From Amycolatopsis sp. FBCC-B4732 (lineage in GTDB: Bacteria > Actinomycetota > Actinomycetes > Mycobacteriales > Pseudonocardiaceae): 64,000 nt of DNA. Shown here one piece after another: positions 1 to 64,000 of this stretch (its first letter is position 1; each line of letters begins with the position of its first letter). Below the pieces are notes generated by a model. The model did no database searches. It worked only from the letters and a program-made list of their open reading frames with translations, and was not told the DNA's origin. The position numbers and the translations under genes were made by a program. Location: NCBI RefSeq assembly GCF_023008405.1, contig NZ_CP095376.1:4488001-4552000 (forward strand), in the 5' to 3' direction.

Positions 1-1074
1 GGCCTCCAGCACGTTGTCCAGCGGCGTGCCCTGCGCCAGCAGGCGCAGCTCGATGGGGGCGTCCGGGTCGAGGGTGACCACCCGGTTCTTCACCTCCGCC
101 AGGAGGGCCAGCGCGATCTGCCGGTGCGCCAGCTCCGGCCAGACCTCCCGCGGGTCGGTCTCGGCCAGCCGGGCGCAGGCCGCGCCGAGCACCTCCCGGG
201 CGGTGTCGATCGAGCCGAGTTCTTCGTGCCGGCCCCGCAGTTCCTGCTGTCCCGCCTCGTCGTAGGTGTCGTACCGGGCGACGGAAGCGGCCAGCGCCCG
301 CACGTACTCGGTCTGCTGCCGCGCCTCCGGTGGCTGCGGGGTGTCCCCGGCGGCCTGCAGCAGGGCGAGGTTGTCGCGGTACCGGACCAGGTCGGCGTCG
401 TCGAACCGGATCGGCCGGGTCGAGGAGCCGCCGGCGACCGCCATCGGGTCCAGGTAGCGCCCGAGCCGCGCGCTCAGCAGGCGGATGTGCTCGCAGGCGT
501 CCTTGTCCCCGATCTGCGCGAGCAGCTTGGTGGCGGGGTTGTACCGGTGGTCGTCGGTCGTGTCGCACTTGACGACGAACCGGAAGCCCTCCTCGACGCG
601 GGACGGCACGCACCCCGGCGACGGGCACGGCTCCTCGGTGGCGAACGGCGTGACCGCGCCGGTCATGCTCTCCTCGTACCGCACGAAGAGCCCGAAGTGG
701 CGCTGGTCGTCGTCGCACGGGTCGCCGCAGCCGACGCCCGGCGAGGACACCCGCAGCTCGCGCACGAGCGCCTGCACGTCGACCTTCTCCTTGCAGGACA
801 GTACGATGTCGTTGCCGCAGCAGTCCAGCGCGTGCCCGGGGTGCACGAGCACGGTCCCGCCCGTGCACGAACCGCAGGTGACCTCGAGCCCGCACACGAC
901 GCCGGGACCCGACAACATCCGGTTGTGCAGCCGGTCCTTCCCGGCCACGTAGTCGGTCAGCAGCGTGAGGTCGTCCTCGGTGAGCAGCTGCCCCGAGAAG
1001 AACCGCGGCCGGACGAACGCGGCGGGGAAGGCCGGCGCCCCGCCGCACCCGCACCCGCACCCAGACGTGCTCAT
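1..1074 (-). CDS. Contractile-injection-cluster protein with FxSGxLLT motif, partial (C-terminus beyond window)
   Basis: The frame is open from ATG at 1074 to the window edge (358 codons), so the C-terminus is missing. The N-terminus is very rich in Cys and Gly (Cys at residues 6, 8 and 10), followed by a conserved stretch reading FFSGQLLTEDD and GPGVVCGLEVTC. The next gene upstream carries the same pattern (YFHGRLLTARD, GYGVVCGLFV), so the two are paralogues. More Cys pairs follow (DCCGND, GCGDPCDDD, CPSPGC). Its ATGA overlaps the stop of the upstream gene, placing it in the same operon. I know this motif from unnamed proteins in phage-tail-like clusters, but not a function. A structural or metal-binding role is only a guess. 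Confidence 0.7.
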   Translation of the reverse strand, partial: MSTSGCGCGCGGAPAFPAAFVRPRFFSGQLLTEDDLTLLTDYVAGKDRLHNRMLSGPGVVCGLEVTCGSCTGGTVLVHPGHALDCCGNDIVLSCKEKVDVQALVRELRVSSPGVGCGDPCDDDQRHFGLFVRYEESMTGAVTPFATEEPCPSPGCVPSRVEEGFRFVVKCDTTDDHRYNPATKLLAQIGDKDACEHIRLLSARLGRYLDPMAVAGGSSTRPIRFDDADLVRYRDNLALLQAAGDTPQPPEARQQTEYVRALAASVARYDTYDEAGQQELRGRHEELGSIDTAREVLGAACARLAETDPREVWPELAHRQIALALLAEVKNRVVTLDPDAPIELRLLAQGTPLDNVLEA

Positions 1075-2267
1075 GAACGCTCCTCGGTGATGAAGAACCA
1101 GCTCTCGAAGACGTCGCCGCCGGCGCCGGTGCCCGACGTCCACGGCCCGATGCCCGTCGGCGGGACGAGGCACCCGGTCGGGTCCGGCTCGGGCTTGGGG
1201 TCGTGGCCGTGGCCGGTCTCGGTCTCGACGTCGGTGTCCGCGTGGCCGGTGAAGGGGACCCGGCCGCCGACGTTGGTGCCGTCGACCGGGCGGCAGCAGT
1301 GGTCGAGGATGAACGCGGCGCGGACGGTGATCAGCACGCGATCGCCGTCCTGCAGGGTCTCGCGGGTCGTCTGCCGGTAGCGGAAGTGGTCGGTGAACTC
1401 GCCGTCCTTCGGGGTGGGTTCCTCGAACGCGCCGCCCATGTACCAGGTGTCGGCGTTGCGCCCGGCCCCGCCTTCGATCACCTGGATCTCGACCACCCCG
1501 CGGCGCAGGCTGTCGACGCGGACGCCGTCGGAGAACTCGACGACCAGGCCGCCGGAGTTCTTCTGCGTGCCGAGCAGTTCCCTGGCCTCGTTCACCGTGT
1601 AGGTGTGGCCGTGCTTCCAGTTGACGCCGGTGATCACCGTCGGGACGCGGCGGCCGAAGAACCGGCGGACGTCGAGGTGGATCCGGTCTTCGCGGACCGG
1701 CTGGGCGAAGTCGACGTCGTCGATCCGGGCCAGCCACAGGACCTTGTGCTCGCACCGGGTGCAGCAGGTCTCGCAGCGCTCGTCCTTCGGCGGCGTCTTG
1801 GTGGTGACGCGGACGCAGTAGCTCTCCTCGGTGTAGCCGAAGTCGCAGTCCGAGGTGTCCCCGCAGGCGGAGTTGAACACCGTCCGGGTCGGCTCGACCG
1901 CGCGTTCGGTGTACTCGACGCCGACCCACACGGTCGTCCCGGTGCGCTCGTCCTCGGGCAGCGCGTCCCACAGGTCGATCGCGCAGCTGCCCGGCACGAG
2001 CACCTCGTTGCCGTCGCAGTCGACGCCGAGCCCGCTGGTGATGTGCACCCTGGCGTGGTGTTCGTGCTTTTCTTCGCCGCCGGTCTTCGGCGCGGGTTCC
2101 ACGAACAGCCCGCACACCACGCCGTAGCCGAGCAGGCAGCGCATGCGCAGCTTCAGCTTTTCGCGGAAGTACTCCTGCTCCCGCTGGAAGTCGCGGGCGG
2201 TGAGCAGCCTGCCGTGGAAGTACCGCAACCGGCGGAAGGCCTGTTCCTCTGTCGTTGCCTCGGTCAT
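1071..2267 (-). CDS. Contractile-injection-cluster protein with YFHGRLLT motif (398 aa)
   Basis: This is a 398-aa protein. I start it at ATG 2267 (MTEATTEEQAF), 13 bases after the upstream stop and behind an AGAGGA ribosome site; a longer frame exists but has unlikely sequence. Residues about 12–60 carry the YFHGRLLTARDF...GYGVVCGLFV pattern shared with the next gene. A Cys cluster (CETCCTRC) near residue 170 and other Cys pairs could bind metal. The middle has beta-rich, hydrophilic sequence, and the C-terminus is Pro/Gly-rich. It sits at the baseplate end of the operon. The function is not known to me; it may be a baseplate-associated or adaptor protein. Confidence 0.72.
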   Translation of the reverse strand: MTEATTEEQAFRRLRYFHGRLLTARDFQREQEYFREKLKLRMRCLLGYGVVCGLFVEPAPKTGGEEKHEHHARVHITSGLGVDCDGNEVLVPGSCAIDLWDALPEDERTGTTVWVGVEYTERAVEPTRTVFNSACGDTSDCDFGYTEESYCVRVTTKTPPKDERCETCCTRCEHKVLWLARIDDVDFAQPVREDRIHLDVRRFFGRRVPTVITGVNWKHGHTYTVNEARELLGTQKNSGGLVVEFSDGVRVDSLRRGVVEIQVIEGGAGRNADTWYMGGAFEEPTPKDGEFTDHFRYRQTTRETLQDGDRVLITVRAAFILDHCCRPVDGTNVGGRVPFTGHADTDVETETGHGHDPKPEPDPTGCLVPPTGIGPWTSGTGAGGDVFESWFFITEERS

Positions 2268-2280
2268 CTCTTCTGTCCTC

Positions 2281-4197
2281 TCAAGACACTCGCGTGTGGA
2301 CCCCGACCGCGGACGCCACACCGACGCTCACCCCGTGGCGGGCGCCCCGTGGCCCGGACCTCAGTACTCCGTCGTGGTACAGGCGCGCGCCGCCCACCAC
2401 CGGCGGCGGCAACGGGACGAACGCCGTGTCGACCCCGATCGCCGAAAGCGTGCCGACCACGAACCCCGATCCGCCGATGCGCACCGCACCCTTCGTGTGC
2501 GCCGGTGCCTGCCGGACCACCAGGCGCCGCACCGCCTCCTCGTCGGCCGCGCCGGCGGGCAGCAGGACCCGGAACCGGTGGGCGTGCTCGGTGAGGGGGT
2601 CGGTGTCCGGGTCGCCGAACGCCCGCAGCGGCGCCGCGCCCAGCGTCGAGGTGTCCAGCCGCAGCCGCGACGACGAGCGGCCGAACAGCCGCACCGAGCC
2701 GAGGCCGCGGGCGGACGGCGGCCCCGCGGTCGCGCGGACCTGCGCCCAGTGGCGGTCGCCGGCCAGCTCGTCGATGACCGGGTCGACGTCGAAGACGATC
2801 TTGATCGCTTCTTCCAGCGCGGCCGGCGTCCCGCGCCGCCGGTACAGCCCGGGCGCGGCGGTGATCAGCTTCCGGCGCGTTTCCGCGTCCCAGCCCGCTT
2901 CGAACGCCAGGCCCAGCAGCGCGGCCAGCCACGGCAGTGCGCCGTCCGGCACGCCGGCCGCGTCGAGCAGCGCCGGGTACCGCTCGAGGACCCGGTCGAG
3001 TTCGGCCGTGGTGGCGTCGAACAGGGACAGGAACCGTTCGGTGAAGTCGTCGGCCGCCGGGTCATGGCGGAACGCGGCGGGCAGCAGGTCCGCGCTGGTG
3101 GCGCGCGGGAAGTCGAGCCGGATCCGGTGCAGGACCGGCGTCGCCGACGAGTCACCGGACAGCCGCACGCGGGCGGTGAGGTGGCGCCCGGGTGGCTGGT
3201 CGACGAGGAAGTCGGTGCCGCCGGCGGGCGCGGTCTGCCAGTCGCTCTCGGCGAACTCACCGTTTTCGGACACCACGATCGACACCGACACCGCCGTGCC
3301 CGCCGGCACGTCCGCTTCCACCCGCACCCGGTGCCAGCGGCAGCGCGAGATCCCGCTGTCGATCAGGAGGGTGGTGAACTCGCCCTCGGTGACGAACTGA
3401 CCGGACCCGGCCGGCGGTTCCTCGCGCGGCTCGCCCGCCCAGTCGTAGCAGGTGGTCACTTCGCCGTCAGGTCCCTGTTCGCGCAGGCAGAAGCCGTCGT
3501 CGTCCGCACCGGTCAAACTGCTCGGCGGCAGCGCGGCCGCCAGTTCGTCCAGTGTGGACTCGCAGTGATCCCGGTAGATCCGCAGGCGGCCGGCTTCTTC
3601 GGTGAGCAGCCAGATCGTGCACCCGGGTCCGGTGCGGATGCCGACGATCTGGCCGCGGACGTGCGTCCGGACGACCTCGCGCAGCCGACCGTCGGGGCCG
3701 TAGCGCCGCAACCGGTCGCTGCCCGCACGAGCGACGAGCACCTGCTCGTCCTGCGCGAGCGCGACGACCGAGGCGTCCCGGAGCTCGATCACCGCGACCA
3801 GCTGGTCGCCTTCGTTGCGCCACACGAAGACCCGGCCGGAGTCGACCACGGCGACCCGGTGCCCGCGCGCGGCGACGGCCGTCGGCGCGTGCAGCAGCCG
3901 GGGGTCGCAAGAGGGCGGCCACACCGGCAGCCAGCCACCCGCGCAGGTGTCCCGGCGCAGCAGCCGTTCGCCGGAGAGCAGGTACCACGCGCAGGGCCGG
4001 CACCCGGGCGCCAGGCGCGGGTCGGGGAACCACGGCAGCAGCCGGGCCCGCGTCGGGCCGTCCGGGGACGCGCCGGCGTGGGCGAGCCGGACGCCGGTCT
4101 CGTCCGCGAACCCGACGAGGTCCGCCACGACGTCCTGGTCCCACCCGACGACGGCGTCGAGGAGCCGGAACGTGGCGTTCTCGGGCGTGCACGTCAT
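2281..4197 (-). CDS. Phage tail protein I-like baseplate protein (638 aa)
   Basis: The start is ATG 4197, which overlaps the upstream stop as ATGA. The first ~330 residues look like repeated beta-strand blades (VAVVDSGRVFVW, VVALAQDEQVLVAR, IVGIRTGPGCTIWLL), suggesting a beta-propeller or similar domain. Residues from about 395 match the gpI/TIGR02242 type of tail protein: FTERFLSLFDATTAELD, then LPWLAALLGLAFEAGW and APGLYRRRGTPAALEEAI. Its place right after two gpJ-like genes fits the usual baseplate order J–I. The role is inferred as a baseplate wedge component with an added N-terminal domain. The family call is good; the propeller is a guess from sequence pattern. Confidence 0.8.
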   Translation of the reverse strand: MTCTPENATFRLLDAVVGWDQDVVADLVGFADETGVRLAHAGASPDGPTRARLLPWFPDPRLAPGCRPCAWYLLSGERLLRRDTCAGGWLPVWPPSCDPRLLHAPTAVAARGHRVAVVDSGRVFVWRNEGDQLVAVIELRDASVVALAQDEQVLVARAGSDRLRRYGPDGRLREVVRTHVRGQIVGIRTGPGCTIWLLTEEAGRLRIYRDHCESTLDELAAALPPSSLTGADDDGFCLREQGPDGEVTTCYDWAGEPREEPPAGSGQFVTEGEFTTLLIDSGISRCRWHRVRVEADVPAGTAVSVSIVVSENGEFAESDWQTAPAGGTDFLVDQPPGRHLTARVRLSGDSSATPVLHRIRLDFPRATSADLLPAAFRHDPAADDFTERFLSLFDATTAELDRVLERYPALLDAAGVPDGALPWLAALLGLAFEAGWDAETRRKLITAAPGLYRRRGTPAALEEAIKIVFDVDPVIDELAGDRHWAQVRATAGPPSARGLGSVRLFGRSSSRLRLDTSTLGAAPLRAFGDPDTDPLTEHAHRFRVLLPAGAADEEAVRRLVVRQAPAHTKGAVRIGGSGFVVGTLSAIGVDTAFVPLPPPVVGGARLYHDGVLRSGPRGARHGVSVGVASAVGVHTRVS

Positions 4198-6296
4198 GGG
4201 GACTCCTCCACCGGGATCAGCAGCGGGCGCTCCGGCCACACCAGGTCGGCCGGCGGGATCGGGTGGTCGGCGCACGGCGGCAGCCGCAGCCCGTCGGCGG
4301 TGAGCACGAGCCCGGACACCGCGAGGACACCGTCGACGGCCAGGAGCCGGCGCACCAGCGCGGTGTGCCGTACCGCGCCGCCGAACGGCCAGCCGCCGCC
4401 GTTTTCCCCGCCCCGCAAGGGATCCAGGTAGGTGGTCACCGCGTCCGCCGCTCCGGCGAGGACGGCGGCCCGGTCCTGGCCGGTGTCGAGCACGACCCTG
4501 GCCTCGACGCCGATCCGCCGGAACGCGACCGGGCCGGCGACCACCGTGACGCCGGCGGGCGCCACCTCGCGGGAGAGGAAGTCGGCCACCGCGCGCAGGG
4601 TCGCGGCGGTCGGGACCGGCGGCTCGGTGCCGCCCGCCTCGAACGGCGGCACCACCAGGACACCGACGACACCGGGGATGGGCGTGCCGGCGAAGTCCGG
4701 GTGCAGGCCCGGCACGCCGTTCGCGCGGGCGATCGAGGCGCCCGGCGCGCGCAGGGCCAGCAGGCCGTAGTCGGCGGGGGCGACGGCCCGGCCGCGGGAG
4801 CGCAGTTCCTCCACCCCGCGCCGCACGACGTCGGCGTCGGGCTCGGCGTCGGAGCCGCCGGTGGCGGGGAACGGGTTGGTCACGCCGGTCACGAACGGCC
4901 GCGCGGTGCGGAGGCCGTTGACGGCACCGGCCGCCACCGCGCCCGCCGCGCCGCCGCCGACGCGGTAGCGCACCGCGCGGACGTTGCGGAAGCCCGGCGG
5001 CACGGGCGCGCCGTTGACGCCGTCGCCGAAGGTGACCACGCCGGTGTCGTAGTCGACGACGAACACGCGGTCGTCCGGGCCGTGGGCGGCGAGGCTCGGC
5101 ACCTCCTGCCAGGGCGACGCGGTCCCTTCAGTGGTGCCGAACAGGTCCATGCCCGGGTCGTCATCGACTTCGATGACCACGGTGCCGGCCAGGATCGGGA
5201 CCTGGCTCAGCCGCAGCCGCCGTCGTTCGGACGGGTTCGCCGGGTCCTGGATCGGTTCCAGCGGCTCGTCGAAGATCGTGCGGGCCGCGGTGGCCGCGAC
5301 GGTGTTCAGCCGCAGGCCCGAAACGAGCGGCGGCGCCACCACCGCTTCTCGGGGGGTCCGGGTGGCGGAGCCCCCGGCCTGGGGCGGAGCCCCAGTTGAC
5401 ACCGTGAACGTGCCCTGCGCGACCTGCAAGCGCAGCCAGCGCAGCGCCGGGCCGGGGCGCGCGGCCGGCGGCTGCCCGGGTGCCCAGGTACGGGGCACCC
5501 GCAGCTCCACCGTGCCGCTGGCGCGCAGCCCCCGCGTCTCGTCGCGGACGACTTCGGCGGGCCGGAACCGGCCGCCGTCCAGCACGTCCCAGCGCAGCAG
5601 CGGCTGGGGTGCCAGGGGCAGCGGGGTGAGCCCGCCGGCGGCCGCGGGCACCGGCGGCGCGGCCGCGACCACGAAGCCCAGCGACAGCGAGGGGAACGGG
5701 CTCGCGGTGCCGTCGAGGCCCAGCCAGAGCGCGTTGCCCGGCTGGGGCTCGGTGCCGAAGGGCGCGAACGGGCGGCCGGGCCCGTTCGGGCCGAGCGGGA
5801 CCGGCTCGAGCGCCCCGCCCCGCTGCACGGCGAGCACACCCAGGGTGGCGGGGGTGGCGTAGAGGTCCTGGTCGGTCTCGTAGACGACGTCGCCGTCGGT
5901 ACCGGTGGCGGCGGCCTGGAACCCGGCGGGGACGAGCACCGAAGCGCCGTCCGGCGGCTTCACGGTGAACTCGAGCAACGCGGCCGCCGCGGTGGCGGGC
6001 CGGCGCCGCACGCCGGCGGTGCCCAGGTGCTCGGCGAGGATCTTCTCCGGCAGCCGGTTGACCCGCAGCAGCACGGGCTCGGCCTGGGCACCGAAGAGCC
6101 GCACGAGCGCGACCCCGGCGTCCTGCCGGTCGGGGTTGGTCCAGTCCGGGGTGTAGCCGGGGATCCGGTCCCGCACGGCGGCGCGAACCGCTTCCCGCGA
6201 TGCGTCGACGAGCTCCGGCTCCACCCCGGACGGCCCGGGGCCGGGCACCATGTGCGCGTCTTCGCCCGAGTCGCGGGCCCACCAGACGTCGGTCAC
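4194..6296 (-). CDS. Baseplate assembly protein, gpJ-like (second copy, 700 aa)
   Basis: The start is GTG 6296 (VTDVWWARDSGE), overlapping the upstream stop by GTGA. A longer open frame continues upstream but is only the antisense-like extension inside the previous gene. N-terminal residues about 46–72 (IPGYTPDWTNP...AGVALVRLFG) are the hallmark of actinobacterial 'putative baseplate assembly protein' (Afp11/12-like). The central part has the VVTFGDGVNGAPVPPG signature of J-like wedge proteins. The C-terminus contains the DVVRRGVEELRSRGRAVAPADY pattern split over a long linker. In known contractile systems such proteins form the baseplate wedges around the spike. It lies next to a second gpJ-like gene and a gp25 gene. 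Confidence 0.87.
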   Translation of the reverse strand: MTDVWWARDSGEDAHMVPGPGPSGVEPELVDASREAVRAAVRDRIPGYTPDWTNPDRQDAGVALVRLFGAQAEPVLLRVNRLPEKILAEHLGTAGVRRRPATAAAALLEFTVKPPDGASVLVPAGFQAAATGTDGDVVYETDQDLYATPATLGVLAVQRGGALEPVPLGPNGPGRPFAPFGTEPQPGNALWLGLDGTASPFPSLSLGFVVAAAPPVPAAAGGLTPLPLAPQPLLRWDVLDGGRFRPAEVVRDETRGLRASGTVELRVPRTWAPGQPPAARPGPALRWLRLQVAQGTFTVSTGAPPQAGGSATRTPREAVVAPPLVSGLRLNTVAATAARTIFDEPLEPIQDPANPSERRRLRLSQVPILAGTVVIEVDDDPGMDLFGTTEGTASPWQEVPSLAAHGPDDRVFVVDYDTGVVTFGDGVNGAPVPPGFRNVRAVRYRVGGGAAGAVAAGAVNGLRTARPFVTGVTNPFPATGGSDAEPDADVVRRGVEELRSRGRAVAPADYGLLALRAPGASIARANGVPGLHPDFAGTPIPGVVGVLVVPPFEAGGTEPPVPTAATLRAVADFLSREVAPAGVTVVAGPVAFRRIGVEARVVLDTGQDRAAVLAGAADAVTTYLDPLRGGENGGGWPFGGAVRHTALVRRLLAVDGVLAVSGLVLTADGLRLPPCADHPIPPADLVWPERPLLIPVEESP

Positions 6297-8188
6297 AGCA
6301 ACCCCTCCCCCGGTTCCACGACGGGCACCACGTGCGTGCGGACTTCGCGCACGACCGGCAGGTCGCCGGCTCGCAGCGGGACGTCGTCGCACGTTTCGGC
6401 CGGGTCCGCGCCGTCGATCCCGATCGCGACCGCGGTCACCGCCGCCAGGTCGCCGAGTGCCTGCTGGGCGGCGCGCAGCAGAGCCGAGGGCCGCAGGGCG
6501 CCGCCGAACGGCCAGCCCGTTCCCTCGTCGCCGCCGGTCAGGGGATCGAGGTGGTGGCGCAGCGCGGCACTGACCACAGTGGACACTTCGGCCCGGTCGG
6601 CCGGTGTGCCGGACAGGTCCACCCGCAGCCGGACGTCGCGGTACACCGGGGGCCGCACGAAGACCTCGGCCGTGAGCAGTCTCGCCGCCGCCAGCCGCTC
6701 CTCGACGGCGCACAGCATGCCGGGGTCCGGCTCCGGCGCGGGCACGGTCCCGGCGGGCACCGACGGGACGATGTGGACGGTCACCGCGCCGGGGACCCGC
6801 GCGCACGGGAAGCCCGGGTGCTCGCCGACCGCGGCGTGGGCACGCCCGACCTGGACGCCGGGTGTCGTGGTGGCCAGCGTGACGAAGTCCGCGGCCGTGA
6901 CCGCCCTGGTCACCTCGCCGAGCGCGCCCGCGGCCCGGTCTCGGGCCTGGGCGACCGTTTCCGGGTCCGCCCCGCCGTCGGCCTTCACCGGGTTCGCCGC
7001 CCGCACCGGCGCCGCGAGGTCGACCGGCAGCCAGTTGTCCGTCAGCCCGCCGTTGCCGTCGCGGCCGCCGCCGATCGTGTAGCCGACCTCGACGGTTCCG
7101 CCCGGACGCGGGATCCGCCCGGTGAGGCCGTCGCCGAACACGAGCGCGCCGTCGTGCCGGTCCAGCAGGAAGATCCGGTCGCGGCCGGAGCCGAAAGCGA
7201 AGTCGGCCGCCGGTTCCCACTCCTCGCCCGCCAGGTGCAGGACAGCGGTGAGCAGCCGGTCGGCGGCGTCGGGCAGCACGAGCCGCTGGCCGGGCAGCTT
7301 CAGCCACCGGTCCGTCTGCTCGCCCAGCCCGGTGACCGTGCGCCGCTCGGCGTGGCGGGCGCCCGAGACGTTGACCGCCAGCCGCAGCAGCCGTGGCGGG
7401 GCCGGATAGGTCGCGGCCGGGGTGGCCACCAGCAGCCCGTTGTCCATTGTGGACCATTCGGGCGGCGGCCGCAGGCGCACGACGCCGGAGCGCCGCAGCC
7501 CGCCGGTGCCGTCCTCGACTTGGGCGAACCCGCCCGAGGCGTCGCCGCTCGGGCGGAACCACGACCACGTCAGCTCGGCCGGCGGCCGGACGACCGGCAG
7601 CGGGGGCGGCGCCCACGACGGCGGCAGCGGCGAGTCGAGCTCGAACAGCACCGACAGCCAGCCGGACGTGGAGTGCGCTCCGGTGAGCGGCAGGGTGAAG
7701 CGGGCCGAGGCGGCGGACCCGTCGCTCGCCAGCAGCGGCACCCCGCGCCGGGCGAGCAGGTCGGCGGTGCGGTCGCGGTCGGTGACCACGTGGGCGTCGC
7801 CGTCCACCGGGAACGCGGTCACCTCGTCGTCGAGGGTGAAGCGGATCGCCGCGGCCGGGTCGCGGGCCAGGACGGTGCCGGCGGGCACCACCGTCGGTGT
7901 TTCCCCTCCGGTGCTCAGCGCGAGGACGGTGGCCGCCGCCCGCGCCGGGCGTGGCGGCTCGAGCCCCAGGAGCTTCAGGATCGCGACGACGAGCTCGTCC
8001 GGGGCCTGGTCCAGCCAGTAGAGCCGCTGCTCCAGCAGGTAGGCGAACAGTTCCAGCAGCGTGACGCCGGGGTCGGCGGGCGCGTGCAGCGTCCACGTCC
8101 CGTCCGACTCCGCCGGGATGCGGCGGGTGGTGGCCGCCATCAGGTCGGCCCAGGTGAGGTCGTCGAGCTTCGGCGCGGGCAGGGTCAT
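6293..8188 (-). CDS. Baseplate assembly protein, gpJ-like (first copy, 631 aa)
   Basis: The start is ATG 8188 (MTLPAPKLDDLTW), overlapping the gp25 stop by ATGA. Residues 42–58 (VTLLELFAYLLEQRLYW) match the N-terminal helix of the putative baseplate assembly family. About residues 355–375 carry LVFGDGLTGRIPRPGG, the same loop seen in its neighbour. The C-terminal half has TRAVTAADFVTLATTTPGVQVGRAHA, broken into shorter blocks, typical of J-like proteins. Two different J-like proteins in a row are normal in extracellular contractile injection systems, where they build the inner and outer wedge. The GTG of the next gene overlaps its stop, so translation is probably coupled. Confidence 0.87.
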   Translation of the reverse strand: MTLPAPKLDDLTWADLMAATTRRIPAESDGTWTLHAPADPGVTLLELFAYLLEQRLYWLDQAPDELVVAILKLLGLEPPRPARAAATVLALSTGGETPTVVPAGTVLARDPAAAIRFTLDDEVTAFPVDGDAHVVTDRDRTADLLARRGVPLLASDGSAASARFTLPLTGAHSTSGWLSVLFELDSPLPPSWAPPPLPVVRPPAELTWSWFRPSGDASGGFAQVEDGTGGLRRSGVVRLRPPPEWSTMDNGLLVATPAATYPAPPRLLRLAVNVSGARHAERRTVTGLGEQTDRWLKLPGQRLVLPDAADRLLTAVLHLAGEEWEPAADFAFGSGRDRIFLLDRHDGALVFGDGLTGRIPRPGGTVEVGYTIGGGRDGNGGLTDNWLPVDLAAPVRAANPVKADGGADPETVAQARDRAAGALGEVTRAVTAADFVTLATTTPGVQVGRAHAAVGEHPGFPCARVPGAVTVHIVPSVPAGTVPAPEPDPGMLCAVEERLAAARLLTAEVFVRPPVYRDVRLRVDLSGTPADRAEVSTVVSAALRHHLDPLTGGDEGTGWPFGGALRPSALLRAAQQALGDLAAVTAVAIGIDGADPAETCDDVPLRAGDLPVVREVRTHVVPVVEPGEGLL

Positions 8189-8586
8189 GGCGTCCCCGTC
8201 AGGCCGAGGTAGAACGGGAACACCAGGTTGGCCTTGGTGTTGGTGCGCCGGATCCGGTACTCGACCGAGATCGTCACGCGGGACTCGTCGGCCGGGTCGG
8301 TCTCGGCGAGGACGCTCGCCAGCTCCACCCGCGGCTCGAAGGTCTTCACGGCGTCGGAGATCGAGCGCTCCAGGCCGCGCAGGTTCTGCACGCTGCCCGG
8401 CGTGAACACCGACTCCTGCACGGTGGTGCCGAGCTCCGGGCGCATCACGCGTTCGCCCGTCGCGGTGAGCAGCAGCGCACGCAGGCAGTGCTCGATGCTC
8501 GTCTCGCCGACGGCGTAGGACAGCCGGCCGGCCTCGTCGGGCAGGATCGGGAACCGCCAGCCGGTACCGAGGAAGGGTTCGGTCAC
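8185..8586 (-). CDS. GPW/gp25-family baseplate wedge protein (133 aa)
   Basis: The start is GTG 8586 (VTEPFLGTGWRFPI), overlapping the spike gene's stop by GTGA. The short length and the pattern GTGWRFPI, then SIEHCLRALLLTATGERVMRPELG, then NLRGLERSISDAVKTFEPRV, are classical for gp25/Afp9 wedge proteins. The EPR motif around residue 82 is the conserved gp25 core. In contractile particles gp25 links sheath and baseplate wedges. The C-terminus (VEYRIRRTNTKANLVFPFYL) is also family-typical. This is one of the safest calls in the cluster. Confidence 0.92.
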   Translation of the reverse strand: MTEPFLGTGWRFPILPDEAGRLSYAVGETSIEHCLRALLLTATGERVMRPELGTTVQESVFTPGSVQNLRGLERSISDAVKTFEPRVELASVLAETDPADESRVTISVEYRIRRTNTKANLVFPFYLGLTGTP

Positions 8587-9215
8587 GTCGCCTTCACCTT
8601 CTTCGCGAGCACGGTCGGCGGCAGCGGCGTCGCGGGCCCGGTGGCCGCGCCCGCCACCGGGTGGGTGTGCTGGACGAAGGCCTGCATCAGGGCGTTGCCG
8701 AGCACGACGGGCTCGGTGGAACCGCCGCCGAGGTCGATGCCGCTCGCCTTGACGGTCACCGTCGCGGCTTCCAAGGTGATCTCGCCGCTGTCCTTGAGCA
8801 CCACCTTCGCCCCCGACGTGGTGCTGATCGTGACCTGCTTTTCCTTGTCGTCGAACAGGATCCGGTGACCGGCCTTGGTCCGGATGACCTTCTGGTCGCG
8901 GCCGCCGGCGTGCGTGACCGGCGGCTTCTTCTTGCCGTTGTAGAGCCCGCCCAGCACGTAGGGCTGCCGCATGTCCCCCTGGAAGAACGCGACCAGCACC
9001 TCGTCGCCGACCTCGGGCACGAACACCGAGCCGTAGCCGCCGCCCGCGTACAGCTGGGCGACCCGGATCCACGGACTGATCGACGAGCCGCCGTCCAGCC
9101 AGTAGTACTTGACCTTGACGCGGGCTTCGTCGTCCCCGTCGTTCTCCACGACCTCCGCCGGCGCGACGCCGTAGAAGCGCTGGTCGGTCGCCATGGCCCG
9201 TGGCATCGCCGTCAT
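8583..9215 (-). CDS. Phage baseplate assembly protein V-like spike (210 aa)
   Basis: The protein starts at ATG 9215, overlapping the gpD stop by ATGA. Residues 15–100 form the OB-fold of gpV/VgrG spikes, with the hallmark VFVPEVGDEVLVAF at residues 64–77 followed by PYVLGGLYNG. The rest is short beta repeats (HRILFDDKEKQVTISTTSG, VVLKDSGEITLEAATVTVKA, each within family expectations) that should form the triple beta-helix needle. The spike sits on the hub at the particle tip. In Afp/PVC systems hub and spike are one VgrG-like protein; here they are two genes. Confidence 0.9.
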   Translation of the reverse strand: MTAMPRAMATDQRFYGVAPAEVVENDGDDEARVKVKYYWLDGGSSISPWIRVAQLYAGGGYGSVFVPEVGDEVLVAFFQGDMRQPYVLGGLYNGKKKPPVTHAGGRDQKVIRTKAGHRILFDDKEKQVTISTTSGAKVVLKDSGEITLEAATVTVKASGIDLGGGSTEPVVLGNALMQAFVQHTHPVAGAATGPATPLPPTVLAKKVKAT

Positions 9216-10405
9216 GGTTTGTCCCCCTGGAAGATCCGCCGGGCGGTGAAGGTGGTGAAGAACCCGCTCGTGTTGAGGGCGTGCTCCACGCGCTTGACGA
9301 AGTAGGTGCCGGAGAACCGGCGGCCGAGGCCGAAGATCTCCAGGTTGTCCCCCGGCTGCAGCTCCGGCAGCCCGGCCAGGCGGCCGGTCGCGGTGATGAA
9401 CTCGTAAGCCCGCTCCCGCAGCAGCGAGATGGCCAGCTCCTTGGCTTCCTCCTGGCTGAGCACGGGCGCGTCGACGATCACCTCTTGGCGGCCGCCGGTC
9501 GCGGTCTCCGCCGCTTCGGGCCCGCTCTGCCCGTCGGCCGAGTTCTGGCCGCCGGGCAGGTCCTGCGAGGTCGCGACGTACTCGATCGGCTCCGCCTTGA
9601 CCGGGTCCCAGCCATGCACGGTGAGCTTGCTGACCTGGTTGGACAGCGTCATGGTCGGGGTGAAGTCGAGGAGGTTGGGCACCAGGCCGGCCGGCTGCCC
9701 ACCGGGCCCCGACGCCAGCCCCGGGCTGTAGGCGAGGCGGAACACCCGGATCGGGCGGCTGTCGCGGCCGTCGGTGGGCTTGACGAAGTACAGCGTCTGC
9801 ACGCCGGTCTTCGGGTCCGGCAGGATGTAGCAGTCGAAGTCGATCCGCTTCGCCCGTTCCATCAGGAACTGGGCGTCGGACTGGTTCTTCTGCACCACGA
9901 GGTCGTGCCGTGGGCCCTCGTGGGTCGTCTTGACCGCCAGGTGGTTGCGCCGCGCGATCTGCTCGGCGATCTCCCAGTCGGTCTTGCGGACGAAGTTCTT
10001 GTCCTCGTCCTTCGTGGGCTTGCGGTCCTTGAGGTCGAGCATCCCGTCGACGCAGGTGATGGAGACGGTCGGCGAAGCCCCGTCCGGGAACTTGGGCGCG
10101 AGCGAGCTGATCTTCCCGGTGGCGACGGTCAGCAGCCGGTCGGCGTAGCCGAGCCGGACGGAGACTAGCCTGCCGATCTGCAGGTCCTTCGAGTCGCTGT
10201 GCTTGAACTTCAGCGCGACGTCGTCCCAGTTGTTCAGCTCGAGGTCGAAGCCGGACATCTCGTCGAGGTCGCGGTGCACCTTGATGTCGAGGACGTCGTT
10301 CTTGGTCGCCGGGTCGGTCGTCAGGCCGTCGACGACCACCTCGAACTCGGGTGCGTAGCCGTCCGGGTCGGCGATTTCGGGCTGGGTGCCGGCGGGCGCG
10401 GTCAT
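9212..10405 (-). CDS. gpD-type baseplate hub protein (late control D family, 397 aa)
   Basis: The start is ATG 10405, 13 bases after the LysM gene. The sequence has the gpD/VgrG N-terminal fold: FDLELNNWDDVALKFKHSD, then IGRLVSVRLGYAD, and repeated beta hairpins. FTPTMTLSNQVSKLTVHGWDP is typical of the hub domain in actinobacterial tail clusters. The C-terminal GRRFSGTYFVKRVEHALN is conserved in phage late control D proteins. In the particle it would form the trimeric hub between the tube and the spike encoded by the next gene, with which it overlaps by ATGA. Confidence 0.9.
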   Translation of the reverse strand: MTAPAGTQPEIADPDGYAPEFEVVVDGLTTDPATKNDVLDIKVHRDLDEMSGFDLELNNWDDVALKFKHSDSKDLQIGRLVSVRLGYADRLLTVATGKISSLAPKFPDGASPTVSITCVDGMLDLKDRKPTKDEDKNFVRKTDWEIAEQIARRNHLAVKTTHEGPRHDLVVQKNQSDAQFLMERAKRIDFDCYILPDPKTGVQTLYFVKPTDGRDSRPIRVFRLAYSPGLASGPGGQPAGLVPNLLDFTPTMTLSNQVSKLTVHGWDPVKAEPIEYVATSQDLPGGQNSADGQSGPEAAETATGGRQEVIVDAPVLSQEEAKELAISLLRERAYEFITATGRLAGLPELQPGDNLEIFGLGRRFSGTYFVKRVEHALNTSGFFTTFTARRIFQGDKP

Positions 10406-10418
10406 CGGCCGTCGCCCC

Positions 10419-11081
10419 TCACGGCAGCCGGGGCACGGTCAGCACCAGCCCCGGCCGCAGGTCGCGTGGATCGGCGATGCCGTTGGCGCGCGCCAGTTCC
10501 CGCCAGGCGTCCGGGCGCCGGTACACGGCGGCGGAGATGCGGTCCCAGGTGTCGCCGCGGCGCACGACGTAGCTCTTCTCCACCGTCGGCGAGGACCGCG
10601 GCGGGTCCACGGCCTGGTCCTTCGCCAGGCGATACTCCTTGAGTGTGAGGTCCAGCTGGGCCCGCAGCGGGACGCCGTTCTTGGCGAACAGCACGTAGTT
10701 CACGTCCAGCTTCTCCAGCACGCCCTTGAACACCGGCCCGTTCCAGTGGAACCGGACGATCGGCGGCGCGTGCTCGGTGCTGTCGATCCGCATCAGGTCG
10801 CGGATGGCGTCCACATAGGACGTCCGGACGTCGTTCAGCGTGTCCGAGGTGTCGACCAGCGCCTGCAGCGTCAGCGATTCGGTACTGCCGCGGATGAACT
10901 GGATCGGCGGCGTCTCCAGCCCGGGGATGGTGATCTCGGCGAAGGTGTTGCTCTTGCTCAGCTTGTACTCGGTCGGGTTGAACCGCAGCGGGATCACCTG
11001 CGGCGTCCGGTTCGGCGGCCGCTCGATCTCCAGGTGCGCGTCGGCGCCCTGGCTCACCGACGAGAACGGTGTGGTGATCAC
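10419..11081 (-). CDS. LysM-domain tube–baseplate connector (Afp7/gp53-like, 220 aa)
   Basis: I place the start at GTG 11081 (VITTPFSSVSQGADAHLE), because this overlaps the upstream stop by GTGA as in most junctions of the operon. Residues 25–150 have the FNPTEYKLSKSNTFAEI pattern of the CIS tube-end protein. Residues 171–220 are a LysM repeat (YVVRRGDTWDRISAAVY ... LRPGLVLTVP). In related systems this protein joins the end of the inner tube to the hub. The LysM in these proteins is a structural module in the particle rather than proof of peptidoglycan binding. Confidence 0.88.
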   Translation of the reverse strand: MITTPFSSVSQGADAHLEIERPPNRTPQVIPLRFNPTEYKLSKSNTFAEITIPGLETPPIQFIRGSTESLTLQALVDTSDTLNDVRTSYVDAIRDLMRIDSTEHAPPIVRFHWNGPVFKGVLEKLDVNYVLFAKNGVPLRAQLDLTLKEYRLAKDQAVDPPRSSPTVEKSYVVRRGDTWDRISAAVYRRPDAWRELARANGIADPRDLRPGLVLTVPRLP

Positions 11082-11266
11082 CGGCTGCCTCCCGAATCCC
11101 CGATCCTGCGGTCGTTCCCGCTGCGCTCGGCCCGCGCGCACTCTTCTTCGTACAGCCGTGACCAAGCCTGGATGTGCTTGTTGAACAGGCGGGTGAACAG
11201 CGCCCCGTCGTCGCCTTCCAACTGGAACCGCACTTCGAGGTTGTGGATGATCAGGTTCTTGGGCAC
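11078..11266 (-). CDS. Small contractile-injection-cluster protein (62 aa)
   Basis: This short gene starts at GTG 11266 (VPKNLIIHNLEVRF) with a clear TAGGAGA ribosome site 8 bases upstream, and ends overlapping the next gene. It has an N-terminal beta-like stretch and a charged helix (RLYEEECARAERS). Small proteins in this slot, between the second tube and the LysM protein, are common in such clusters (families like DUF5908 or DUF6760). I cannot tell which family this is, or whether it is structural or a chaperone. Confidence 0.65.
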   Translation of the reverse strand: MPKNLIIHNLEVRFQLEGDDGALFTRLFNKHIQAWSRLYEEECARAERSGNDRRIGDSGGSR

Positions 11267-11277
11267 GCGCTTGTCTC

Positions 11278-11778
11278 CTAGAGGACGGCCGTCAGGCCCT
11301 CGTGGGCGATTTCCAGTGATTCGATCGCGACCGCGTTCTGCTCGGCGTGCAGGTCCGGGCCGGTCCACTTCGCGGCGAGGCCGCCGTGGAAGAGCCACGA
11401 CTTCGCGGGCAGCCCGGCCTCGTCGAGCATGATCAGGGCGCCGTCGCGGCGGGCCCCGAGCGAGTCGTGCAGGCCGGTTTCGTACCAGGACCACAGCAGG
11501 CGGTCGCGGACCACGCCGCGCTTGAGCGTGATCGGGTTCCACGAGTGGCGCAGCGGCAGCTTGTGCACCGCGTCGTTGCGCCCGCCTTCGGGGTAGTTGA
11601 CCACCTCCAGCTGCGCACCCAGCCCGGTCACCTCCTGGAAGGCGCCCGAGGCCACCACCTGCAGCAGCAGGGCCTGCGCCGGCGGCAGGTAGACGTCCGC
11701 CGCCGACAGCGTCACGAGGAAGCGGAACTTGGGCAGCGGCTCGTTGAGCGCGAGCAGCTGGTCGACCGGTGTCGTCAT
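11278..11778 (-). CDS. Tail tube protein 2 (gp19/Afp5-like, 166 aa)
   Basis: The start is ATG 11778, overlapping the sheath 2 stop by ATGA. The protein shows the tube fold pattern: FRFLVTLSAADVY, FQEVTGLGAQLEVVNYPEGG, LPLRHSWNPITLKRGVVRD and WYETGLHDS. It is slightly longer than tube protein 1 and more divergent, as expected for the variant that forms the tube end next to the LysM connector and hub. In Afp/PVC this role belongs to Afp5. The tube forms the channel for cargo. Confidence 0.88.
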   Translation of the reverse strand: MTTPVDQLLALNEPLPKFRFLVTLSAADVYLPPAQALLLQVVASGAFQEVTGLGAQLEVVNYPEGGRNDAVHKLPLRHSWNPITLKRGVVRDRLLWSWYETGLHDSLGARRDGALIMLDEAGLPAKSWLFHGGLAAKWTGPDLHAEQNAVAIESLEIAHEGLTAVL

Positions 11779-13259
11779 TGCTCGAGCACCTCCAGGCCGC
11801 GGTCCTGGCCGAGCACGAGCCGCAGCGCGATGAACTCCATGGGCACGGCCGGCGCGACTTCGACCTCGCACACGACCCGGCCGGGGTCCTGCTCCGGCGG
11901 GTTGTTGGTTTCGTCGCACACCACGCGGAAGGCGTCCTCGGGCCGGGAGCCGGCGAGCGCCCCGGTGCGGAACGCCTCCAGCAGCACCGACGTGATCGCG
12001 CGGACCAGCGCCAGCCGCAGCTCCGGCGCGTTCACCTCGAACACCAGCGGCGCGGCGGCCCGCCGGATGGCCCGCACCAGCAGGTGCAGCAGCCGGCGGT
12101 GGGCGACGTACACCCGGCGCGGGTCGGCCGACAGCGTCCGCCCGCCCCACACCACGAGCCCGCGGCCCCGCAGGCACCGCACCAGGTCGACGCCCGCGTC
12201 GAACAACCGGACCTGCTGCGCTTCCGGGTACTCGACCTCGAGGTCGACCGCGTCCAGCAGCGTGGCGTTGGCCGGGGTGTGCGCGGCGCCGCGCTCGGCG
12301 TCGAGCCGGGCCACCAGGCCCGCGACGTGCCCGGACGCCGGGACGGTCCGCAATCCGGTGCCGTCGGGCGCGGGCGCCCGCAACGGCGGGTGGTAGACCG
12401 CCGCCGCGGCGAGCAGCACCTCGTCGCCGAAGCTCGTCAGCGCTTCGGTCCAGGCCGTGACTTCGTCCACTGTGGACAGGTCCGGCGGCACGTCGAGCAG
12501 CACCAGCCGGTCCAGCAGCGGGGCGACCACCCGGAGCAGCTCCAGCACCAGGTCCGTGTGGTCGGTGCCGGTGAGGTCGGCACCGAGGTCCGGGAGGGCC
12601 ACCAGCGCCGGCTCGGGCAGTTCGGCCTGCGCCACCACGGCGTCGGCGTACTCGTTGTGCCCCGGCGGGCTGTCCGTGCCGCCGGCGAGCGTGAGGTCCC
12701 ACGCCAGCGAGATCGGCGCGTCCGCGGGGATCGGGCTCACCGGCCGGTCCGGGCCGAGCGGCACCAGCCGGATCAGCCGGGACCCGGCGAGCCGGTCGGC
12801 GACGTCCCCGGGCGCCATGCCCGCGAAGGTCTCCGCCGGTTCACCGGGCACGAGCACCCGCACGGTGACCGCCGGCGGACCCGCGACGCTGCTCCCCCGG
12901 TACCGCACGGTGACCCGGCCGCCGTTCGCCCACGCGCCGGGACTCGCGGCCACCACGCGGTAGTCGTCCGTCCACCGCGCACCGGCGAACCCGGCGGGCC
13001 CGGACACCCGCAGCACCCACGCCGCCCGGCCCTGGTTCTCGAAGAACCCGCGCAGCGCGTACGGCGTCGCCGACGTCCCGTCCGGTGGCCCGAACTCGCC
13101 GACGACGTCGTTCCAGCTTTCGACGCGCACGGGACGGCCGAGCGGGCCGCGCCGGGTGCGGCCGAGGAACACGGCCACGTCCGTGCGCAGCGGCTCGTCC
13201 CCGGCCGCCGCGCGGTCGAAGGTCAGGGAAACGCCGGGAAGCGCCGCGCTGGTCATCAC
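11775..13259 (-). CDS. Tail sheath protein 2 (494 aa)
   Basis: The start can be GTG 13259 (GTGA overlap with the tube 1 stop) or ATG 13256 (TGATG); I keep the GTG because it follows the operon's rule. The N-terminus (SALPGVSLTFD-like, with VAVFLGRTRRGPLGRPVRV) and the C-terminus (LVRAITSVLLEAFRTGALAG...FRVVCDETNN) are typical of contractile sheath proteins. It lacks the extra middle domain of sheath 1 and is 260 residues shorter. Systems with several sheath genes (Afp2–4) use one major and one or two minor sheath proteins; this is likely a minor one at the baseplate end. Confidence 0.87.
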   Translation of the reverse strand: MMTSAALPGVSLTFDRAAAGDEPLRTDVAVFLGRTRRGPLGRPVRVESWNDVVGEFGPPDGTSATPYALRGFFENQGRAAWVLRVSGPAGFAGARWTDDYRVVAASPGAWANGGRVTVRYRGSSVAGPPAVTVRVLVPGEPAETFAGMAPGDVADRLAGSRLIRLVPLGPDRPVSPIPADAPISLAWDLTLAGGTDSPPGHNEYADAVVAQAELPEPALVALPDLGADLTGTDHTDLVLELLRVVAPLLDRLVLLDVPPDLSTVDEVTAWTEALTSFGDEVLLAAAAVYHPPLRAPAPDGTGLRTVPASGHVAGLVARLDAERGAAHTPANATLLDAVDLEVEYPEAQQVRLFDAGVDLVRCLRGRGLVVWGGRTLSADPRRVYVAHRRLLHLLVRAIRRAAAPLVFEVNAPELRLALVRAITSVLLEAFRTGALAGSRPEDAFRVVCDETNNPPEQDPGRVVCEVEVAPAVPMEFIALRLVLGQDRGLEVLEQ

Positions 13260-13714
13260 GCGTCGATCACGAAGCTCTCGACGGCCAGCACGAGCGTCTC
13301 CATGGCGATCTCGTTCTTGGTCGCGTTGAACGACGGTCCGGTGTACTTCGTCGGCCAGCCCCGGTCGAAGTTCCAGCGCATGACCTCCTGGCGGTTCTCG
13401 TCGAGCATCACGATCGAGCCGGACGTGCGCCGCACGCGGCCGTCGAGCGCTTCCTTCACCCAGTTCCAGAACCCGACGTGGCCGGTGACCCCGCGCTTGA
13501 ACGTCAGCGCGCTCGGGAACTTCTTGAGGCCCACGAGCTTGCGGACCGTGATGTCCTCGCTGCCGGTGCGGTACTCGATCACCGGCAGTTCCACGTCCAG
13601 CCCGCTGGCTTCGGTGAACGACCCGCTCACCGCGACGCCGTCGTCGCTGACGTTGGTCACGATGACCAGGAAGTTGTACGCGGCATACGGATCGTCGCGC
13701 GTCACAGGTGGCAT
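13256..13714 (-). CDS. Tail tube protein 1 (gp19/Afp1-like, 152 aa)
   Basis: The start is ATG 13714, 16 bases after sheath 1 and behind a GAAAGG ribosome site. The sequence follows the major tube family closely: YNFLVIVTNVSDDGVAVSG, FTEASGLDVELPVIEYRTGS, LVGLKKFPSALTFKRGVTG and WNWVKEALDG. It should polymerise into the inner tube inside the sheath. Its own ribosome site, unlike the coupled tube 2, fits a high-copy subunit. It is the clearest family member in the cluster. Confidence 0.93.
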   Translation of the reverse strand: MPPVTRDDPYAAYNFLVIVTNVSDDGVAVSGSFTEASGLDVELPVIEYRTGSEDITVRKLVGLKKFPSALTFKRGVTGHVGFWNWVKEALDGRVRRTSGSIVMLDENRQEVMRWNFDRGWPTKYTGPSFNATKNEIAMETLVLAVESFVIDA

Positions 13715-13730
13715 TTCGGTTGCCTTTCAG

Positions 13731-15995
13731 CTAGACGAGCTGGGGCTCGCGGGTCTTCTGCTGGATCCGGAAGATCACGAACTCCGCCGGGAACACCGGC
13801 GCCACCCCGATCACGCAGATGAGCCGTCCGTTCGCGATGTCGTCGTCGGTCATGGTGGAGCGGTCGCAGTGGACGAAGAAGGCCTCGTCCGCGGTCGTGC
13901 CGGCGAGCGCGCCGCTGCGCCACACGGTGGTCAGGAAGTTCGCGACCGTCTGCCGCACGAGCGCCCACAGCGATTCGTCGTTCGGTTCGAACACGACCCA
14001 CTGCGTGCCCTCGTCGATCGACTCCTCGAGGAACAGGAAGAGCCGGCGCACGTTGATGTACTTCCACGAGGTGTCCGAGGACAGCGTGCGCGCGCCCCAC
14101 ACCCGCTGGCCGAGGCCGGGGAAGAACCGCAGCGCGTTGATCCCCCGCGGGTTCAGCAGGTCCTGGTGCCGCTTGGTGACGTCCTGGGCGATGCCGTCGG
14201 TCAGCCGGATGCCGCGGATGACCGCGTTGGCCGGTGCCTTGTGCACCCCGCGCTCGACGTCGGTGCGAGCGTAGATCCCGATCATGTGCCCGGACGGCGG
14301 CACCTCGACGAACTGGTTGGTCGAGGGGTCGTTGACGACCAGCCACGGGTAGTACAGCGCGGCGTACTTGGTGTCGAACGGTTCCCGGAACTCCTGGATG
14401 CCTTCGATGTCGAGGCCGTCGCGCGGGTCGAGGACGGCGAACCGGTCCTTGAGCTGCTCGCAGTGCGTCACGAGCGCCGACTCGACGGTGCCCGCCCACA
14501 CCCCGGGCACCGCGCAGATCGCGATCTCGTCGATGTCCTCCAGCGCCACGATGCCGGTGCGCTTGCCGCTCCCGCCGTCGGTGCCGACGAAGTCCCCGAC
14601 GTCGAGGCCCCCGAAGGCGTCGTCGCCGTCGTCGGCGAGGCTGAGCCACGAGCCGGTGGCGGGCGTGGGGAACTCGGTGGGGTCGGTGCTCAGGTCCAGC
14701 GCGGTCGCCCGCACCAGCCGCGACTGGCTCGCCAGCGTGCCCGTCACGGTGCCCGGCGCGTCGCCGGTCAGGCGCAGGTTGCGGAAGGTCTCGGTCACCG
14801 AGCCGCCGCCGGGGTCGCCGAACCGGGTGTCCACTGTGGATTCGACCAGCAGGAGCCGGGCGGTCTCGAAGACCAGCGCGGGGGTGTCGGCACCGAACGT
14901 GACGACTTCGTCCGGCTCGATCGCCACCACGGTCAGGGTGCTCAGCTGGTCGCCCGTGTCGAGCTGGGCGAGCGCCCCCTCGTACAGCCGGCTCGAGCCG
15001 CTGATCCGCAGCTTCGGCCCGGCACCGGCGTTGGCCCGGCGCACCCGGCGCACGGTGAGGCCGGTCTTCCACGGCGCGTGGTGGGTGCCGTCGGGGAAGG
15101 TGAGCGTCACCTTGCCGGCTTCCGGCTGCGCCACGGTGACCGGGAAGCGCCGGTTGCCGATCAGGATCCAGACGTCGTCGGGCAGGTCGTCGGGGTCGAG
15201 CCCGGGGACGGCGTCCACCTGGACCGACCCGGCGTCGGCGTCGGCTTCGGCGGCGAGCGCGGTGATGAACAGCGGCCCCTCGTTCGGGTCGGGCAGCACC
15301 GGCAGCGACGCGCTCACCGACGGCGAGATCCGCACCTGGACCGCCTTGCCCCAGGAACCGGGGCTCGACGCGGAGAACCGCAGGCTCGGCGTCGCCACCC
15401 GCGGGGCCTTCTGCACGTAGTCGCCGCGGGCCGCCTTGACCTCCGCCGGCAGCCCGGTGCCGAGGGTGACCCGCCCCTTGGCGGCGTCGTAGGCGGTGAT
15501 CGTCACGGTGCCGATCTCGACGTTGTCGCTCCCGCGGAAGACCTTGACCTCGTCGGACCCGGTGAAGCCGACCAGGTGGGCCAGCTCCAGCACCTTCGCC
15601 CCGGCCGCGGCGTCCCGGGTGATCGCGCTGACCAGGCCGGTGCCGAGCGTGCCGGACGCCGCCTGCGCGGTCTCGCTGGCGACCCGCTTGACGTAGAGGC
15701 GCTGGCCGCCGTTGTCGAAGAACCCCTTGACCGCCAGCGGGAACAGCCACCAGCGGCCGCCCTCGGCCGGGTTTTCCGCCCAGGCGTCCCGGATCGCCGG
15801 GTCCGGCTCGGGCAGGAAGCCGCCGAAGGTCGTCTGGAACTCCAGGAAGTTCGTGACCAGCTTCGGCTTCCCGCCGGTCGGGCCGCGCTGGGTGACCCCG
15901 ACCATGCCCGCCGTGCTGGTGCTCACCCCCGCGATCGGCCGCGGCCCCGCGTCGACCTCCTCGACGTAGACGCCGGGGCTCAGGTATTCGGGCAT
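13731..15995 (-). CDS. Major tail sheath protein (754 aa)
   Basis: The protein starts at ATG 15995 with a strong AAGGAG ribosome site. It begins with the sheath signature EYLSPGVYVEEVDAGPRPI and continues with STAGMVGVTQRGP. The C-terminal domain has INALRFFPGLGQRVWGARTL, VRRLFLFLEESIDEGTQWVV and ending PVFPAEFVIFRIQQKT, all standard for contractile sheaths. The long middle region (about residues 120–480) is an insertion domain, as in long sheath proteins of many bacterial systems, and would face outward. It is the most abundant subunit in assembled particles. Confidence 0.94.
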   Translation of the reverse strand: MPEYLSPGVYVEEVDAGPRPIAGVSTSTAGMVGVTQRGPTGGKPKLVTNFLEFQTTFGGFLPEPDPAIRDAWAENPAEGGRWWLFPLAVKGFFDNGGQRLYVKRVASETAQAASGTLGTGLVSAITRDAAAGAKVLELAHLVGFTGSDEVKVFRGSDNVEIGTVTITAYDAAKGRVTLGTGLPAEVKAARGDYVQKAPRVATPSLRFSASSPGSWGKAVQVRISPSVSASLPVLPDPNEGPLFITALAAEADADAGSVQVDAVPGLDPDDLPDDVWILIGNRRFPVTVAQPEAGKVTLTFPDGTHHAPWKTGLTVRRVRRANAGAGPKLRISGSSRLYEGALAQLDTGDQLSTLTVVAIEPDEVVTFGADTPALVFETARLLLVESTVDTRFGDPGGGSVTETFRNLRLTGDAPGTVTGTLASQSRLVRATALDLSTDPTEFPTPATGSWLSLADDGDDAFGGLDVGDFVGTDGGSGKRTGIVALEDIDEIAICAVPGVWAGTVESALVTHCEQLKDRFAVLDPRDGLDIEGIQEFREPFDTKYAALYYPWLVVNDPSTNQFVEVPPSGHMIGIYARTDVERGVHKAPANAVIRGIRLTDGIAQDVTKRHQDLLNPRGINALRFFPGLGQRVWGARTLSSDTSWKYINVRRLFLFLEESIDEGTQWVVFEPNDESLWALVRQTVANFLTTVWRSGALAGTTADEAFFVHCDRSTMTDDDIANGRLICVIGVAPVFPAEFVIFRIQQKTREPQLV

Positions 15996-16011
15996 GGTTT
16001 CAGCTCCTTCT

Positions 16012-16737
16012 CTACTGCTCGACGATTTCGATGACGTGCCGGAGATGCCGTTCGGTGGGCAGCCGGACGTCCAGCGACCCGGTCCGCCCGGGCCGTTCGG
16101 TGGCCGTGAGGTGGAACAGCTGCACCGGCGGGGGCCCGGTGACGAGCTCGCCCTCCCAGCGCAGCGCGAGCCGGAACGCCCCGGCCGCGTCGGTCAGCGT
16201 CCGCTCCAGCCACGCGACGCCGTCCCGGCTCGTGACCCCCCGCGCTTCGACCAGCGCGTTCGCCACCGGCACCTGGTCCTCGGCGACGACCACGCCGTAG
16301 ACGGTGCGGACGCCGGACCCGTACGGGAAGGCGGTGCTCGGCAGCAGGCGGACCACGCGCGGCTCGCCGGCCGCGGCGGGCGGGGTGTCGTCGTCGTAGG
16401 GGTGGGCGGTGAACTCGACACCGGCCACGCCCGCGTCGAACGGCTCGCCGTCCGCCGGGTACAGCGGCGCGAGCCCGATGGCGGCGAAGCGGACGCGGAA
16501 CCGTTCCGGCTGCGCGCCCGGGCCCCGGCGGCGGCCGAGCTCCGGGTAGGCGAGCACCGCGCTCGGGGTGCGGATGGCCGGCGTTTCCTGGAGCACCCAG
16601 GCGTTTTCGGCCGGGTCGAAGCGTTCCAGCTCGGTGCTCACGTCGGCGGCCCGCGCGCGCTGGGCGAACTCGTCGAACGGCACGAACCAGGCCGGGCTGT
16701 GCAGGACGGAGGACTCGAGCGGGTGGAAGCGGGTCAT
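16012..16737 (-). CDS. Carboxypeptidase-regulatory-like domain protein of the injection cluster (241 aa)
   Basis: The start is ATG 16737, overlapping the cap-gene stop by ATGA. Residues about 135–215 (YGVVVAEDQVPVANALVEAR ... TLTDAAGAFRLALRW) form an Ig-like beta sandwich of the carboxypeptidase regulatory type. The N-terminal part has VLAYPELGRRRGPGAQPERF-like beta segments. Proteins of this kind sit between the cap and sheath genes in several actinobacterial and cyanobacterial clusters. The role is unknown; decoration or sheath/cap assembly are both possible. I see no signal peptide. Confidence 0.7.
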   Translation of the reverse strand: MTRFHPLESSVLHSPAWFVPFDEFAQRARAADVSTELERFDPAENAWVLQETPAIRTPSAVLAYPELGRRRGPGAQPERFRVRFAAIGLAPLYPADGEPFDAGVAGVEFTAHPYDDDTPPAAAGEPRVVRLLPSTAFPYGSGVRTVYGVVVAEDQVPVANALVEARGVTSRDGVAWLERTLTDAAGAFRLALRWEGELVTGPPPVQLFHLTATERPGRTGSLDVRLPTERHLRHVIEIVEQ

Positions 16738-17306
16738 GGCACCGGTGTCCCGTTGATCGTGCGGCTGCGGACCAGCCGCAGTTCGGAGACGTCGAGCGAG
16801 TCGAGGTTGACGACCCGGACCTCGTAGTTGAGGGACAGCCGGTACGGCTTCTGGATCGCGTACCAGATCCACGACTTCTGATCGAGCGTCAGCGGCGTCA
16901 GCGTGAACTGCAGCGCCTCGGTGGTGCCGGCCATGCTGCCGGTCAGCTCCTCGCCGGTCCAGATCGCGTCGTCGTAGAAGACCTGCAGCGCGCGGCCGAT
17001 CATCTGGTGCTGCGTCGCCTGGCTGCCGCCCCACGGCGTGATCAGGTACCGCAGCAGCAGCGCCATCGGCGGCTTGCGGCTCGTCGGCGCCGACGGCGGC
17101 AGCGACCGCACCGGCGGCCGGTTGCGCGAAGTCGGGTCTTCGGCGACCTCGTACAGGAAGACCGTGAGCGTGGCGCGGCTCGGCCGGTCCTCGAGGTCGC
17201 TCAGCACCGCCGTCGGCGGGTCGTGCGGATCCAGTACCCGCAGCGCCTCGTTGAGCCGGTCCACGATGATCGTCGAAACGTCCGCGACGACCCCGAAATC
17301 GCCCAT
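16734..17306 (-). CDS. DUF4255 cap/terminator protein (Afp16-like, 190 aa), first gene of the operon
   Basis: The start is ATG 17306 (MGDFGVVADVSTIIVDRL) behind a GGGGAGGAC ribosome site. The N-terminal helix STIIVDRLNEALRVL, then ATLTVFLYEVAEDPTSRNRP and PMALLLRYLITPW, are DUF4255 hallmarks. In Afp/PVC and Algoriphagus-type systems this family caps the end of the sheath–tube and sets length. It is the first gene, so the operon promoter must lie between 17,307 and the divergent small gene at 17,474. The short region suggests a compact promoter. Confidence 0.9.
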   Translation of the reverse strand: MGDFGVVADVSTIIVDRLNEALRVLDPHDPPTAVLSDLEDRPSRATLTVFLYEVAEDPTSRNRPPVRSLPPSAPTSRKPPMALLLRYLITPWGGSQATQHQMIGRALQVFYDDAIWTGEELTGSMAGTTEALQFTLTPLTLDQKSWIWYAIQKPYRLSLNYEVRVVNLDSLDVSELRLVRSRTINGTPVP

Positions 17307-17473
17307 GCCCGTCCTCCCCTGCTCGTGCCGCGGCAGCATCGCAGGGGTGGCGTGGCCGGCCCGCGACCCGCGCGTCGCGCGAGCGTCACGACGGCGTTCC
17401 CGCCGCGGGCGTTGACGAGGCCGCACACGCGGCGGCGACGCCGTGGTGACAGGCCTGCGCGCATCCTGCGTCC

Positions 17474-17680
17474 GTGGAGGTCCCCGAGGAACGGTCCGGC
17501 AGCATGGTCCTGCGGGCGTGGCTGGAAGGTGGCGACCCCGGCGCCCTGCGGGTCCGCGTCCTCTCCACGATCGGCACCGACGAGGCCCGACCGGTCGCGG
17601 TCACGTCCCGGGAGGCCGTGCAAGCGGCCGTGCAGAACTGGCTGGACGAGCTCGGAGCGGATCCGATGACGTTTTCGTGA
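17474..17680 (+). CDS. Small protein of unknown function (68 aa)
   Basis: This short frame starts at GTG 17474 (an inner ATG at MVLRAWLEGG is also possible). The sequence reads like a compact alpha/beta protein: VLRAWLEGGDPGALRVRVL, a Thr-rich strand, then a C-terminal helix AVQAAVQNWLDELG. I have seen similar short proteins near regulators in actinomycetes, but know no function. It lies between the divergent injection operon and the SARP gene, so it may be linked to either. No clear ribosome site is seen; the call rests on the coding-like sequence. Confidence 0.6.
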   Translation: MEVPEERSGSMVLRAWLEGGDPGALRVRVLSTIGTDEARPVAVTSREAVQAAVQNWLDELGADPMTFS

Positions 17681-17793
17681 CGCCTGGTCGACGCCGCATC
17701 GACGATGATTCCCGGTAACGTTTCCCGTGCGGGTCGCGAATTGCCCCACGGTGGGGTCGATCCGATCGGTGGCGGGCGTGGGTTGGGGAACCG

Positions 17794-18519
17794 ATGCGCA
17801 TTGAAGCAACACAGATCGTGACACTGCGGCTGCTCAAGGGGTTCACGCTGCTGGTGGGCGACGACCCGGTCGCGCTGTCCTACAGCGCGCAGCGGTTGCT
17901 CGCCTTCCTCGCGCTGCAGGACCGTCCGCGGCCGCGGACGTACGTGGCGAGAACGCTGTGGCCGGAGGCGACGACGCCCCGCGCGAACGCGAACCTGCGC
18001 TCGTCGCTGTGGCGCGCGTCGCGGACCGGGTACCGCGTCATCGAGGCGTCCGTGCAGGAAATGGCCCTGGCGGGCAACATCACCGTCGACATCCACGACG
18101 CCGTCGCCCGCGCGCACTGCCTGCTGGACAAGACGTGCGGGTGCGACGAGATCCTGACCCGCCAGACCCGCGACGACCTGTCGGCCGATCTGCTGCCCGA
18201 GTGGTCGGACAACGAGTGGGTGCTGATCGAGCAGGAGCAGTACCACCAGTTGCGGCTCTACGCCTTGGAAGCCATGGCCAAGCGGCTCACCACGGCCGGG
18301 CGCCACGGCGAGGCGGTGGCCGCCGCGCTGTCCGCGGTGCGCGCGGAGCCGTTGCGGGAGAGCGCCCACCGCGTCCTGATCGACGCGCACCTCGCGGCGG
18401 GCAACCGGGCGGCGGCGCAGCACCAGTACGAGCAGTGCCGGTGCACGCTGCTCGAGGAGCTGGGACTCGAACCTTCCGATACCCTCCGTGATCTCCTGCC
18501 GCACATGAGCGCGCATTAG
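17794..18519 (+). CDS. SARP/BTAD-family transcriptional regulator (241 aa)
   Basis: The start is ATG 17794 behind GGGGAACC. Residues about 10–95 form the winged-helix region (LLKGFTLLVGDDPVALSYSA, QRLLAFLALQD, LWPEATTPRANANLRSSLWR). Residues about 97–240 form the bacterial transcriptional activation domain, ending YEQCRCTLLEELGLEPSDTL. SARPs activate operons, often antibiotic clusters, in actinomycetes. This one lacks the extra NB-ARC/TPR parts, so it is the small type. It is divergent from the injection operon, with no other target in sight, so control of that operon is a reasonable inference. Confidence 0.88.
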   Translation: MRIEATQIVTLRLLKGFTLLVGDDPVALSYSAQRLLAFLALQDRPRPRTYVARTLWPEATTPRANANLRSSLWRASRTGYRVIEASVQEMALAGNITVDIHDAVARAHCLLDKTCGCDEILTRQTRDDLSADLLPEWSDNEWVLIEQEQYHQLRLYALEAMAKRLTTAGRHGEAVAAALSAVRAEPLRESAHRVLIDAHLAAGNRAAAQHQYEQCRCTLLEELGLEPSDTLRDLLPHMSAH

Positions 18520-18540
18520 TTCCTACCCGAAAACAATGGC

Positions 18541-18560
18541 GATTGCCCTTTCGGGCAATT
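18541..18560. terminator. Hairpin after the SARP gene
   Basis: A 7-bp perfect stem ATTGCCC/GGGCAAT with loop tttc lies about 22 bases after the SARP stop. It has no U-run, as is usual in high-GC actinomycetes. It probably ends transcription before the DGPF operon. Confidence 0.45.
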
Positions 18561-18712
18561 CCACACAGGCGTATTTCCCGATCGGGCGACGACGATTTCG
18601 GCACGTTCGCCCGTCCGAACGGGCGAAATCCGCCCGGGCGCGCCTGTCGAGGTACGGTCCCGCCGTTCGTCATCCTCTTCGAACGGGGTACGACGACCGG
18701 TTGGAGGAGCCC

Positions 18713-19075
18713 GTGCAGTACATGCTGCTGATCTACGACTGCGACCGTCCCGAACCCGGCGACCCGCGCTTCCCCGAGGCGCTGGCCAGGGTGAACGCCT
18801 TCGCCGACGAGTGCCCGCGGCGCGGCGCCTTCGTCTCGGGACACCCGCTGCTGGGCGAGCACACCGCGACCACGGTCGCCGTGCGCGAAGGCAAGACCCT
18901 GATCACCGACGGCCCGTACCCCGAGACCCACGAGCACCTCGGCGGCGCCTACGTCCTCGACTGCCGCGACCTCGACGAGGCTCTGGAGCTGGCCGCGCTG
19001 TGCCCGATGGCCGCGGTCGGCTCGATCGAGGTCCGGCCGATCGCCGGCGTGCCGGGTCTCGACCACCACGGATGA
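18713..19075 (+). CDS. DGPF/YCII-domain protein (120 aa)
   Basis: I start it at GTG 18713 (VQYMLLIYDC), since GGAGG sits at 18703–18708; a longer upstream frame lacks coding character. The protein has the family core YMLLIYDC and the signature TDGPYPETHEHLGGAYVL. DGPF proteins are typically encoded next to ECF42-type sigma factors, exactly as here, and are thought to work with them. The stop overlaps the sigma gene start by ATGA. The adjacent sigma gene is damaged, so the partner of this protein may be lost. Confidence 0.88.
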   Translation: MQYMLLIYDCDRPEPGDPRFPEALARVNAFADECPRRGAFVSGHPLLGEHTATTVAVREGKTLITDGPYPETHEHLGGAYVLDCRDLDEALELAALCPMAAVGSIEVRPIAGVPGLDHHG

Positions 19076-20305
19076 GCACGGCGCACCTGCTGCGGGCGAC
19101 CTACCGCGAGCACCGGTCCCGGATGCTCGCGGCGCTGGTGCGCGTCCTCGGCGACTTCGAGCTCGCCGAGGACGCGCTGCAGGACGCGTGCGCGCTCGCC
19201 CTGCGCAAGTGGGACGGCGGCGGACCGGACGACCCGGTCGCCTGACTGCTGACGACGGCCCGCAACAGCGCGATCGACCGGCTCCGGCGGGCCCGCCGGG
19301 GCCGGGAGAAGCTCGCCGAACTCGGCCCGGGGCCGGCGGTGACGGCCGTGGACGCGGGGGAAAGCAGCCTGCTCGCCGTCGGCGACGAGCGGCTCAGCCT
19401 GATCTTCACCTGCTGCCACCCCGCGCTGGCCGAAGAGGCGCGCGTCGCCCTGACGCTGCACGCCGTGGCCGGGCTGACCGCCGGGCAGATCGCCCGCACG
19501 TTCCTGGTCGGGGAGGCGGCGCTGGCCCAGCGGCTGGTCCGGGGCCAAGCGCAAGATCCGCGACGCCGGGATCAGCCTCGCCGTCCCCGCCGACCACCTC
19601 CTGCCCGAACGGCTCACCGGCGTCCTCGCCGTGGTCTACCTGATCTTCACGCGGGGCTACACCGCCGAGGGCGACCGGCCGGAGTACCGCGGGCTGCAGC
19701 GGGAGGCGGTGCGGCTGGCGAAGCTCGTCGCGGCTCTGATGCCCGACGAACCGGAGGCCCTCGGCCTGGCCGCCCTGCTGCTCCTGCAGGACTCGCGCGC
19801 GGCGGCGCGCTACGACGAGCACGGCGACGTCGTCCTGCTCGAAGACCAGGACCGCTCGCGGTGGGACCGCGCCGGGATCGCCGAAGCGGTCGGCCTGCTC
19901 GACCGGGCGCTGCGCCTCGGCGAGCCCGGGCCGTACCAGCTGCAGGCCGCCATCGCCGTCCTGCACGCGCAGGCACCGTCGGCCGGCCGGACGGACTGGG
20001 CGGGCATCGCCGGGCTCTACGAGCGGTTGCTCGTGGTGCACCCCTCCCCCGTGGCCGCGCTGAACCACGCCGTCGCCGTCGCCATGGCCACCACCCCGGC
20101 CGAGGGACTCGCGCTCACCGACCGGATCGACGGCCTCGGCCACTACCACCTGCTGCACGCCGCCCGCGCGGACCTCCTGCGCCGCCTCGGCCGCACCACC
20201 GAGGCGGCGGCCGCGTACCGGCGGGCCCACGACCTGGCCACCAAGCCCGCCGACCGGCGCTTCCTCGCCGCCCGCCTGCGGGCGCTCGACCCCACGGAGT
20301 CCTGA
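19072..20305 (+). pseudogene. ECF42-like RNA polymerase sigma factor, broken by a stop codon and a frameshift
   Basis: The frame starts at ATG 19072 (MSTAHLLRATYREHRS) and shows sigma region 2. At 19,243–19,245 a TGA replaces the Trp expected before LLTTARNSAIDRLRR. The same frame continues through the region 4 part ([22 protein letters not shown]). At about 19,541–19,544 one extra G in a GGGG run shifts the frame; the rest ([28 protein letters not shown], then the TPR-like tail ending [10 protein letters not shown]) follows one frame over. Both lesions would have to be repaired to give the usual ~410-aa protein. Either a decayed gene or two sequencing errors. Confidence 0.85.
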
Positions 20306-21108
20306 TGCGACTGTCCATTCTCGACCACGGCCACCGCCGCCGCGCGAAGCTGTTCATGGCGCTCACCGCGAAGCGGTCCGGGGTCGCCACCCCCGACATC
20401 GTCAAGCTGCTGCTCTACCGGCCCGGCGTGTTCGCCCGCCCGCTGCTGGAGCTGACCGCCCCGGCGATGCGCGGCCCGTCGTACTGGACCGCGGCGGAAC
20501 GCGAATACCTCGCGATGGCCACCGCGCAGGTGCACGAGTGCCCGTTCTGCGTGGTCACGCACACCGAGCTGGTCCGCATCGCCGGCCCCGGCGAGCTCGA
20601 CCCGGAAGACCCCGCCTCGGCCCGGCCCGAACTGCGAGCCGTCCGCACGTTCGTGGAAGGCGTCAGCCGGGACCGGGCCGACGCGGCCGTCGTCGCCGCG
20701 GTGCCCCCGCACGCGGTCGCCGAGGCCCTGCGGGTGAACCTGGTGTGGAACATCGTCAACCGCCTCGCCAACGCGTTCGGCTTCGTCCTGCGCGAGGGCC
20801 AGCTCGAGACGGGAACACGCTCCCTGCACCGGTTCGGCTACCGCTTCCCGGGCTTCCTGATCGCCGAGGGCCCCCGCACGGACCTGGCGGCCGCGGCAGC
20901 TCGCCTGGGTGACGACCTCCCCGAGCCGCTGCGGTCGTACGTGACGACGGTGCGGGAGGCGTCCTCCCGGGTGACGGACGCCGACGTCGAGGCGCTGAAG
21001 ACCGCGGGGTACCGCGAGGACGAGATCTTCGAGGCGACCGTGGCCGCGGCGGTCGGGGCGGCGTTGCGGAGCTTCGAAGCGGCGAAGCGCGCGGTCCGAG
21101 CGGACTGA
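20305..21108 (+). CDS. Carboxymuconolactone decarboxylase/AhpD-like protein (267 aa)
   Basis: The start ATG 20305 overlaps the sigma stop as TGATG. The AhpD-type redox motif is at residues 79–82 (ECPFCVVTH: C79, C82, H86). The rest is helical, with VRTFVEGVSRDR and a C-terminal EDEIFEATVAAAVGAALRSF typical of peroxidase-related CMD proteins. Position after a DGPF–ECF42 pair suggests it was part of that sigma factor's regulon. It appears intact although the sigma gene is broken. Confidence 0.83.
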   Translation: MRLSILDHGHRRRAKLFMALTAKRSGVATPDIVKLLLYRPGVFARPLLELTAPAMRGPSYWTAAEREYLAMATAQVHECPFCVVTHTELVRIAGPGELDPEDPASARPELRAVRTFVEGVSRDRADAAVVAAVPPHAVAEALRVNLVWNIVNRLANAFGFVLREGQLETGTRSLHRFGYRFPGFLIAEGPRTDLAAAAARLGDDLPEPLRSYVTTVREASSRVTDADVEALKTAGYREDEIFEATVAAAVGAALRSFEAAKRAVRAD

Positions 21109-21154
21109 GCCGATCGGGTGGATCTCACCGACGGCTCCCGGGCCGGCCGCCCCT

Positions 21155-21790
21155 TCAGCCGGGGATGGCGCGGTGACCGAACAAGCCCAGCAGCCACGTG
21201 TGCCGGACCGCCTCGCGGGCCTGCTCGTACGCGTCGTCCGTGGCGAGCCAGATGGCCTGGGTCAGCAGCTCGATCGTCGCGGCGACCACCGTCCGCGCGG
21301 TGAACGGCGGCGGGGGTGCCAGTGCCGGCTCGGTGGTGCGCAACCAGGCCGCGGTCCGGTCGAACACCGCTTCTCCCGCCCGCAGCACCTCTTCGCGGGC
21401 TTCGAGCCCCGCGGGACCGAGTGCGTAGATCTCCAGCAGGACCGCGCGGGCGGCGACCGGGCGGCGGTGCGCGTAGCCGACCAGGAAGTCGCCGCACGCC
21501 GCGACCGCCGCCAGCGGGGACGGGGCCGCCATCGCCACGGCGACGCCCTGGCCGAGGAACTGCCCCGTCTCCGCGCGGTAGGCGGCGAGGAACGCGTCCT
21601 GCTTGCCGGTGAACTGCTCGTAGAACGAAGTGCGGGAAACGCCCGCGGCCGCCGTGATGTGGCCGACGGTCGTGGCCGCGTAGCCGCGTTCGCCGACGTT
21701 GGCCAGCACCGCTTCGACCAGCCGGGCGCGTTGCGCACCGGCGACCTCTTCCCGGCTCAGGCCGTGTGGCCCCTTGGGGAGCGTCCTCAC
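21155..21790 (-). CDS. TetR-family transcriptional regulator (211 aa)
   Basis: The DNA-binding helix-turn-helix is ARLVEAVLANVGERGYAATT ... ITAAAGVSRTSFYEQFTGKQ near residues 20–65. I choose GTG 21790 (VRTLPKGPHGLSREEV) because the family usually begins there; a start at 21817 is possible. The gene follows the lipase gene by only a few dozen bases on the same strand, so the two are probably co-transcribed. A 6-bp inverted repeat in front of the lipase may be its operator. Confidence 0.85.
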   Translation of the reverse strand: MRTLPKGPHGLSREEVAGAQRARLVEAVLANVGERGYAATTVGHITAAAGVSRTSFYEQFTGKQDAFLAAYRAETGQFLGQGVAVAMAAPSPLAAVAACGDFLVGYAHRRPVAARAVLLEIYALGPAGLEAREEVLRAGEAVFDRTAAWLRTTEPALAPPPPFTARTVVAATIELLTQAIWLATDDAYEQAREAVRHTWLLGLFGHRAIPG

Positions 21791-21846
21791 CCGCGGCACC
21801 GTACCCGGCCCGACCACCGCCGGGTACGGCGAACGGGCTCAGTGCG

Positions 21847-23157
21847 TCAGGCGGGCTTTTCCGGGGCCAGCGAGTTCCCCGCCGGGATGTGCCCGCAGTT
21901 CGACGGCGCGGGCTTGCCGGCGAACCGGTCGGCGAGCCAGCCGATCGCCGCGGGCGCCCACGCCGCCGCGCCGCCGACGTGGCTGAGCGCGTCGTACTGC
22001 ACGTACTTGATGGTGGCGTTGCCGGTGGCGCAGTACTGCCGGGCCAGCGCCCGCACGTCACCGGCGACCATCACGCCGTCCCCGGTGCCGATGCCGGGCA
22101 GGGTGCTCGTGGTGCCTTCGAGGAACCCGGCGTTGCCCTGGGCGATGAAGCCCGGGACCGACGGCGTCGGCGCCGAACCGATGTTGACCTTGTTCACCGC
22201 CGCGACGAACGGCGGCACCGAGTTCGGGTTGGCGTACTCGGGTTTCACGAGCTTCTGCCACGTCAGCCCCGGGTACCGGCCCAGCGCGGTGATGATCGAC
22301 GCGTGCTCCAGCTCGTCGAGCACCTTCAGCCCGTACTCGCTCGCGTACGGCCGCAGGTCGATGCCGAAGCCGCGCGCGACGCCGACCAGCGCCATCGGGA
22401 TGACCCCGGACCACACCGGGCTCCCGCCGACGTACTTGAGGTTGTGCGCGGGGTCGACGAGCACCCCGCCTTCGGTGAACCCGACGAGGTTCTTGTTCAC
22501 GTCGGGCGCGTAGCCCGGCGCGAGGGCGGCCGCCCAGCCGGTCGCGATGGCCCCGCCGGAGTAGCCGAGGAGGCCGAACTTCGTGCCGCCGTCCATGCCC
22601 GTGGCGGCCGAGCTCGTCGCGGCGCGGATCGAGTCGAGCGTGGTGGTGCCGTACTCCGGCCCGGCGGCGAAGTCCGCGGTCTGCCCTTCGGTGTCCGGCA
22701 CGACGACGTTGTAGCCCAGCAGCAGCGACGGGAGCAGCAGCAGCGACTCGCCGTTGGGCAGCAGACCGCCGAGGGTGACGTCGCCGGCGATCGCGCGCGA
22801 CGGCGCGTCGGCGGGGTCGAGCGAGTCGTAGGCCGACTGGTAGGAAACGGCTTTCGTGCGGTCGCCGGTGATGCTGCGGACCACCGAGGTGACGTTGGCG
22901 GCCGGGCGGCCCTGCGCGTCGGTGGTGCGGTAGAGCAGCTGCACGGCTTGCACCGGCGTGGCGAGGCCGACGACGTGGTAGGCCAGGGTCCGCGTCTTGA
23001 GCACGGTCCCCGGTGCGAACGACGACAGCGGCGCGCCGCCGTCGTAGGAGTAGAAGGAATCGGACGACGCGGCGGCGGCCGGCGTCGCCGCAGCGGCGGC
23101 GGACACGAGCGCGAGCGCGGCGGCGAGGGCCGGGAGGCGAGCGGGCTTTCGGATCAT
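21847..23157 (-). CDS. Secreted lipase (secretory lipase family, 436 aa)
   Basis: The start is ATG 23157 (MIRKPARLPALAAALAL) with an AAGGGGAG ribosome site. Residues 1–30 are a Sec signal peptide ending ATPAAAA. The nucleophile elbow is GYSGG (in LLGYSGGAIATG), and the family pattern YHVVGLATPVQAVQLLYRTT is near the N-terminus. The C-terminus has CATGNATIKYVQYDALSHVGG with the likely catalytic His. It should hydrolyse triacylglycerols or similar esters outside the cell. The TetR gene just downstream probably regulates it. Confidence 0.86.
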   Translation of the reverse strand: MIRKPARLPALAAALALVSAAAAATPAAAASSDSFYSYDGGAPLSSFAPGTVLKTRTLAYHVVGLATPVQAVQLLYRTTDAQGRPAANVTSVVRSITGDRTKAVSYQSAYDSLDPADAPSRAIAGDVTLGGLLPNGESLLLLPSLLLGYNVVVPDTEGQTADFAAGPEYGTTTLDSIRAATSSAATGMDGGTKFGLLGYSGGAIATGWAAALAPGYAPDVNKNLVGFTEGGVLVDPAHNLKYVGGSPVWSGVIPMALVGVARGFGIDLRPYASEYGLKVLDELEHASIITALGRYPGLTWQKLVKPEYANPNSVPPFVAAVNKVNIGSAPTPSVPGFIAQGNAGFLEGTTSTLPGIGTGDGVMVAGDVRALARQYCATGNATIKYVQYDALSHVGGAAAWAPAAIGWLADRFAGKPAPSNCGHIPAGNSLAPEKPA

Positions 23158-23199
23158 GACTCCCCTTTGAATCATGAAGTGGATCACACGACGGCGGTA

Positions 23200-23217
23200 A
23201 CCTACCAGCGAGTAGGT
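23200..23217. promoter_or_regulatory. Inverted repeat upstream of the lipase gene, possible TetR operator
   Basis: ACCTAC and GTAGGT face each other with a 6-base spacer (CAGCGA), 43 bases before the lipase start. It is in the promoter region of the lipase–tetR unit. TetR dimers bind such short palindromes, so this is a candidate site for the neighbouring regulator. Confidence 0.45.
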
Positions 23218-23324
23218 GTGGTGTACAGCCGCGTACACGATCCTCACCCGCCCGTGGAGGACTACCGCGGGCGACGGTCCGGACCTAACGTGGCGATACC
23301 GGGTTCTCGGCGGAGGGAGAGACG

Positions 23325-24071
23325 ATGCACGGGACGCTCGACCTCGAAGTCGCTGCCCGGCCGCACTACACCCTCGTCACCGTGACCGGCGGCCTCCACC
23401 TCGGCAGCTACCGGCGCCTGCGCGACGGCCTGCTCCAGATCGCGGCGGACGGCCCGGACGCGGTGATCGCCGGCGTCGGCGACCTCGACTTCAGCCCGGT
23501 CGCCCCGGTCGGCGTCTTCGCGCTCGTCGCCCGCCGGATCCGGCTCTGGCCGGGCATCCCGCTCGCACTGGCCACCGGCACCCCCGACCACGCGCGCGCG
23601 TTGCGGGAGCACGGCATCCACCGCGAGGCCGCCCTCGGCGAGGACGTCCCCAGCGCCGAGCGCGCACTGGGCAAACCGGCCCGGCGCCAGGCGGAACTGG
23701 TGCTGCCGCGCAGCAGCGAAGCCCCGGCGATCGCCCGTGCCGCGGTGCGCCGGGCCTGCGCGGAGTGGGACGTCACGCACTTCGTCTACGACGGGATCCT
23801 CGTCGCCGGCGAGCTCGCGACGAACGCGGTCCAGCACACCGAGTCCCCCGCCACGCTCCGCCTGGACCTCCGCCACGGCCGGCTGACGATCGCGGTACTC
23901 GACGACGACCCCCGCCCGGCGGTGCTGCTACCACGACCACGGCCGGGCGCCGCCGGCTTGGGCATGCACCTCGTGGCGCACTCCGCGCGGCGCTGGGGCA
24001 GCAGCCCGCGGTGGTCGGGCGGGAAAGCCGTCTGGGCGGTCTTGACCACCGAACGCCACGCGCCGGGCTGA
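23325..24071 (+). CDS. STAS–HATPase fusion, anti-sigma factor/antagonist type (248 aa)
   Basis: The start is ATG 23325 behind GGAGGGAGAG. Residues about 1–95 resemble a STAS domain (YTLVTVTGGLHLGSYRRLRD, AVIAGVGDLDFSPVAPVGVF). Residues about 120–245 are an RsbW-like kinase domain with the N box ELATNAVQHT and the G-box GLGMHLVAHSARRWG. In actinomycetes such fusions belong to partner-switching control of alternative sigma factors. No sigma gene is adjacent, so the target is unknown. A decayed gene with a similar kinase domain follows. Confidence 0.82.
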   Translation: MHGTLDLEVAARPHYTLVTVTGGLHLGSYRRLRDGLLQIAADGPDAVIAGVGDLDFSPVAPVGVFALVARRIRLWPGIPLALATGTPDHARALREHGIHREAALGEDVPSAERALGKPARRQAELVLPRSSEAPAIARAAVRRACAEWDVTHFVYDGILVAGELATNAVQHTESPATLRLDLRHGRLTIAVLDDDPRPAVLLPRPRPGAAGLGMHLVAHSARRWGSSPRWSGGKAVWAVLTTERHAPG

Positions 24072-24076
24072 GCCCG

Positions 24077-24482
24077 TCAGCACGGCTGGGTCCATCGCGA
24101 TCGGCTCCGCCCGCACCGAACACGGCCCGATCGCCTCGCTCCCCCCATCTTCCCGAGCACGGCGCTCCGCACGCCCCACTCCCGCGAAAGGTCTTGCACC
24201 AGAAGCAATCCGCGGGCTCTCGGATCCCTGTTCGCCCGCCCCGGGCGGCCGTCGCCGTCGTCGTGCACCTCCAGCAGCGCCGAGCACGGGGACGGCTCGG
24301 CCGTCGCGGTCACCGTGACCGGGCCGGCGCCGTGAGTCGCGCGTTCGGTCACCACCATGTGCGCCGCCCACAGGTGGTCCGCGCCCAGCCGGGGCCAGTG
24401 TCCGGGCCGTCCGCCGCCGCAGCGCGCCGAACGGTGGCACGGCGTCCGGCTCGAACACCAACGCCAGCCCCGGCGCGCTCAT
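24077..24482 (-). pseudogene. Anti-sigma-factor-like kinase domain, frameshifted
   Basis: From ATG 24482 one frame reads MSAPGLALVFEPDAVPPFG and RRRTARTLAPAG; one base later the next frame reads ADHLWAAHMVVTERATHG, LLEVHDDGDGRPG and GLLLVQDLSREWGV. Together they match the helix, N-box-like and G-box parts of an RsbW-type kinase domain. The change of frame fits one extra base in the GGGC near 24,380. The C-terminus ends at 24,077. The region upstream to 24,906 is also coding-like on this strand but in another frame, and may be part of the same damaged gene. Confidence 0.55.
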
Positions 24483-24906
24483 CCCAAGCCCGCACCGCTT
24501 CGGCCACCGTCGCGAACCCGCGGACCTGCTCGCCGGGCCAGAACAGCGTCAACGCGACCGAAACCGGGTGCGGCGGGACCACCAGGCACAGCCGGCCGCC
24601 TTCCACGCCGGCGCGGCCTGCGCCAGCGCCCGGCCGCAACTGCGCGCACCCGACCGAGAGGATCTCTCCCGCCGGAGGGCGGCGGACCCACGCCGGCGCG
24701 AGGACATGCGGCCGGCGCCGCGGTCCGCACGACAGCACCCCCGTCACGTCCCAGTCAAGCACGCCGGCGAGCGGCCCGGACCGCAAGTGTCCACAGTGGA
24801 CCATCACCGGACCACCGGGATCGGTGGTCCGGGCTACGAAAGGGCAGCGTCGGGGGCCGTCAGTACCCGCGCGGCCCGCCGGGTGTTGACCAGCCCCTGA
24901 CCGCAT
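24483..24906 (-). other. Coding-like remnant upstream of the frameshifted anti-sigma gene
   Basis: An open stretch on the minus strand reads VMVHCGHLRSGPLAGVLDW, RLCLVVPPHPVSVALTLFW and GFATVAEAVRAW. It looks like part of a protein but I do not recognise the family. It runs out of frame with the kinase-like remnant right after AVRAW, suggesting one gene with at least one more lesion, or a separate overlapping gene. No ribosome site stands out. Confidence 0.35.
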
Positions 24907-24983
24907 ACCTACGGTCCCCTCACTCTGTCCGGCGGACGCGCGGCGGCCTGCCGCGCGATCTCCGCCCTTCCCGAGGAGGTGCC

Positions 24984-26624
24984 ATGCTGTCGAGGCGTAC
25001 CTTCGTCACCGCGGGCCTGGTGGCCGCGGCGAGCACCCCGCTGTGGTCCGCCGCCACCGCGCCGCGCGCCCGCGCCGCCGCGGCGTTGCCGTTGACGCTC
25101 AAGAACAATTCGGGCAGCGGCACCGTCTACGCCTACATCAGCGGCTCCGACACCTCGGGCCGCCCAGGCTTCGTCACCGCCGACGGCCGGTTCCAGGCGC
25201 TGCCCAACCCGTCCGCGCCGGTGACGCCGATCCCCGACTACGCCATCCCGCTCGGCGGCTCGGGTTCGCAGCTCACGGTGACGCTGACCGACTACCTGAT
25301 CGGCGGCCGCGTCTGGTTTTCGGTCGACAAGAAGATCCAGTTCTTCGTCAACCCGGGCCCCGGGCTGGTGCAGCCGGGCTTCACCAGCTCGGACCCGAAC
25401 TGGCAGACGAACTGGACGTTCTGCGAGTTCACCTACAACAGCGCGAACCTCTACGCCAACATCAGCTACGTCGACATGGTCGCGCTGCCGGTGTCGATGG
25501 CCACCACCGGCGCCGCGGGCTCGCAGTCGGTCAGCCCGCTGCCGAACGGCGCGCTCGGGAGCATCGCGGACGGGCTGCGCGCCCAGCACAACGCGGACGG
25601 CGCGCCGTGGGACCGGCTGGTCGTGACCGACGCGTCCGGCAAGGTGGTGCGGGTGCTCGCGCCGGGCCACTCCCCCGTCGACTTCGGCGGTTACTGGACC
25701 AACTACCTCAACGCCGTCTGGGACCACTACCGCACGACGCCGCTGACGATCAACGGGCAGGGCGGCATCGGTTCCTACACCGGGACGGTCAGCGGGGACG
25801 CGATCGTGTTCGGCGGCCTGAACACCAACGGCGTGCCGTTCACCAAGCCGAGCGCCATCGACATCTTCGGCTGCGCGAGCGGGCCGCTCTACAACTCGGG
25901 CGCGGACGCGCGCGGCGCCGTCGCCGCCCGGCTCGCCGCGGCGCTCAACCGCAGCAGCCTCCTGGTGGCCGGCGGCAACAACCAGCCCGACGGCGTCGCG
26001 CCGGCCAACTACTACAAGGACGCCACCACCAACCACTACGCCCGGCTGGTGCACCAGTACGCGACGATCGGCTACGCCTTCCCGTACGACGACGTGGGCC
26101 CGACCGGCGCCCAGCCCGTCGACGGCCACCTGCAGGACCCGGCCCCGACGTCGTGGACGGTCTCGCTGGGCCCGGGCGCGGGCGGCGGCACGACCCCACC
26201 CGCCGGTGGCGCCGTCAGCGCGTACTCGACGATCCAGGCGGAGGCCTACAACGCCCAGAGCGGCACGCAGAACGAGACCTGCGGCGACACGGGCGGCGGC
26301 GTCGACGTCGGCTGGATCGCGAACGGCGACTGGCTGAAGTACGCCCGCGTCGACTTCGGTTCGAGCTCGCCGCACCAGTTCGTCGCCCGCCTCGCCTCCG
26401 GTGCGCCCGCGGGCGTCAGCGGCGCGATCAAGGCCCGGCTGGACAGCGTGACGGGCCCGGTGCTGGCCGAGATCGACTTCGCCGGCAACGGCGGCTGGCA
26501 GAACTGGCAGACCGTGCCGGCCAACGTCGTCGCCACGGCCACCGGCGTGCACGACCTGTACCTGACGTTCTCCGGCGGCGCGTCGGACTTCGTCAACATC
26601 AACTGGTTCACGTTCACCCGCTGA
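24984..26624 (+). CDS. Secreted GH64 beta-1,3-glucanase with CBM6 (546 aa)
   Basis: The start is ATG 24984 with a GAGGAGG ribosome site. The N-terminus has a Tat signal (SRRTFVTAGLVAAAST). Residues about 38–390 match GH64 (FSVDKKIQFFVNPGPGLVQP, WTFCEFTYNSANLYANISYV in pieces, VWDHYRTTPL), a family that cuts beta-1,3-glucan into pentamers. A Gly/Thr/Pro linker (GAGGGTTPPAGG) leads to a C-terminal CBM6 (about 410–546: IQAEAYNAQSGTQNETC, GDWLKYARVDF, DFVNINWFTF). It probably degrades fungal or plant glucans outside the cell. It is a single gene ending at a strong hairpin. Confidence 0.92.
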   Translation: MLSRRTFVTAGLVAAASTPLWSAATAPRARAAAALPLTLKNNSGSGTVYAYISGSDTSGRPGFVTADGRFQALPNPSAPVTPIPDYAIPLGGSGSQLTVTLTDYLIGGRVWFSVDKKIQFFVNPGPGLVQPGFTSSDPNWQTNWTFCEFTYNSANLYANISYVDMVALPVSMATTGAAGSQSVSPLPNGALGSIADGLRAQHNADGAPWDRLVVTDASGKVVRVLAPGHSPVDFGGYWTNYLNAVWDHYRTTPLTINGQGGIGSYTGTVSGDAIVFGGLNTNGVPFTKPSAIDIFGCASGPLYNSGADARGAVAARLAAALNRSSLLVAGGNNQPDGVAPANYYKDATTNHYARLVHQYATIGYAFPYDDVGPTGAQPVDGHLQDPAPTSWTVSLGPGAGGGTTPPAGGAVSAYSTIQAEAYNAQSGTQNETCGDTGGGVDVGWIANGDWLKYARVDFGSSSPHQFVARLASGAPAGVSGAIKARLDSVTGPVLAEIDFAGNGGWQNWQTVPANVVATATGVHDLYLTFSGGASDFVNINWFTFTR

Positions 26625-26629
26625 CGCGG

Positions 26630-26660
26630 GGGTCCGGCCACGGTCGCCGTGGCCGGACCC
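26630..26660. terminator. Bidirectional terminator hairpin between GH64 and CsbD genes
   Basis: Perfect 14-bp arms GGGTCCGGCCACGG and CCGTGGCCGGACCC flank a 3-base loop, 5 bases after the GH64 stop and just after the convergent CsbD gene's stop. It can serve both genes. Confidence 0.75.
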
Positions 26661-26666
26661 GGCGGT

Positions 26667-26843
26667 TCAGTCGAGGACGCCCTTGACCGCGTCCTTCACC
26701 TTCTCGCCCGCCTGCTTGAGGTTGGCCTTGCCCTGCTCGGCCCGGCCTTCGGCCTGCCACTGCTCGTTGTCCGTGGCGTTGCCGAGCGCTTCCTTGGCCT
26801 TGCCCTTGAGCTCTTCGGCCTTGTTCTCCAGCTTGTCGTTCAC
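26667..26843 (-). CDS. CsbD-family stress protein (58 aa)
   Basis: The gene starts at GTG 26843 behind GGGAGG. The protein reads VNDKLENKAEELKGKAKEAL, followed by GNATDNEQWQAEGRAEQG and a Lys-rich helix VKDAVKGVLD. This is the CsbD family, small hydrophilic general-stress proteins often induced by osmotic or envelope stress. The gene is short and easily missed. It faces GH64 with a shared hairpin between. Confidence 0.88.
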   Translation of the reverse strand: MNDKLENKAEELKGKAKEALGNATDNEQWQAEGRAEQGKANLKQAGEKVKDAVKGVLD

Positions 26844-26979
26844 CGTTGCCTCCCACCGTTTGGCGTCGCGGGTTTGCTACCCAGCGACTCCGCGGCCGAA
26901 TCCGTTTGAGACGCCGGTCACCGGGGTAATCAGCGCCGCGGCGGAGCACCCGACGCGTCCGCCGGAGACGGAGCAGCCC

Positions 26980-27117
26980 GTGGTCCCGTTAGGTGTCGCC
27001 CTCGGTGCGGGCGGGCTGGTCCTCGGGGCCGGCGTCCTCTTCCTCCTCGGTGTGCTGCTGGTCGTTTCCGGCCTGGTGCTGCGCCTGCTCGCGGCCGGCC
27101 CCGGCCCCGCCGCCTGA
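26980..27117 (+). CDS. Small membrane protein, DUF6131-like (45 aa)
   Basis: From GTG 26980 the frame reads VVPLGVALGAGGLVLGAGVL and FLLGVLLVVSGLVLRLLAAG, giving two hydrophobic segments with a short turn and a Pro/Gly tail. This is like the tiny two-helix membrane proteins annotated DUF6131 in actinomycetes. A GGAG lies about 12 bases upstream. Its role is unknown; a nearby CsbD stress gene hints at envelope stress. Confidence 0.5.
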   Translation: MVPLGVALGAGGLVLGAGVLFLLGVLLVVSGLVLRLLAAGPGPAA

Positions 27118-27174
27118 CTCCCATCCATCGCCCGGCCGGCTCCGAATGCCGGTGACCGCGATCAGGGAGGTCCC

Positions 27175-27825
27175 GTGCTGCTCGACGTAGCCGCCGCTGT
27201 GCTGCCCGGCGTCCGCCGGGTCCGCGCGCAGAAGGAACCGTTCGCCCGGGCCTGGGCGGAAGCCGAACGGGCGGCCCCCGGTTCGGGCAAGCCGCTGTGG
27301 GCCGCCCTCGGCGACTCGATGACGCAGGGCATCGGCGCCGAAACGGTCACCGGCGGCTGGGTCCCGCGCTTGAACACCCGCCTCGGCGAGCCGTTCGCGG
27401 TGGTCAACTTGTCGGCCTCGGGCGCCCGCATCGCCGACGTCCTGGACACCCAGCTGCCCCGGCTGGCGGCGCTTCCGGCACCGCCGGCCTTGGTGACGGT
27501 CCTGGTGGGCGCGAACGACATGCTGACCCGGCCCCGCCGCCGAGGCACCCCGGCCCGCTTCGCCGAACTGCTCGCCCGGCTCCCGGCGGACCGTGCGGTG
27601 GTCGCGACGCTGCCACGGGGCAACGCGGAGGCCCGGGAGATCAACGCCCTCATCGAAGCGGCGGCGACCCGCGGGCGGGTCCACCTGGCCGAGCTGCGCG
27701 GCCCGGCACTGGCGCCGTTGCGCGGCAGCCTCGCGCGCGACTGGTTCCACCCGAACGACGTCGGCTACGAGCGGATCGCGGGCATCTTCGAGCCCCCGGT
27801 GCGCGCCGCCGTGGGGCTTGGATGA
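27175..27825 (+). CDS. SGNH/GDSL-family hydrolase (216 aa)
   Basis: The start is GTG 27175. Block I of the SGNH family is GDSMTQG (residue ~46), block III is GAND (VGANDMLT) and block V is DWFHPND with the Asp–His pair. The fold covers the whole protein; no signal peptide is seen. Such enzymes are esterases or lipases with varied substrates. It seems a single gene. Confidence 0.87.
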   Translation: MLLDVAAAVLPGVRRVRAQKEPFARAWAEAERAAPGSGKPLWAALGDSMTQGIGAETVTGGWVPRLNTRLGEPFAVVNLSASGARIADVLDTQLPRLAALPAPPALVTVLVGANDMLTRPRRRGTPARFAELLARLPADRAVVATLPRGNAEAREINALIEAAATRGRVHLAELRGPALAPLRGSLARDWFHPNDVGYERIAGIFEPPVRAAVGLG

Positions 27826-27846
27826 GTCGTTCGGGACACCGCCCGT

Positions 27847-28515
27847 TCACTGGGCCACTTCCACCTCCAGCCCCATCAACCGGACCGTCCGCTTGCGGCG
27901 CAGCCACCCGCGCGCCGGCACCGCGTCCGGCAGCTCGTCGAGAAACGCCCGCCGCTGCGCCGAAGTCGCCGTCCGCCAGCGCATCGCCAGCACCGGCCGG
28001 ACCGGCGCGATGAACCCGCGCACCCGTTCGTGCGCACCCGCCAGCCGAGCCTCGTACTGCTGATCCGGCCGGTAAGCCAGCTGCAGGTCGATCAACGGGT
28101 CGGCGCCGCCCGCCCGGTGGCGGCAGCGGGAAAGCCGCCGGGCGAGCTCGTCGATCGCGACCTGCACCAGGCAGGGCATCTGGTCCTGCCAGCGACCGAG
28201 CCACGGGGCGTGGACCGTCGCCGCGGTCATCTCGTCCGCGAGCACGATCAGGGCCCGGACCGCCGTGCCGGCGAGCTCGACGCGGATCCGCCGCCCGTTC
28301 GCGTCGACGAAGAAGTGCAGGACCCGGCCGGCCACGACGGCACCCGAGCGCAGCCCGACCCACTCCCCGACGGCGTCGGGCGAGGGGCAGGACGACACGA
28401 AGGTGAACGCGAGGTCGTCGCCGGCGAGGCTCATCGTCACCGGGAACAGGGAACCGAGGTCGTGCATGAACGCCGAGCCGATGACGAGTGCGGCGCGGGA
28501 GCCGCCTCCGGTCAT
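27847..28515 (-). CDS. Unknown protein, third gene of the Roadblock operon (222 aa)
   Basis: The start is ATG 28515 behind GGAGGAGG. I do not recognise the family. The sequence has an N-terminal part with MHDLGSLFPVTMSLAGDDLA, a central VRALIVLADEMTAATVHAPW and a basic C-terminus (RGWLRRKRTVRLMGLEVEVA). No membrane segment or catalytic motif stands out. It follows the two Roadblock genes by 27 bases, so it likely works with them, perhaps as a partner in a small-GTPase-type or polarity module. Confidence 0.65.
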   Translation of the reverse strand: MTGGGSRAALVIGSAFMHDLGSLFPVTMSLAGDDLAFTFVSSCPSPDAVGEWVGLRSGAVVAGRVLHFFVDANGRRIRVELAGTAVRALIVLADEMTAATVHAPWLGRWQDQMPCLVQVAIDELARRLSRCRHRAGGADPLIDLQLAYRPDQQYEARLAGAHERVRGFIAPVRPVLAMRWRTATSAQRRAFLDELPDAVPARGWLRRKRTVRLMGLEVEVAQ

Positions 28516-28542
28516 CGCCGCCTCCTCCCGTGCGTGCGCGGG

Positions 28543-28914
28543 CTACACCTGCAGATCGGCTTCGATCCGTTTGAGGTAGTGGCGGGCCAGCGCCAGGTTC
28601 GCCCGCTCCCGGTCCAGCACCAGGTAGAGGAACAGCGAATTCCGCGAGGAGTTCATCAACCGGATCAGGTGGTACTGGCGGTGCAACGTGATCAGGATGT
28701 CCTCGATGGTGTCGTTGAGCGCCAGCGACGACATCACCCGCAGCTTCGACCGGACGACCTCGGTGTTCCCGGCGGCGGCGACGTCGAGGTCGAGCCACTC
28801 GCCGCCACCGCTGGTGCCGAGCGACATCCCGCTTTCGTAGTCGACGAGCGCGACGCCGACGGCGCCGGCGATGGACATGGCTTCTTTGAGGGCGGTGTCG
28901 ATGTTCATCATCAT
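28543..28914 (-). CDS. Roadblock/LC7-like protein B (123 aa)
   Basis: Three ATG codons in a row (28914, 28911, 28908) could start it, with GGAAAGG upstream; I keep the first. The protein has the alpha/beta Roadblock pattern (KEAMSIAGAVGVALVDYESG, LNDTIEDILITLHRQYHLI, LFLYLVLDRERANLALARHY). Roadblock proteins regulate small GTPases (for example MglB with MglA) or form scaffolds. Here two different Roadblock genes lie side by side, suggesting a heterodimer. No GTPase is visible nearby. Confidence 0.78.
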   Translation of the reverse strand: MMMNIDTALKEAMSIAGAVGVALVDYESGMSLGTSGGGEWLDLDVAAAGNTEVVRSKLRVMSSLALNDTIEDILITLHRQYHLIRLMNSSRNSLFLYLVLDRERANLALARHYLKRIEADLQV

Positions 28915-28945
28915 GCTGCAACCTTTCCGTTGAATGGCTTCTCCG

Positions 28946-29341
28946 CTACGGGGCCAGGATCGTGCCGATGCGTTCGATGACCGGCCGGGCCTCGAACAGC
29001 AGGCGCCCGACGTTGAGGCCCTTGTCCCCCAGCACGACCATCAGCGCCAGCCGGCCCACGGCGTAGACGGCCATGTAGCCCTCGCTGCCGAACACGACGG
29101 TCTGGCTGAGCGTGCCCTTCCCCGTGAGTTCGGCCGCCTGGCGCGCGATACCCAGATCGGCGGCGGCGAGCGCGGAGATCTTCGCCGGATCGAGGAGATC
29201 GTCCGCGTCGGCGATGATGGGTATCCCGTCGACCGCGGCGAGCACCGTTCCGGTCACCCCGGCGACGTTTTCCCGGAGTTCGCGCAGCTGGGTGGCCAAT
29301 GCTTCGAAATCCAAGACAGTTCTTTCTGGTTCATCAGCCAT
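28946..29341 (-). CDS. Roadblock/LC7-domain protein A (131 aa)
   Basis: The start is ATG 29341 (MADEPERTVLDFEALATQL). Residues about 20–120 fit Roadblock: LRENVAGVTGTVLAAVDGIP, ALAAADLGIARQAAELTGKG, VFGSEGYMAVYAVGRLALMV. It is the first gene of the operon; the ~170 bases upstream contain AT-richer sequence that probably holds the promoter. It is the more typical Roadblock member of the pair. Confidence 0.86.
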   Translation of the reverse strand: MADEPERTVLDFEALATQLRELRENVAGVTGTVLAAVDGIPIIADADDLLDPAKISALAAADLGIARQAAELTGKGTLSQTVVFGSEGYMAVYAVGRLALMVVLGDKGLNVGRLLFEARPVIERIGTILAP

Positions 29342-29572
29342 TCGGGTTTCTTCCGCCGAGCGACCCTACCGACATCGCTACTGCGCGCCAATACGCACGG
29401 CAACGCCCGCAGCACTACTACACGATCGAGTGAACCAGGGGTGGGTTCGTAACAGAATTGAGTAACCAAGGGGAATGATGGGTCATTGATCACCGGATTC
29501 GGGAAATGGATGTTCACCATTCGCGCGCGGGCGCGTGAAATGCCGCGACGCAGTCAGTCGGGAAGGGCGGCC

Positions 29573-30112
29573 GATCACCGGCACGTCCGACCGGGGCCCG
29601 GCACTGCGGCCCTCCGACGGCGCGGGGCCGCACCCCCGCCACCCTGCGCGACGAAGCCCGGAGCCCTACAGGAGGCCGAAACCCAGCTTCCGGCCCCGCT
29701 CCCCGCAACTCCGCCCGCGCCTCCGGGTACGCGACCCGCTCCGGCCAGGACCGCAGCAGATCACCGGCGCCGACAGCCAAGGCCCAGCACTGCCGCCGAC
29801 CGAAGGGGCACGGCCGCCACTTCGCGCGACGCGGTCCGGCGGGAACGGCCGCCGATCACCGGCGCCCACGACCCGGGCTTCGGACCGGCAAAGCCCGAAG
29901 GCGCACGGCCGCACCCTGCGAAACGAACCCCCAGGCCCTACAACAGCCCGAAACCCAGCTCCCGGCCACGCTCCCGCAACTCCGCCCGCGCCTCCGGGTA
30001 CGCGATCCGCTCCGGCAGGACCGCAGCCGATCACCGGCGCCCAAGGCCGATGCCTCGTATCGGCAAAGCCCGAAGGCGCACGGCCGCACCCCTACAAAAC
30101 GAACCCCAAGCC
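29573..30112. repeat. Degenerate tandem repeats carrying copies of the neighbouring CoA-transferase 3' end
   Basis: The ~80 bases that encode the last residues of the CoA-transferase (30,111 onward) recur from about 29,936 and again, less exactly, from about 29,664. A second marker, GATCACCGGC, recurs at 29,573, 29,759, 29,854 and 30,029. The unit is thus about 175–186 bases, with one shortened unit of 95. No gene is supported in this ~600-base stretch; open frames here are short pieces of the copied C-terminus. The 170 bases to its left (29,342–29,512) hold only the Roadblock promoter region. Confidence 0.8.
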
Positions 30113-31348
30113 CTACAACAGCCCGAAACCCAGCTCCCAGCCCCGCTCCCGCAACTCCGCCCGCGCCTCCGGATGCGCGACCCGCTCCACGATCTGCCGC
30201 GCCTGCTCGCCGGCGTCGTGGCCCCAGATCGCCGCCACCCCGTGCTCGCTGACGAAGAAGCTGTGCTGGAACGAAGTCACCGGCCCGGCCAGCCGCGGCA
30301 CCACGGTCGACACGTCCGCCTTCGGGTGCCACGACGGGAGCGCGATGATCGCCCGGCCGCCCGGGGAATGCAGGGCGCCGACCACGAAGTCCGTCTGCCC
30401 GCCGAAGCCCGAGTAGATCGCGCCGCGCACCCGGCTCGCGTTGGCCTGCGCGTACAGGTCGACCTCGAGCGCGCTGTTCACCGACACCAGCCGGCGCTGG
30501 CGGGCGATCACCGCCGGGTCGTTCGTCTTCTCCGTGCGCAGCAACCGGACCCGCGGGTTGCGGTCGATCCACCGGTACAGCTCCGCGCTGCCGAACACGA
30601 ACGACGCCGTCACGAGCTCGGCCGGGTCGAGGGCGCCGGCGCGGTCGAGAGCGAGCACGCCGTCGCTGAACATCTCCGACCACACCGCCAGCCCGCGGCG
30701 GCCGGTCAGCGCGGCGAGCGTCGCGTCCGGGATGCCGCCGATGCCCAGCTGCAGCGTCGCGCCGTCGGCGACCAGCCCGGCCACCCGCTCGCCGATCTCC
30801 CGTGCGGTCGAGCGCAGCGGACGCGGCACGGGCGAGCGGAGCGGCTCCTCGGCTCCGAGCGCGTAGTCGATTTCGTCGACCGGCACCAGCCCGTCGCCGT
30901 GCGTGAACGGCATGTGCGGGTTCACCTGCGCGACCACGAGACCCCCACGGGCGCGGGCGGCCTCGATCGCCGCGGGCAGGATGTTGACCTCGGTGCCCAG
31001 CGATACCACCCCGTCGACCGGCACCGACGTGTGCACCAGCACGACGTCCGGCGGCAGCGCCTGCTTGAGCAGCTGCGGCACCAGCGACAGCCGCGACGGG
31101 AAGTACCGCAGCCCGGCCCGCCCGCGCATCCCCGGCCCCACGAACGGGGTTTCGAGCAGCACCCCCGGCCGGTCCGGCAGGCCGTCCTGGGCGTTCAGCG
31201 CGAACAGCCGGTACTCCGCCAGCGCCGCGTCGAGGACGCCCAGTGCTCGCGACGGCGTCGCGAAGTTCCCGCTGACGACGACCCGCGGCACCGGCGCCGC
31301 CACCCCCGCCAGCACCGCACCCAGCTGCTCTTCCGAGAGAACGCGCAT
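30113..31348 (-). CDS. Acetyl-CoA hydrolase/transferase family protein (411 aa)
   Basis: The start is ATG 31348. Family landmarks are VVSGNFATPSRAL, PVDGVVSLGTEVN, QVNPHMPFTHGDG, TLQLGIGGIPDATLAALTG and FGGQTDFVVGALHSPGGRAI in order. The likely catalytic Glu is in SVNSALEVDLYAQ. Such enzymes move CoA between acyl groups, for example acetyl-CoA with 4-hydroxybutyrate or propionate. The last ~27 codons are duplicated downstream. The neighbouring SDR gene is on the same strand 26 bases upstream, but the functional link is unclear. Confidence 0.85.
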   Translation of the reverse strand: MRVLSEEQLGAVLAGVAAPVPRVVVSGNFATPSRALGVLDAALAEYRLFALNAQDGLPDRPGVLLETPFVGPGMRGRAGLRYFPSRLSLVPQLLKQALPPDVVLVHTSVPVDGVVSLGTEVNILPAAIEAARARGGLVVAQVNPHMPFTHGDGLVPVDEIDYALGAEEPLRSPVPRPLRSTAREIGERVAGLVADGATLQLGIGGIPDATLAALTGRRGLAVWSEMFSDGVLALDRAGALDPAELVTASFVFGSAELYRWIDRNPRVRLLRTEKTNDPAVIARQRRLVSVNSALEVDLYAQANASRVRGAIYSGFGGQTDFVVGALHSPGGRAIIALPSWHPKADVSTVVPRLAGPVTSFQHSFFVSEHGVAAIWGHDAGEQARQIVERVAHPEARAELRERGWELGFGLL

Positions 31349-31374
31349 GCCGCCATCCGATCATGGTCCGGGCC

Positions 31375-32214
31375 TCAGCCCGGCATCGGCACCGCCTTCT
31401 CCGCCGCGCGGCTCACCTCTTCCCAGCCCGCCCAGGTCGCCATCCGCTGCCGCGAGAGGTCGAACGCGAGGTCGTAGACCATGCTGCCCAGCAGCAGCCG
31501 CAACGGCGGGTCGTCGCTCTCGACGAGCTTCAGCACGGCTTCGGCGGCCAGCCGCGGTTCACTGTCGATCGAGCCCTCCGCCCACTGCTTCGCCAGCTCC
31601 TCCCGCAGCCCGTCGTACCGCGGTTCCGGCGTCGTGGCCGTGCTGCCGGCGTAGAGGCCGGTCCAGTAGCCGCCGGGCTGGACGATGGTGACCTTGACGC
31701 CGAACCCGGCGACCTCGGCGGCCAGCGCCTCGCTCATCCCTTCCAGCGCGAACTTGCTCGCGCTGTAGAGGCCGGTGCTGGGGAAGCCGCCGAGCGCGCC
31801 GATGCTCGAGATCTGCAGGAGGTGCCCACTCCCCTGTGCCCGCAGGTGCGGCACGACGGCCTGGCTCACCCAGAGCGCCCCGAAGAAGTTGACGTCCAGC
31901 TGCGCGCGGGCCTGGTCCTCGCTGAACTCTTCGACCATTCCGGTGTACAGCGCGTCGGCGTTGTTGACCACGACGTCGAGCCGCCCGAAGTGCGCGGCGG
32001 CGCGCTCGACGGCGGCGAAGACCGCCGCCCGGTCGGTGGCGTCGAGCGGGAACGCGAGCAGCCGGTCCGGGTGCGCGGACGCGGTTTCCGCCAGCGGCGA
32101 GACGTCGCGGGCCACACCGGCCACCCGGTCACCGGCGGCGAGCGCCGCTTCGGTGAAGGCTCGCCCGAGCCCCCGGCCGGCCCCGGTCACGAACCAGACG
32201 CGTGCGGTTTCCAC
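31375..32214 (-). CDS. Short-chain dehydrogenase/reductase (279 aa)
   Basis: The start is ATG 32214. The cofactor motif is TGAGRGLG near residue 10; the NNAG loop reads NNAD, the active site has SSIGALGGFPS and YSASK. The classical SDR fold covers residues 5–240. The gene is divergent from a TetR gene, and two AGACG-N3-CGTCT palindromes lie between, so TetR control is likely. The substrate is unknown. Confidence 0.88.
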   Translation of the reverse strand: METARVWFVTGAGRGLGRAFTEAALAAGDRVAGVARDVSPLAETASAHPDRLLAFPLDATDRAAVFAAVERAAAHFGRLDVVVNNADALYTGMVEEFSEDQARAQLDVNFFGALWVSQAVVPHLRAQGSGHLLQISSIGALGGFPSTGLYSASKFALEGMSEALAAEVAGFGVKVTIVQPGGYWTGLYAGSTATTPEPRYDGLREELAKQWAEGSIDSEPRLAAEAVLKLVESDDPPLRLLLGSMVYDLAFDLSRQRMATWAGWEEVSRAAEKAVPMPG

Positions 32215-32230
32215 CGTGCCCTCCTCCCAC

Positions 32231-32245
32231 GAGACGAACCGTCTC
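32231..32245. promoter_or_regulatory. TetR operator candidate 1
   Basis: GAGACGAACCGTCTC is a perfect 6+3+6 palindrome 17 bases upstream of the SDR start. Its core AGACG-N3-CGTCT recurs once more 50 bases on, next to the TetR gene. Two copies in a divergent promoter are typical of an autoregulated TetR system. Confidence 0.75.
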
Positions 32246-32289
32246 GTCTCACTGGCCTCGAGAGTGCCACCTTTCCACGGCTCTCGTCA

Positions 32290-32302
32290 AGACGGTCCGT
32301 CT
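32290..32302. promoter_or_regulatory. TetR operator candidate 2
   Basis: AGACGGTCCGTCT repeats the AGACG-N3-CGTCT core of the first site, 28 bases upstream of the TetR gene start. It would allow autorepression. Confidence 0.75.
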
Positions 32303-32329
32303 CGTCTTGCCGGGTGCTAGCTTGAGCGC

Positions 32330-32914
32330 GTGCCCGGCTCACCCGACCCCAGCCGCCGCAGCGAAACCGCGCGGCGCGCCATCCTCGCCGCCGCGCTGGA
32401 CCTCGCCGGGAAGCTGGGCTACGCGAAACTCAGCATCGAAGGCATCGCCCAGGCCGCCGGCGTCGGCAAGCAGACGATCTACCGCTGGTGGCCGTCGAAG
32501 GGCGCGCTGCTGTTCGACGCCTTCCTGACGCTCGCGGGCGAAGGCGAGGATGCGGCCCTGCCCGACACCGGCGACCTGGCCGCCGACCTGAAACTGGTCC
32601 TGCGCGCCACGATCACCGAGCTCGGCGACCCGCGCTACGACCTCCCGATGCGCGCCCTGCACACCGAAATCGTCCACGACCCGGCCCTGGCGGCGGACTA
32701 CGCGAAGCGGCTGGACGGCCCGATGCGCGACCTGAAGAAGGCCCGGCTCCGCAGCGCCCAGGAGGCGGGCGAACTGGCCGCCGACCTCGATCTCGACGTG
32801 GCCGTCGACCTGCTGTGGGGCCCGCTGCTCAACCGCTGGCTCCAGCGCACCGGCCCGCTGACCCCCGAATACACCGACCGGGTGGTGGACACCGCTTTGC
32901 GCGGCCTCCGCTAA
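32330..32914 (+). CDS. TetR-family transcriptional regulator (194 aa)
   Basis: The start is GTG 32330 (VPGSPDPSRRSETARRAIL). The helix-turn-helix is IEGIAQAAGVGKQTIYRWW near residues 40–60. The C-terminal half (LPMRALHTEIVHDPALAADY) matches the TetR_C_11-like ligand domain. It is divergent from the SDR gene and flanked by two palindromes it probably binds. Its stop overlaps the convergent AraC gene's end by four bases. Confidence 0.88.
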   Translation: MPGSPDPSRRSETARRAILAAALDLAGKLGYAKLSIEGIAQAAGVGKQTIYRWWPSKGALLFDAFLTLAGEGEDAALPDTGDLAADLKLVLRATITELGDPRYDLPMRALHTEIVHDPALAADYAKRLDGPMRDLKKARLRSAQEAGELAADLDLDVAVDLLWGPLLNRWLQRTGPLTPEYTDRVVDTALRGLR

Positions 32915-33780
32915 CGCGTCCGGAACCCGCCCGGCGCGACCCCGAACTGCCGCTTGAACGCGTGCGAGAACGCGAACGGCGACCCGTACCCGACCTTCGC
33001 GGCGATCGACGGCAGCGACAGCTCGGTGTCCTGCAGCAGGCGGGCCGCCGTCGTCAGGCGCCACCACGTCAGGTACGCCATCGGCGGCTGCCCGGTCAGC
33101 GCCGTGAACCGGCGCCCGAGCGTGGCGCGGGACAGCCCGACGCGGGCGGCCAGGTCTTCGGTCCGCCACGGGGCCGCCGGTTCCGCGTGCAGCGCTTCCA
33201 GCGCGGCGGCGATCTCGGGGTCGCGCAACGCCTGCGGCCAGCCGCCATCCGGGCGCCCGGCCAGCCAGGCCCGGACGAGGTAGACGAGCAGCAGGTCCAG
33301 CAGCCCGGTCAGGACCGCGGGCGAACCCGGGCGCCGCTCGGTGACCTCGGCGCCGAGCAGGTCGATCGCCGCGCGCAGTTCGGGGTGGCGGCCGGGCTCG
33401 GCGGGCAGGTGGACGACCTCCGGCAGGCTCGCGAGCACGGGGTGGCGCCGCCCGCGGGCCAGCCGGTACTTGCCGCACAGGAACTCCGTCCGGCCGCCCG
33501 GCTCGTCGACGGCCGTCTCGAACGGCACCGCGCCGGCCGCGTCCGGGGTCGCCGACAGCGTGTGCGGGCTCCCGTGCGGGACCAGCACCGCGTCACCGGC
33601 CCCGAGCGGCACAGGCGGCCCGCCGGCCGGGACGAGCCAGCCGCTGCCGCGCAGCAGCACGTGGAACCCGGCGCCGTCGTAGGGCGCGAAGCGGTAGCAC
33701 CACGCCGCCCCGGCGCTGAGCCGGTTCGACGTCGGCTGCCCGATCCGCACGGCCGCGATGGCGTCACTGAGGAGGTCCAC
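32911..33780 (-). CDS. AraC-family regulator with cupin domain (289 aa)
   Basis: I choose GTG 33780 (VDLLSDAIAAVRIG) since AraC proteins with this N-terminal cupin usually start so; GTG 33804 is possible. Residues 1–170 are the cupin sensor (GAGFHVLLRGSGWLVP, LVPHGSPHTL). Residues 185–289 hold two helix-turn-helix motifs (TEDLAARVGLSRATLGRRF and IAAKVGYGSPFAFSHAFKRQ) and end FGVAPGGFRTR. It may regulate the divergent MBL-fold hydrolase gene. Confidence 0.85.
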   Translation of the reverse strand: MDLLSDAIAAVRIGQPTSNRLSAGAAWCYRFAPYDGAGFHVLLRGSGWLVPAGGPPVPLGAGDAVLVPHGSPHTLSATPDAAGAVPFETAVDEPGGRTEFLCGKYRLARGRRHPVLASLPEVVHLPAEPGRHPELRAAIDLLGAEVTERRPGSPAVLTGLLDLLLVYLVRAWLAGRPDGGWPQALRDPEIAAALEALHAEPAAPWRTEDLAARVGLSRATLGRRFTALTGQPPMAYLTWWRLTTAARLLQDTELSLPSIAAKVGYGSPFAFSHAFKRQFGVAPGGFRTR

Positions 33781-33863
33781 CCGCGTCAGTCTAGAGCCGA
33801 TCACGCATCGAATCGAGTCATTCGAGCATGGGAACGCTCACCACAGCGTCCTAACGTCGTGTC

Positions 33864-34760
33864 ATGCACATCGGTGAAGTCGAAGTCGTGAAGGTCGTCG
33901 AGTGGGCGGGTGAGATCGCGCCGGCGCGGACCATCGTCCCCAGCCCGCCCGAACTGTGGACGGACAACGCCGGCTGGCTCGCGCCGGACCACTGGGACCC
34001 GGCGACCGGCGGTTACCGCGGCGCGGTCCAGACGTGGGTGCTGCGCAGCGAGGGCCGCGTGATCCTGGTCGACACCGGCGTCGGCAACGGCCGGGACCGC
34101 CCGCAGATCCCGCTGTTCGACCACCTGGCGACACCGTTCCTCGACCGCCTCGCCGAAGCCGGCGTCCGGCCCGAGGACGTCGACGTCGTCGTCAACACGC
34201 ACATCCACTACGACCACGTCGGCTGGAACACCGAGCGGCGCGACGGCGAGTGGGTGCCGGCGTTCCCGCGGGCGACCTACCTGATCCCCCGCCCGGACCA
34301 GGTGTACTTCGACCCGCGCAACGCCCACCGCCGTCCGGTGCCGCGCACCGCGAACGACCAGGTGCGCCGGGAAGGCAGCCTGCTCGTCTACGCCGACAGC
34401 GTCGCGCCCGTGCTCGGCCGCGCGGAACTGTGGGAGGGCAGCCACCGCATCGACCGGAACCTCACCCTGGAAGCCGCGCCCGGCCACACGCCCGGGTCGT
34501 CGGTGCTGCGCGTCTCGTCCGGCACGGACCGCGCGGTGTTCGTCGGCGACCTGCTGCACAGCCCGGTGCAGATCCTCGAACCGGAGCACAGCAGCTGCTT
34601 CTGCGAGGACCCGCGCCAGGCCGCCGCCACCCGGCAGGGCATCCTCGAACGCGCGGCCGACGCCGGCGAACTCGTCGTCCCGGCGCACTTCGCGGGCCCG
34701 GGCGCGGCCGAGGTCCGCCGCGACGGCAGCCGGTTCGCGATCCACCGCTGGGCGGGGTGA
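33864..34760 (+). CDS. MBL-fold metallo-hydrolase (298 aa)
   Basis: The start is ATG 33864. The metal motif HxHxDH is at residues 113–118 (NTHIHYDHVGW); further ligands are in APGHTPGSS, VFVGDLLHSP and PAHFAG. This pattern fits the lactonase/glyoxalase-II-like branch of the superfamily. Two metal ions are expected. It is divergent from the AraC regulator. The substrate is unknown; a lactone is one option. Confidence 0.87.
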   Translation: MHIGEVEVVKVVEWAGEIAPARTIVPSPPELWTDNAGWLAPDHWDPATGGYRGAVQTWVLRSEGRVILVDTGVGNGRDRPQIPLFDHLATPFLDRLAEAGVRPEDVDVVVNTHIHYDHVGWNTERRDGEWVPAFPRATYLIPRPDQVYFDPRNAHRRPVPRTANDQVRREGSLLVYADSVAPVLGRAELWEGSHRIDRNLTLEAAPGHTPGSSVLRVSSGTDRAVFVGDLLHSPVQILEPEHSSCFCEDPRQAAATRQGILERAADAGELVVPAHFAGPGAAEVRRDGSRFAIHRWAG

Positions 34761-34821
34761 ATCCTTTCGGCGGTCCGGGCCCTCTCATGGGTGTCGTCGT
34801 CGAACCGGGAGGGAGCGCCGG

Positions 34822-35334
34822 ATGGGGTGGGTCAGCGAGCAGCTCGTCGAAGCCGCGCAAGGAGGGGACCTCGAGTCGCTCACCGCGGTGGTGCACGGGG
34901 CGCACCCGCACGTGCGGCGCTTCGCCGACCACCTCTGCGCGTCACCGCAGGACGCCGAGGACGCGGCCCAGGAGGCGCTGATCGTCCTCTACCGCAAGAT
35001 CGGCTCCCTGCGCGCGACGGCGGCGCTCGCCTCCTGGATGTTCCGGATCGTCCGGAACGAGTGCCTGCGACGCACCCGGCGGCTCCTGGACACCGGCGCC
35101 GAGCCCGACCCCGGGCTCGCGGACTCGGCCGAGGACGAAGCGCTCAAACGGCTCGAAGCCGAGCGCGTCGCACGGGCGATCCAGGCGCTGCCCGACGTCC
35201 AGCGGCGGGTGCTGGTGCTGCGTGACGTCCTGGGCCACCCGGGACGGGCGGTCGCCGACTCGCTCGGCCTCAGCACGGCGGCGATGAAGTCCCACCTGCA
35301 CCGGGCGCGGACCGCGGTCCGCGCCCGGTTGTGA
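34822..35334 (+). CDS. ECF RNA polymerase sigma factor (170 aa)
   Basis: The start is ATG 34822 behind GGGAGGG. Region 2 is at about residues 20–85 (FADHLCASPQDAEDAAQEAL, ASWMFRIVRNECLRR) and region 4 at about 115–165 (ALPDVQRRVLVLRDVLGHPG, LGLSTAAMKSHLHRARTAVR). It is intact, unlike the other ECF gene in the window. It lies 16 bases before a thiol redoxin gene, so both are likely one operon for an oxidative or thiol stress response. No anti-sigma gene is adjacent. Confidence 0.9.
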   Translation: MGWVSEQLVEAAQGGDLESLTAVVHGAHPHVRRFADHLCASPQDAEDAAQEALIVLYRKIGSLRATAALASWMFRIVRNECLRRTRRLLDTGAEPDPGLADSAEDEALKRLEAERVARAIQALPDVQRRVLVLRDVLGHPGRAVADSLGLSTAAMKSHLHRARTAVRARL

Positions 35335-35350
35335 CCCGAAAGGACACTCC

Positions 35351-35800
35351 GTGCTCGAACCCGGAACACCCGTCCCGCACCTGGAGCTGGAAGACACGGC
35401 GGGGCGCCGCGTCGACCTCGGCGGCCACGCGGTGCTGCTCTACTTCATGCGCTCGACGACCTGCCCGGTCTGCCGGCGGCACGTCCGCGACCTCGCCGAG
35501 AACGCGGAGACCCTGGCGGCCGACGGCGTCCGTGTCCTCATCGCCGTCCCCGAAGACCGCGAGACGGCGGCCGCGTGGCGGGCGAAGCAGGACATCCCGT
35601 TCCCGGTCGTCACCGGCCGCGGCGCCCACGAGTCGGTCGGCCTGGGCCGGGCGGTCTTCGGCGCGCTGCAGCGCTCGGGCAGCGTGCTCGTCGACGCGGA
35701 CGGCGTCGTCCGCCACGCCCACGGCGCCGCCCTGCCGACGGCCAGCTACGACAAGCAGGGCATCACGGCGGCCGTCGCGGCGCTGCGCACCCCGGCTTAG
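35351..35800 (+). CDS. Peroxiredoxin-like redoxin (149 aa)
   Basis: The start is GTG 35351. The fold is AhpC/TSA-like, with a CxxC pair at C38 and C41 (RSTTCPVCRRHVRDL) and PEDRETAAAWRAKQDIPFP later. It probably reduces peroxides or other oxidised thiols in the cytoplasm. It follows the ECF sigma gene closely. Its stop overlaps that of the convergent LLM gene. Confidence 0.85.
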   Translation: MLEPGTPVPHLELEDTAGRRVDLGGHAVLLYFMRSTTCPVCRRHVRDLAENAETLAADGVRVLIAVPEDRETAAAWRAKQDIPFPVVTGRGAHESVGLGRAVFGALQRSGSVLVDADGVVRHAHGAALPTASYDKQGITAAVAALRTPA

Positions 35801-36645
35801 CGCAGCGGCTCGAGGGCCTTCGCCAGCGGCTCCAGCACCGCCGGGGTGTGCGGCGGCGGCAGGTACACGATCGCCAGGTCCAGCCCTGCCTCGCCGAGCG
35901 CCTCCGCCTCGGCGGCGACCTTCGCGTAGTCGCCGTCGGGGCCGAGCCGGACGTGCGAAGACAGCGTGATCTCGCCCGGGTCGCGCCCGATGTCCGCGCA
36001 GTGGGCGTGCAGCACGTCACGCTTGTGGGCGAATTCTTCGGGCGTCCCGCCGACGAAGTTCCAGTGCTGGGCGTACTTCGCGGTCGTGCGCAGGGTGCGC
36101 TTCTCGCCGCTGCCGCCGATGCAGATCGGCGGGTGCGGCGTCTGCACGGCCTTCGGCTCGCAGCGGGCGTCGGTGAGCTGGTAGTGCTCGCCCTGGAACG
36201 TGGTGGTCTCCCGCGTCAGCAGCCCGACGAGGACCTCGCACGCCTCCTCGAACCGGTCGCTGCGCTCCTTGACCGTGCCGAGCTGCATGCCGTACGCGCC
36301 GGACTCCTCTTCGTTCCAGCCCGCGCCGATGCCGATCTCGAGCCGGCCGCCGGAGACGATGTCGAGCGTGGCGGCCATGTTCGCCAGCAGCGCGGGGTGG
36401 CGGTAGTGGATGCCGCTGACCAGCGTGCCCACCCGGAGCCGCTTCGTGGCCTGCGCGAGCGCGGTGAGCGTCACCCAGCCCTCCAGGCACGGCCCGGAGG
36501 AGTCGGAGAAGATCGGGTAGAAGTGGTCGAACGTCCAGCCGGATTCGAACAGCTCGATCTCGTCGGCGGCCTGCCACACGGCGAGCATGTCCGCCCATTC
36601 GGTGTTCTGGGGCGAAGTCTTGATGGCGAATCGCATGATCTTCAT
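35797..36645 (-). CDS. LLM-class flavin/F420-dependent oxidoreductase (282 aa)
   Basis: The start is ATG 36645 or, nine bases in, ATG 36636 (MRFAIKTSPQ). The luciferase-like fold shows in GWTFDHFYPIF, LRVGTLVSGIHYRHPALLA, LEIGIGAGWNEEESGAYG and PICIGGSGEKRTLR. In actinomycetes many such enzymes use F420. The substrate is unknown. The gene is divergent from the DNA ligase gene. Confidence 0.87.
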   Translation of the reverse strand: MKIMRFAIKTSPQNTEWADMLAVWQAADEIELFESGWTFDHFYPIFSDSSGPCLEGWVTLTALAQATKRLRVGTLVSGIHYRHPALLANMAATLDIVSGGRLEIGIGAGWNEEESGAYGMQLGTVKERSDRFEEACEVLVGLLTRETTTFQGEHYQLTDARCEPKAVQTPHPPICIGGSGEKRTLRTTAKYAQHWNFVGGTPEEFAHKRDVLHAHCADIGRDPGEITLSSHVRLGPDGDYAKVAAEAEALGEAGLDLAIVYLPPPHTPAVLEPLAKALEPLR

Positions 36646-36711
36646 CGTAAGCCTGGAGCTCCTCCAGCACGGTCGGAGTTTTTGTCGGTGGCCCCCGGTA
36701 ACGTCCCCCCC

Positions 36712-38703
36712 GTGAACGCTCAGGAACGCATCCAGGAACTCGCCGACCGCATCGTGGTGCTGCGTGACGCCTACTACCGGGGCTCGCCGCTGGTGGCGGA
36801 CGCGGAGTACGACGCGGTCGAGGACGAGCTCCGGAGCCTGATCGGGGCGAACCCGGAGCTCGCGCCCGATCCGAACCCGCTCGACCAGGTGGGCGCGCCG
36901 GCGGTGCTGCACGCGCCGATCCGGCACTCGCGCCCGATGCTGTCACTGGAGAAGGCGACCAAGCCCGAGCAGGTCGCCGCGTTCTTCGACCGCTTCCCCG
37001 GCCAGCCGGTGGTGGTCATGCCGAAGCTGGACGGCCTTTCGCTGGCCGTCGTGTACGAGAACGGCAGGCTGGCGCGCGCGGTCACCCGCGGCGACGGCAC
37101 GACGGGTGACGACGTCACGGTGCTGGTGCGCGCGCTGACCGACGGCATTCCCGATCGGGTGGACGCGCCGGGCCGCGCCGAGGTGCGCGGCGAGGCCGTC
37201 ATGCTGCGGTCGACGTTCGCGGCCTACAACACCGCGCACCCGGACAAGCCGCTGATCAACCCGCGCAACGCCGCGGCGGGCACGCTGCGCGCCAAGGATC
37301 CCGCCACGGTCGCCGAGCGGCGGCTGCGGTTCTTCGCGTTCGACCTGCACACCGACCCCGACAGCGCGGCGACCGACCTCGGGAGCGCGCTGGCGGCGCT
37401 CGGGTTCACGGCCGCCGACATGCGGCACTGCGCCGACGCCGAAGCCGCGCAGGCCGCGATCACCACCATCGAACAGCAGCGCAACGAACTGGACTACGAC
37501 CTCGACGGCGCCGTGCTGCGGCTCGCCGATCGCGATGCGTACGCGGCGGCCGGCACCCGGTCGAGCTCGCCGCGTGGCGCGCTGGCGTTCAAGTTCGCCG
37601 CCGAGGAGAAGACCACCGTGCTGGCCGACGTGGTCTGGGACGTCGGCAAGACCGGCAAGATCGCCCCGGTGGCGTGGCTGGAGCCGGTGTTCGTGGGCGG
37701 CACGACGGTCACCCGCGCGACGCTGGCGAACCAGGAGGTGATCCGCGCCCGCGGCATCAAGATCGGCGACACCGTGCTGGTGCGCCGCGCGGGTGACGTC
37801 ATCCCGTTCGTCGCCGGCGTGCTCGACGCCTCGAAGCGCACGGGCGCCGAGCGGGAGATCGTCCCGCCGGACGCGTGCCCGTCGTGCGGGCAGCCGCTGA
37901 CCGAGCAGGGCAACAGCCGCGAACTGTTCTGCACCAACGTTTCCTGCCCGGCGCAGACGGTGCGCCGGCTGATCCACTGGGCGTCGCGCGCGGCGGCGGA
38001 CATCGACGCCATCGGCGGGGTGTGGATCGAACGCCTGGCGGAGGCGGGGATCCTGGAGCACCCGTCGGACTTCTACGGGCTGACGAAGGAAAGGCTCCTG
38101 GAGTTCGACCGCGTCGGCGAGGTCTCGGCCACGCGGATGATCGAGTCGATCGACGCGAGCCGCGCGGTCGGCCTCCGCCGCGCGCTGATCGGCCTGGCGA
38201 TCCCGATGGCGTCCGAGGGCACGGCGGCCCGCCTGTGCCGCGCCGGCTTCGCGTCGCTGGAAGCGGTCGCCGAAGCGGGCGAGGAAGGGCTCGTGGCGGT
38301 GGAGGACATCGGCCCGAAGGTCGCGGCCTCGCTGATCGAGCACCTCACCCGCCTGCGCCCCGAACTCGAGCGCCTGCGGAAGGCCGGCGTCTCCCTGGAC
38401 GTCCGCGAAGAGGACCTGCCCCCGGTCGTCGCGGCCGGCGCGCCCCTGGCGGGCAAGACGGTGGTGGTGACGGGTTCGATCAGCGACCCGCGCTCGGGCG
38501 AGAAGGTGCCCCGCCCGACGTTCCAGCGCCTGTGCGAAAAGGCAGGCGCCACCACGGCTTCCTCGGTTTCGGCGAGCACGGACTTCCTCATCACGGGCGC
38601 CGACGTCGGAGCGAACAAGCTGACGAAGGCCGAAAAGCTCGGCGTCGAGGTGGTCGACCAGAGCACGATCTGGGCGCAGCTGATCGAGGCGGGCATCGTG
38701 TAG
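36712..38703 (+). CDS. ligA: NAD-dependent DNA ligase LigA-type (663 aa)
   Basis: The start is GTG 36712. Domains in order: Ia helices with YYRGSPLVADAEYDAVEDEL; adenylation domain with active Lys105 in PKLDGLSLAV; OB fold; Cys4 zinc finger near 389–412 (CPSCGQPL ... CTNVSCPAQ); helix-hairpin-helix (about 430–560); BRCT from about 580 (GKTVVVTGSISDPRSGEKVP). All parts of a bacterial LigA are present. The BRCT has an unusual SGEKVPRPTFQ loop. It seals nicks with NAD. It stands alone, not beside gatC as many essential ligA genes, so it may be a second copy. Confidence 0.9.
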   Translation: MNAQERIQELADRIVVLRDAYYRGSPLVADAEYDAVEDELRSLIGANPELAPDPNPLDQVGAPAVLHAPIRHSRPMLSLEKATKPEQVAAFFDRFPGQPVVVMPKLDGLSLAVVYENGRLARAVTRGDGTTGDDVTVLVRALTDGIPDRVDAPGRAEVRGEAVMLRSTFAAYNTAHPDKPLINPRNAAAGTLRAKDPATVAERRLRFFAFDLHTDPDSAATDLGSALAALGFTAADMRHCADAEAAQAAITTIEQQRNELDYDLDGAVLRLADRDAYAAAGTRSSSPRGALAFKFAAEEKTTVLADVVWDVGKTGKIAPVAWLEPVFVGGTTVTRATLANQEVIRARGIKIGDTVLVRRAGDVIPFVAGVLDASKRTGAEREIVPPDACPSCGQPLTEQGNSRELFCTNVSCPAQTVRRLIHWASRAAADIDAIGGVWIERLAEAGILEHPSDFYGLTKERLLEFDRVGEVSATRMIESIDASRAVGLRRALIGLAIPMASEGTAARLCRAGFASLEAVAEAGEEGLVAVEDIGPKVAASLIEHLTRLRPELERLRKAGVSLDVREEDLPPVVAAGAPLAGKTVVVTGSISDPRSGEKVPRPTFQRLCEKAGATTASSVSASTDFLITGADVGANKLTKAEKLGVEVVDQSTIWAQLIEAGIV

Positions 38704-38784
38704 CCGGGGGTGGTCACCCAGTCGTGGCAGGTGTGCCGGGACGACACTGGGCGGGTACATCGCCGCGTCCGGGAGGAACCCACG

Positions 38785-39222
38785 ATGACGACCGACCCGC
38801 TGTTCGCCCGCCAGCTAGCCGTCCACACGTTGCTGATCGCCCGCGGCTGGCACCTGGCAGGCGGCCGCGACCCGGGCCACGACCCCTTCGCCGACGACCC
38901 CACAGCAGGCTGGCACTACCCCGCCAGCTTCGGCGGCCGCCAGATGAACGAGGTGGCGACGACCACCCCGGTCCGCCTCCAGAGCTACTTCACGTTCGAC
39001 GGCAGAGCCAACGAAACGTTCGCCCTGGTCCCGGCGGGCAACCTCCACACCAACGGCTGCCCCACCCACGACACGGCGGAGCAGTTCGTCCCCTTCACCC
39101 CAGCCGGGGAGGCCGACCTGGACCGCATCGCGGCGCTGCTCGACGAGCTGGAACCGCAGGCGGAATCCCTCGACCCCCGAGCAGCGATCGAGTGCCTGTA
39201 CTTCGGCCCCTGCGCCCACTGA
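38785..39222 (+). CDS. Unknown protein (145 aa)
   Basis: The start is ATG 38785 behind GGGAGGAAC. I do not recognise a family. The protein has LAVHTLLIARGWHLAGGRD, WHYPASFGGRQMNEVATTTP and a C-terminus AIECLYFGPCAH. No signal or membrane segment is present. The even codon pattern supports a real gene. It follows ligA by 81 bases. Confidence 0.65.
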   Translation: MTTDPLFARQLAVHTLLIARGWHLAGGRDPGHDPFADDPTAGWHYPASFGGRQMNEVATTTPVRLQSYFTFDGRANETFALVPAGNLHTNGCPTHDTAEQFVPFTPAGEADLDRIAALLDELEPQAESLDPRAAIECLYFGPCAH

Positions 39223-39291
39223 CCCGGCCCCGGCAGGTCACCAGGTGCGGGCTCGCCTGAACCATTTCCAGGCACTCGCCGAGCAGACGAT

Positions 39292-39726
39292 TCAGCGGCC
39301 GCTTGCCTCCTCACCGGTGGCGAGCTGGTCGTGCGGTCGACCCCAGTCCGCCTCGGAGGCTCGCTCGTCAATGCACATGCGTGCGAACTTGGTGAACGCA
39401 ACTCGGACTGCAGCTGCACCCGAATCCGGGACAGCCGCTCCGTCATCGCCTTGGATCAGCCAGTGCGCTGCCCAAAGTGGAACGCGCTCGGCCGGAACGA
39501 TGCCGAGCGCCACCCAAGCGGCGACCAGCTCCGGGGCCGGGATCTCGCCTGAGCCAGGCATGGGCCAGTCGTGCACGCCGGTCATGATCCCCGATCGCAA
39601 CTCGGAGACGGCATGCAGGACCTCACGCTGTTGATCGACATTTCGATGTGGCGAAACCGTAGCCGAACGAACCGCTGGCCGGAACTCGCGTCCGTCACGG
39701 CGAAGCGCCGCGATCGCCGGCCGCAC
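39292..39726 (-). CDS. Unknown protein (up to 144 aa)
   Basis: The core reads DQQREVLHAVSELRSGIMTG, then ELVAAWVALGIVPAERVPLW and VAFTKFARMCIDERASEADW, which looks protein-like. The start is uncertain: GTG 39726 or ATG 39585 are both possible. Base composition is a little less GC-biased than the neighbours, hinting at transfer. No family is recognised. Nothing else is seen in the 215 bases to the next gene. Confidence 0.45.
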   Translation of the reverse strand: MRPAIAALRRDGREFRPAVRSATVSPHRNVDQQREVLHAVSELRSGIMTGVHDWPMPGSGEIPAPELVAAWVALGIVPAERVPLWAAHWLIQGDDGAAVPDSGAAAVRVAFTKFARMCIDERASEADWGRPHDQLATGEEASGR

Positions 39727-39941
39727 CGACCGCGCCGGTCCAGGTCGAAGTTCCCGGCGGCATCACCACACCGAAGCGTCATCACCACCGTCGTCTGCGC
39801 CAACACCATGCGCCGTTCGGGTGACCGCGATCCAGACCGCTAAACCGGACGTCACCCAGCGCGTGTCCTCGATGCGGCCGCAGTCGGAGCCGCGTACGCG
39901 ACGAACCGGAAGTCGGGTTCGTACCGAGGGAGGAATCGGAA

Positions 39942-40490
39942 ATGACAGTTTCCCGGAAACGCTGCATCGTGGGCTTGGCCGCTGCGGCGGCAAGCGCGTC
40001 GGCACTGCTGGCCACAGCCGCTCCGGCCGGGGCGGCGACGCCCGGCGCCGCACCGGGCGGGATCCAGGTCGAGGCGGTCGACAGTGCCACGCCGGTGACG
40101 GTGTCGGACCTCGTCAGCGCCCACCCGGAGAGCGTCGCCTCGACCCTCTACTGCGCCGTGCGGGACAACACCTTCGGCTGCCAGCAGGGCACGCCGGGCG
40201 ACGGGCTCGTGGTCAGCATCCTGTACTACGACGCGAACTTCACCGGCTCGCAGGTCGTCATCTTCAACCCGGCCTACCAGGTCGGCTGCACGTCGGGAAC
40301 GAGCGACAACGAGGGCGGCGCGAACCTCGGGACCGCGGCCAACCAGATCAGCTCGGCGCGGACCTACCACTCCTGTGACGTCAAGCTGTTCGACGGGAAC
40401 AACGCGACCGGCACGGCCACCGGCTGGCTGAACGCACCCGGCAGCCTGGGGTCGATGAACGACCGCGCCAACTCCTTCAAGATCTCCTGA
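39942..40490 (+). CDS. Secreted crystallin/inhibitor-I36-like protein (182 aa)
   Basis: The start is ATG 39942 behind GAGGGAGG. Residues 1–32 are a signal peptide (CIVGLAAAAASASALLATAA, cut after AGA). The mature part has VSILYYDANFTGSQVVIFNP and KLFDGNNATGTATGW with LGSMNDRANSFKIS at the end, the pattern of beta/gamma-crystallin or peptidase-inhibitor I36 folds. Four Cys residues could form two disulfides. It is likely an extracellular stable protein of unknown target. It ends in front of a 40-base palindrome. Confidence 0.72.
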   Translation: MTVSRKRCIVGLAAAAASASALLATAAPAGAATPGAAPGGIQVEAVDSATPVTVSDLVSAHPESVASTLYCAVRDNTFGCQQGTPGDGLVVSILYYDANFTGSQVVIFNPAYQVGCTSGTSDNEGGANLGTAANQISSARTYHSCDVKLFDGNNATGTATGWLNAPGSLGSMNDRANSFKIS

Positions 40491-40520
40491 TCGGCGCCAC
40501 CGCCGAACAGCAGAGGTGAC

Positions 40521-40560
40521 TGCCGTGGGGCGGCGTCCGCGCGGACGCCGCCCCACGGCA
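40521..40560. terminator. 40-base perfect palindrome between convergent genes
   Basis: The first 20 bases (TGCCGTGGGGCGGCGTCCGC) are followed directly by their exact reverse complement, giving a 40-base perfect palindrome. It lies between two convergent stops (40,490 and 40,563), so a bidirectional terminator is the likely role. Confidence 0.8.
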
Positions 40561-40562
40561 GC

Positions 40563-40904
40563 TCAGCGGAACTCGTGCACGACCTCGATCGGGCCGGCCA
40601 GGTGCGCGTTGAACTCGGCGAGCTCCTCCGCCGGCACCCACAACTCCAGGATCGTCCTGCCGCCGGCCTGCCGGACCGGATGACGCTCGAGGAACTCCGA
40701 CTCGACCCGGAAGCGGGTTACGTAGCCGACCCCGTGGTGCGGCACGTTCCAATCGCGGGCGATCTTGATCGCGTACTCCTCGTCGAGCACGGGGTAGAAG
40801 ATCGGTTGCTCGGGCAGCCGGGGCGGCCATGCGCGCCAGCCGGACTCCCGGAGGAGTTCCAGTTCCTCCGGACCGGTCGGCCGCCACAGCACAGTGGTCG
40901 GCAC
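40563..40904 (-). CDS. ADP-ribosylation/crystallin J1-type conserved protein (113 aa)
   Basis: The start is GTG 40904 (VPTTVLWRPTGPEELELLR) behind AGGAGGAGG. The protein follows a known small family with WRAWPPRLPEQPIFYPVLDE, EYAIKIARDWNV and LWVPAEELAEFNAHLAGPIE. It is often annotated 'ADP-ribosylation/crystallin J1', a label without known activity. The family call is firm; the biochemical role is not. A much longer open frame upstream has no coding character. Confidence 0.78.
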   Translation of the reverse strand: MPTTVLWRPTGPEELELLRESGWRAWPPRLPEQPIFYPVLDEEYAIKIARDWNVPHHGVGYVTRFRVESEFLERHPVRQAGGRTILELWVPAEELAEFNAHLAGPIEVVHEFR

Positions 40905-41196
40905 TACCTCCTCCTGAACCGCCGTGCACCCCTTCGCACTCCGTCGTTTCACCGGCGCCGGAGCCCAGCGAGACGGCCGGCCTCGCCACCAGCCGATTTC
41001 CGGCGATCTCGGGTCGCCGGATCGCCCTCGCCGGCGCGAGTCCACCGCGTCAGGTGACCGGTCCGCCCCGGATCCCTGGCTATGATCCTGCGCATGGTGA
41101 CACCACACCGGGGCTGATCCCGCGTATCGTCTGGTGACCAACTGCTTAGTAGGCTCGCGGGCACGAGCCCGCTTCTCAACGACGAGGAGGTCCCCC

Positions 41197-41958
41197 GTGA
41201 CCGATTCCCCTTCCCGTGTCGCCGTGGTCACCGGTGCCGGCCGCGGTATTGGTGCCGCTGTGGCCGCGCGGCTGGCCGAGGACGGCTTCGCCGTCGGGCT
41301 GCTGGATCTGGACGAGGCCGGTGTCAAGCAGGGCGCCGAGGCGATCGTCGCGAAGGGTGGCAAGGCCGTCGGTGTCGCGCTGGACGTCAGTGACGCCGAG
41401 CAGGTCGAGGCGGCCGTCGGGCGGGTGGCCGACGAGCTCGGGCCGCCCGTCGTGCTGGTCAACAACGCCGGCATCACCCGGGACAACCTGATCTTCAAGA
41501 TGACCGAGCAGGACTGGGACTCCGTGCTCGGCGTGCACCTCAAGGGGTCGTTCCTGATGACCCGCGCGGTGCAGAAGCACATGACGCAGGAAAAGTACGG
41601 CCGGATCGTCAACCTGTCGAGCACGTCGGCGCTGGGCAACCGCGGGCAGGTCAACTACTCCGCCGCCAAGGCCGGCATGCAGGGGTTCACCAAGACCCTC
41701 GCCATCGAGCTGGGCAAGTTCAACGTCACCGCGAACGCGATCGCGCCGGGGTTCATCGCCACCGACATGACCGCCGCGACCGCCGAGCGGATCGGCATGA
41801 GCTTCGAAGACTTCAAGGCCGCCGCCGCGTCGCAGATCCCGGTGCAGCGCGTCGGCACGCCCGAGGACATCGCCAACCTGACGTCGTTCCTGGTCAGCGA
41901 GGGGGCCGGGTTCGTGTCCGGCCAGGTCATCTACGTCGCCGGCGGACCGAAGGACTGA
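41197..41958 (+). CDS. fabG: FabG-like short-chain dehydrogenase (253 aa)
   Basis: The start is GTG 41197 with GAGGAGG upstream. TGAGRGIG is at residues 12–19; NNAGITRDNL, LSSTSALGNRGQ and YSAAKAG form the active site, and APGFIATDMTA follows. It is the 3-oxoacyl-ACP/CoA reductase type. It is 7 bases before a MaoC hydratase gene, so it probably acts in a fatty-acid-type pathway, reversibly reducing 3-oxoacyl thioesters. The gene symbol is by family, not proven role. Confidence 0.85.
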   Translation: MTDSPSRVAVVTGAGRGIGAAVAARLAEDGFAVGLLDLDEAGVKQGAEAIVAKGGKAVGVALDVSDAEQVEAAVGRVADELGPPVVLVNNAGITRDNLIFKMTEQDWDSVLGVHLKGSFLMTRAVQKHMTQEKYGRIVNLSSTSALGNRGQVNYSAAKAGMQGFTKTLAIELGKFNVTANAIAPGFIATDMTAATAERIGMSFEDFKAAAASQIPVQRVGTPEDIANLTSFLVSEGAGFVSGQVIYVAGGPKD

Positions 41959-41965
41959 GGCCGAG

Positions 41966-42418
41966 ATGCGGGAGTTCCAGAACCTCGACGAGTTCGCCGC
42001 CGCGGTCGGCGAGCACCTCGGGTACAGCGAGTGGCTGACCGTCACCCAGGACCGGGTGAACCAGTTCGCCGACGCCACCGACGACCACCAGTGGATCCAC
42101 GTCGACGAGCCGATGGCGGCCGCCGGCCCGTTCGGCGGCACGATCGCCCACGGCTTCCTGACGCTGTCGCTGCTCTCGGCGTTCGGCCCGAAGATCTACA
42201 AGGTCAACGGCATCAAGATGGGCATCAACTACGGCCTCAACAAGGTGCGCTTCCCGCAGCCGGTGAAGGTCGGCTCGAAGGTGCGCGCCGGTGCCGAACT
42301 GGCGGAGATCACCGACATCCCGGGCGGCAAGCAGGCGGTGTCGAAGTGGACGGTCGAGATCGACGGCGAGGCGAAGCCCGCTTGCGTCGCCGAATGGGTG
42401 ACGCGGTTCCTCGCGTGA
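41966..42418 (+). CDS. MaoC-like (R)-hydratase (150 aa)
   Basis: The start is ATG 41966. The hot-dog fold has the hydratase motif FADATDDHQWIHVD (residues about 35–48) with the catalytic Asp and His, then FGGTIAHGFLTLSLL. It hydrates trans-2-enoyl-CoA to (R)-3-hydroxyacyl-CoA. It is in one operon with the SDR gene. The stem–loop after it ends the unit. Confidence 0.9.
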   Translation: MREFQNLDEFAAAVGEHLGYSEWLTVTQDRVNQFADATDDHQWIHVDEPMAAAGPFGGTIAHGFLTLSLLSAFGPKIYKVNGIKMGINYGLNKVRFPQPVKVGSKVRAGAELAEITDIPGGKQAVSKWTVEIDGEAKPACVAEWVTRFLA

Positions 42419-42423
42419 CGCCC

Positions 42424-42464
42424 CCGGGAAGCGTCACTTTCATAGGGAAAGTGACGCTTCCCGG
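42424..42464. terminator. Long hairpin after the MaoC gene
   Basis: An 18-bp perfect stem (around GGGAAGCGTCACTTTC, loop atagg, then its complement) starts 6 bases after the MaoC stop. It separates this operon from the acyl-CoA dehydrogenase operon and is a strong terminator candidate. Confidence 0.75.
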
Positions 42465-42478
42465 CGCTCTCTGTACGT

Positions 42479-42498
42479 CATACCGACTAGTCGGTATG
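42479..42498. promoter_or_regulatory. Perfect palindrome CATACCGACTAGTCGGTATG, TetR-type operator
   Basis: This 20-base perfect palindrome lies 29 bases before the phosphotransferase start, over the expected promoter. The same core ACCGAC-N2-GTCGGT occurs in front of the acyl-CoA synthetase gene at 59,518. It is a strong operator candidate for a TetR-type repressor of acyl-CoA genes. Confidence 0.8.
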
Positions 42499-42527
42499 CT
42501 CCCCCGCAGAACGCTTGAGGAGGCACG

Positions 42528-43553
42528 ATGAGCCGCACCGACCCGCCGGGTCTCGACCTGGGCCGCCTGCGCGCCCACCTGGACGCGCACCGGCCGGGCC
42601 TGGTCACCGGGGAGCTGACCGCGGACGTCGTGGAGGGCGGCCGGTCGAACCTCACCTACGTGGTCGGCGACGGCCGCTCGCGCTGGGTGGTCCGCCGCCC
42701 GCCGCTCGGGCACGTGCTGCCCACCGCGCACGACATGACCCGCGAGTTCCGGGTGATCTCGGGCCTGCGCGACACCGCCGTGCCGGTGCCCGAGGCGATC
42801 CTGCTCTGCGAGGACGCGGACGTCGTCGGCGCGCAGTTCTACGTCATGAGCTTCGTCGAGGGCACGCCCTACCGGACCGCCGACGAGCTCGCGAAGCTCG
42901 GCGAGCAGCGCACGCGGGCGATCGCCGACGCGCTGGTCGACACGCTCGTCGACCTGCACGCCGTCGACCCGGCCGACGTCGGGCTCGCCGACTTCGGCCG
43001 CCCTGAGGGCTTCCTCGAGCGGCAGCTGCGGCGGTGGAAGAAGCAGCTCGACGCCTCCCGCAGCCGCGACCTGCCCGGCATCGAAGAGCTGCACGACCGG
43101 CTCGCCGCGGCGGTTCCGGTGTCCGGGAAGCCGTCGATCATCCACGGCGATTACCGGCTCGACAACGTCCTCGTCGACACCGGCGACGAGATCTCCGCGG
43201 TGCTCGACTGGGAGATGTCGACGCTGGGCGACCCGCTCACCGACCTCGCGCTGCTGGTGGCCTACGCCGAGCGCGACAAGGTGTCGCTGCAGTTCGTCTC
43301 CAACGCCAGTTCGGCGCCGGGTTACCCGACGACCGACGAGGTCGTGGTCCGCTACGCCGAGCGCTCGGGCCGGGACGTCTCGCAGCTGAACTGGTACGTC
43401 AGCTTCGCGTTCTTCAAGCTGGCCGTGATCCTGGAAGGCATCCACTACCGCCACAGCAAGGGCCAGACGGTCGGCGCGGGCTTCGAGGGCGTCGGGGCCG
43501 GTGTCCCGCTGCTCATCTCGCACGGCAACGAGATTCTCAAAGAGGAGAAGTAA
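42528..43553 (+). CDS. Phosphotransferase (APH) family protein of the acyl-CoA dehydrogenase operon (341 aa)
   Basis: The start is ATG 42528 with GGAGG. The kinase-like fold has the APH catalytic loop IIHGDYRLDNVL (about residue 205) and the metal motif VLDWEMSTLGDP (about 224). These APH-like proteins are often coded before acyl-CoA dehydrogenases, as here, and resemble the kinase half of ACAD10/11, which phosphorylates 4-hydroxyacyl-CoAs. The next gene starts one base after its stop. The role as a hydroxyacyl-CoA kinase is inferred. Confidence 0.86.
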   Translation: MSRTDPPGLDLGRLRAHLDAHRPGLVTGELTADVVEGGRSNLTYVVGDGRSRWVVRRPPLGHVLPTAHDMTREFRVISGLRDTAVPVPEAILLCEDADVVGAQFYVMSFVEGTPYRTADELAKLGEQRTRAIADALVDTLVDLHAVDPADVGLADFGRPEGFLERQLRRWKKQLDASRSRDLPGIEELHDRLAAAVPVSGKPSIIHGDYRLDNVLVDTGDEISAVLDWEMSTLGDPLTDLALLVAYAERDKVSLQFVSNASSAPGYPTTDEVVVRYAERSGRDVSQLNWYVSFAFFKLAVILEGIHYRHSKGQTVGAGFEGVGAGVPLLISHGNEILKEEK

Positions 43554-44777
43554 ATGGACTTCGCGTTCGACGAGAAGACCGAGGAGCTGCGCGGAAAGCT
43601 CCTCGAGTTCATGGATTCGCACGTCTACCCCGCCGAGCCCGTGTTCGAGCAGCAGCTCGCCGAACGCGAAGACCCCTGGGCCATCCCGCCGGTCATGGAC
43701 GAGCTCAAGGCCGAGGCGCGCAAGCGCGGCCTGTGGAACTTCTTCCTGCCCGGCGACCACGGCGCCGGCCTGACGAACCTCCAGTACGCGCCGCTGGCCG
43801 AGATCACCGGCCGCAGCATCCGGCTGGCGCCGACCGCGCTCAACTGCGCCGCGCCGGACACCGGGAACATGGAAGTGCTGGCCATGTTCGGCAACGAGCA
43901 GCAGCAGAAGCAGTGGCTGGAACCGTTGCTGGCCGGGGAGATCCGCTCCGCGTTCGCGATGACCGAGCCGGACGTCGCCTCCTCCGACGCCCGCAACATC
44001 GAGACCGCGATCCGGCGCGACGGCGACGAGTACGTCGTCAACGGCCGCAAGTGGTACATCTCCGGCGCGATGAACCCCGCGTGCCAGATCTTCATCGTGA
44101 TGGGCAAGACGGATCCGGAAGCCGCGCCGCACAAGCAGCAGAGCATGATCCTGATCCCCCGCGACACCCCGGGCCTGACGGTCAAGCGCGGCATGCACGT
44201 CTTCGGCTACGACGACAGCGACCACGGCGGGCACGCCGAGGTGATCTTCGAAGACGTCCGCGTGCCGGTCGAAAACCTCATCGCCGGCGAGGGCGACGGC
44301 TTCGCGATCGCCCAGGCCCGCCTCGGCCCGGGCCGGATCCACCACTGCATGCGCGCCATCGGCATGGCCGAGCGCGCGCTGGAGCTCATGTGCCGCCGCG
44401 CGATCTCGCGCGAGGCGTTCGGCAAGCCGATCGCGCAGCAGGGCGTCGTGCAGGACTGGATCGCCGAGTCGCGGGTGAAGATCGAGCAGCAGCGGCTGCT
44501 GGTGCTCAAGACCGCATGGCTGATGGACACCGTCGGCAACCAGGGCGCGCACACCGAGATCCAGGCGATCAAGATCTCCACCCCGATCACCGTCGAGTGG
44601 ATCCTCGACAAGGCCGTGCAGGTGCACGGCGCGGGCGGCGTCAGCCAGGACTTCCCGCTGGCCGCGATGTGGGCGGGCAACCGCACGCTGCGGCTGGCCG
44701 ACGGGCCGGACGAGGTCCACAAGCGCTCGCTGGCCCGCCGTGAACTGAAGAAGTACCTCTCGGAGGGCGCGAAGTGA
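43554..44777 (+). CDS. Acyl-CoA dehydrogenase, ACAD11-type (407 aa)
   Basis: The start is ATG 43554. The dehydrogenase fold shows in AFAMTEPDVASSDARNIET, YVVNGRKWYISGA, VFGYDDSDHGGHAEVIFEDV and VQVHGAGGVSQDFPLA with WAGNRTLRLADGPDEVHKRS at the end. The tail is the type found with APH-like partners (ACAD10/11). It is probably a flavoenzyme for beta-oxidation of 4-hydroxy acids or branched acyl-CoAs. It overlaps the next gene by GTGA. Confidence 0.9.
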   Translation: MDFAFDEKTEELRGKLLEFMDSHVYPAEPVFEQQLAEREDPWAIPPVMDELKAEARKRGLWNFFLPGDHGAGLTNLQYAPLAEITGRSIRLAPTALNCAAPDTGNMEVLAMFGNEQQQKQWLEPLLAGEIRSAFAMTEPDVASSDARNIETAIRRDGDEYVVNGRKWYISGAMNPACQIFIVMGKTDPEAAPHKQQSMILIPRDTPGLTVKRGMHVFGYDDSDHGGHAEVIFEDVRVPVENLIAGEGDGFAIAQARLGPGRIHHCMRAIGMAERALELMCRRAISREAFGKPIAQQGVVQDWIAESRVKIEQQRLLVLKTAWLMDTVGNQGAHTEIQAIKISTPITVEWILDKAVQVHGAGGVSQDFPLAAMWAGNRTLRLADGPDEVHKRSLARRELKKYLSEGAK

Positions 44778-45958
44778 CTGTCACCGCCGAAGACCTGACC
44801 CGTCAGGCGACCGAGTTCCTGGCCGCGCACGACCCGGCCACGACGGACCGGATGGACTTCCTGCGGGCCCGGTTCGACGCCGGGCTCGCCTGGATCCACT
44901 TCCCCGCCGGCCTCGGCGGGCAGAACGCGCCGCGCGCGCTGCAGTCCGTTGTGGACGGTGTGTTCGCCGACGCGGGCGCGCCGGACAACAACCCGCGCCG
45001 CATCGGGATCGGCCTCGGCATGGCCGCGCCGACCATCCTCGCTTTCGGCACGCCGGAGCAGCGCGAGCGCTTCCTGCGTCCACTGTGGACCGGCGAGGAG
45101 GTGTGGTGCCAGCTGTTCTCCGAGCCGGGCGCCGGCTCCGACCTGGCCGCGCTGGGCACCCGGGCCGTCCGCGACGGCGACGACTGGATCGTCACCGGCC
45201 AGAAGGTGTGGACGTCGGGTGCGCACGAATCGCAGTGGGCGATCCTGGTCACCCGCACCGACCCGGACGTCCCGAAGCACCAGGGCATGACGTACTTCCT
45301 GTGCGACATGACCGCACCCGGCGTCGAGGTCCGGCCGCTGCGCCAGATCACCGGCGAGGCCGAGTTCAACGAGGTCTTCCTGACCGAGGTCCGGATTCCG
45401 GACACCCAGCGCCTCGGCGCGGTCGGCGAGGGCTGGAAGGTCGCGCAGACGACGCTGATGAACGAGCGCGTCGCGATCGGCGGGCACGTCCAGCCGCGCG
45501 AAGGCGGGCTCATCGGGATCGTCGCGAAGACGTGGCGCGAGCGGCCCGAGCTGCGCACGCCGGAGCTGCGTGACCGGCTCGTGCAGCGCTGGGTCGAGGC
45601 CGAAACGCTGCGGCTGGCCGGTACCCGGCTGCGCCAGCAGCTGACGGCGGGCGCGCCCGGCCCGGAGGGTTCGGCCATGAAGGTCGCGTTCTCGGAGCTG
45701 AACCAGGCGCTCACCGGCCTGGAGGTCGAGCTGCTCGGCGAAGAGGGCCTGGCCTACGACGACTGGTCGTTCCGGCGCCCGGCGATCGTCGACTTCACCG
45801 GCCGCGAAGCCGGCTACCGCTACCTGCGCGCGAAGGGGAACTCCATCGAGGGCGGCACCTCGGAGGTCCTGCGCAACATCATCGCCGAGCGCGTGCTGGG
45901 GCTGCCCTCGGAGCCGCGTGTCGACAAGGACGTCGCCTGGAAGGACCTCCCCCGATGA
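44774..45958 (+). CDS. Acyl-CoA dehydrogenase, large-type subunit (394 aa)
   Basis: The start is GTG 44774. WCQLFSEPGAGSDLAALGTR, WIVTGQKVWTSGAHES and SIEGGTSEVLRNIIAERVLG are the family landmarks; the last carries the flavin-binding EGGTSE motif. It overlaps the third gene by ATGA. In actinomycetes such pairs of ~390 and ~365 aa form heterotetramers (for example FadE28–FadE29) acting on steroid or other bulky side chains. I infer the same here. Confidence 0.9.
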   Translation: MTVTAEDLTRQATEFLAAHDPATTDRMDFLRARFDAGLAWIHFPAGLGGQNAPRALQSVVDGVFADAGAPDNNPRRIGIGLGMAAPTILAFGTPEQRERFLRPLWTGEEVWCQLFSEPGAGSDLAALGTRAVRDGDDWIVTGQKVWTSGAHESQWAILVTRTDPDVPKHQGMTYFLCDMTAPGVEVRPLRQITGEAEFNEVFLTEVRIPDTQRLGAVGEGWKVAQTTLMNERVAIGGHVQPREGGLIGIVAKTWRERPELRTPELRDRLVQRWVEAETLRLAGTRLRQQLTAGAPGPEGSAMKVAFSELNQALTGLEVELLGEEGLAYDDWSFRRPAIVDFTGREAGYRYLRAKGNSIEGGTSEVLRNIIAERVLGLPSEPRVDKDVAWKDLPR

Positions 45959-47049
45959 CTGACCTGCTGTACTCGGACGTCGAGGAAGACCTGCGGGCTT
46001 CGGTCCGGGACCTGCTGAAGGACAAGGCCGGCGCCGAGGCGTTGCTGGCGCGGATCGAGACGGCCGAGGGTTACGACCTGAAGCTGTGGCGCACGCTGGC
46101 CGACGAGGTCGGCGTGGCCGGGCTGGCGGTGCCCGAGAAGCTGGGCGGGCACGGCGCGTCGGCCCGCGAGGTCGCCGTGGTGGCCGAGGAGCTGGGCCGC
46201 AGCGTGGCGCCGGTGCCGTTCCTGGGCAGCGTGGTGCTGGCGACGACGGCGCTGGTGGCCGTCGGCGCCCGCGAGTTCGTCGGCAAGCTCGCGGCAGGGC
46301 AGGCGATCGGCGCGCTGGTCGTGCCGCTGACGACGGCGCCGGGCGCGGGCTTCCCGTCGTCGGTGACCGCGTCCGCCGCCGGAACGCTGAGCGGGCGGGT
46401 CGGCACGGTGGCGGACGCGTCGGTGGCGGACCTGCTCGTCGTCCCGGCCGCCGGCCCGGACGGCCCCGCGCTGTACGTCGTCGAGGCTTCGGCGGCGACG
46501 GTGTCGGAGCTGACGTCGTTCGACCTGACCCGGCGCGTGGCCGACGTGTCGCTTGCGGACGCGCCGGCGGCGCTGGTGGCTTCGGGACCGGACGCGGCCG
46601 CGGCGCTGGAGCAGGCGCTGCTGTTCGGGGCGGGCATCCTCGCGTCGGAGCAGACGGGCGTCGCCGAGTGGGCGTTGACCGAGACGGTGGCCTACCTCAA
46701 GGGCCGCTACCAGTTCGGCCGCCCGGTCGGCGGGTTCCAGTCGCTGAAGCACCGGCTGGCGAACCTGTACACGGACCTGGTGCTGGCCCGCGCGACGGCC
46801 CGGAACGCGGCGGACGCGCTCGCCACGAGCACCGACGTGCCGATCGCGGTGGCGGTCGCCCAGGCCCGCAACGCGCCGATCGCGGTGAAGGCCGTCGAGG
46901 AGGCGATCCAGCTGCACGGCGGCATCGGGATGACGTGGGAGCACCCGGCGCACCTGTACTTGAAGCGCGCCAAGGCGGACGAGCTGGCGCTGGGCACGCC
47001 CGGCCGGCACCGCGCCCGCCTGGCGGACCTGGTGAACCTGCCCGCCTGA
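45955..47049 (+). CDS. Acyl-CoA dehydrogenase, smaller partner subunit (364 aa)
   Basis: The start is ATG 45955, overlapping by ATGA. LYSDVEEDLRASVRDLLKD, GVAGLAVPEKLGGHGA, FGRPVGGFQSLKHRLANLY and LHGGIGMTWEHPAHLYLKRA show the fold. It is shorter and more Ala/Val-rich in the middle than its partner, like the second subunit of FadE-type heterotetramers. A hairpin follows it. Confidence 0.9.
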   Translation: MTDLLYSDVEEDLRASVRDLLKDKAGAEALLARIETAEGYDLKLWRTLADEVGVAGLAVPEKLGGHGASAREVAVVAEELGRSVAPVPFLGSVVLATTALVAVGAREFVGKLAAGQAIGALVVPLTTAPGAGFPSSVTASAAGTLSGRVGTVADASVADLLVVPAAGPDGPALYVVEASAATVSELTSFDLTRRVADVSLADAPAALVASGPDAAAALEQALLFGAGILASEQTGVAEWALTETVAYLKGRYQFGRPVGGFQSLKHRLANLYTDLVLARATARNAADALATSTDVPIAVAVAQARNAPIAVKAVEEAIQLHGGIGMTWEHPAHLYLKRAKADELALGTPGRHRARLADLVNLPA

Positions 47050-47057
47050 CCCCCGTT

Positions 47058-47095
47058 CGTGAAGGCCACCCCGGTTCCTCGAGGTGGCCTTCACG
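47058..47095. terminator. Hairpin ending the acyl-CoA dehydrogenase operon
   Basis: CGTGAAGGCCACC and its complement GGTGGCCTTCACG face each other over a 12-base loop, 9 bases after the last stop. It is a likely intrinsic terminator. Confidence 0.7.
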
Positions 47096-47147
47096 GCGTC
47101 AGCTGGTAGAAACGGGCTGACCGATTTCCGCCGTTCCCGGGAGCGCG

Positions 47148-48278
47148 ATGACCACCAGCCCGGCCGGCTCGGTGGAATCCCAGCTCCGCGCCTCGGTCGC
47201 CCAGTTCGCCGGCCCCGCCCGGGCCGTCGCGACCGGGATCGTCGGCGTCTTCGGCGTCGTGGCCACCCCCGGCGGCGCGCTCCCGCTCGCGTTCGCCCTG
47301 CTCGCGCTGACGTTCGGTGCGGGCGTCGCCGACGTCCTCGCCGGGCGGCGCACGTCGTTCGCGTTGTCCGTGCTGCGCGCGGGTGCGGTGTGCGCCGCCC
47401 AGCCGTGGCTCACGTCGGTGCCCGGCGAGGCGAGCCTGTGGGCGGTCAACGTCCTGACGATCACGGCGATCACGTGGCAGTGGGAGCACCCGCCGCGGCT
47501 CACCGGGCCGGCGCTGGTGGCGCTGCTCGTGGTCGGAGCCGTCGCGGGCCTCGGCGCGTGGCTGCCGGTGGTGCCGCGGGTGGTGGTGGAGACGGTGCTG
47601 GCCCGCCTCGCGTACGTCCTCCTGAGCCGAGCGGCCGCCCGCACCGACGCGGCCCGCGCGGAGCAGGCGGCGGTCGAGCAGGCGGAGGCCCTCAGCCGCG
47701 ACCGGCGGCGGCGCGAGCGTGAGTACCTGGCCCTCCTGCACGACACGGCTTCGGCGACGTTCCTGGCGGTGGCTTCGGGCGCGACGACCGACCCGGCGGC
47801 GGTGGCGGGCTACGCGGCCCACGACCTGGCGATCTTGACCGGCGGGGACGGCCCGGTCGACCTCGAAGCCGGGTTGCGCATGGTGTCCTCGGGGCGCGCG
47901 CTGCGGGTGGAGACGGTGTGGGAGGAGGTCCCGCAGGTCCCGGCCGCGGCGGCGCTCGCCCTGGTGCGAGCGGCGGAGGAGGCGCTTCGCAACGCGGAGC
48001 GGCACTCGGGCGCGTCGTCGGTCGCGGTGCGCCTGGCGCCGACGCCCGGTGGCGTGGAGGTGACGGTGGCGGACGCCGGCGTCGGGTTCGACCCGGCGGA
48101 GGTCCCGTTGTCCCGCCGGGGCGTGCGGGGGTCGGTGGTGGAACGGATGCGCGCGGCCGGAGGGACGGCGGAGGTCACTTCGCGGCCGGGCGAGGGAACG
48201 ACGGTGACGCTGAGGTGGTGCCGCGAGGTCGTGGCTTGGCCTGCGGATGCCGCGGCTTCGAGGCGGACCCATGACTGA
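47148..48278 (+). CDS. Sensor histidine kinase, NarL-partner type (376 aa)
   Basis: The start is ATG 47148. Residues about 20–165 hold four or five hydrophobic segments. The dimerisation/phosphorylation part has LALLHDTASATFLAVASG, with the His expected for HisKA_3. The ATPase part has EEALRNAERHSGASS (N box) and VADAGVGFDPAEV (G box), ending PGEGTTVTLRW. It should autophosphorylate and pass phosphate to the response regulator at 50,116. It overlaps the putative start of the next gene. Confidence 0.85.
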   Translation: MTTSPAGSVESQLRASVAQFAGPARAVATGIVGVFGVVATPGGALPLAFALLALTFGAGVADVLAGRRTSFALSVLRAGAVCAAQPWLTSVPGEASLWAVNVLTITAITWQWEHPPRLTGPALVALLVVGAVAGLGAWLPVVPRVVVETVLARLAYVLLSRAAARTDAARAEQAAVEQAEALSRDRRRREREYLALLHDTASATFLAVASGATTDPAAVAGYAAHDLAILTGGDGPVDLEAGLRMVSSGRALRVETVWEEVPQVPAAAALALVRAAEEALRNAERHSGASSVAVRLAPTPGGVEVTVADAGVGFDPAEVPLSRRGVRGSVVERMRAAGGTAEVTSRPGEGTTVTLRWCREVVAWPADAAASRRTHD

Positions 48279-48481
48279 ACCCACCGGCCGGTTCGCCGCG
48301 ACCGCCACCGGACCAGCGATCCGGCCGACCACGAGCGCCCCGGCCGAGCCCGCCCCGACCGCCGCTCGGCACCGAGGCAGCAGCCTGCCCTGGCAACATG
48401 GCGAGCCCATGCCTGAACCCGCCGAACGGCTCGCTGCGACCGCCGGACCAGCGCTTGAGCGCGCAGCACGGTGGCGGCCGG

Positions 48482-50131
48482 ATGCCTGACACGCCCGCCG
48501 AGCCGACCGGCGCCGCCTCGGCGAAGCGGCTCCGCGCCGCAACGCCGCCCGAACCCGCCACCCGGCCGGGGAAGCTCCCAGCCGAGCCCACCGGCGCTGC
48601 CCCGCCAAAGCAGCCCGGCGACGCCACCGAACCCGCCACTCGGCCAGCCCGCACCAGGTCGGGTCAGCTTCCAGCCGAACCCACCAGCGCTACACCACCT
48701 CAGCCTGGCGCCGCCACGCCGCCCGAACCCGCCACCCAACCAAGCCCCACCCGACCAACCGAGCCGACCAGCGCCACCCCGCCAGCTCAGCCCAGCGCCA
48801 CAGCACCACCCCAACCCGCCACCCGACCAACCCAACCCACCAGCCCCACACCACCTCAGCCTGGCGCCGCCACGCCGCCCCAACCCGCCACCCGGCCAAG
48901 CCCCACCCGACCAGCCAAACCCACCCCGCCAACTCAGCCCGGCGACGCAGCACCACCCGAACCCGCTGCCGCGCCCACCTCGCTGGGGCAGGTCCCAGCC
49001 GAACCCGCCGGCGCTACCCCACCGAGGCCGCCCACCCCGCCGGGGCGGCCGGCCGAACCCGCGGTCCGGCTTGCCGCTGCCATCCGGATCGTCCTGCTCG
49101 GGGTCACCGCCGTCATCCAGCCCGGTCTCGGGCTCGCTCCCCTGCTGCGTCACCAGTCCGCCTATCGGCCACCCCTCGCCGCGGATCTCGCGTTCCTCGT
49201 CCTCGCCGGCGTCACCGTGGCCTGTGCCTGGTGGGTGCTGCGCCGGAAGCCCCTCCCCCTGGTGGTTTCCGTCGTCGGCACCCTCGTCGTCCTCGCCGCC
49301 TCCTCCGTCGCGACCGCCGCGCTGCCGCCCGACTCCTTCTTCCGCGAACCGCACTGGTCGTTCGGGCTCGTCGGGTGGCACCTGCTCGTCCTGCTCGCCG
49401 ACCGCCTGCCCGCGTTGCTGACCGCGCTCGCGCTGCACGTCGGGGCCAGCGTTGCCCAGTTCCTGGTCGCCGGGCCCGTTGCGCGGACCGAGTTCGGGGA
49501 TGCCGCCATCGTGCTGTTCGGCGTGACCGTCTTCCAGGTCGCCGTCGCCGGGCTGTTCGGGTTGCTCGACCGGCGCTCGAACGAAGCCGCCGCCGCGGCC
49601 GCCGAACGGGATCGGCTCGCCACCCGGGCCGCCGTTGCCGCGCAGGCCGGGGAGGCGCTGCGGACCGGGTTCGCCGAGCAGCTCGGGGCGACCCTGCCGT
49701 TGCTGGCCGGGCTCGCCGACGGGACCGTCGACCCCCGCACGGCCGAGGCGCGCGCCCGGTGCGGGCTCGCCGCCGCGCAGCTGCGGCGGCTCTTCGCCGA
49801 GAACGACGACGTGCCCGATCCGCTCGTGCACGAGGTCACCGCCTGCCTCGACGTCGCCGAGCGGCGCGGGGTCGCGGTGGCGCTCGCCGTCAGTGGTGAT
49901 CCCGTCGACGTGCCGGCGCCCGCGCGGCGGGAGCTGACCGGGCCCGTGCTCACCGCGCTGGCCGCCGCCCGGACGCGGGCCCGGGTGAGCGTGCTGCGGA
50001 CGCCCGAACTGGTCCGCGTCGCGGTCGTCGCGGACGGCACCTCCGAATTCAGCGGATCGGCGGCGGTCCCCGTCGCGTCCCACTCGCGAGACGGACAGAC
50101 CTGGATGGAGGCGCGGTGGCGACCCGAGTGA
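48482..50131 (+). CDS. Membrane protein with Pro-rich repeats and degenerate kinase-like C-terminus (549 aa)
   Basis: I start it at ATG 48482 (MPDTPAEPTGAAS), but the true N-terminus may be ATG 48271, overlapping the kinase stop, with a frameshift in between. Residues 1–190 are Pro/Ala/Thr-rich repeats; then four hydrophobic segments (about 200–350); then a coiled part (AAAAAERDRLATRAAVAAQA) and a C-terminal region with LGATLPLLAGLADGTVDPRT. The last part looks like a sensor kinase in plan, but I see neither the phospho-His nor N/G boxes. It may be a non-catalytic sensor partner. It overlaps the regulator gene by 16 bases. Confidence 0.72.
   Translation: MPDTPAEPTGAASAKRLRAATPPEPATRPGKLPAEPTGAAPPKQPGDATEPATRPARTRSGQLPAEPTSATPPQPGAATPPEPATQPSPTRPTEPTSATPPAQPSATAPPQPATRPTQPTSPTPPQPGAATPPQPATRPSPTRPAKPTPPTQPGDAAPPEPAAAPTSLGQVPAEPAGATPPRPPTPPGRPAEPAVRLAAAIRIVLLGVTAVIQPGLGLAPLLRHQSAYRPPLAADLAFLVLAGVTVACAWWVLRRKPLPLVVSVVGTLVVLAASSVATAALPPDSFFREPHWSFGLVGWHLLVLLADRLPALLTALALHVGASVAQFLVAGPVARTEFGDAAIVLFGVTVFQVAVAGLFGLLDRRSNEAAAAAAERDRLATRAAVAAQAGEALRTGFAEQLGATLPLLAGLADGTVDPRTAEARARCGLAAAQLRRLFAENDDVPDPLVHEVTACLDVAERRGVAVALAVSGDPVDVPAPARRELTGPVLTALAAARTRARVSVLRTPELVRVAVVADGTSEFSGSAAVPVASHSRDGQTWMEARWRPE
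48498..49060 (+). repeat. Proline-rich tandem repeat region
   Basis: About seven imperfect units of ~20–26 codons follow one pattern, roughly AEPTSATPPQPGAATPPEPA. Copies at 48,660–48,740 and 48,830–48,900 are nearly the same at DNA level. The same kind of unit is seen upstream (48,271–48,470) but in another frame. The region encodes an extended, likely periplasm- or cytoplasm-facing linker. Confidence 0.75.
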
Positions 50132-50766
50132 CGGCCGTCGTGGTCGACGACCACCCGGCGGTGCGCGCCGGCGTGGCGTACTGGCTGGTCGCCGGCGACC
50201 CGCCGATCGACGTCGTCGCGGACGGCGAAGACGTCAAGGCCGCTTGGCTGGGCGCGGGCGCGGCCGCCGACGTGGTCATCTTCGACCTGCACCTGGGCGG
50301 CCCCGCGCCGGCGTTCGGCGACCTGCGGCGGCTCGCCGAAGCCGGGCGCCGGGTCGTCGTCTACTCGATGCGCGCGGACGACGACGTCGCCTTGCAGTGC
50401 CTCGAGCTCGGCGCGCTGTGCTACCTGACGAAGGCCGAGGGCGCCGACCACCTGGTGGAGGCGACGCGGGCGGCGGCGCAGGACCGGCCGTACACGCCGC
50501 CGTCGCTGGCCGGGGCGCTCGCCGGGGACCGGTCGGAGGCGCGGCCGGCGCTGTCGGCGCGGGAAGCCGAGGTGCTCGTCGAATGGTTCCAGTCCGAGTC
50601 GAAGGAGTTCGTCGCGCACCGGCTCGGGATCTCGGCCAGCACGGTGAACTCGCACCTCGAGCGGATCCGCGTCAAGTACGCGCGCATCGGCCGCGAGGCG
50701 CCGACCAAGGCCGCGCTCGTCGCGCGCGCCATCCAGGACGGCCTGATCGGCGTCGACGATCTGTGA
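50116..50766 (+). CDS. NarL/LuxR-type response regulator (216 aa)
   Basis: The start is GTG 50116. The receiver domain has VVVDDHPAVRAG (acidic pair), VVIFDLHLGG with the likely phospho-Asp, and YLTKAEGADHL. The LuxR-type HTH is near residues 150–205 (LSAREAEVLVEWF, LGISASTVNSHLERIRVKYA). It overlaps the previous gene. With the kinase at 47,148 it forms a two-component system; targets are unknown, the lipoprotein gene after it being a candidate. Confidence 0.9.
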   Translation: MATRVTAVVVDDHPAVRAGVAYWLVAGDPPIDVVADGEDVKAAWLGAGAAADVVIFDLHLGGPAPAFGDLRRLAEAGRRVVVYSMRADDDVALQCLELGALCYLTKAEGADHLVEATRAAAQDRPYTPPSLAGALAGDRSEARPALSAREAEVLVEWFQSESKEFVAHRLGISASTVNSHLERIRVKYARIGREAPTKAALVARAIQDGLIGVDDL

Positions 50767-50936
50767 CCTCCGTGTGGTGCGAACAGCCCACACCGGCGGC
50801 GCGGCGCGCGGGTTAGCGTCCCGCTGACGGAGCCGCGAGGGCACCCCGCCGGGTCGCCGCGACTGTCCTGGGGGCGGCCGCGGCGCTCCGGCTCCGCCCC
50901 GCCGGAACCCGTCCGGCGGGTTGTTCGAGGAGATCC

Positions 50937-51551
50937 ATGAAGCACGTCCGCACCACCGCCCTGCTCGCCGCCGCCTTCTTCCTTTCCGCGTGCGGTAGCG
51001 AGTCCGGCCAAGCGGTGCCCGCCACCCCGACCGAGACCCCGGCGGCCCCCACGTCGGCCTCCTCCGAGTCATCGTCGACGGCTGCCGCCGCGCCGGTGGG
51101 CGACGTCACCAAGCCGGGCACCGAACTCAAGCTCGGCGAGCGCGCGGTGGTCCCGTTCAAGTACGGCACGACCAAGTCCGGCACCATCGCGATCACCGTG
51201 ACGGCGATCGACAAGGGCGCCAACGCCGACCTCGCTAAGTACGGCGACAAGGCGAAGGGGATCACGCCGTTCTACCTGCGCGCGACGGTCGAGAACGTCG
51301 ACGGCGCCGACCTGTCCTACGCCTCGGTGAGCCTGCGCGCCCTCGGCGCCGACGGCCGCTCGACCGGCGTGATCATCACCGGCAGCACCGACGGCTGCAA
51401 GTCCGCCACCGCGGGCAAGGACTTCACGACGGCGGGCGCGAAGTTCGAGACCTGCACCCTGCAGGGCGCCCGCGAGGGCTCGGCGGTGGAAGCGGCGACG
51501 TTCGACAAGGGCGACGGCTACGACAAGTCCCCGGTGGTCTGGAAGAACTGA
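50937..51551 (+). CDS. Secreted lipoprotein (204 aa)
   Basis: The start is ATG 50937. The lipobox is LSAC with Cys19. A Thr/Pro/Ser linker follows to about residue 55. The rest is a beta-rich domain (GTELKLGERAVVPFKYG, FYLRATVENVDGADLSYASV) like the DUF4352/immunoglobulin-type lipoprotein domains. Two Cys (TDGCKSA, FETCTLQ) may form a disulfide. It is anchored outside the membrane. It is preceded by ~170 bases without a gene after the regulator. Confidence 0.82.
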   Translation: MKHVRTTALLAAAFFLSACGSESGQAVPATPTETPAAPTSASSESSSTAAAAPVGDVTKPGTELKLGERAVVPFKYGTTKSGTIAITVTAIDKGANADLAKYGDKAKGITPFYLRATVENVDGADLSYASVSLRALGADGRSTGVIITGSTDGCKSATAGKDFTTAGAKFETCTLQGAREGSAVEAATFDKGDGYDKSPVVWKN

Positions 51552-51563
51552 CCACCCCCAGGC

Positions 51564-51599
51564 CACGGAATTTTCGCTCAGATGAGCGAAAATTCTGTG
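51564..51599. terminator. AT-rich hairpin after the lipoprotein gene
   Basis: GAATTTTCGCTCA and its exact complement TGAGCGAAAATTC are separated by only two bases; with flanking pairs the stem reaches 17 bp. It is unusually AT-rich for this genome and lies 12 bases after the lipoprotein stop. Confidence 0.65.
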
Positions 51600-51684
51600 A
51601 GCCAGGCCACCCGGAAGGCAAAAGGGTGGCAAAAGTGCCCTTCTCCCCATGGCTCTCCCGGGCGGCCCGTTCTAGCCTGGCGCC

Positions 51685-52557
51685 ATGGAATTCGCCGTCG
51701 CGTCGACGGGTGCGCTGGAAGAATTGACGATCGCCGTCGGGGATCGGCGGCACAGTGCGCTTGCGGCCGGGCCTGAACGCGGGGAGCTCGTGCTGTTCCT
51801 GCACGGGTGGCCCGAGTTCGCCGATGCCTGGACCGAGCAGCTGCACGCGCTCGGGGAGGCCGGTTACCGGGCCGTGGCCGTCGACCAGCGGGGGTACTCG
51901 GCCGGGGCGCGGCCGGACGGGGTCGAGCACTACACTCTCGATCAGCTGGTCGGGGACGCCCTCGCCTTCGCCGGCAGCCAGGGCGCCGAGCGGTTCCACC
52001 TGGTCGCCCGCGACTGGGGTGGCATGATCGCCTGGGCACTGGCCACCTCGCACCCGGAGCGGCTGCGGTCTCTCACCGTGCTCTCCACGCCCCACCCCGC
52101 GGCGCTGCGGCGGGCGGCCGCGACCGACGACGGGCAGTTCCACGACCTCGGGTACATCCGGTTCTTCCGGCGCGGTGCCGGCAAAGCCGAGAAATACCTC
52201 TTACGCGACGAAGCCACGCAATTACGCGCTGTTTACAGCCGTCGGATTCCGGTCGAAATCGTCGAACGCTCGATCGCGCGCCTTTCCGAACCGGGCGCGC
52301 TGACCGCGACGCTGAATTGGTACCGCGGCGCCACCGACGACGATTTCGACATCCCGGCGGGCCGGATCACCGTGCCGACGCTCTACCTCTGGGGTCGCGA
52401 GGACCCCTACCTCGGCCAGAGCGCCGCCGAGCTGACCGTGCACCACATCGACGCCGAGTACCGGTTCCAGATCCTCGAGGGCGCGAGCCAGTGGATGGCG
52501 ATGGAGGCCCCGGACGAGGTCATCGCCCTGCTGCTGGACCACGTCGGGCGGCACTGA
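51685..52557 (+). CDS. Epoxide-hydrolase-like alpha/beta hydrolase (290 aa)
   Basis: The start is ATG 51685. HGWPE (residues 40–44) is the oxyanion-hole motif and D110 in RDWGG is the usual nucleophile; the acid is likely in WGREDPY. The cap domain is between. The expected catalytic His in the C-terminal G-x-S-H-W motif is Gln269 here (EGASQWMAME), codon CAG at 52,489–52,491. So the enzyme may be inactive or use another mechanism. It converges with the SRPBCC gene with a 38-base overlap. Confidence 0.87.
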   Translation: MEFAVASTGALEELTIAVGDRRHSALAAGPERGELVLFLHGWPEFADAWTEQLHALGEAGYRAVAVDQRGYSAGARPDGVEHYTLDQLVGDALAFAGSQGAERFHLVARDWGGMIAWALATSHPERLRSLTVLSTPHPAALRRAAATDDGQFHDLGYIRFFRRGAGKAEKYLLRDEATQLRAVYSRRIPVEIVERSIARLSEPGALTATLNWYRGATDDDFDIPAGRITVPTLYLWGREDPYLGQSAAELTVHHIDAEYRFQILEGASQWMAMEAPDEVIALLLDHVGRH

Positions 52558-53008
52558 CCCGCAGCGCCCCGGCGTCGTCGAGGTCGGCGAGCAAGGCGGG
52601 CAGCCCGGTGGTGAGCATCCGGCGCCGGACCGCGCCGAGCAGCCTGGCCATGGCGAACCCGCCGAGGCCGGTGAAGCCGGTGTGGTGGTAGGTGAAGCGG
52701 GTCCCCGCGGGGGTGGGTTCCAGCAGGTAGCGGACCTCGCTCGGCGGCTCCCCTTCGGCGCCGACCCAGGTGTAGCGCAGCAGTTCCCGCTCGCGGACCT
52801 CCAGCACCTCGCAGTCGACGATCCCGCGCCAGCCGGGCATCGGCTTGGCGACGAACCGGAAGTGGTTGCCGACCTCGGGCTCGAACCCGACCGCGCGGGC
52901 CCCCTTCCCGGTCGACGTCCAGTACGGGATCAGGTCCGGGTCGGTCATCGCGCGCCAGACCTTCACGGGCGGGTGCGGGTAGTCGCGGACGATGTGGATC
53001 TCGGACAC
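52520..53008 (-). CDS. SRPBCC/AHSA1-like protein (162 aa)
   Basis: I start it at GTG 53008 (VSEIHIVRDYPHPPVKVW), where GGAGG sits just upstream. The START-like fold begins HPPVKVWRAMTDPDLIPYW and ends with a long helix. Such proteins bind hydrophobic ligands; many have no known enzyme activity. It is divergent from a TetR gene across an AT-rich inverted repeat, so the two form a pair. Confidence 0.85.
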   Translation of the reverse strand: MSEIHIVRDYPHPPVKVWRAMTDPDLIPYWTSTGKGARAVGFEPEVGNHFRFVAKPMPGWRGIVDCEVLEVRERELLRYTWVGAEGEPPSEVRYLLEPTPAGTRFTYHHTGFTGLGGFAMARLLGAVRRRMLTTGLPALLADLDDAGALRVSAARRGPAAGR

Positions 53009-53021
53009 TAGGGCCTCCAAG

Positions 53022-53059
53022 AAAGTTCAGCAGCTATAAAATTACTGTAGCAGAACTTT
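53022..53059. promoter_or_regulatory. AT-rich inverted repeat in the SRPBCC/TetR divergent promoter
   Basis: AAAGTTCAG and CAGAACTTT (one mismatch) face each other, with GCTA/TAGC inside and TATAAAAT in the middle. The patch is AT-rich compared with all around it. It likely holds both promoters and the TetR operator. Confidence 0.65.
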
Positions 53060-53085
53060 TCAGGTGGCTGAAGTACAGTGATCAG

Positions 53086-53745
53086 GTGACGACCACCGAG
53101 ACCGGCGGCCTGCGTGAACGCAAGAAGCGGGCGATGCGGCAGCAGCTGTCCGACACCGCCGCGCGGATGTTCCTCGAACGCGGCTTCGACGCCGTGCGCG
53201 TGGCCGACGTCGGCGAGGCGTGCGGCGTGTCCGAGAAGACCGTCTTCAACTACTTCCCGAGCAAGGAAGCCCTGCTCCTGGACCGGCTCGAGGCGACGGC
53301 CGACGCGATGCGTGCGCGCCTCGCGGACCCGGCGATCCCGCCGGTCGAGGCGATGCTGGCGGTCCTCGACGACGAACTGGACGGCCTCGTCGAGAACCTC
53401 GCCGCCGACGCCGAACCCGATCGGGCGCTGGCGCGGTACCGGCGGTTCGGCGACCTGATCCGCGACACCCCGTCGCTGCGCGCGTACCGGAGCGACGTCG
53501 CCGACCGGTTCGCCGATCTCGCCGCCGAGGTGCTCGCCACCCGGACCGGCCGGCGCCCGGAGGACCCCGAGCCCCAGATCGTCGCGGCCACCCTCGTCGG
53601 CCTGTGGCGGGTTCAGTTCCGCGCCCTGCGGACCCACCTGCGGCCCGGCGTTCCGCTGCCGGACGCGATCGACGCCGTCACCCGGGAAGTCCGCCGCGCC
53701 GCCCGGCTCGCCGAGACCGGGCTGGCCGGGTACGGGCAGCCCTAG
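53086..53745 (+). CDS. TetR-family transcriptional regulator (219 aa)
   Basis: The start is GTG 53086. The DNA-binding part is RGFDAVRVADVGEACGVSEK and TVFNYFPSKEALL near residues 32–66. The C-terminus (LRTHLRPGVPLPDAIDAVTR) fits the MftR-like ligand domain. It is divergent from the SRPBCC gene and likely represses it. Its stop overlaps the stop of the large repeat-protein gene. Confidence 0.88.
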   Translation: MTTTETGGLRERKKRAMRQQLSDTAARMFLERGFDAVRVADVGEACGVSEKTVFNYFPSKEALLLDRLEATADAMRARLADPAIPPVEAMLAVLDDELDGLVENLAADAEPDRALARYRRFGDLIRDTPSLRAYRSDVADRFADLAAEVLATRTGRRPEDPEPQIVAATLVGLWRVQFRALRTHLRPGVPLPDAIDAVTREVRRAARLAETGLAGYGQP

Positions 53746-56204
53746 CCGGTCTTGCGCACCAGCCCGGTGTAGCCGACCAGCGCGAGCGTGGCCAGCGCCC
53801 AGATCGCGGCCTGGACCGCCCAGATCGCCACGGTGAACACCTGCCCCGCGTCGAGGCCGGTGTTGAGGTCGCACCGGCCGCGCACCCCCGGCGACAGCGG
53901 CAGCCCGCGGTCCAGCCCGACGCCGATGAGCTCCACGGTCGTGCACCGCGTGCCGGCCGGGGCCGCGAAGTCCGCGACGCGCTCGGCGGCGTGGTGGCCG
54001 CCCTCCTCCACCTGCCCGGCCCAGAGGCCGAGCCCGCCGGCGGCGAGCACCGCGAGCAGCAACGCCGCCGCCGTGCGCCGCGCGCGGTAGCCGTAGCCCG
54101 CGAGGGCGCCCCACAGCCAGTGGAACCGCCGGGCCGGCCAGCCGCCGATCCCCTCGGGCGCCCACCGCTGGAGGTCGCGCTGCTGCGCGATGAGGACGTG
54201 CCGGGCGTTGCCGTCGTGCCCCGACGTCCGTTCCACCGCGGCCAGCCGCTGGTACGGACCGGGCCGGTAGACGGCGGTGTGCCACCGGATCAGGTGCAGC
54301 CACTCCTGCCAGGTAGCCGCGCCGAGCGCGCCGAAGCGGAACCCGTCGAGCTCCATCGTCCCCGGGTGCGGGCCGCGGACCGGTTTCGCGCAGACGACGT
54401 CGACCGGCAGGAAGACCTTTCCCTCGACCAGTACGTCTTCGAGGCTCAGGAGAGTTTCCCCGCCGGAGTGGGCGAGCTCGGCGCCGCTGAAGTGTGCGTC
54501 GCCGGCGATGCGCGCGCCGAGCAGCCGGATCGTGGCCTCCTCCCCGGCCCCGGTGGCGCGGATCCCGCGCAGCACCAGGCTTTCCCGCACTTCGGCGCGG
54601 TCGGCGACGAGCGCCGGACCGGCGTCGTTCCTGATCTCCGCGTCGTCGAGAACGATCCGGCCGCCGATCCACATCCCGGACAGGGTCAGCGCACCCCACT
54701 CGGACGAGGCGGACGCCCTCAGGCCGGTGCCGTCGACGTAGTTGCCCACCCGGGCGTCATCCGCGTTGACGGCGGGGCCGGACGCGTTGGCCAGTTCGGC
54801 ACCGTCGAGCAAGAGCTGCCCGGTGATCTCGACGGAGTGCAGCAGGATCGCCCCGTCGTCGCCGGCCCCGGTGGCCTTCACCCCCGACAAGTCGAGGCTG
54901 CCGCCGACGTGCAGGCCGTCGGCGTACAGCGCCGGGCTGGCGTCGTTGGTGAGCTTCGCGCCCTCGAGGTCCACCCGGCCGCCGATCCGGGCGCCGAGCA
55001 GCCGGATCGTGCCCGGTTCCCCGGACCCCTCCGCGGTCAGCTGGTTGGCGCGGAAATTGCCGTCGACGCCGAGCCGGTCGCCGCTCAGCGCCGCCCCGGT
55101 GTCGTTGGCCAGCTCGGCGCCGTCGAGGTAGAGGTTGCCGGCCACGTGCGCGCTGAGCAGGCAGAGCGCGCCGTACTCCCCCGACGCCCGCGCTTTCAGG
55201 CCGTCGGCGTGGAAGCTGTCGCCGACCCGGATGCCGTCGGCGCTCAGCCCCCGGCCGCGGCGGTTGACGACCACCGCGGCGCCGGCGTTGAACTGGCCCT
55301 CGATCCGCGCCCCGAGCAGGCTGATCGCCGCGTCTTCGGCGGTTGCGAGCGCGGTGACGCCGTCGAGCCGCAGGTCACCGGCGTGCAGCCGGTCGGCCTC
55401 GAGCGCGGGACCGGTCTCGTTGGTCAGCGCGGCGTCGGTGAAATCGGCTTCGCCGCCGATCCGGGCGCCGATCAGGCGGAGCGCCCCCTCTTCGCCGGCC
55501 CCGGTGATCTTCGCCGAGGTCAGCCACACGTCGCCGGCCGCCTCGAGCCCGTCGGCGTGCAGCGCGGGCCCGCCGGCGTTGGTGAGCACGGCGTCGTCGA
55601 AGACGACCTGGCCGGTGACGTTCGCGCGGAGCAGGCGGACCGCGCCCAGCTCGCCGTCGCCCGCCGCACGCAGGCCCGCGCACCGCAGGTCGGCGCACGC
55701 CAGCCCGTCGAGGTAGACCGCGGGCCCGTCTTCGCTGGTCACCTCGGCGTCGCCCAGGTACACGCGGCCGCCGACCCGGGCGTCCCGCAGGCAGATCGCG
55801 CCGAACTCCCCGGAGCCGGTCGCGCGCACGCCGGTGAGGCGCAGGTCGTGGCCGATCCGGACGCCGTCGCCGTCGAACCCGGCGATCCGGCTGCCGGACA
55901 GGTCCAGCCACGGGAGCCGGGCCCGCCGCACGCTGACCGGGTTCACGACCACGCAGCCGGTGAGGGCGAGGCCGGTCCCGGCCTCGACGAGGTCCAGGTT
56001 CAGCGTCCCGGCGATCCGGGCGCCCTCGACGCGCACGCCCAGCGGGTCCAGCGGGCCGCGGCGGCCGAGCAGCAGCTCCCGCAGCACCTCGGCCCGGACG
56101 GGCGCGTCCGGTGTCGCCACCTCGCCGCGCCGGGCGGCCTCGATCAGCTCGCGCTCGGCCGGCGTCAGCTTGCCGAGCACGGGCAGCGGCGGGAAATCGG
56201 TCAC
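53742..56204 (-). CDS. Large repeat protein with C-terminal membrane segments (820 aa)
   Basis: The start is GTG 56204 (VTDFPPLPVLGKLTPAEREL), 8 bases after the TetR stop; the open frame continues upstream but in the wrong frame for the TetR gene. Residues about 60–650 are ~40-residue repeats with pattern LLGARIGGRVDLEGAKLTND, a pentapeptide-like right-handed beta-helix. Residues about 720–820 have two hydrophobic segments (AALLLAVLAAGGLGLWAGQ and AIWAVQAAIWALATLALVGY). Similar proteins are labelled 'membrane-associated oxidoreductase' in Streptomyces, without evidence I know of. It may be a membrane-anchored scaffold. Confidence 0.8.
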   Translation of the reverse strand: MTDFPPLPVLGKLTPAERELIEAARRGEVATPDAPVRAEVLRELLLGRRGPLDPLGVRVEGARIAGTLNLDLVEAGTGLALTGCVVVNPVSVRRARLPWLDLSGSRIAGFDGDGVRIGHDLRLTGVRATGSGEFGAICLRDARVGGRVYLGDAEVTSEDGPAVYLDGLACADLRCAGLRAAGDGELGAVRLLRANVTGQVVFDDAVLTNAGGPALHADGLEAAGDVWLTSAKITGAGEEGALRLIGARIGGEADFTDAALTNETGPALEADRLHAGDLRLDGVTALATAEDAAISLLGARIEGQFNAGAAVVVNRRGRGLSADGIRVGDSFHADGLKARASGEYGALCLLSAHVAGNLYLDGAELANDTGAALSGDRLGVDGNFRANQLTAEGSGEPGTIRLLGARIGGRVDLEGAKLTNDASPALYADGLHVGGSLDLSGVKATGAGDDGAILLHSVEITGQLLLDGAELANASGPAVNADDARVGNYVDGTGLRASASSEWGALTLSGMWIGGRIVLDDAEIRNDAGPALVADRAEVRESLVLRGIRATGAGEEATIRLLGARIAGDAHFSGAELAHSGGETLLSLEDVLVEGKVFLPVDVVCAKPVRGPHPGTMELDGFRFGALGAATWQEWLHLIRWHTAVYRPGPYQRLAAVERTSGHDGNARHVLIAQQRDLQRWAPEGIGGWPARRFHWLWGALAGYGYRARRTAAALLLAVLAAGGLGLWAGQVEEGGHHAAERVADFAAPAGTRCTTVELIGVGLDRGLPLSPGVRGRCDLNTGLDAGQVFTVAIWAVQAAIWALATLALVGYTGLVRKTG

Positions 56205-56212
56205 CGCACCAA

Positions 56213-56836
56213 TCAACCAGGCGGGCGCAACGCGGCCAGCAGCAGGTCCGCGTAGTGGTCGCCGATCTGGCGGGCGGTCAGCGAACCGCCGCGCCGGTAC
56301 CACGAACCCAGGTGGTGCACCGAGCCGAAGAAGAAGTCGACGACGACGTCGGCCGGCTTGTCCGCGCGAAACTCCCCCGACGCCTGGCCCTCTTCGACCA
56401 GGCCGCGGAAGCGCTCGTGGTACTTGCGGCGCTCGGCGCGCACCGCCTTGCGCTTGTCCGGGGACAGCTGGTGCATGGACTGCAGGAAGATCGTGTTGTC
56501 GTCGAGGTTGTCGATGCTGGACACGACGACGTCGGACGCGGCGGCGGCGAGCCGTTCCCGCAGCGGCGCACCGGAGTCGGCGACGCTCTCCAGCTGCCGG
56601 GTCTGCTCGCGCAGGACGCGGGCGTAGATCTCGTAGAGCAGGTCGTCCTTGGAGTCGAAGTAGTGGTACATCGCGCCCTTGGTGACGCCCGCGGCCTCGA
56701 CGATCTCCTGGACGGACGTGCGGTCGAAGCCCTTCTTGGCGAACAGCTTCGTGGCGTGCTCCAGCAGCCGCCGGGGCACGGCCGCCTGGTCGTCGCCCGT
56801 CGCCTCGCCCGGCTTCCGGGTGCTTGCTCGGGTCAC
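56213..56836 (-). CDS. TetR-family regulator (KstR2/FadR-like N-terminus, 207 aa)
   Basis: The start is GTG 56836 (VTRASTRKPGEATGDD) behind AAGGGGG. The HTH is RTSVQEIVEAAGVTKGAMYH followed by YFDSKDDLLYEIYARVL, very like TetR repressors of acyl-CoA and steroid-degradation genes. The C-terminal part (FFFGSVHHLGSWYRRGG) is also of that type. It is upstream of the repeat protein gene and next to the acyl-CoA synthetase unit, so it is the best candidate to bind the ACCGAC-N2-GTCGGT palindromes. Confidence 0.87.
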   Translation of the reverse strand: MTRASTRKPGEATGDDQAAVPRRLLEHATKLFAKKGFDRTSVQEIVEAAGVTKGAMYHYFDSKDDLLYEIYARVLREQTRQLESVADSGAPLRERLAAAASDVVVSSIDNLDDNTIFLQSMHQLSPDKRKAVRAERRKYHERFRGLVEEGQASGEFRADKPADVVVDFFFGSVHHLGSWYRRGGSLTARQIGDHYADLLLAALRPPG

Positions 56837-56877
56837 CGCGCACCCCCTTCTCGAATCCGACGCACCAGGATAACGGC

Positions 56878-57846
56878 TCAGGACTCCCGGGCCAGGAACC
56901 GCCGGGGATTGTCCACGAGCATCGTCGTGATGTCCGTTTCGGACACCCCGCGCTCCCGCAGCGCGGGCAGCACGTCCCGGGTGATGTGCAGGTAGTGCCA
57001 GTTCGGCGTGAGCGCGGGCAGCTGCTCGGCGGGCAGCCAGTCGATGTAGCAGGACGCGTCGTGCGAGAGCACCATGCTGCCCGCGTAACCGCGTTCGCAC
57101 ATCGCCGCGACGGTGTTCACCCGTTCCTCGAACGGCAGCAGCAGGTCCAGGCCGAACCGGTCCATCCCGAGCAGCGACCCGCGGTCGGCGAGCTCGGTCA
57201 GGTACCCGAGGTCCGTCGAGTCCCCGGAGTGCCCGATCAGCACCCGGCTCAGGTCGACGCCCTCGTCCTCGAAGATGTTCTGCTGCTCCAGCCCGCGCCG
57301 CGTGCCGGCGTGCGTGTGGGTCATGATCGGCGTGCCGGTCTCGGCGTGCGCCTTCGCCACCGCGCGCAGCACGCGTTCGACGCCGGGCGTGACACCCGGT
57401 TCGTCGGTGGCGCACTTGAGGAGCCCGGCTTTGACGCCGGTACCCGAGATCCCGTCCCGGATGTCCCCGACGAACATCCCGACGAGCGGGTCCTCGCCCT
57501 GCAGCAGCGTGCCGGGCCCGCGGAAGTGCAGGTAGTGCGGCACGTCGTTGTAGGTGTAGAGCCCGGTCGCGACGACGATGTTGACCTCGACCTCGGCGGC
57601 GACCCGCTGCACGCGCGGGATGTACCGGCCGAGCCCGATCACCGTCGGGTCGACGATCGTGTCGATCCCCGCGTCCTTCAGCTCCTTGAGCCGCCGGATC
57701 GCTTCGGGGACGTGCTCGTCTTCGCGGAACCCTTCGTGTTCCGGGTAGTTCTGGACGAATTCCGGGCTGAGCACGAAGAGGTGCTCGTGCATGAGCACCC
57801 GGCCCAGCGCTTCCGGCGCGATCGCGCCGCGGGCGGTCTCGACCAT
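56878..57846 (-). CDS. Phosphotriesterase-family hydrolase (322 aa)
   Basis: The start is ATG 57846, overlapping the synthetase stop as TGATG. Metal ligands: HEH (residues 20–22), the carbamylated Lys in VKAGLLKCATD, His in MTHTHAG and IGHSGD, and Asp in SHDAS. It is of the PTE/PLL branch, which includes lactonases and esterases. Co-expression with an acyl-CoA synthetase suggests a natural ester or lactone substrate rather than a phosphotriester. Confidence 0.88.
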   Translation of the reverse strand: MVETARGAIAPEALGRVLMHEHLFVLSPEFVQNYPEHEGFREDEHVPEAIRRLKELKDAGIDTIVDPTVIGLGRYIPRVQRVAAEVEVNIVVATGLYTYNDVPHYLHFRGPGTLLQGEDPLVGMFVGDIRDGISGTGVKAGLLKCATDEPGVTPGVERVLRAVAKAHAETGTPIMTHTHAGTRRGLEQQNIFEDEGVDLSRVLIGHSGDSTDLGYLTELADRGSLLGMDRFGLDLLLPFEERVNTVAAMCERGYAGSMVLSHDASCYIDWLPAEQLPALTPNWHYLHITRDVLPALRERGVSETDITTMLVDNPRRFLARES

Positions 57847-59498
57847 CAGCCCCTCGCTCGCAGTTCGCGGCGGAGGATCTTGCCGCTGGTGGTCTTCGGG
57901 AGTTCGTCGAGCACGACGACGGTGCGCGGGTACTTGTAGGCGGCGAGCCGTTCCTTGCACCACGCCACGAGTTCCGCCGGATCGGCGGCCGCTCCCGGCG
58001 CCGGGCTGACGTACGCCTTGACGGTTTCGCCGCGGTACTCGTCGGCGATCCCGACGACGGCGGCTTCGCGGACCGCCGGGTGCGTGTAGAGGACGTCTTC
58101 GACCTCGCGCGGCCAGACCTTGAAGCCCGACGCGTTGATCATGTCCTTCTTGCGGTCGACGACGTAGACCCAGCCGCGCTCGTCCATGAACCCGATGTCG
58201 CCGGTGAGCAGCCGCCCGCCCGGCAACGCCTCCGCGGTGGCGTCCGGCCGGTTCCAGTAGCCGGAGACGACCATCGGGCCTTCGACGGCGATCTCACCCG
58301 GCTGCCCGAACGGCAGCTCTTCGCCGTTCTCGCCGAGGATCCGGACGATCGTGTCCGGCACCGGCAGGCCGATCGAGATGGTGCCGGACGCCGGGTCGAT
58401 CGGCGCTTCGAGGGTGCCGGGGACGACTACGCAGCCCGCGGTGGTCTCGGTGAGGCCGTAGCCGTTGTGGATGTAGTGCCCGGTTTTCGCGCGGAACGCC
58501 TCGACGACGGCGGGCGGCAGCGCGGCGCCGCCGGAGTACAGCAGCGCGAACGAGGCGAAGTGCTCGCGGCTGAACGACGGGTGGGCCATCAGCGCCATGT
58601 ACGCCGTGGACGGCCCGACCGTGTACGACGGCCGGTGCTCCAGGAAGGCGTCGAGCACGACCCCGGCGTCGAAGCGGTAGGCCAGCGCGAGGGTGCCCTC
58701 GATGTCGATCGCGGAGCCGACTTCGCAGACCATGCCGGTGATGTGGAACAGCGGCGCGAGCCCGAACAGCGTCGAGCCGGCCGGGAGCCCGCTGAACGAG
58801 CCGAGCCCGGCGGCGTTGGTGCCGATGTTGCCGTGCGTGTTGGTGGCCCCCTTCGGCGTGCCGCTGGTGCCGGAGGTGTAGCTGATCAGCGCGGTGTCGT
58901 CGAGCGCGAAGGCGGGTTCCGGCGGCTTCGGGCCCGGGGTGTTCGCGGCTTCGAGGAGTTCGGTGGCGCCCGGCGTCTCCTCCTTCTCGACCTTCGCCAG
59001 CACGCGCTCGTCGTCGCGGGTCTGGAACTCGAGTTCGCTGGTGGTGAGCGAGATTTCGACGGCGCTGCCTTCGACGGTCTTCGCGATGTAGGCGTTCCAG
59101 CCGCGCTGCGAGCACACGATCGCCTTGACGCCGGCGTCGGTGAGCACGTGGGTGAGTTCCCGCTCGCGGTACATCGGGTTGACCGGGACGACGATCCCGC
59201 CGGCCTTCCACGCGCCCAGCAGCGCGATCACGAACTGCGGGATGTTCTGCAGCACCAGGGCGAGCCGGTCGCCGCGGGCGAAGCCGTTGCGGGTCAGGTA
59301 CCGCGCGACGCCGTCGGAGAGCTCGTCCAGCTCCCGGTAGCTCAGCCGCGCGTCGAAGTACGCGATCGCCGCCCGGTCGGGGACGTGGTCCGCGGCGCGG
59401 CGGAACGTCTCGGGCAGGGTCGTCGGCTTCGCCGGACCCGCGGCCCGCACCCGCTCGTCGTAGCTCGCGAGCCAGGGCTTCGCGTCGTACCAGCTCAT
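57846..59498 (-). CDS. Long-chain acyl-CoA synthetase-type ANL enzyme (550 aa)
   Basis: The start is ATG 59498 (MSWYDAKPWLASY) with GGAGGTC upstream; an in-frame longer start is less likely. The AMP loop is ISYTSGTSGTPKGATNTHG, A8 hinge region reads GWVYVVDRKKDMI, and the catalytic Lys is in LPKTTSGKILRREL. It adenylates a carboxylic acid and loads it to CoA. The substrate is unknown. The unit is controlled from a promoter carrying ACCGACCGGTCGGT. Confidence 0.9.
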   Translation of the reverse strand: MSWYDAKPWLASYDERVRAAGPAKPTTLPETFRRAADHVPDRAAIAYFDARLSYRELDELSDGVARYLTRNGFARGDRLALVLQNIPQFVIALLGAWKAGGIVVPVNPMYRERELTHVLTDAGVKAIVCSQRGWNAYIAKTVEGSAVEISLTTSELEFQTRDDERVLAKVEKEETPGATELLEAANTPGPKPPEPAFALDDTALISYTSGTSGTPKGATNTHGNIGTNAAGLGSFSGLPAGSTLFGLAPLFHITGMVCEVGSAIDIEGTLALAYRFDAGVVLDAFLEHRPSYTVGPSTAYMALMAHPSFSREHFASFALLYSGGAALPPAVVEAFRAKTGHYIHNGYGLTETTAGCVVVPGTLEAPIDPASGTISIGLPVPDTIVRILGENGEELPFGQPGEIAVEGPMVVSGYWNRPDATAEALPGGRLLTGDIGFMDERGWVYVVDRKKDMINASGFKVWPREVEDVLYTHPAVREAAVVGIADEYRGETVKAYVSPAPGAAADPAELVAWCKERLAAYKYPRTVVVLDELPKTTSGKILRRELRARG

Positions 59499-59517
59499 CC
59501 AGTGACCTCCTTTGGAC

Positions 59518-59531
59518 ACCGACCGGTCGGT
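59518..59531. promoter_or_regulatory. TetR-type operator ACCGACCGGTCGGT upstream of the acyl-CoA synthetase
   Basis: This palindrome shares ACCGAC-N2-GTCGGT, plus the right flank AT, with the perfect 20-base palindrome at 42,479. It lies 19 bases before the synthetase start. Sites at both acyl-CoA operons point to one repressor. Confidence 0.75.
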
Positions 59532-59783
59532 ATGCCGACGCTAGGAGGCGACGGCGGCCACGTCAAGACCCGGCTTTCGCGGAATCGCACAAGCCGCCTT
59601 TCACCGATTCACACGTACCCCGGTTCGGAATGGTTCAGCATCTCCCCGTTTTCCTTTTCACACTGGACAAATCCCTGCTGGAGCCGCCACGATGACCTTC
59701 GCGGCCCAGTCGGCCGCGCCATTCGGAACAACCGCGCGCTGCCCGTGTGGACCCTCTCTGTTCACGCTAACCTGGAGTGATTC

Positions 59784-60581
59784 ATGCCTGCTACCGGTGG
59801 ACGGCACCGCCTCTCGCGGCGGACGAAGATCGCGACGGCGGCCCTCGGCCTCGGCATCGCGGCGGGAGCACTGGTGATCGCGACGACCGTCGGCGACCCC
59901 GGCGCCGCCAACGCGGCCTCGGGTGGGCAGATCAGCTGCCCGGACGTCGCGAGCCGGCTCCCGGCGATCCCAGCCCAGGCGCAAGCCGAGGTCCAGCGCA
60001 ACCTCCAGCTGCTGAACACGCAGCTGGGCGAAGCCAACAACCGCCTCATCACGACCGCGGGCCAGGGCGGCCCCAACTTCGTGCAGAACGCGATCCTCAG
60101 CCCGCTGCAGGACAAACGCGCGTCGACGATCGACCGGATCGCCATCGCCATCGGCCGCCAGGGCGAGAAACCCCAGAACCTGGGCGGTTTGGCGGCGTGC
60201 TCCCTGGGCGGGCAGTCCGGCGCCGCTCCGGCTTCCAGCGCGCAGGCCCCGGCACCGGCACCCGCGCCCGCGCAGAACGGCGGGAACACCGCGTCGGGCC
60301 GGATCACCTGCCCGGACGTGGAAAGCCGCCTCCCGGCGATCCCGGCCCAGGCGCAGGCCGAGGTCCAGCGCAACCTCGCCCTGCTGGACACCCAGATCGC
60401 CGAGGCCGACAACCGCTTGGTCACGAGCGCGGGCGAAGGCGGCCCGAACTTCGTCCAGAACGCGATCCTCGGCCCGCTCGAGGACAAGCGCGTCGCGACG
60501 ATCAACCGCATCGCCACGGCGATCGGCCGCAACGCCGAGAAACCGCAGGGCCTCGACGCTCTCGCCCCCTGCACCCGCTGA
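59784..60581 (+). CDS. Secreted protein with two copies of a Cys-containing domain (265 aa)
   Basis: The start is ATG 59784. Residues 1–44 are a signal peptide with a long basic N-region (RRTKIATAALGLGIAAGALV). Two copies of a ~75-residue unit follow (about 50–135 and 170–265); each has CPDV, SRLPAIPAQAQAEVQRNL and GGPNFVQNAILSPL, and one Cys pair. An Ala/Pro linker separates them. I know no function. The two units are so alike that duplication was recent or is under selection. Confidence 0.78.
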   Translation: MPATGGRHRLSRRTKIATAALGLGIAAGALVIATTVGDPGAANAASGGQISCPDVASRLPAIPAQAQAEVQRNLQLLNTQLGEANNRLITTAGQGGPNFVQNAILSPLQDKRASTIDRIAIAIGRQGEKPQNLGGLAACSLGGQSGAAPASSAQAPAPAPAPAQNGGNTASGRITCPDVESRLPAIPAQAQAEVQRNLALLDTQIAEADNRLVTSAGEGGPNFVQNAILGPLEDKRVATINRIATAIGRNAEKPQGLDALAPCTR

Positions 60582-60586
60582 CGCGG

Positions 60587-60630
60587 TCGTGAGTGGGAAA
60601 CAGTGTTCTAACCCTGTTTCCCACTCACGA
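60587..60630. terminator. Bidirectional terminator between the duplicated-domain gene and beta-galactosidase
   Basis: TCGTGAGTGGGAAACAG and its exact complement face each other over a 10-base loop. The stop codon of the beta-galactosidase gene (60,608–60,610) lies in the loop, so the hairpin includes the end of that gene. Confidence 0.75.
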
Positions 60631-63600
60631 GCGTGCTGATGCGGAGGAAGGCGGTCGCGGACATCGTCAGCCGGACTTCCGTGGTCACCACGGGGGCGAA
60701 CTCGAGCGTCGTCGGGTCGTTCGAGCCGCTCCCCCACGTGATCCGCAGGTCCCGCACCGGCTCCCACCCCCGCGCGGTGCGGACGGCGACCTCGGCCGCC
60801 GACGGCAGCGCGTGCTTCGAGTCGACGACGAACCGGGCGGTGAGCGCGCTGATCCGCCGGGCCGCGGGCCAGGCCAGTGACACCCAGTCCGCCGCCCGCG
60901 GCCGGCTCACCGCGGCCAGCGTCGCGGTCGCCGGCTTGACGGAGAAGTTCGACCAGCCGGTGGCCGGGCCGCCGTCCAGCATCGCCGACGGCAGCGTGTC
61001 CGGCGCGCCCGAGTAACTCGCGTCGGCCGCCCGCACCACCACCGGAACCGATGACTCCACGGCCCGCGCCCCGGGCCCGTTGCGCTGCCCGAGACCGGTG
61101 CCCGGCAAGGTGATCCGGCCGGACGCCAGTCCTGGCGCGGACGCCGTCACCGTGATCGGGCCGCGGCCGCCCGTCGCCGCGATCACCGCCACCGCCTGAC
61201 CCTTGAACGCGGGGATCGTGGGCTGCTGGTAGCCCTGGGCCAGCTCCTGCCTGCCGTTGTCCACGCCGGCCACCCGCCCCGGGCCTTGGACGGCGAACCG
61301 CAGCACCGGTTCGCCGCCGGGCACGACGACGCCGTGTGCGTCCACGACGGACGCCGTCACGAACGCCATCGCCCCGTTCTCGCCCCGATCCGGTGCGGTC
61401 AGGGTGATCGCGCGTGCCGGACCGGCTGTGACGACCCGGTCGCGGGCCACCTCACGGCCACCCTCGCGGGCGATCGCGGTCAGCGTGCCGGGCTCGAACG
61501 GCACCGCCCACGTCAGGTGCAGCTTGCCGGAACTGCCGTTGGGACTGGTGTAGCTGCCCGAGGGGTCGTTCTTGTCGTCACCGACCGGCTCGGTCGTCTC
61601 CAGGTACGGCCGTCCGTCCACAGTGGTCTTCCGGTCGAAGCGCTTGACGCCCAGCGAACGGCCGTTGAGCACCAGCTCGACGGTGTCCACAGTGGAGTAG
61701 ACCCACACCGCGACCGGTTCGCCCGGCCGGTGCCCGGTCCAGTCCCCTGGGACCAGGTGCACCATCGGCGCGGCCGTCCACTGGCTGCGGAAGAGGTGGA
61801 AGGCGTCCTTCGGCAGGCCCGCGCTGTCGATCGCGCCGAAGAACGACGTCTTGACCGGGAAGACGTCGTACGGCGTCGGCTCGCCGAGGTAGTCCTGCCC
61901 GGCCCAGAGGAACTGGCCCTGGCAGAACTTCCGGTCCCGGTCCTTCTTCAGCGAGTACTCGCCGCTGAAGGTCCACGAGGCCAGGTTGTTGTCGTAGGAC
62001 GACGTCGCCCGCTTGCCCGGCGTGTGGTTCTCGCCGGTGTTGAGCAGGTCCGGGTCCTGGTACACCCCGCGCGTCGAGGTCTCGGAAGACGATTCCGACT
62101 CGAAGAAGAACTTGTCCGGGTACGCCGCGTGCAGCCCGTCGATCGACTGGGCGGTGTTGTAGTTGACGCCGAGACCGTCGAGCTGCCGCAGGATCAGGTC
62201 CTGCGGCGAGCCCGGCGCGGGCACGCTCCGGTAGCGGTCGGACCCCATGATCACCGGCCGGGTCGGGTCGATCGCCCGGACCGCGGCGATCAGGCCCGCC
62301 GCGATGGCCGGGCCGCCCGCCATCGACGCGTCCGGCACCTCGTTGCCGATCGACCACAGCACGACCGACGGCGAGTTCTTGGCCGCGTGCACCATTTCCG
62401 CGATGTCGCGCCCGCTCCACGCGTCGAAGTCGCGGTGGTAGTCGAACTCGACCTTGCCGGTGCGCCAGCAGTCGAACGCCTCGACCATCATCAGGATCCC
62501 GAGCCGGTCGCAGACCGCCACCAGCCGCGGGTCGGGCGGGTTGTGCGCGGTCCGCAGCGCGTTGACGCCCATCGCCAGCACCAGCCGCAGCTGGTGCTCC
62601 AGCGCGGCCTCGTCGACCACCGCGCCGAGCGCGCCCTGCGACGCGTGCAGGTTGACCCCGCGCAGCTTCATCGGCACGCCGTTGAGCGAAAACCCGTCGT
62701 CCGGGTGGAACGCGAAGTGGCGGAAGCCGAAGCTCGTGCTCGTCGTGTCGGCCACCCGCCCGGCCAGGACGACGTCGGTGCGCACCCGGTACAGCGAAGG
62801 CCGCCCGGTCGACCACAGCCGCGGATCGGCCACGGACCCCGTCGTGACCGCCGTGACCGTCCGCCCGGCGGGCAGCGCCACGGTGGCCGAGCCGGTCGCC
62901 ACCACCCGGCCCGCCGGGTCGGTGACGGTCGTGCGTACCTCGGCCGCCACCGCGGCGGCGGAGTCGTTGGCGACGTCCGTGGCCACCCGCACGGTCCCCC
63001 GCCCGGCGGCGATGTCGGGCGTGGTGACGAACGTGCCGTGCCGGGCGACGTGCACCGGCTCGGTCACGACCAGCCGGACGCGGCGGTAGACGCCGCTGCC
63101 GGAATACCAGCGGCTGCTGGGCAGCGGGTTCACCGCCCGCACGGCCAGGACGTTCGGTGTCCGGCCGTCGGTGTGCAGCTTGCCGGTGAGGTCGAAGGCG
63201 AACCCGGTGTAGGCGTACGGGTGGTTGCCGAGCAGCTCGCCGTTCAGGTACACGTGCGCGTCCGAATAGACGCCGTCGAATTCGACCGACACGCGCTTCC
63301 CGCCGAGCGACGGCGCCACGGTGAACGTCCGCCGGTACCAGCCGAGGCCGCCGCGGAAGAAGCTGGACGCGCTGCTCGTGCCGCCCCGCTCGGTCGGCGC
63401 GAGCTCGATGCTCCAGTCGTGCGGGACGTCGACGGCCTGCCACGCCGAATCGTCGAAACCGGGCTCCGCGGCGCGGGCGAAGCGGCCGTCCGGGTCGGTG
63501 ACCCCGTCGGGGTTGGCCAGTGCGAACCGCCAGCCGGCGCCGAGGTCGGTGCTCCGCCCGGTGAGCGCGAGGTCCGGCCGGGTCAGCGCCTCGGCGGCCC

Positions 63601-63688
63601 GGGCGACCGGCGCGAACGCGGAGGTGACGACGGCGGCCCCGGCCCCGCCCAGCACCAGGCGTCGGCTCGGTCGCGGCGAGTTCGGCAT
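60608..63688 (-). CDS. Secreted GH2 beta-galactosidase/exo-glycosidase (1026 aa)
   Basis: The start is ATG 63688. A Tat signal (SRRLVLGGAGAAVVTSAF) opens it. The sugar-binding domain has WQAVDVPHDWSIEL and GLGWYRRTFTVAPS; the catalytic barrel has the GH2 signatures LRTAHNPPDPRL and acid/base Glu in WSIGNEVPD, and FFESESSSE may hold the nucleophile. Additional Ig-like and F5/8-like domains follow. It probably cleaves beta-galactosides from polymers outside the cell. The stop is inside a hairpin loop. Confidence 0.9.
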   Translation of the reverse strand: MPNSPRPSRRLVLGGAGAAVVTSAFAPVARAAEALTRPDLALTGRSTDLGAGWRFALANPDGVTDPDGRFARAAEPGFDDSAWQAVDVPHDWSIELAPTERGGTSSASSFFRGGLGWYRRTFTVAPSLGGKRVSVEFDGVYSDAHVYLNGELLGNHPYAYTGFAFDLTGKLHTDGRTPNVLAVRAVNPLPSSRWYSGSGVYRRVRLVVTEPVHVARHGTFVTTPDIAAGRGTVRVATDVANDSAAAVAAEVRTTVTDPAGRVVATGSATVALPAGRTVTAVTTGSVADPRLWSTGRPSLYRVRTDVVLAGRVADTTSTSFGFRHFAFHPDDGFSLNGVPMKLRGVNLHASQGALGAVVDEAALEHQLRLVLAMGVNALRTAHNPPDPRLVAVCDRLGILMMVEAFDCWRTGKVEFDYHRDFDAWSGRDIAEMVHAAKNSPSVVLWSIGNEVPDASMAGGPAIAAGLIAAVRAIDPTRPVIMGSDRYRSVPAPGSPQDLILRQLDGLGVNYNTAQSIDGLHAAYPDKFFFESESSSETSTRGVYQDPDLLNTGENHTPGKRATSSYDNNLASWTFSGEYSLKKDRDRKFCQGQFLWAGQDYLGEPTPYDVFPVKTSFFGAIDSAGLPKDAFHLFRSQWTAAPMVHLVPGDWTGHRPGEPVAVWVYSTVDTVELVLNGRSLGVKRFDRKTTVDGRPYLETTEPVGDDKNDPSGSYTSPNGSSGKLHLTWAVPFEPGTLTAIAREGGREVARDRVVTAGPARAITLTAPDRGENGAMAFVTASVVDAHGVVVPGGEPVLRFAVQGPGRVAGVDNGRQELAQGYQQPTIPAFKGQAVAVIAATGGRGPITVTASAPGLASGRITLPGTGLGQRNGPGARAVESSVPVVVRAADASYSGAPDTLPSAMLDGGPATGWSNFSVKPATATLAAVSRPRAADWVSLAWPAARRISALTARFVVDSKHALPSAAEVAVRTARGWEPVRDLRITWGSGSNDPTTLEFAPVVTTEVRLTMSATAFLRISTLVSGKQG

Positions 63689-63779
63689 GGGAGAGCCCCT
63701 TCCGGCGGCGGCACTGACGGGCGGAAAGCACTATCGCACAAGGGTTTCCGATCGATCAAAGGCTTCGATCATTTCGACC

Positions 63780-64000
63780 TCAGCATGTCCGCCGGACGTA
63801 CCCGGCCGCGCCTTCGGGAACCACGTCCCGGTCGCGGCGGACGATGCTGAGCGAGCCGCCCCAGCGCGTGCAGGCGGTCGCGAGGCCCTCGTCGGTGTAC
63901 TCGATCACGACGACGTGGTCGCCGAACGCGGCCGTGTACTCGTCGCAGTTCTCCTGCTCGCCGCATTCTTCGGCCACGGCGAAGTCGAGCCCGTTCTCCT
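63780..64000 (-). CDS. GH114 endo-alpha-1,4-polygalactosaminidase-like protein, C-terminal part
   Basis: The open frame reaches the window edge, so only the last ~73 residues are seen. They read GLDFAVAEECGEQENCDEY, then FGDHVVVIEYTDEGLATAC and end GYVRRTC. The pattern (DFAVxEEC, CDxY, VxxxEYT) fits the C-terminal strands of the GH114/TM1410 barrel. This family includes galactosaminoglycan hydrolases. The gene is on the same strand as the beta-galactosidase. The N-terminus lies outside. Confidence 0.65.
   Translation of the reverse strand, partial: ENGLDFAVAEECGEQENCDEYTAAFGDHVVVIEYTDEGLATACTRWGGSLSIVRRDRDVVPEGAAGYVRRTC

Follow-up and report, generated by a model that had tools for sequence, protein, structure and literature searches.

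A putative contractile injection system of an actinobacterial clade with a seemingly self-tipped spike and a candidate polymorphic cargo

An operon on the minus strand at the left end of the window (the whole 64,000-nucleotide stretch of Amycolatopsis sp. FBCC-B4732 DNA that was analysed) probably codes for an extracellular contractile injection system (eCIS) that belongs to a separate clade within the actinobacteria, with a spike that would form its own tip and a 1499-residue protein as its proposed cargo. The operon comprises 20 or 21 genes and covers positions 1-17306 of the window and a further 6.4-6.7 kb to the left, where positions carry the prefix L004. The particle is proposed from the genes alone, and the metal at its spike tip and the loading of its cargo are likewise predicted.

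Layout of the operon

The sequence-only reading had placed all of its named parts on one minus-strand operon leaving the left edge, and each lies where that reading put it; the two sheaths, two tubes, two gpJ-like proteins and one gpI-like protein have profile matches above curated cut-offs, which every named part except the hub passes. The first gene (16734..17306) encodes a Cis16/Pvc16-like (DUF4255) terminator or cap protein (Pvc16_N, 3e-39) and is followed by a 241-residue protein of unassigned function (16012..16737), placed by synteny and kept in the clade, with a CarboxypepD_reg-like stretch (8e-4, below the cut-off). Sheath 1 (754 residues; 13731..15995) matches Phage_sheath_1 (3.9e-13), Phage_sheath_1C (1.2e-18) and the PDB sheaths 9ezm (1e-113) and 8bky (1.7e-103), and sheath 2 (494 residues; 11775..13259) matches Phage_sheath_1 (2.5e-10) and 8bky (1.6e-56). 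Tube 1 (13256..13705) and tube 2 (11278..11778), the latter in the tube-initiator position, are Phage_T4_gp19 proteins (5.8e-35 and 5.1e-31). A small protein of 62 residues (11078..11266), kept in the clade and with no family match, is presumably Afp6-like, judging by its position only. It precedes a Cis7/Afp7-like protein (10419..11081; CIS_tube, 7e-28; LysM, 1.1e-7), the hub and the spike, after which come a gp25 wedge protein (8185..8586; GPW_gp25, 1.2e-20), the gpJ-like J1 (6293..8188) and J2 (4194..6296), and a gpI/Cis12-like protein (2281..4197; TIGR02242, 1.5e-22; CIS12_fam, 1.9e-37, below the cut-off).

Both J1 (TIGR02243, 1.8e-55) and J2 (7.7e-68) match 9gtp_1K (5.6e-30 and 7.1e-52, respectively), a J-domain chain that occurs as 12 chains in the Streptomyces coelicolor baseplate and is taken to be Cis11. 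Cis11 is present twice per wedge in that baseplate (PMC12237407), and J1 and J2 may be two different subunits at the positions that this one protein fills twice. Two J genes are known from archaea, Cyanobacteria and Firmicutes, and two sheath ORFs from Myxococcaceae, Cyanobacteria and Gemmatimonas; the same survey credits Actinobacteria with just one J gene, a short one (PMC4122934).

The left part of the operon, also on the minus strand, holds three CIS13-like paralogues: a (398 residues; 1071..2267; CIS13_fam, 1.1e-18, below the cut-off), b (674 residues; L004:17050-19074, its 5' part being 1..1074) and c (L004:15920-17014). These are followed by proteins of 168 (L004:15402-15908) and 574 residues (L004:13681-15405), an AAA ATPase (L004:11601-13679; WHD, 1.2e-23; AAA, 1.8e-23) and, as the last gene, a conserved 98-residue protein (L004:11312-11608). 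Of the ATPase, cargo and fibre genes that had been expected to the left, the ATPase and a candidate cargo were found, but no tail fibre was recognized in Pfam, NCBIfam and PHROG scans (the latter two covering ten proteins each); a check for an Afp13-type fibre gave only N-terminal CIS13_fam matches below the cut-off, with a poor model of paralogue b. The classical eCIS tape-measure family CIS_TMP (Pfam) was unmatched among the operon proteins scanned and in a genome-wide search in which the control was also silent. The 574-residue protein occupies the Afp14 position and has neither a family nor a fold match, so that the true tape measure could sit there.

Candidate cargo beside the operon

The candidate cargo gene (1499 residues; L004:6167-10666, plus strand) is convergent with the operon and is overlapped by a partner gene of 215 residues (L004:10663-11310, plus strand). 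Its tape-measure-like trunk is conserved to residue about 830-850, while the tail is different in each of seven genomes: in the six neighbours, identity is 65-86% as far as trunk residue 830-831, with nothing significant shared beyond it, and pairwise comparison of the tails gave a best E value of 0.006. The protein is thus likely to be a polymorphic cargo with an exchangeable toxic C-terminal end. No convincing domain was found in its own 668-residue tail, and the tail of one relative resembles Endonuclea_NS_2 (1e-4, below the cut-off). In PHROG, a tape measure was the best match of each of the three trunks tested (4.5e-10, 5e-7 and 9.5e-7), although coiled coil can mislead such comparisons. 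The trunk, which has three hydrophobic segments, would occupy the tube and, once the particle fires, traverse a membrane and deliver the variable C-terminal domain, and the product of the overlapping gene could be the immunity protein; a same-strand gene downstream of the cargo homologue was called in only four of the seven cases.

It is possible, if somewhat unlikely, that this neighbouring gene encodes a polymorphic toxin of another system and that the effectors are the CIS13-like, 168-residue or 574-residue proteins or lie elsewhere. The gene stands outside the operon, and its homologue adjoins the operon in only seven of 14 clade genomes and lies elsewhere in the other seven; in genome G526 the sole homologue found, at 45%, is beside another, differently built eCIS. 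Among the matches listed, the trunk and a hub-like match are not within 10 kb of each other in 12 other genomes. ZorA-like coiled-coil proteins also match the candidate (9e-5), and DUF4157/eCIS_core does not, in a search whose controls also stayed silent. Against this, a trunk homologue is present in 14/14 clade genomes compared with 45/376 others in the family sample, and among the matches listed, 16 further cases place it no more than 10 kb from a hub-like match, one of them (G434) judged by eye. The tape-measure matches of the trunks likewise favour a cargo, and tape-measure-like CIS cargos have been published (PMC11126660, PMC13277306). By description rather than letter-by-letter alignment, the candidate is like S. 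davawensis Tme and S. lividans Sle1, large CIS-linked proteins that contain coiled coil and hydrophobic segments and distantly resemble tape measures (PMC11126660, PMC13277306), and shares variable C-termini with Sle1-type proteins; unlike these, it is convergent past the 3' end of the operon. For DUF4157/eCIS_core, the domain associated with Tme, it gave no match in the search with silent controls.

Hub, spike and the apparent lack of a PAAR gene

The hub (397 residues; 9212..10405, minus strand) is a free-standing gpD/gp27-like protein that matches phrog_52 (tail protein; 3.5e-23) and, below their cut-offs, NCBIfam VgrG_rel (2.2e-16) and Phage_GPD (1.9e-4). The spike (8583..9215 or, from the alternative start, 8583..9194; minus strand) is a separate gpV-like protein with an OB domain, a beta-helix and a C-terminal HTH tip (Phage_base_V, 3.4e-23). 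Free-standing ORFs for the hub (389-407 residues) and the spike (203-263 residues) recur in 39/39 clade members, and the two are therefore genuine genes, as the sequence-only reading had proposed, rather than the product of a frameshift. That reading had also contrasted the split with Afp/PVC, where one VgrG-like protein forms hub and spike, but the split itself is not new: separate GPD and baseV ORFs were reported in 2014 from archaea and several bacterial phyla (PMC4122934), although the groups listed there omit Actinobacteria, and other actinobacterial eCISs are built likewise. The split is seen in 12/42 related hub/spike rows, and in the annotations of plasmid eCISs from Rhodococcus, Roseomonas, Nostoc and Haloferax the two proteins likewise appear as separate entries.

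PAAR proteins sharpen many eCIS and T6SS spikes and are one place of effector attachment (PMC4122934, PMC10598620). A PAAR ORF, a usual but not obligatory eCIS feature, is absent from this operon as judged by one Pfam model and by the gene calls; gp25 is the next called gene after the spike in 38/39 clade members, whereas PAAR_motif was matched above its cut-off in 8/9 of the post-spike genes tested in split-type relatives. That model, PAAR_motif, found no match in the genome and matched in three controls. The free spike ends in a C-terminal H[T/V]H in all 39 clade members. None of the 42 comparator rows (41 distinct proteins) carries this H-x-H motif, nor does any of 11 spikes taken from a further 12 plasmid loci, making 52 comparator spikes (53 rows) in all. 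The tip aligns weakly with the phi92 spike 3pqh (E 0.0086, one phage), HTHPV.G..TG being identical, and the alignment with the iron-binding tip of phi92 falls exactly on the histidine motif. Set beside the six-histidine iron apex of R-tailocins, the clade thus has the motif throughout, with a weak phi92 match and a metal that is only predicted.

The spike therefore seems to close itself with a phage-style metal-holding tip instead of a separate cap protein. Particle assembly would be cytoplasmic; a gpD trimer would serve as the hub and a separate gpV-type trimer as the needle, its apex closed by a metal ion on the H-x-H motifs of three chains. A PAAR cap would then be unneeded because the spike apex would hold its own metal ion, as in phages P2 and phi92 and R2 pyocin (PMC10715212); those are phages and a tailocin, whereas the present spike, whose H-x-H aligns with that of phi92, sits in an eCIS with an AAA ATPase.

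It is unlikely, but conceivable, that this is an ordinary eCIS in which the split and the spike tail are mechanically meaningless and the apex is capped by a protein that the models miss, such as the conserved 98-residue last gene product. The wide occurrence of the split would agree with this, and a missing PAAR gene behind the spike is not special to the clade: PAAR genes are also missing in the S. coelicolor CIS (PMC10066040) and in Deinococci, Proteobacteria and some Cyanobacteria (PMC4122934), gp25 directly follows the short spike of the Nostoc plasmid eCIS, and no PAAR gene is evident for spikes whose tail reads YTPGAGN.W. The presence of H-x-H in 39/39 clade spikes and in none of the 53 comparator rows, the match of HTHPV.G..TG to the iron tip of a solved structure and a genome devoid of PAAR_motif matches argue instead for the self-tipped spike.

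Taken with the candidate cargo, there is about an even chance that the system is a hybrid of a tailocin needle and eCIS delivery, with PAAR lost, a free metal-tipped spike, two J wedges and a lumen cargo with an exchangeable toxin and a partner gene. If so, effectors could not ride on a PAAR cap, and delivery would rest on the tape-measure-like lumen cargo, which would be sufficient for it. A conserved PAAR-less clade with a phage-type tip would then separate spike sharpening from effector carriage and constitute a natural test of the purpose of PAAR.

Related systems, clade and flanking genes

One cluster holds the sheath, gp19 tube, gp25, J and gpI genes of eCIS/PLTS together with CIS_tube+LysM, DUF4255/Pvc16 and AAA ATPase genes, which supports the earlier assignment to an injection particle rather than a prophage or tailocin. 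As that reading had also noted, no capsid or terminase is seen: TerL (PF03354) and HK97-type capsid (PF05065), the two families covered, were unmatched genome-wide, with matching controls, and a scan of ten flanking and end genes turned up no phage gene. The H-x-H spike and the separate hub and spike genes are R-pyocin- and P2-like, taking gpD and gpV to be the gene names there. A tailocin or decayed prophage tail is nonetheless highly improbable, and already largely refuted, given these phage-model results, the Pvc16_N and CIS_tube+LysM genes and a WHD+AAA ATPase of a kind that pyocins lack (PMC4122934).

The operon shares the core order LysM, hub, spike, gp25, J and I, plus an ATPase, with the PLTS/dbeCIS superfamily of Sarris 2014 (PMC4122934); what sets it apart from that survey is the occurrence, in Actinobacteria, of a pair of J genes, a pair of sheaths and an H-x-H spike but no PAAR gene. 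In PDB comparisons, CISSc of S. coelicolor (8BKY, 9GTP) ranks first for J1 and J2 and among the best for both sheaths. It is also PAAR-less, but its spike is a VgrG-like Cis8, a single Cis11 fills two positions per wedge, and Cis2 is the one sheath described (PMC10066040, PMC12237407). The fused VgrG-like Cis8, single Cis11-like gene and single sheath gene of the CISSc subtype are thus not seen here.

The clade of 39 was assembled from 34 named loci, 13 family-search relatives, the present genome and an S. clavuligerus plasmid, less ten duplicates; the named loci span twelve named actinomycete genera, with 17/34 from Streptomyces. The S. clavuligerus CIS, located on plasmid CP065238, has a 71% identical hub, the same gene order and an H-x-H spike, an architecture absent from the available discussion in PMC13102240. 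A literature search, with most subscription papers outside its scope, found no paper treating the clade as a group.

A BTAD (SARP-type) regulator gene (17818..18519, plus strand; BTAD, 5.8e-20) is divergent from the operon and probably controls it; a similar gene is found at 27/39 clade loci, one of them doubtful. In S. clavuligerus, a CIS cluster carried on a plasmid is transcribed, and its CIS genes have been proposed to have a BTAD regulator (PMC13102240); we infer that this cluster is the clade member on CP065238. The regulator was absent from the sequence-only reading, as were the self-tipped spike lacking a PAAR gene, its clade-wide conservation and the polymorphic cargo candidate. A divergent 68-residue ORF with no family match (17474..17680, plus strand) is conserved next to the operon in many members of the clade.

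Operon layout and identity of the system

The window covers bases 4488001–4552000 of a single-contig genome of 10.19 Mb; 54 kb to its left were added and genes were called with a codon-usage script. The sequence-only reading had the operon passing the left edge of the window, and it does: the minus-strand operon runs from window position 17306 to 6.4–6.7 kb past that edge and contains 20 genes, or 21 if a 98-residue last gene with a weak coding score, yet conserved, is included (L004:11312–11608, minus strand, L004 being the DNA fetched to the left). In order, these encode a Pvc16-like protein, a 241-residue protein, sheath 1, tube 1, sheath 2, tube 2, a 62-residue protein, a CIS_tube protein with LysM, the hub, the spike, gp25, J1, J2, a gpI-like protein, three CIS13-like proteins (398, 674 and 364–377 residues), proteins of 168 and 574 residues, an ATPase (WHD and AAA) and the 98-residue protein. 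The two sheath, two tube, two gpJ-like and single gpI-like genes originally read are all present. The outcome is mixed for the genes expected further left, with the WHD and AAA protein supplying the ATPase and a 1499-residue protein being a candidate only for the cargo, while neither a fibre nor a tape measure is recognized.

No recognized tail fibre occurs in the operon. No CIS_TMP tape measure is recognized among the operon proteins; the corresponding whole-genome search also gave none, but its control was silent there, and the whole-genome eCIS_core search likewise returned no match, but with a silent control. The 574-residue protein in the Afp14 position has no family match, and its best PDB fold match has an E-value of 4.2 (predicted structure, pLDDT 69.7). 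The 674-residue CIS13-like paralogue has a predicted structure with a pLDDT of 62.8 and an unreliable N-terminal stretch of 178 residues, and a PDB search with the 398-residue paralogue gave nothing useful.

The initial impression that capsid and terminase genes are missing holds for the two profiles searched genome-wide: TerL (PF03354) and HK97-type capsid (PF05065) match nothing in the whole genome while their controls match. No phage family scored above cut-off in a scan of ten flanking and end genes, and a tRNA search of the window and the adjoining 38 kb on the left found none. A prophage or tailocin is ruled out by the gene families of the operon together with the lack of a TerL or HK97-type capsid match in the genome. 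The system is a genuine, intact-looking eCIS, which by analogy with that of S. coelicolor may act from the cytoplasm.

Hub, spike and spike tip

The proposed separation of hub and spike is confirmed across the clade of 39 loci with this eCIS type: both genes are free-standing in every member (hub 389–407 residues, spike 203–263 residues), overlapping by four bases in 28 loci according to the chosen start codons. A frameshift origin is ruled out by the retention of separate genes in all 39. Open-frame lengths had suggested fused hubs in some relatives, where ORF-level checks show the split; in genomes G771 and G772 an in-frame TGA seems to be the natural stop codon of the hub gene, as both have free hub ORFs and a spike read in another frame. 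Neither is the split unique to the clade or new, because 12 of 42 related hub/spike rows are split (30 are fused) and the arrangement also appears in the available text of Sarris et al. (PMC4122934). In a midpoint-rooted tree of 54 hub and spike OB-domain sequences the split types are scattered among the fused ones, which leaves the direction of change unreadable from it. The window clade groups there with relatives that have both the split and a PAAR gene (L047–L051 and L053; ultrafast bootstrap 92).

The gene following the spike in nine split-type relatives matches PAAR_motif above cut-off in eight cases; the ninth, in G299, encodes 509 residues with no family. Within the clade, gp25 directly follows the spike in 38 of 39 loci, the exception being L116 with a 414-base gap and gp25 uncalled; in G608 a gap of 188 bases precedes a shortened gp25. 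PAAR_motif has no match anywhere in the window's genome, where three controls matched. An H[T/V]H motif lies near the C-terminal end of the spike in all 39 members. In the comparators, an H-x-H after the OB domain occurs neither in 42 rows, which represent 41 distinct proteins, nor in 11 spikes from 12 loci on other plasmids, one locus having no spike match. Comparing 39/39 with 0/52 by a Fisher test yields a p-value of about 1e-26, which is descriptive rather than a probability as the sequences are related. The last 84 residues of the spike have the phage phi92 spike as their top match among PDB sequences (3pqh; E = 0.0086), with identity at HTHPV.G..TG, and a Pfam beta-helix domain falls below its cut-off (4e-4). 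In the tips of phi92, P2 and R2-pyocin, iron is bound by six histidines from three chains, according to the text available for PMC10715212. The position of gp25, the absence of PAAR_motif, the invariant H[T/V]H, the phi92 match and these histidine-held iron tips are best read as pointing to a self-closed spike tip with a presumed metal. The literature searched yielded no prior description of an eCIS spike with H-x-H.

The missing PAAR gene taken alone is not special to the clade, because S. coelicolor is also described without one (PMC10066040, in the text available) and a Nostoc plasmid eCIS has none and carries gp25 after a short spike. A third split-type ending, YTPGAGN(I/V/L)W or nearly so and without H-x-H, is found in L008, L137, L138, L139 and L141, and is possibly another self-made tip; inspection by eye found no PAAR-looking ORF (80–400 residues, start within 300 bases) beside these five spikes. 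G299 is placed among these relatives. Its split-hub eCIS (L089/L090) also has an unusually long second sheath of 1084 residues, the 509-residue gene occupying the usual PAAR place.

Baseplate, clade and regulation

J1 (window 6293–8188, minus strand) and J2 (4194–6296, minus strand) both match 9gtp_1K (12 chains), the J-domain chain of the S. coelicolor baseplate, which is taken to be Cis11 (6e-30 and 7e-52, respectively). A tree of 46 J sequences resolves them as two clade-wide paralogues, with weak deeper placement (60–70), and they may form a J1–J2 heterodimer. Sarris et al. (PMC4122934), in the text available, give Actinobacteria a single short J gene, whereas this actinobacterial clade has two. 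The system is regarded as a new variant on account of a spike that would form its own tip, with no PAAR gene, in combination with two J genes in Actinobacteria.

The 39 members comprise 14 genomes of the window's family (its own included), 24 named loci (34 minus 10 that duplicate contigs of those genomes) and one S. clavuligerus plasmid, and range over Amycolatopsis, Streptomyces, Actinoplanes and other actinomycetes. J1 is present in 37, J2 in 33 and gpI in 35, the shortfalls arising because some members are incomplete: L112 and L125 are short contigs, L131 and G608 are degenerate and L116, L120 and G556 have broken or uncalled genes. The clusters of S. samsunensis (L131) and Kibdelosporangium banguiense (L081/L082, the same as G608) look degenerate, with sheath, tube, J or I lost or shortened.

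Four S. clavuligerus plasmid records carry a hub 71% identical to that of the window, and the one examined whole (L181) has the clade gene order; this plasmid location suggests that the whole cluster moves between replicons. A BTAD (SARP-type) regulator (window 17818–18519, plus strand) is divergent from the operon and has a counterpart beside it in 26–27 of 39 clade loci, L134 being doubtful (24% identity, same strand). According to the available text of PMC13102240, a plasmid-borne CIS cluster of S. clavuligerus is up at 24 h under bldD overexpression, and a BTAD regulator acting on its CIS genes is proposed from network prediction; the clade cluster on the plasmid is presumably the one measured.

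A candidate cargo with a variable tail

The 1499-residue candidate (L004:6167–10666, plus strand) is encoded beyond the left end of the operon and on the other strand, and a 215-residue gene overlaps its end by four bases. It adjoins the operon in seven of the 14 family members of the clade; a same-strand downstream gene is called in four of the seven (G000, G519, G520 and G556) and none in the other three. The six other copies are 65–86% identical to the window's up to residue 830–831, with nothing significant beyond. In 50-residue windows, identity is 40–100% over residues 101–850 and 0–30% past 850, the N-terminus being variable and lower. The tails span 309–668 residues, with a best tail-to-tail match of E = 0.006. 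Two relatives have tails with a nuclease resemblance that stays below cut-off, to a DNA/RNA non-specific endonuclease in one (1e-4) and to an HNH nuclease in the other (0.04). The remaining five tails, including the window's, have no convincing domain match.

All three conserved trunks searched against PHROG have phage tape measures as best matches (4.5e-10, 5e-7 and 9.5e-7), and three stretches of the window's trunk are hydrophobic (618–644, 699–720 and 776–802). PADLOC gives only ZorA coiled-coil matches, to this protein. The candidate fits the tape-measure-like CIS cargos Tme and Sle1, with reservations, as far as the available text of PMC11126660 and PMC13277306 describes them.

Of the 390 family genomes, 59 have a homologue of a 700-residue trunk query, and these 59 include all 14 clade genomes; in one of the 14, G526, the sole homologue is 45% identical and sits beside another kind of eCIS. 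For genomes with both matches listed, and with the clade operon itself left out, trunk and hub-like matches lie less than 10 kb apart on one contig in 16 genomes among the matches listed, 15 of them at 7.9–9.0 kb (including G526 and G513, which belong to the clade and have a second eCIS), the case of G434 being added by eye. In 12 genomes among the matches listed the distance is larger or the two fall on separate contigs (G405, G406, G408, G461, G462, G463, G465, G471, G502, G546, G622 and G632).

The candidate shares the motif Q-D-x-V-G-N-x-A-x-A with the 98-residue last gene of the operon, and is the sole match to the derived pattern among 106 proteins of the region, a list outside which the 98-residue gene falls; the motif is possibly a shared loading signal.
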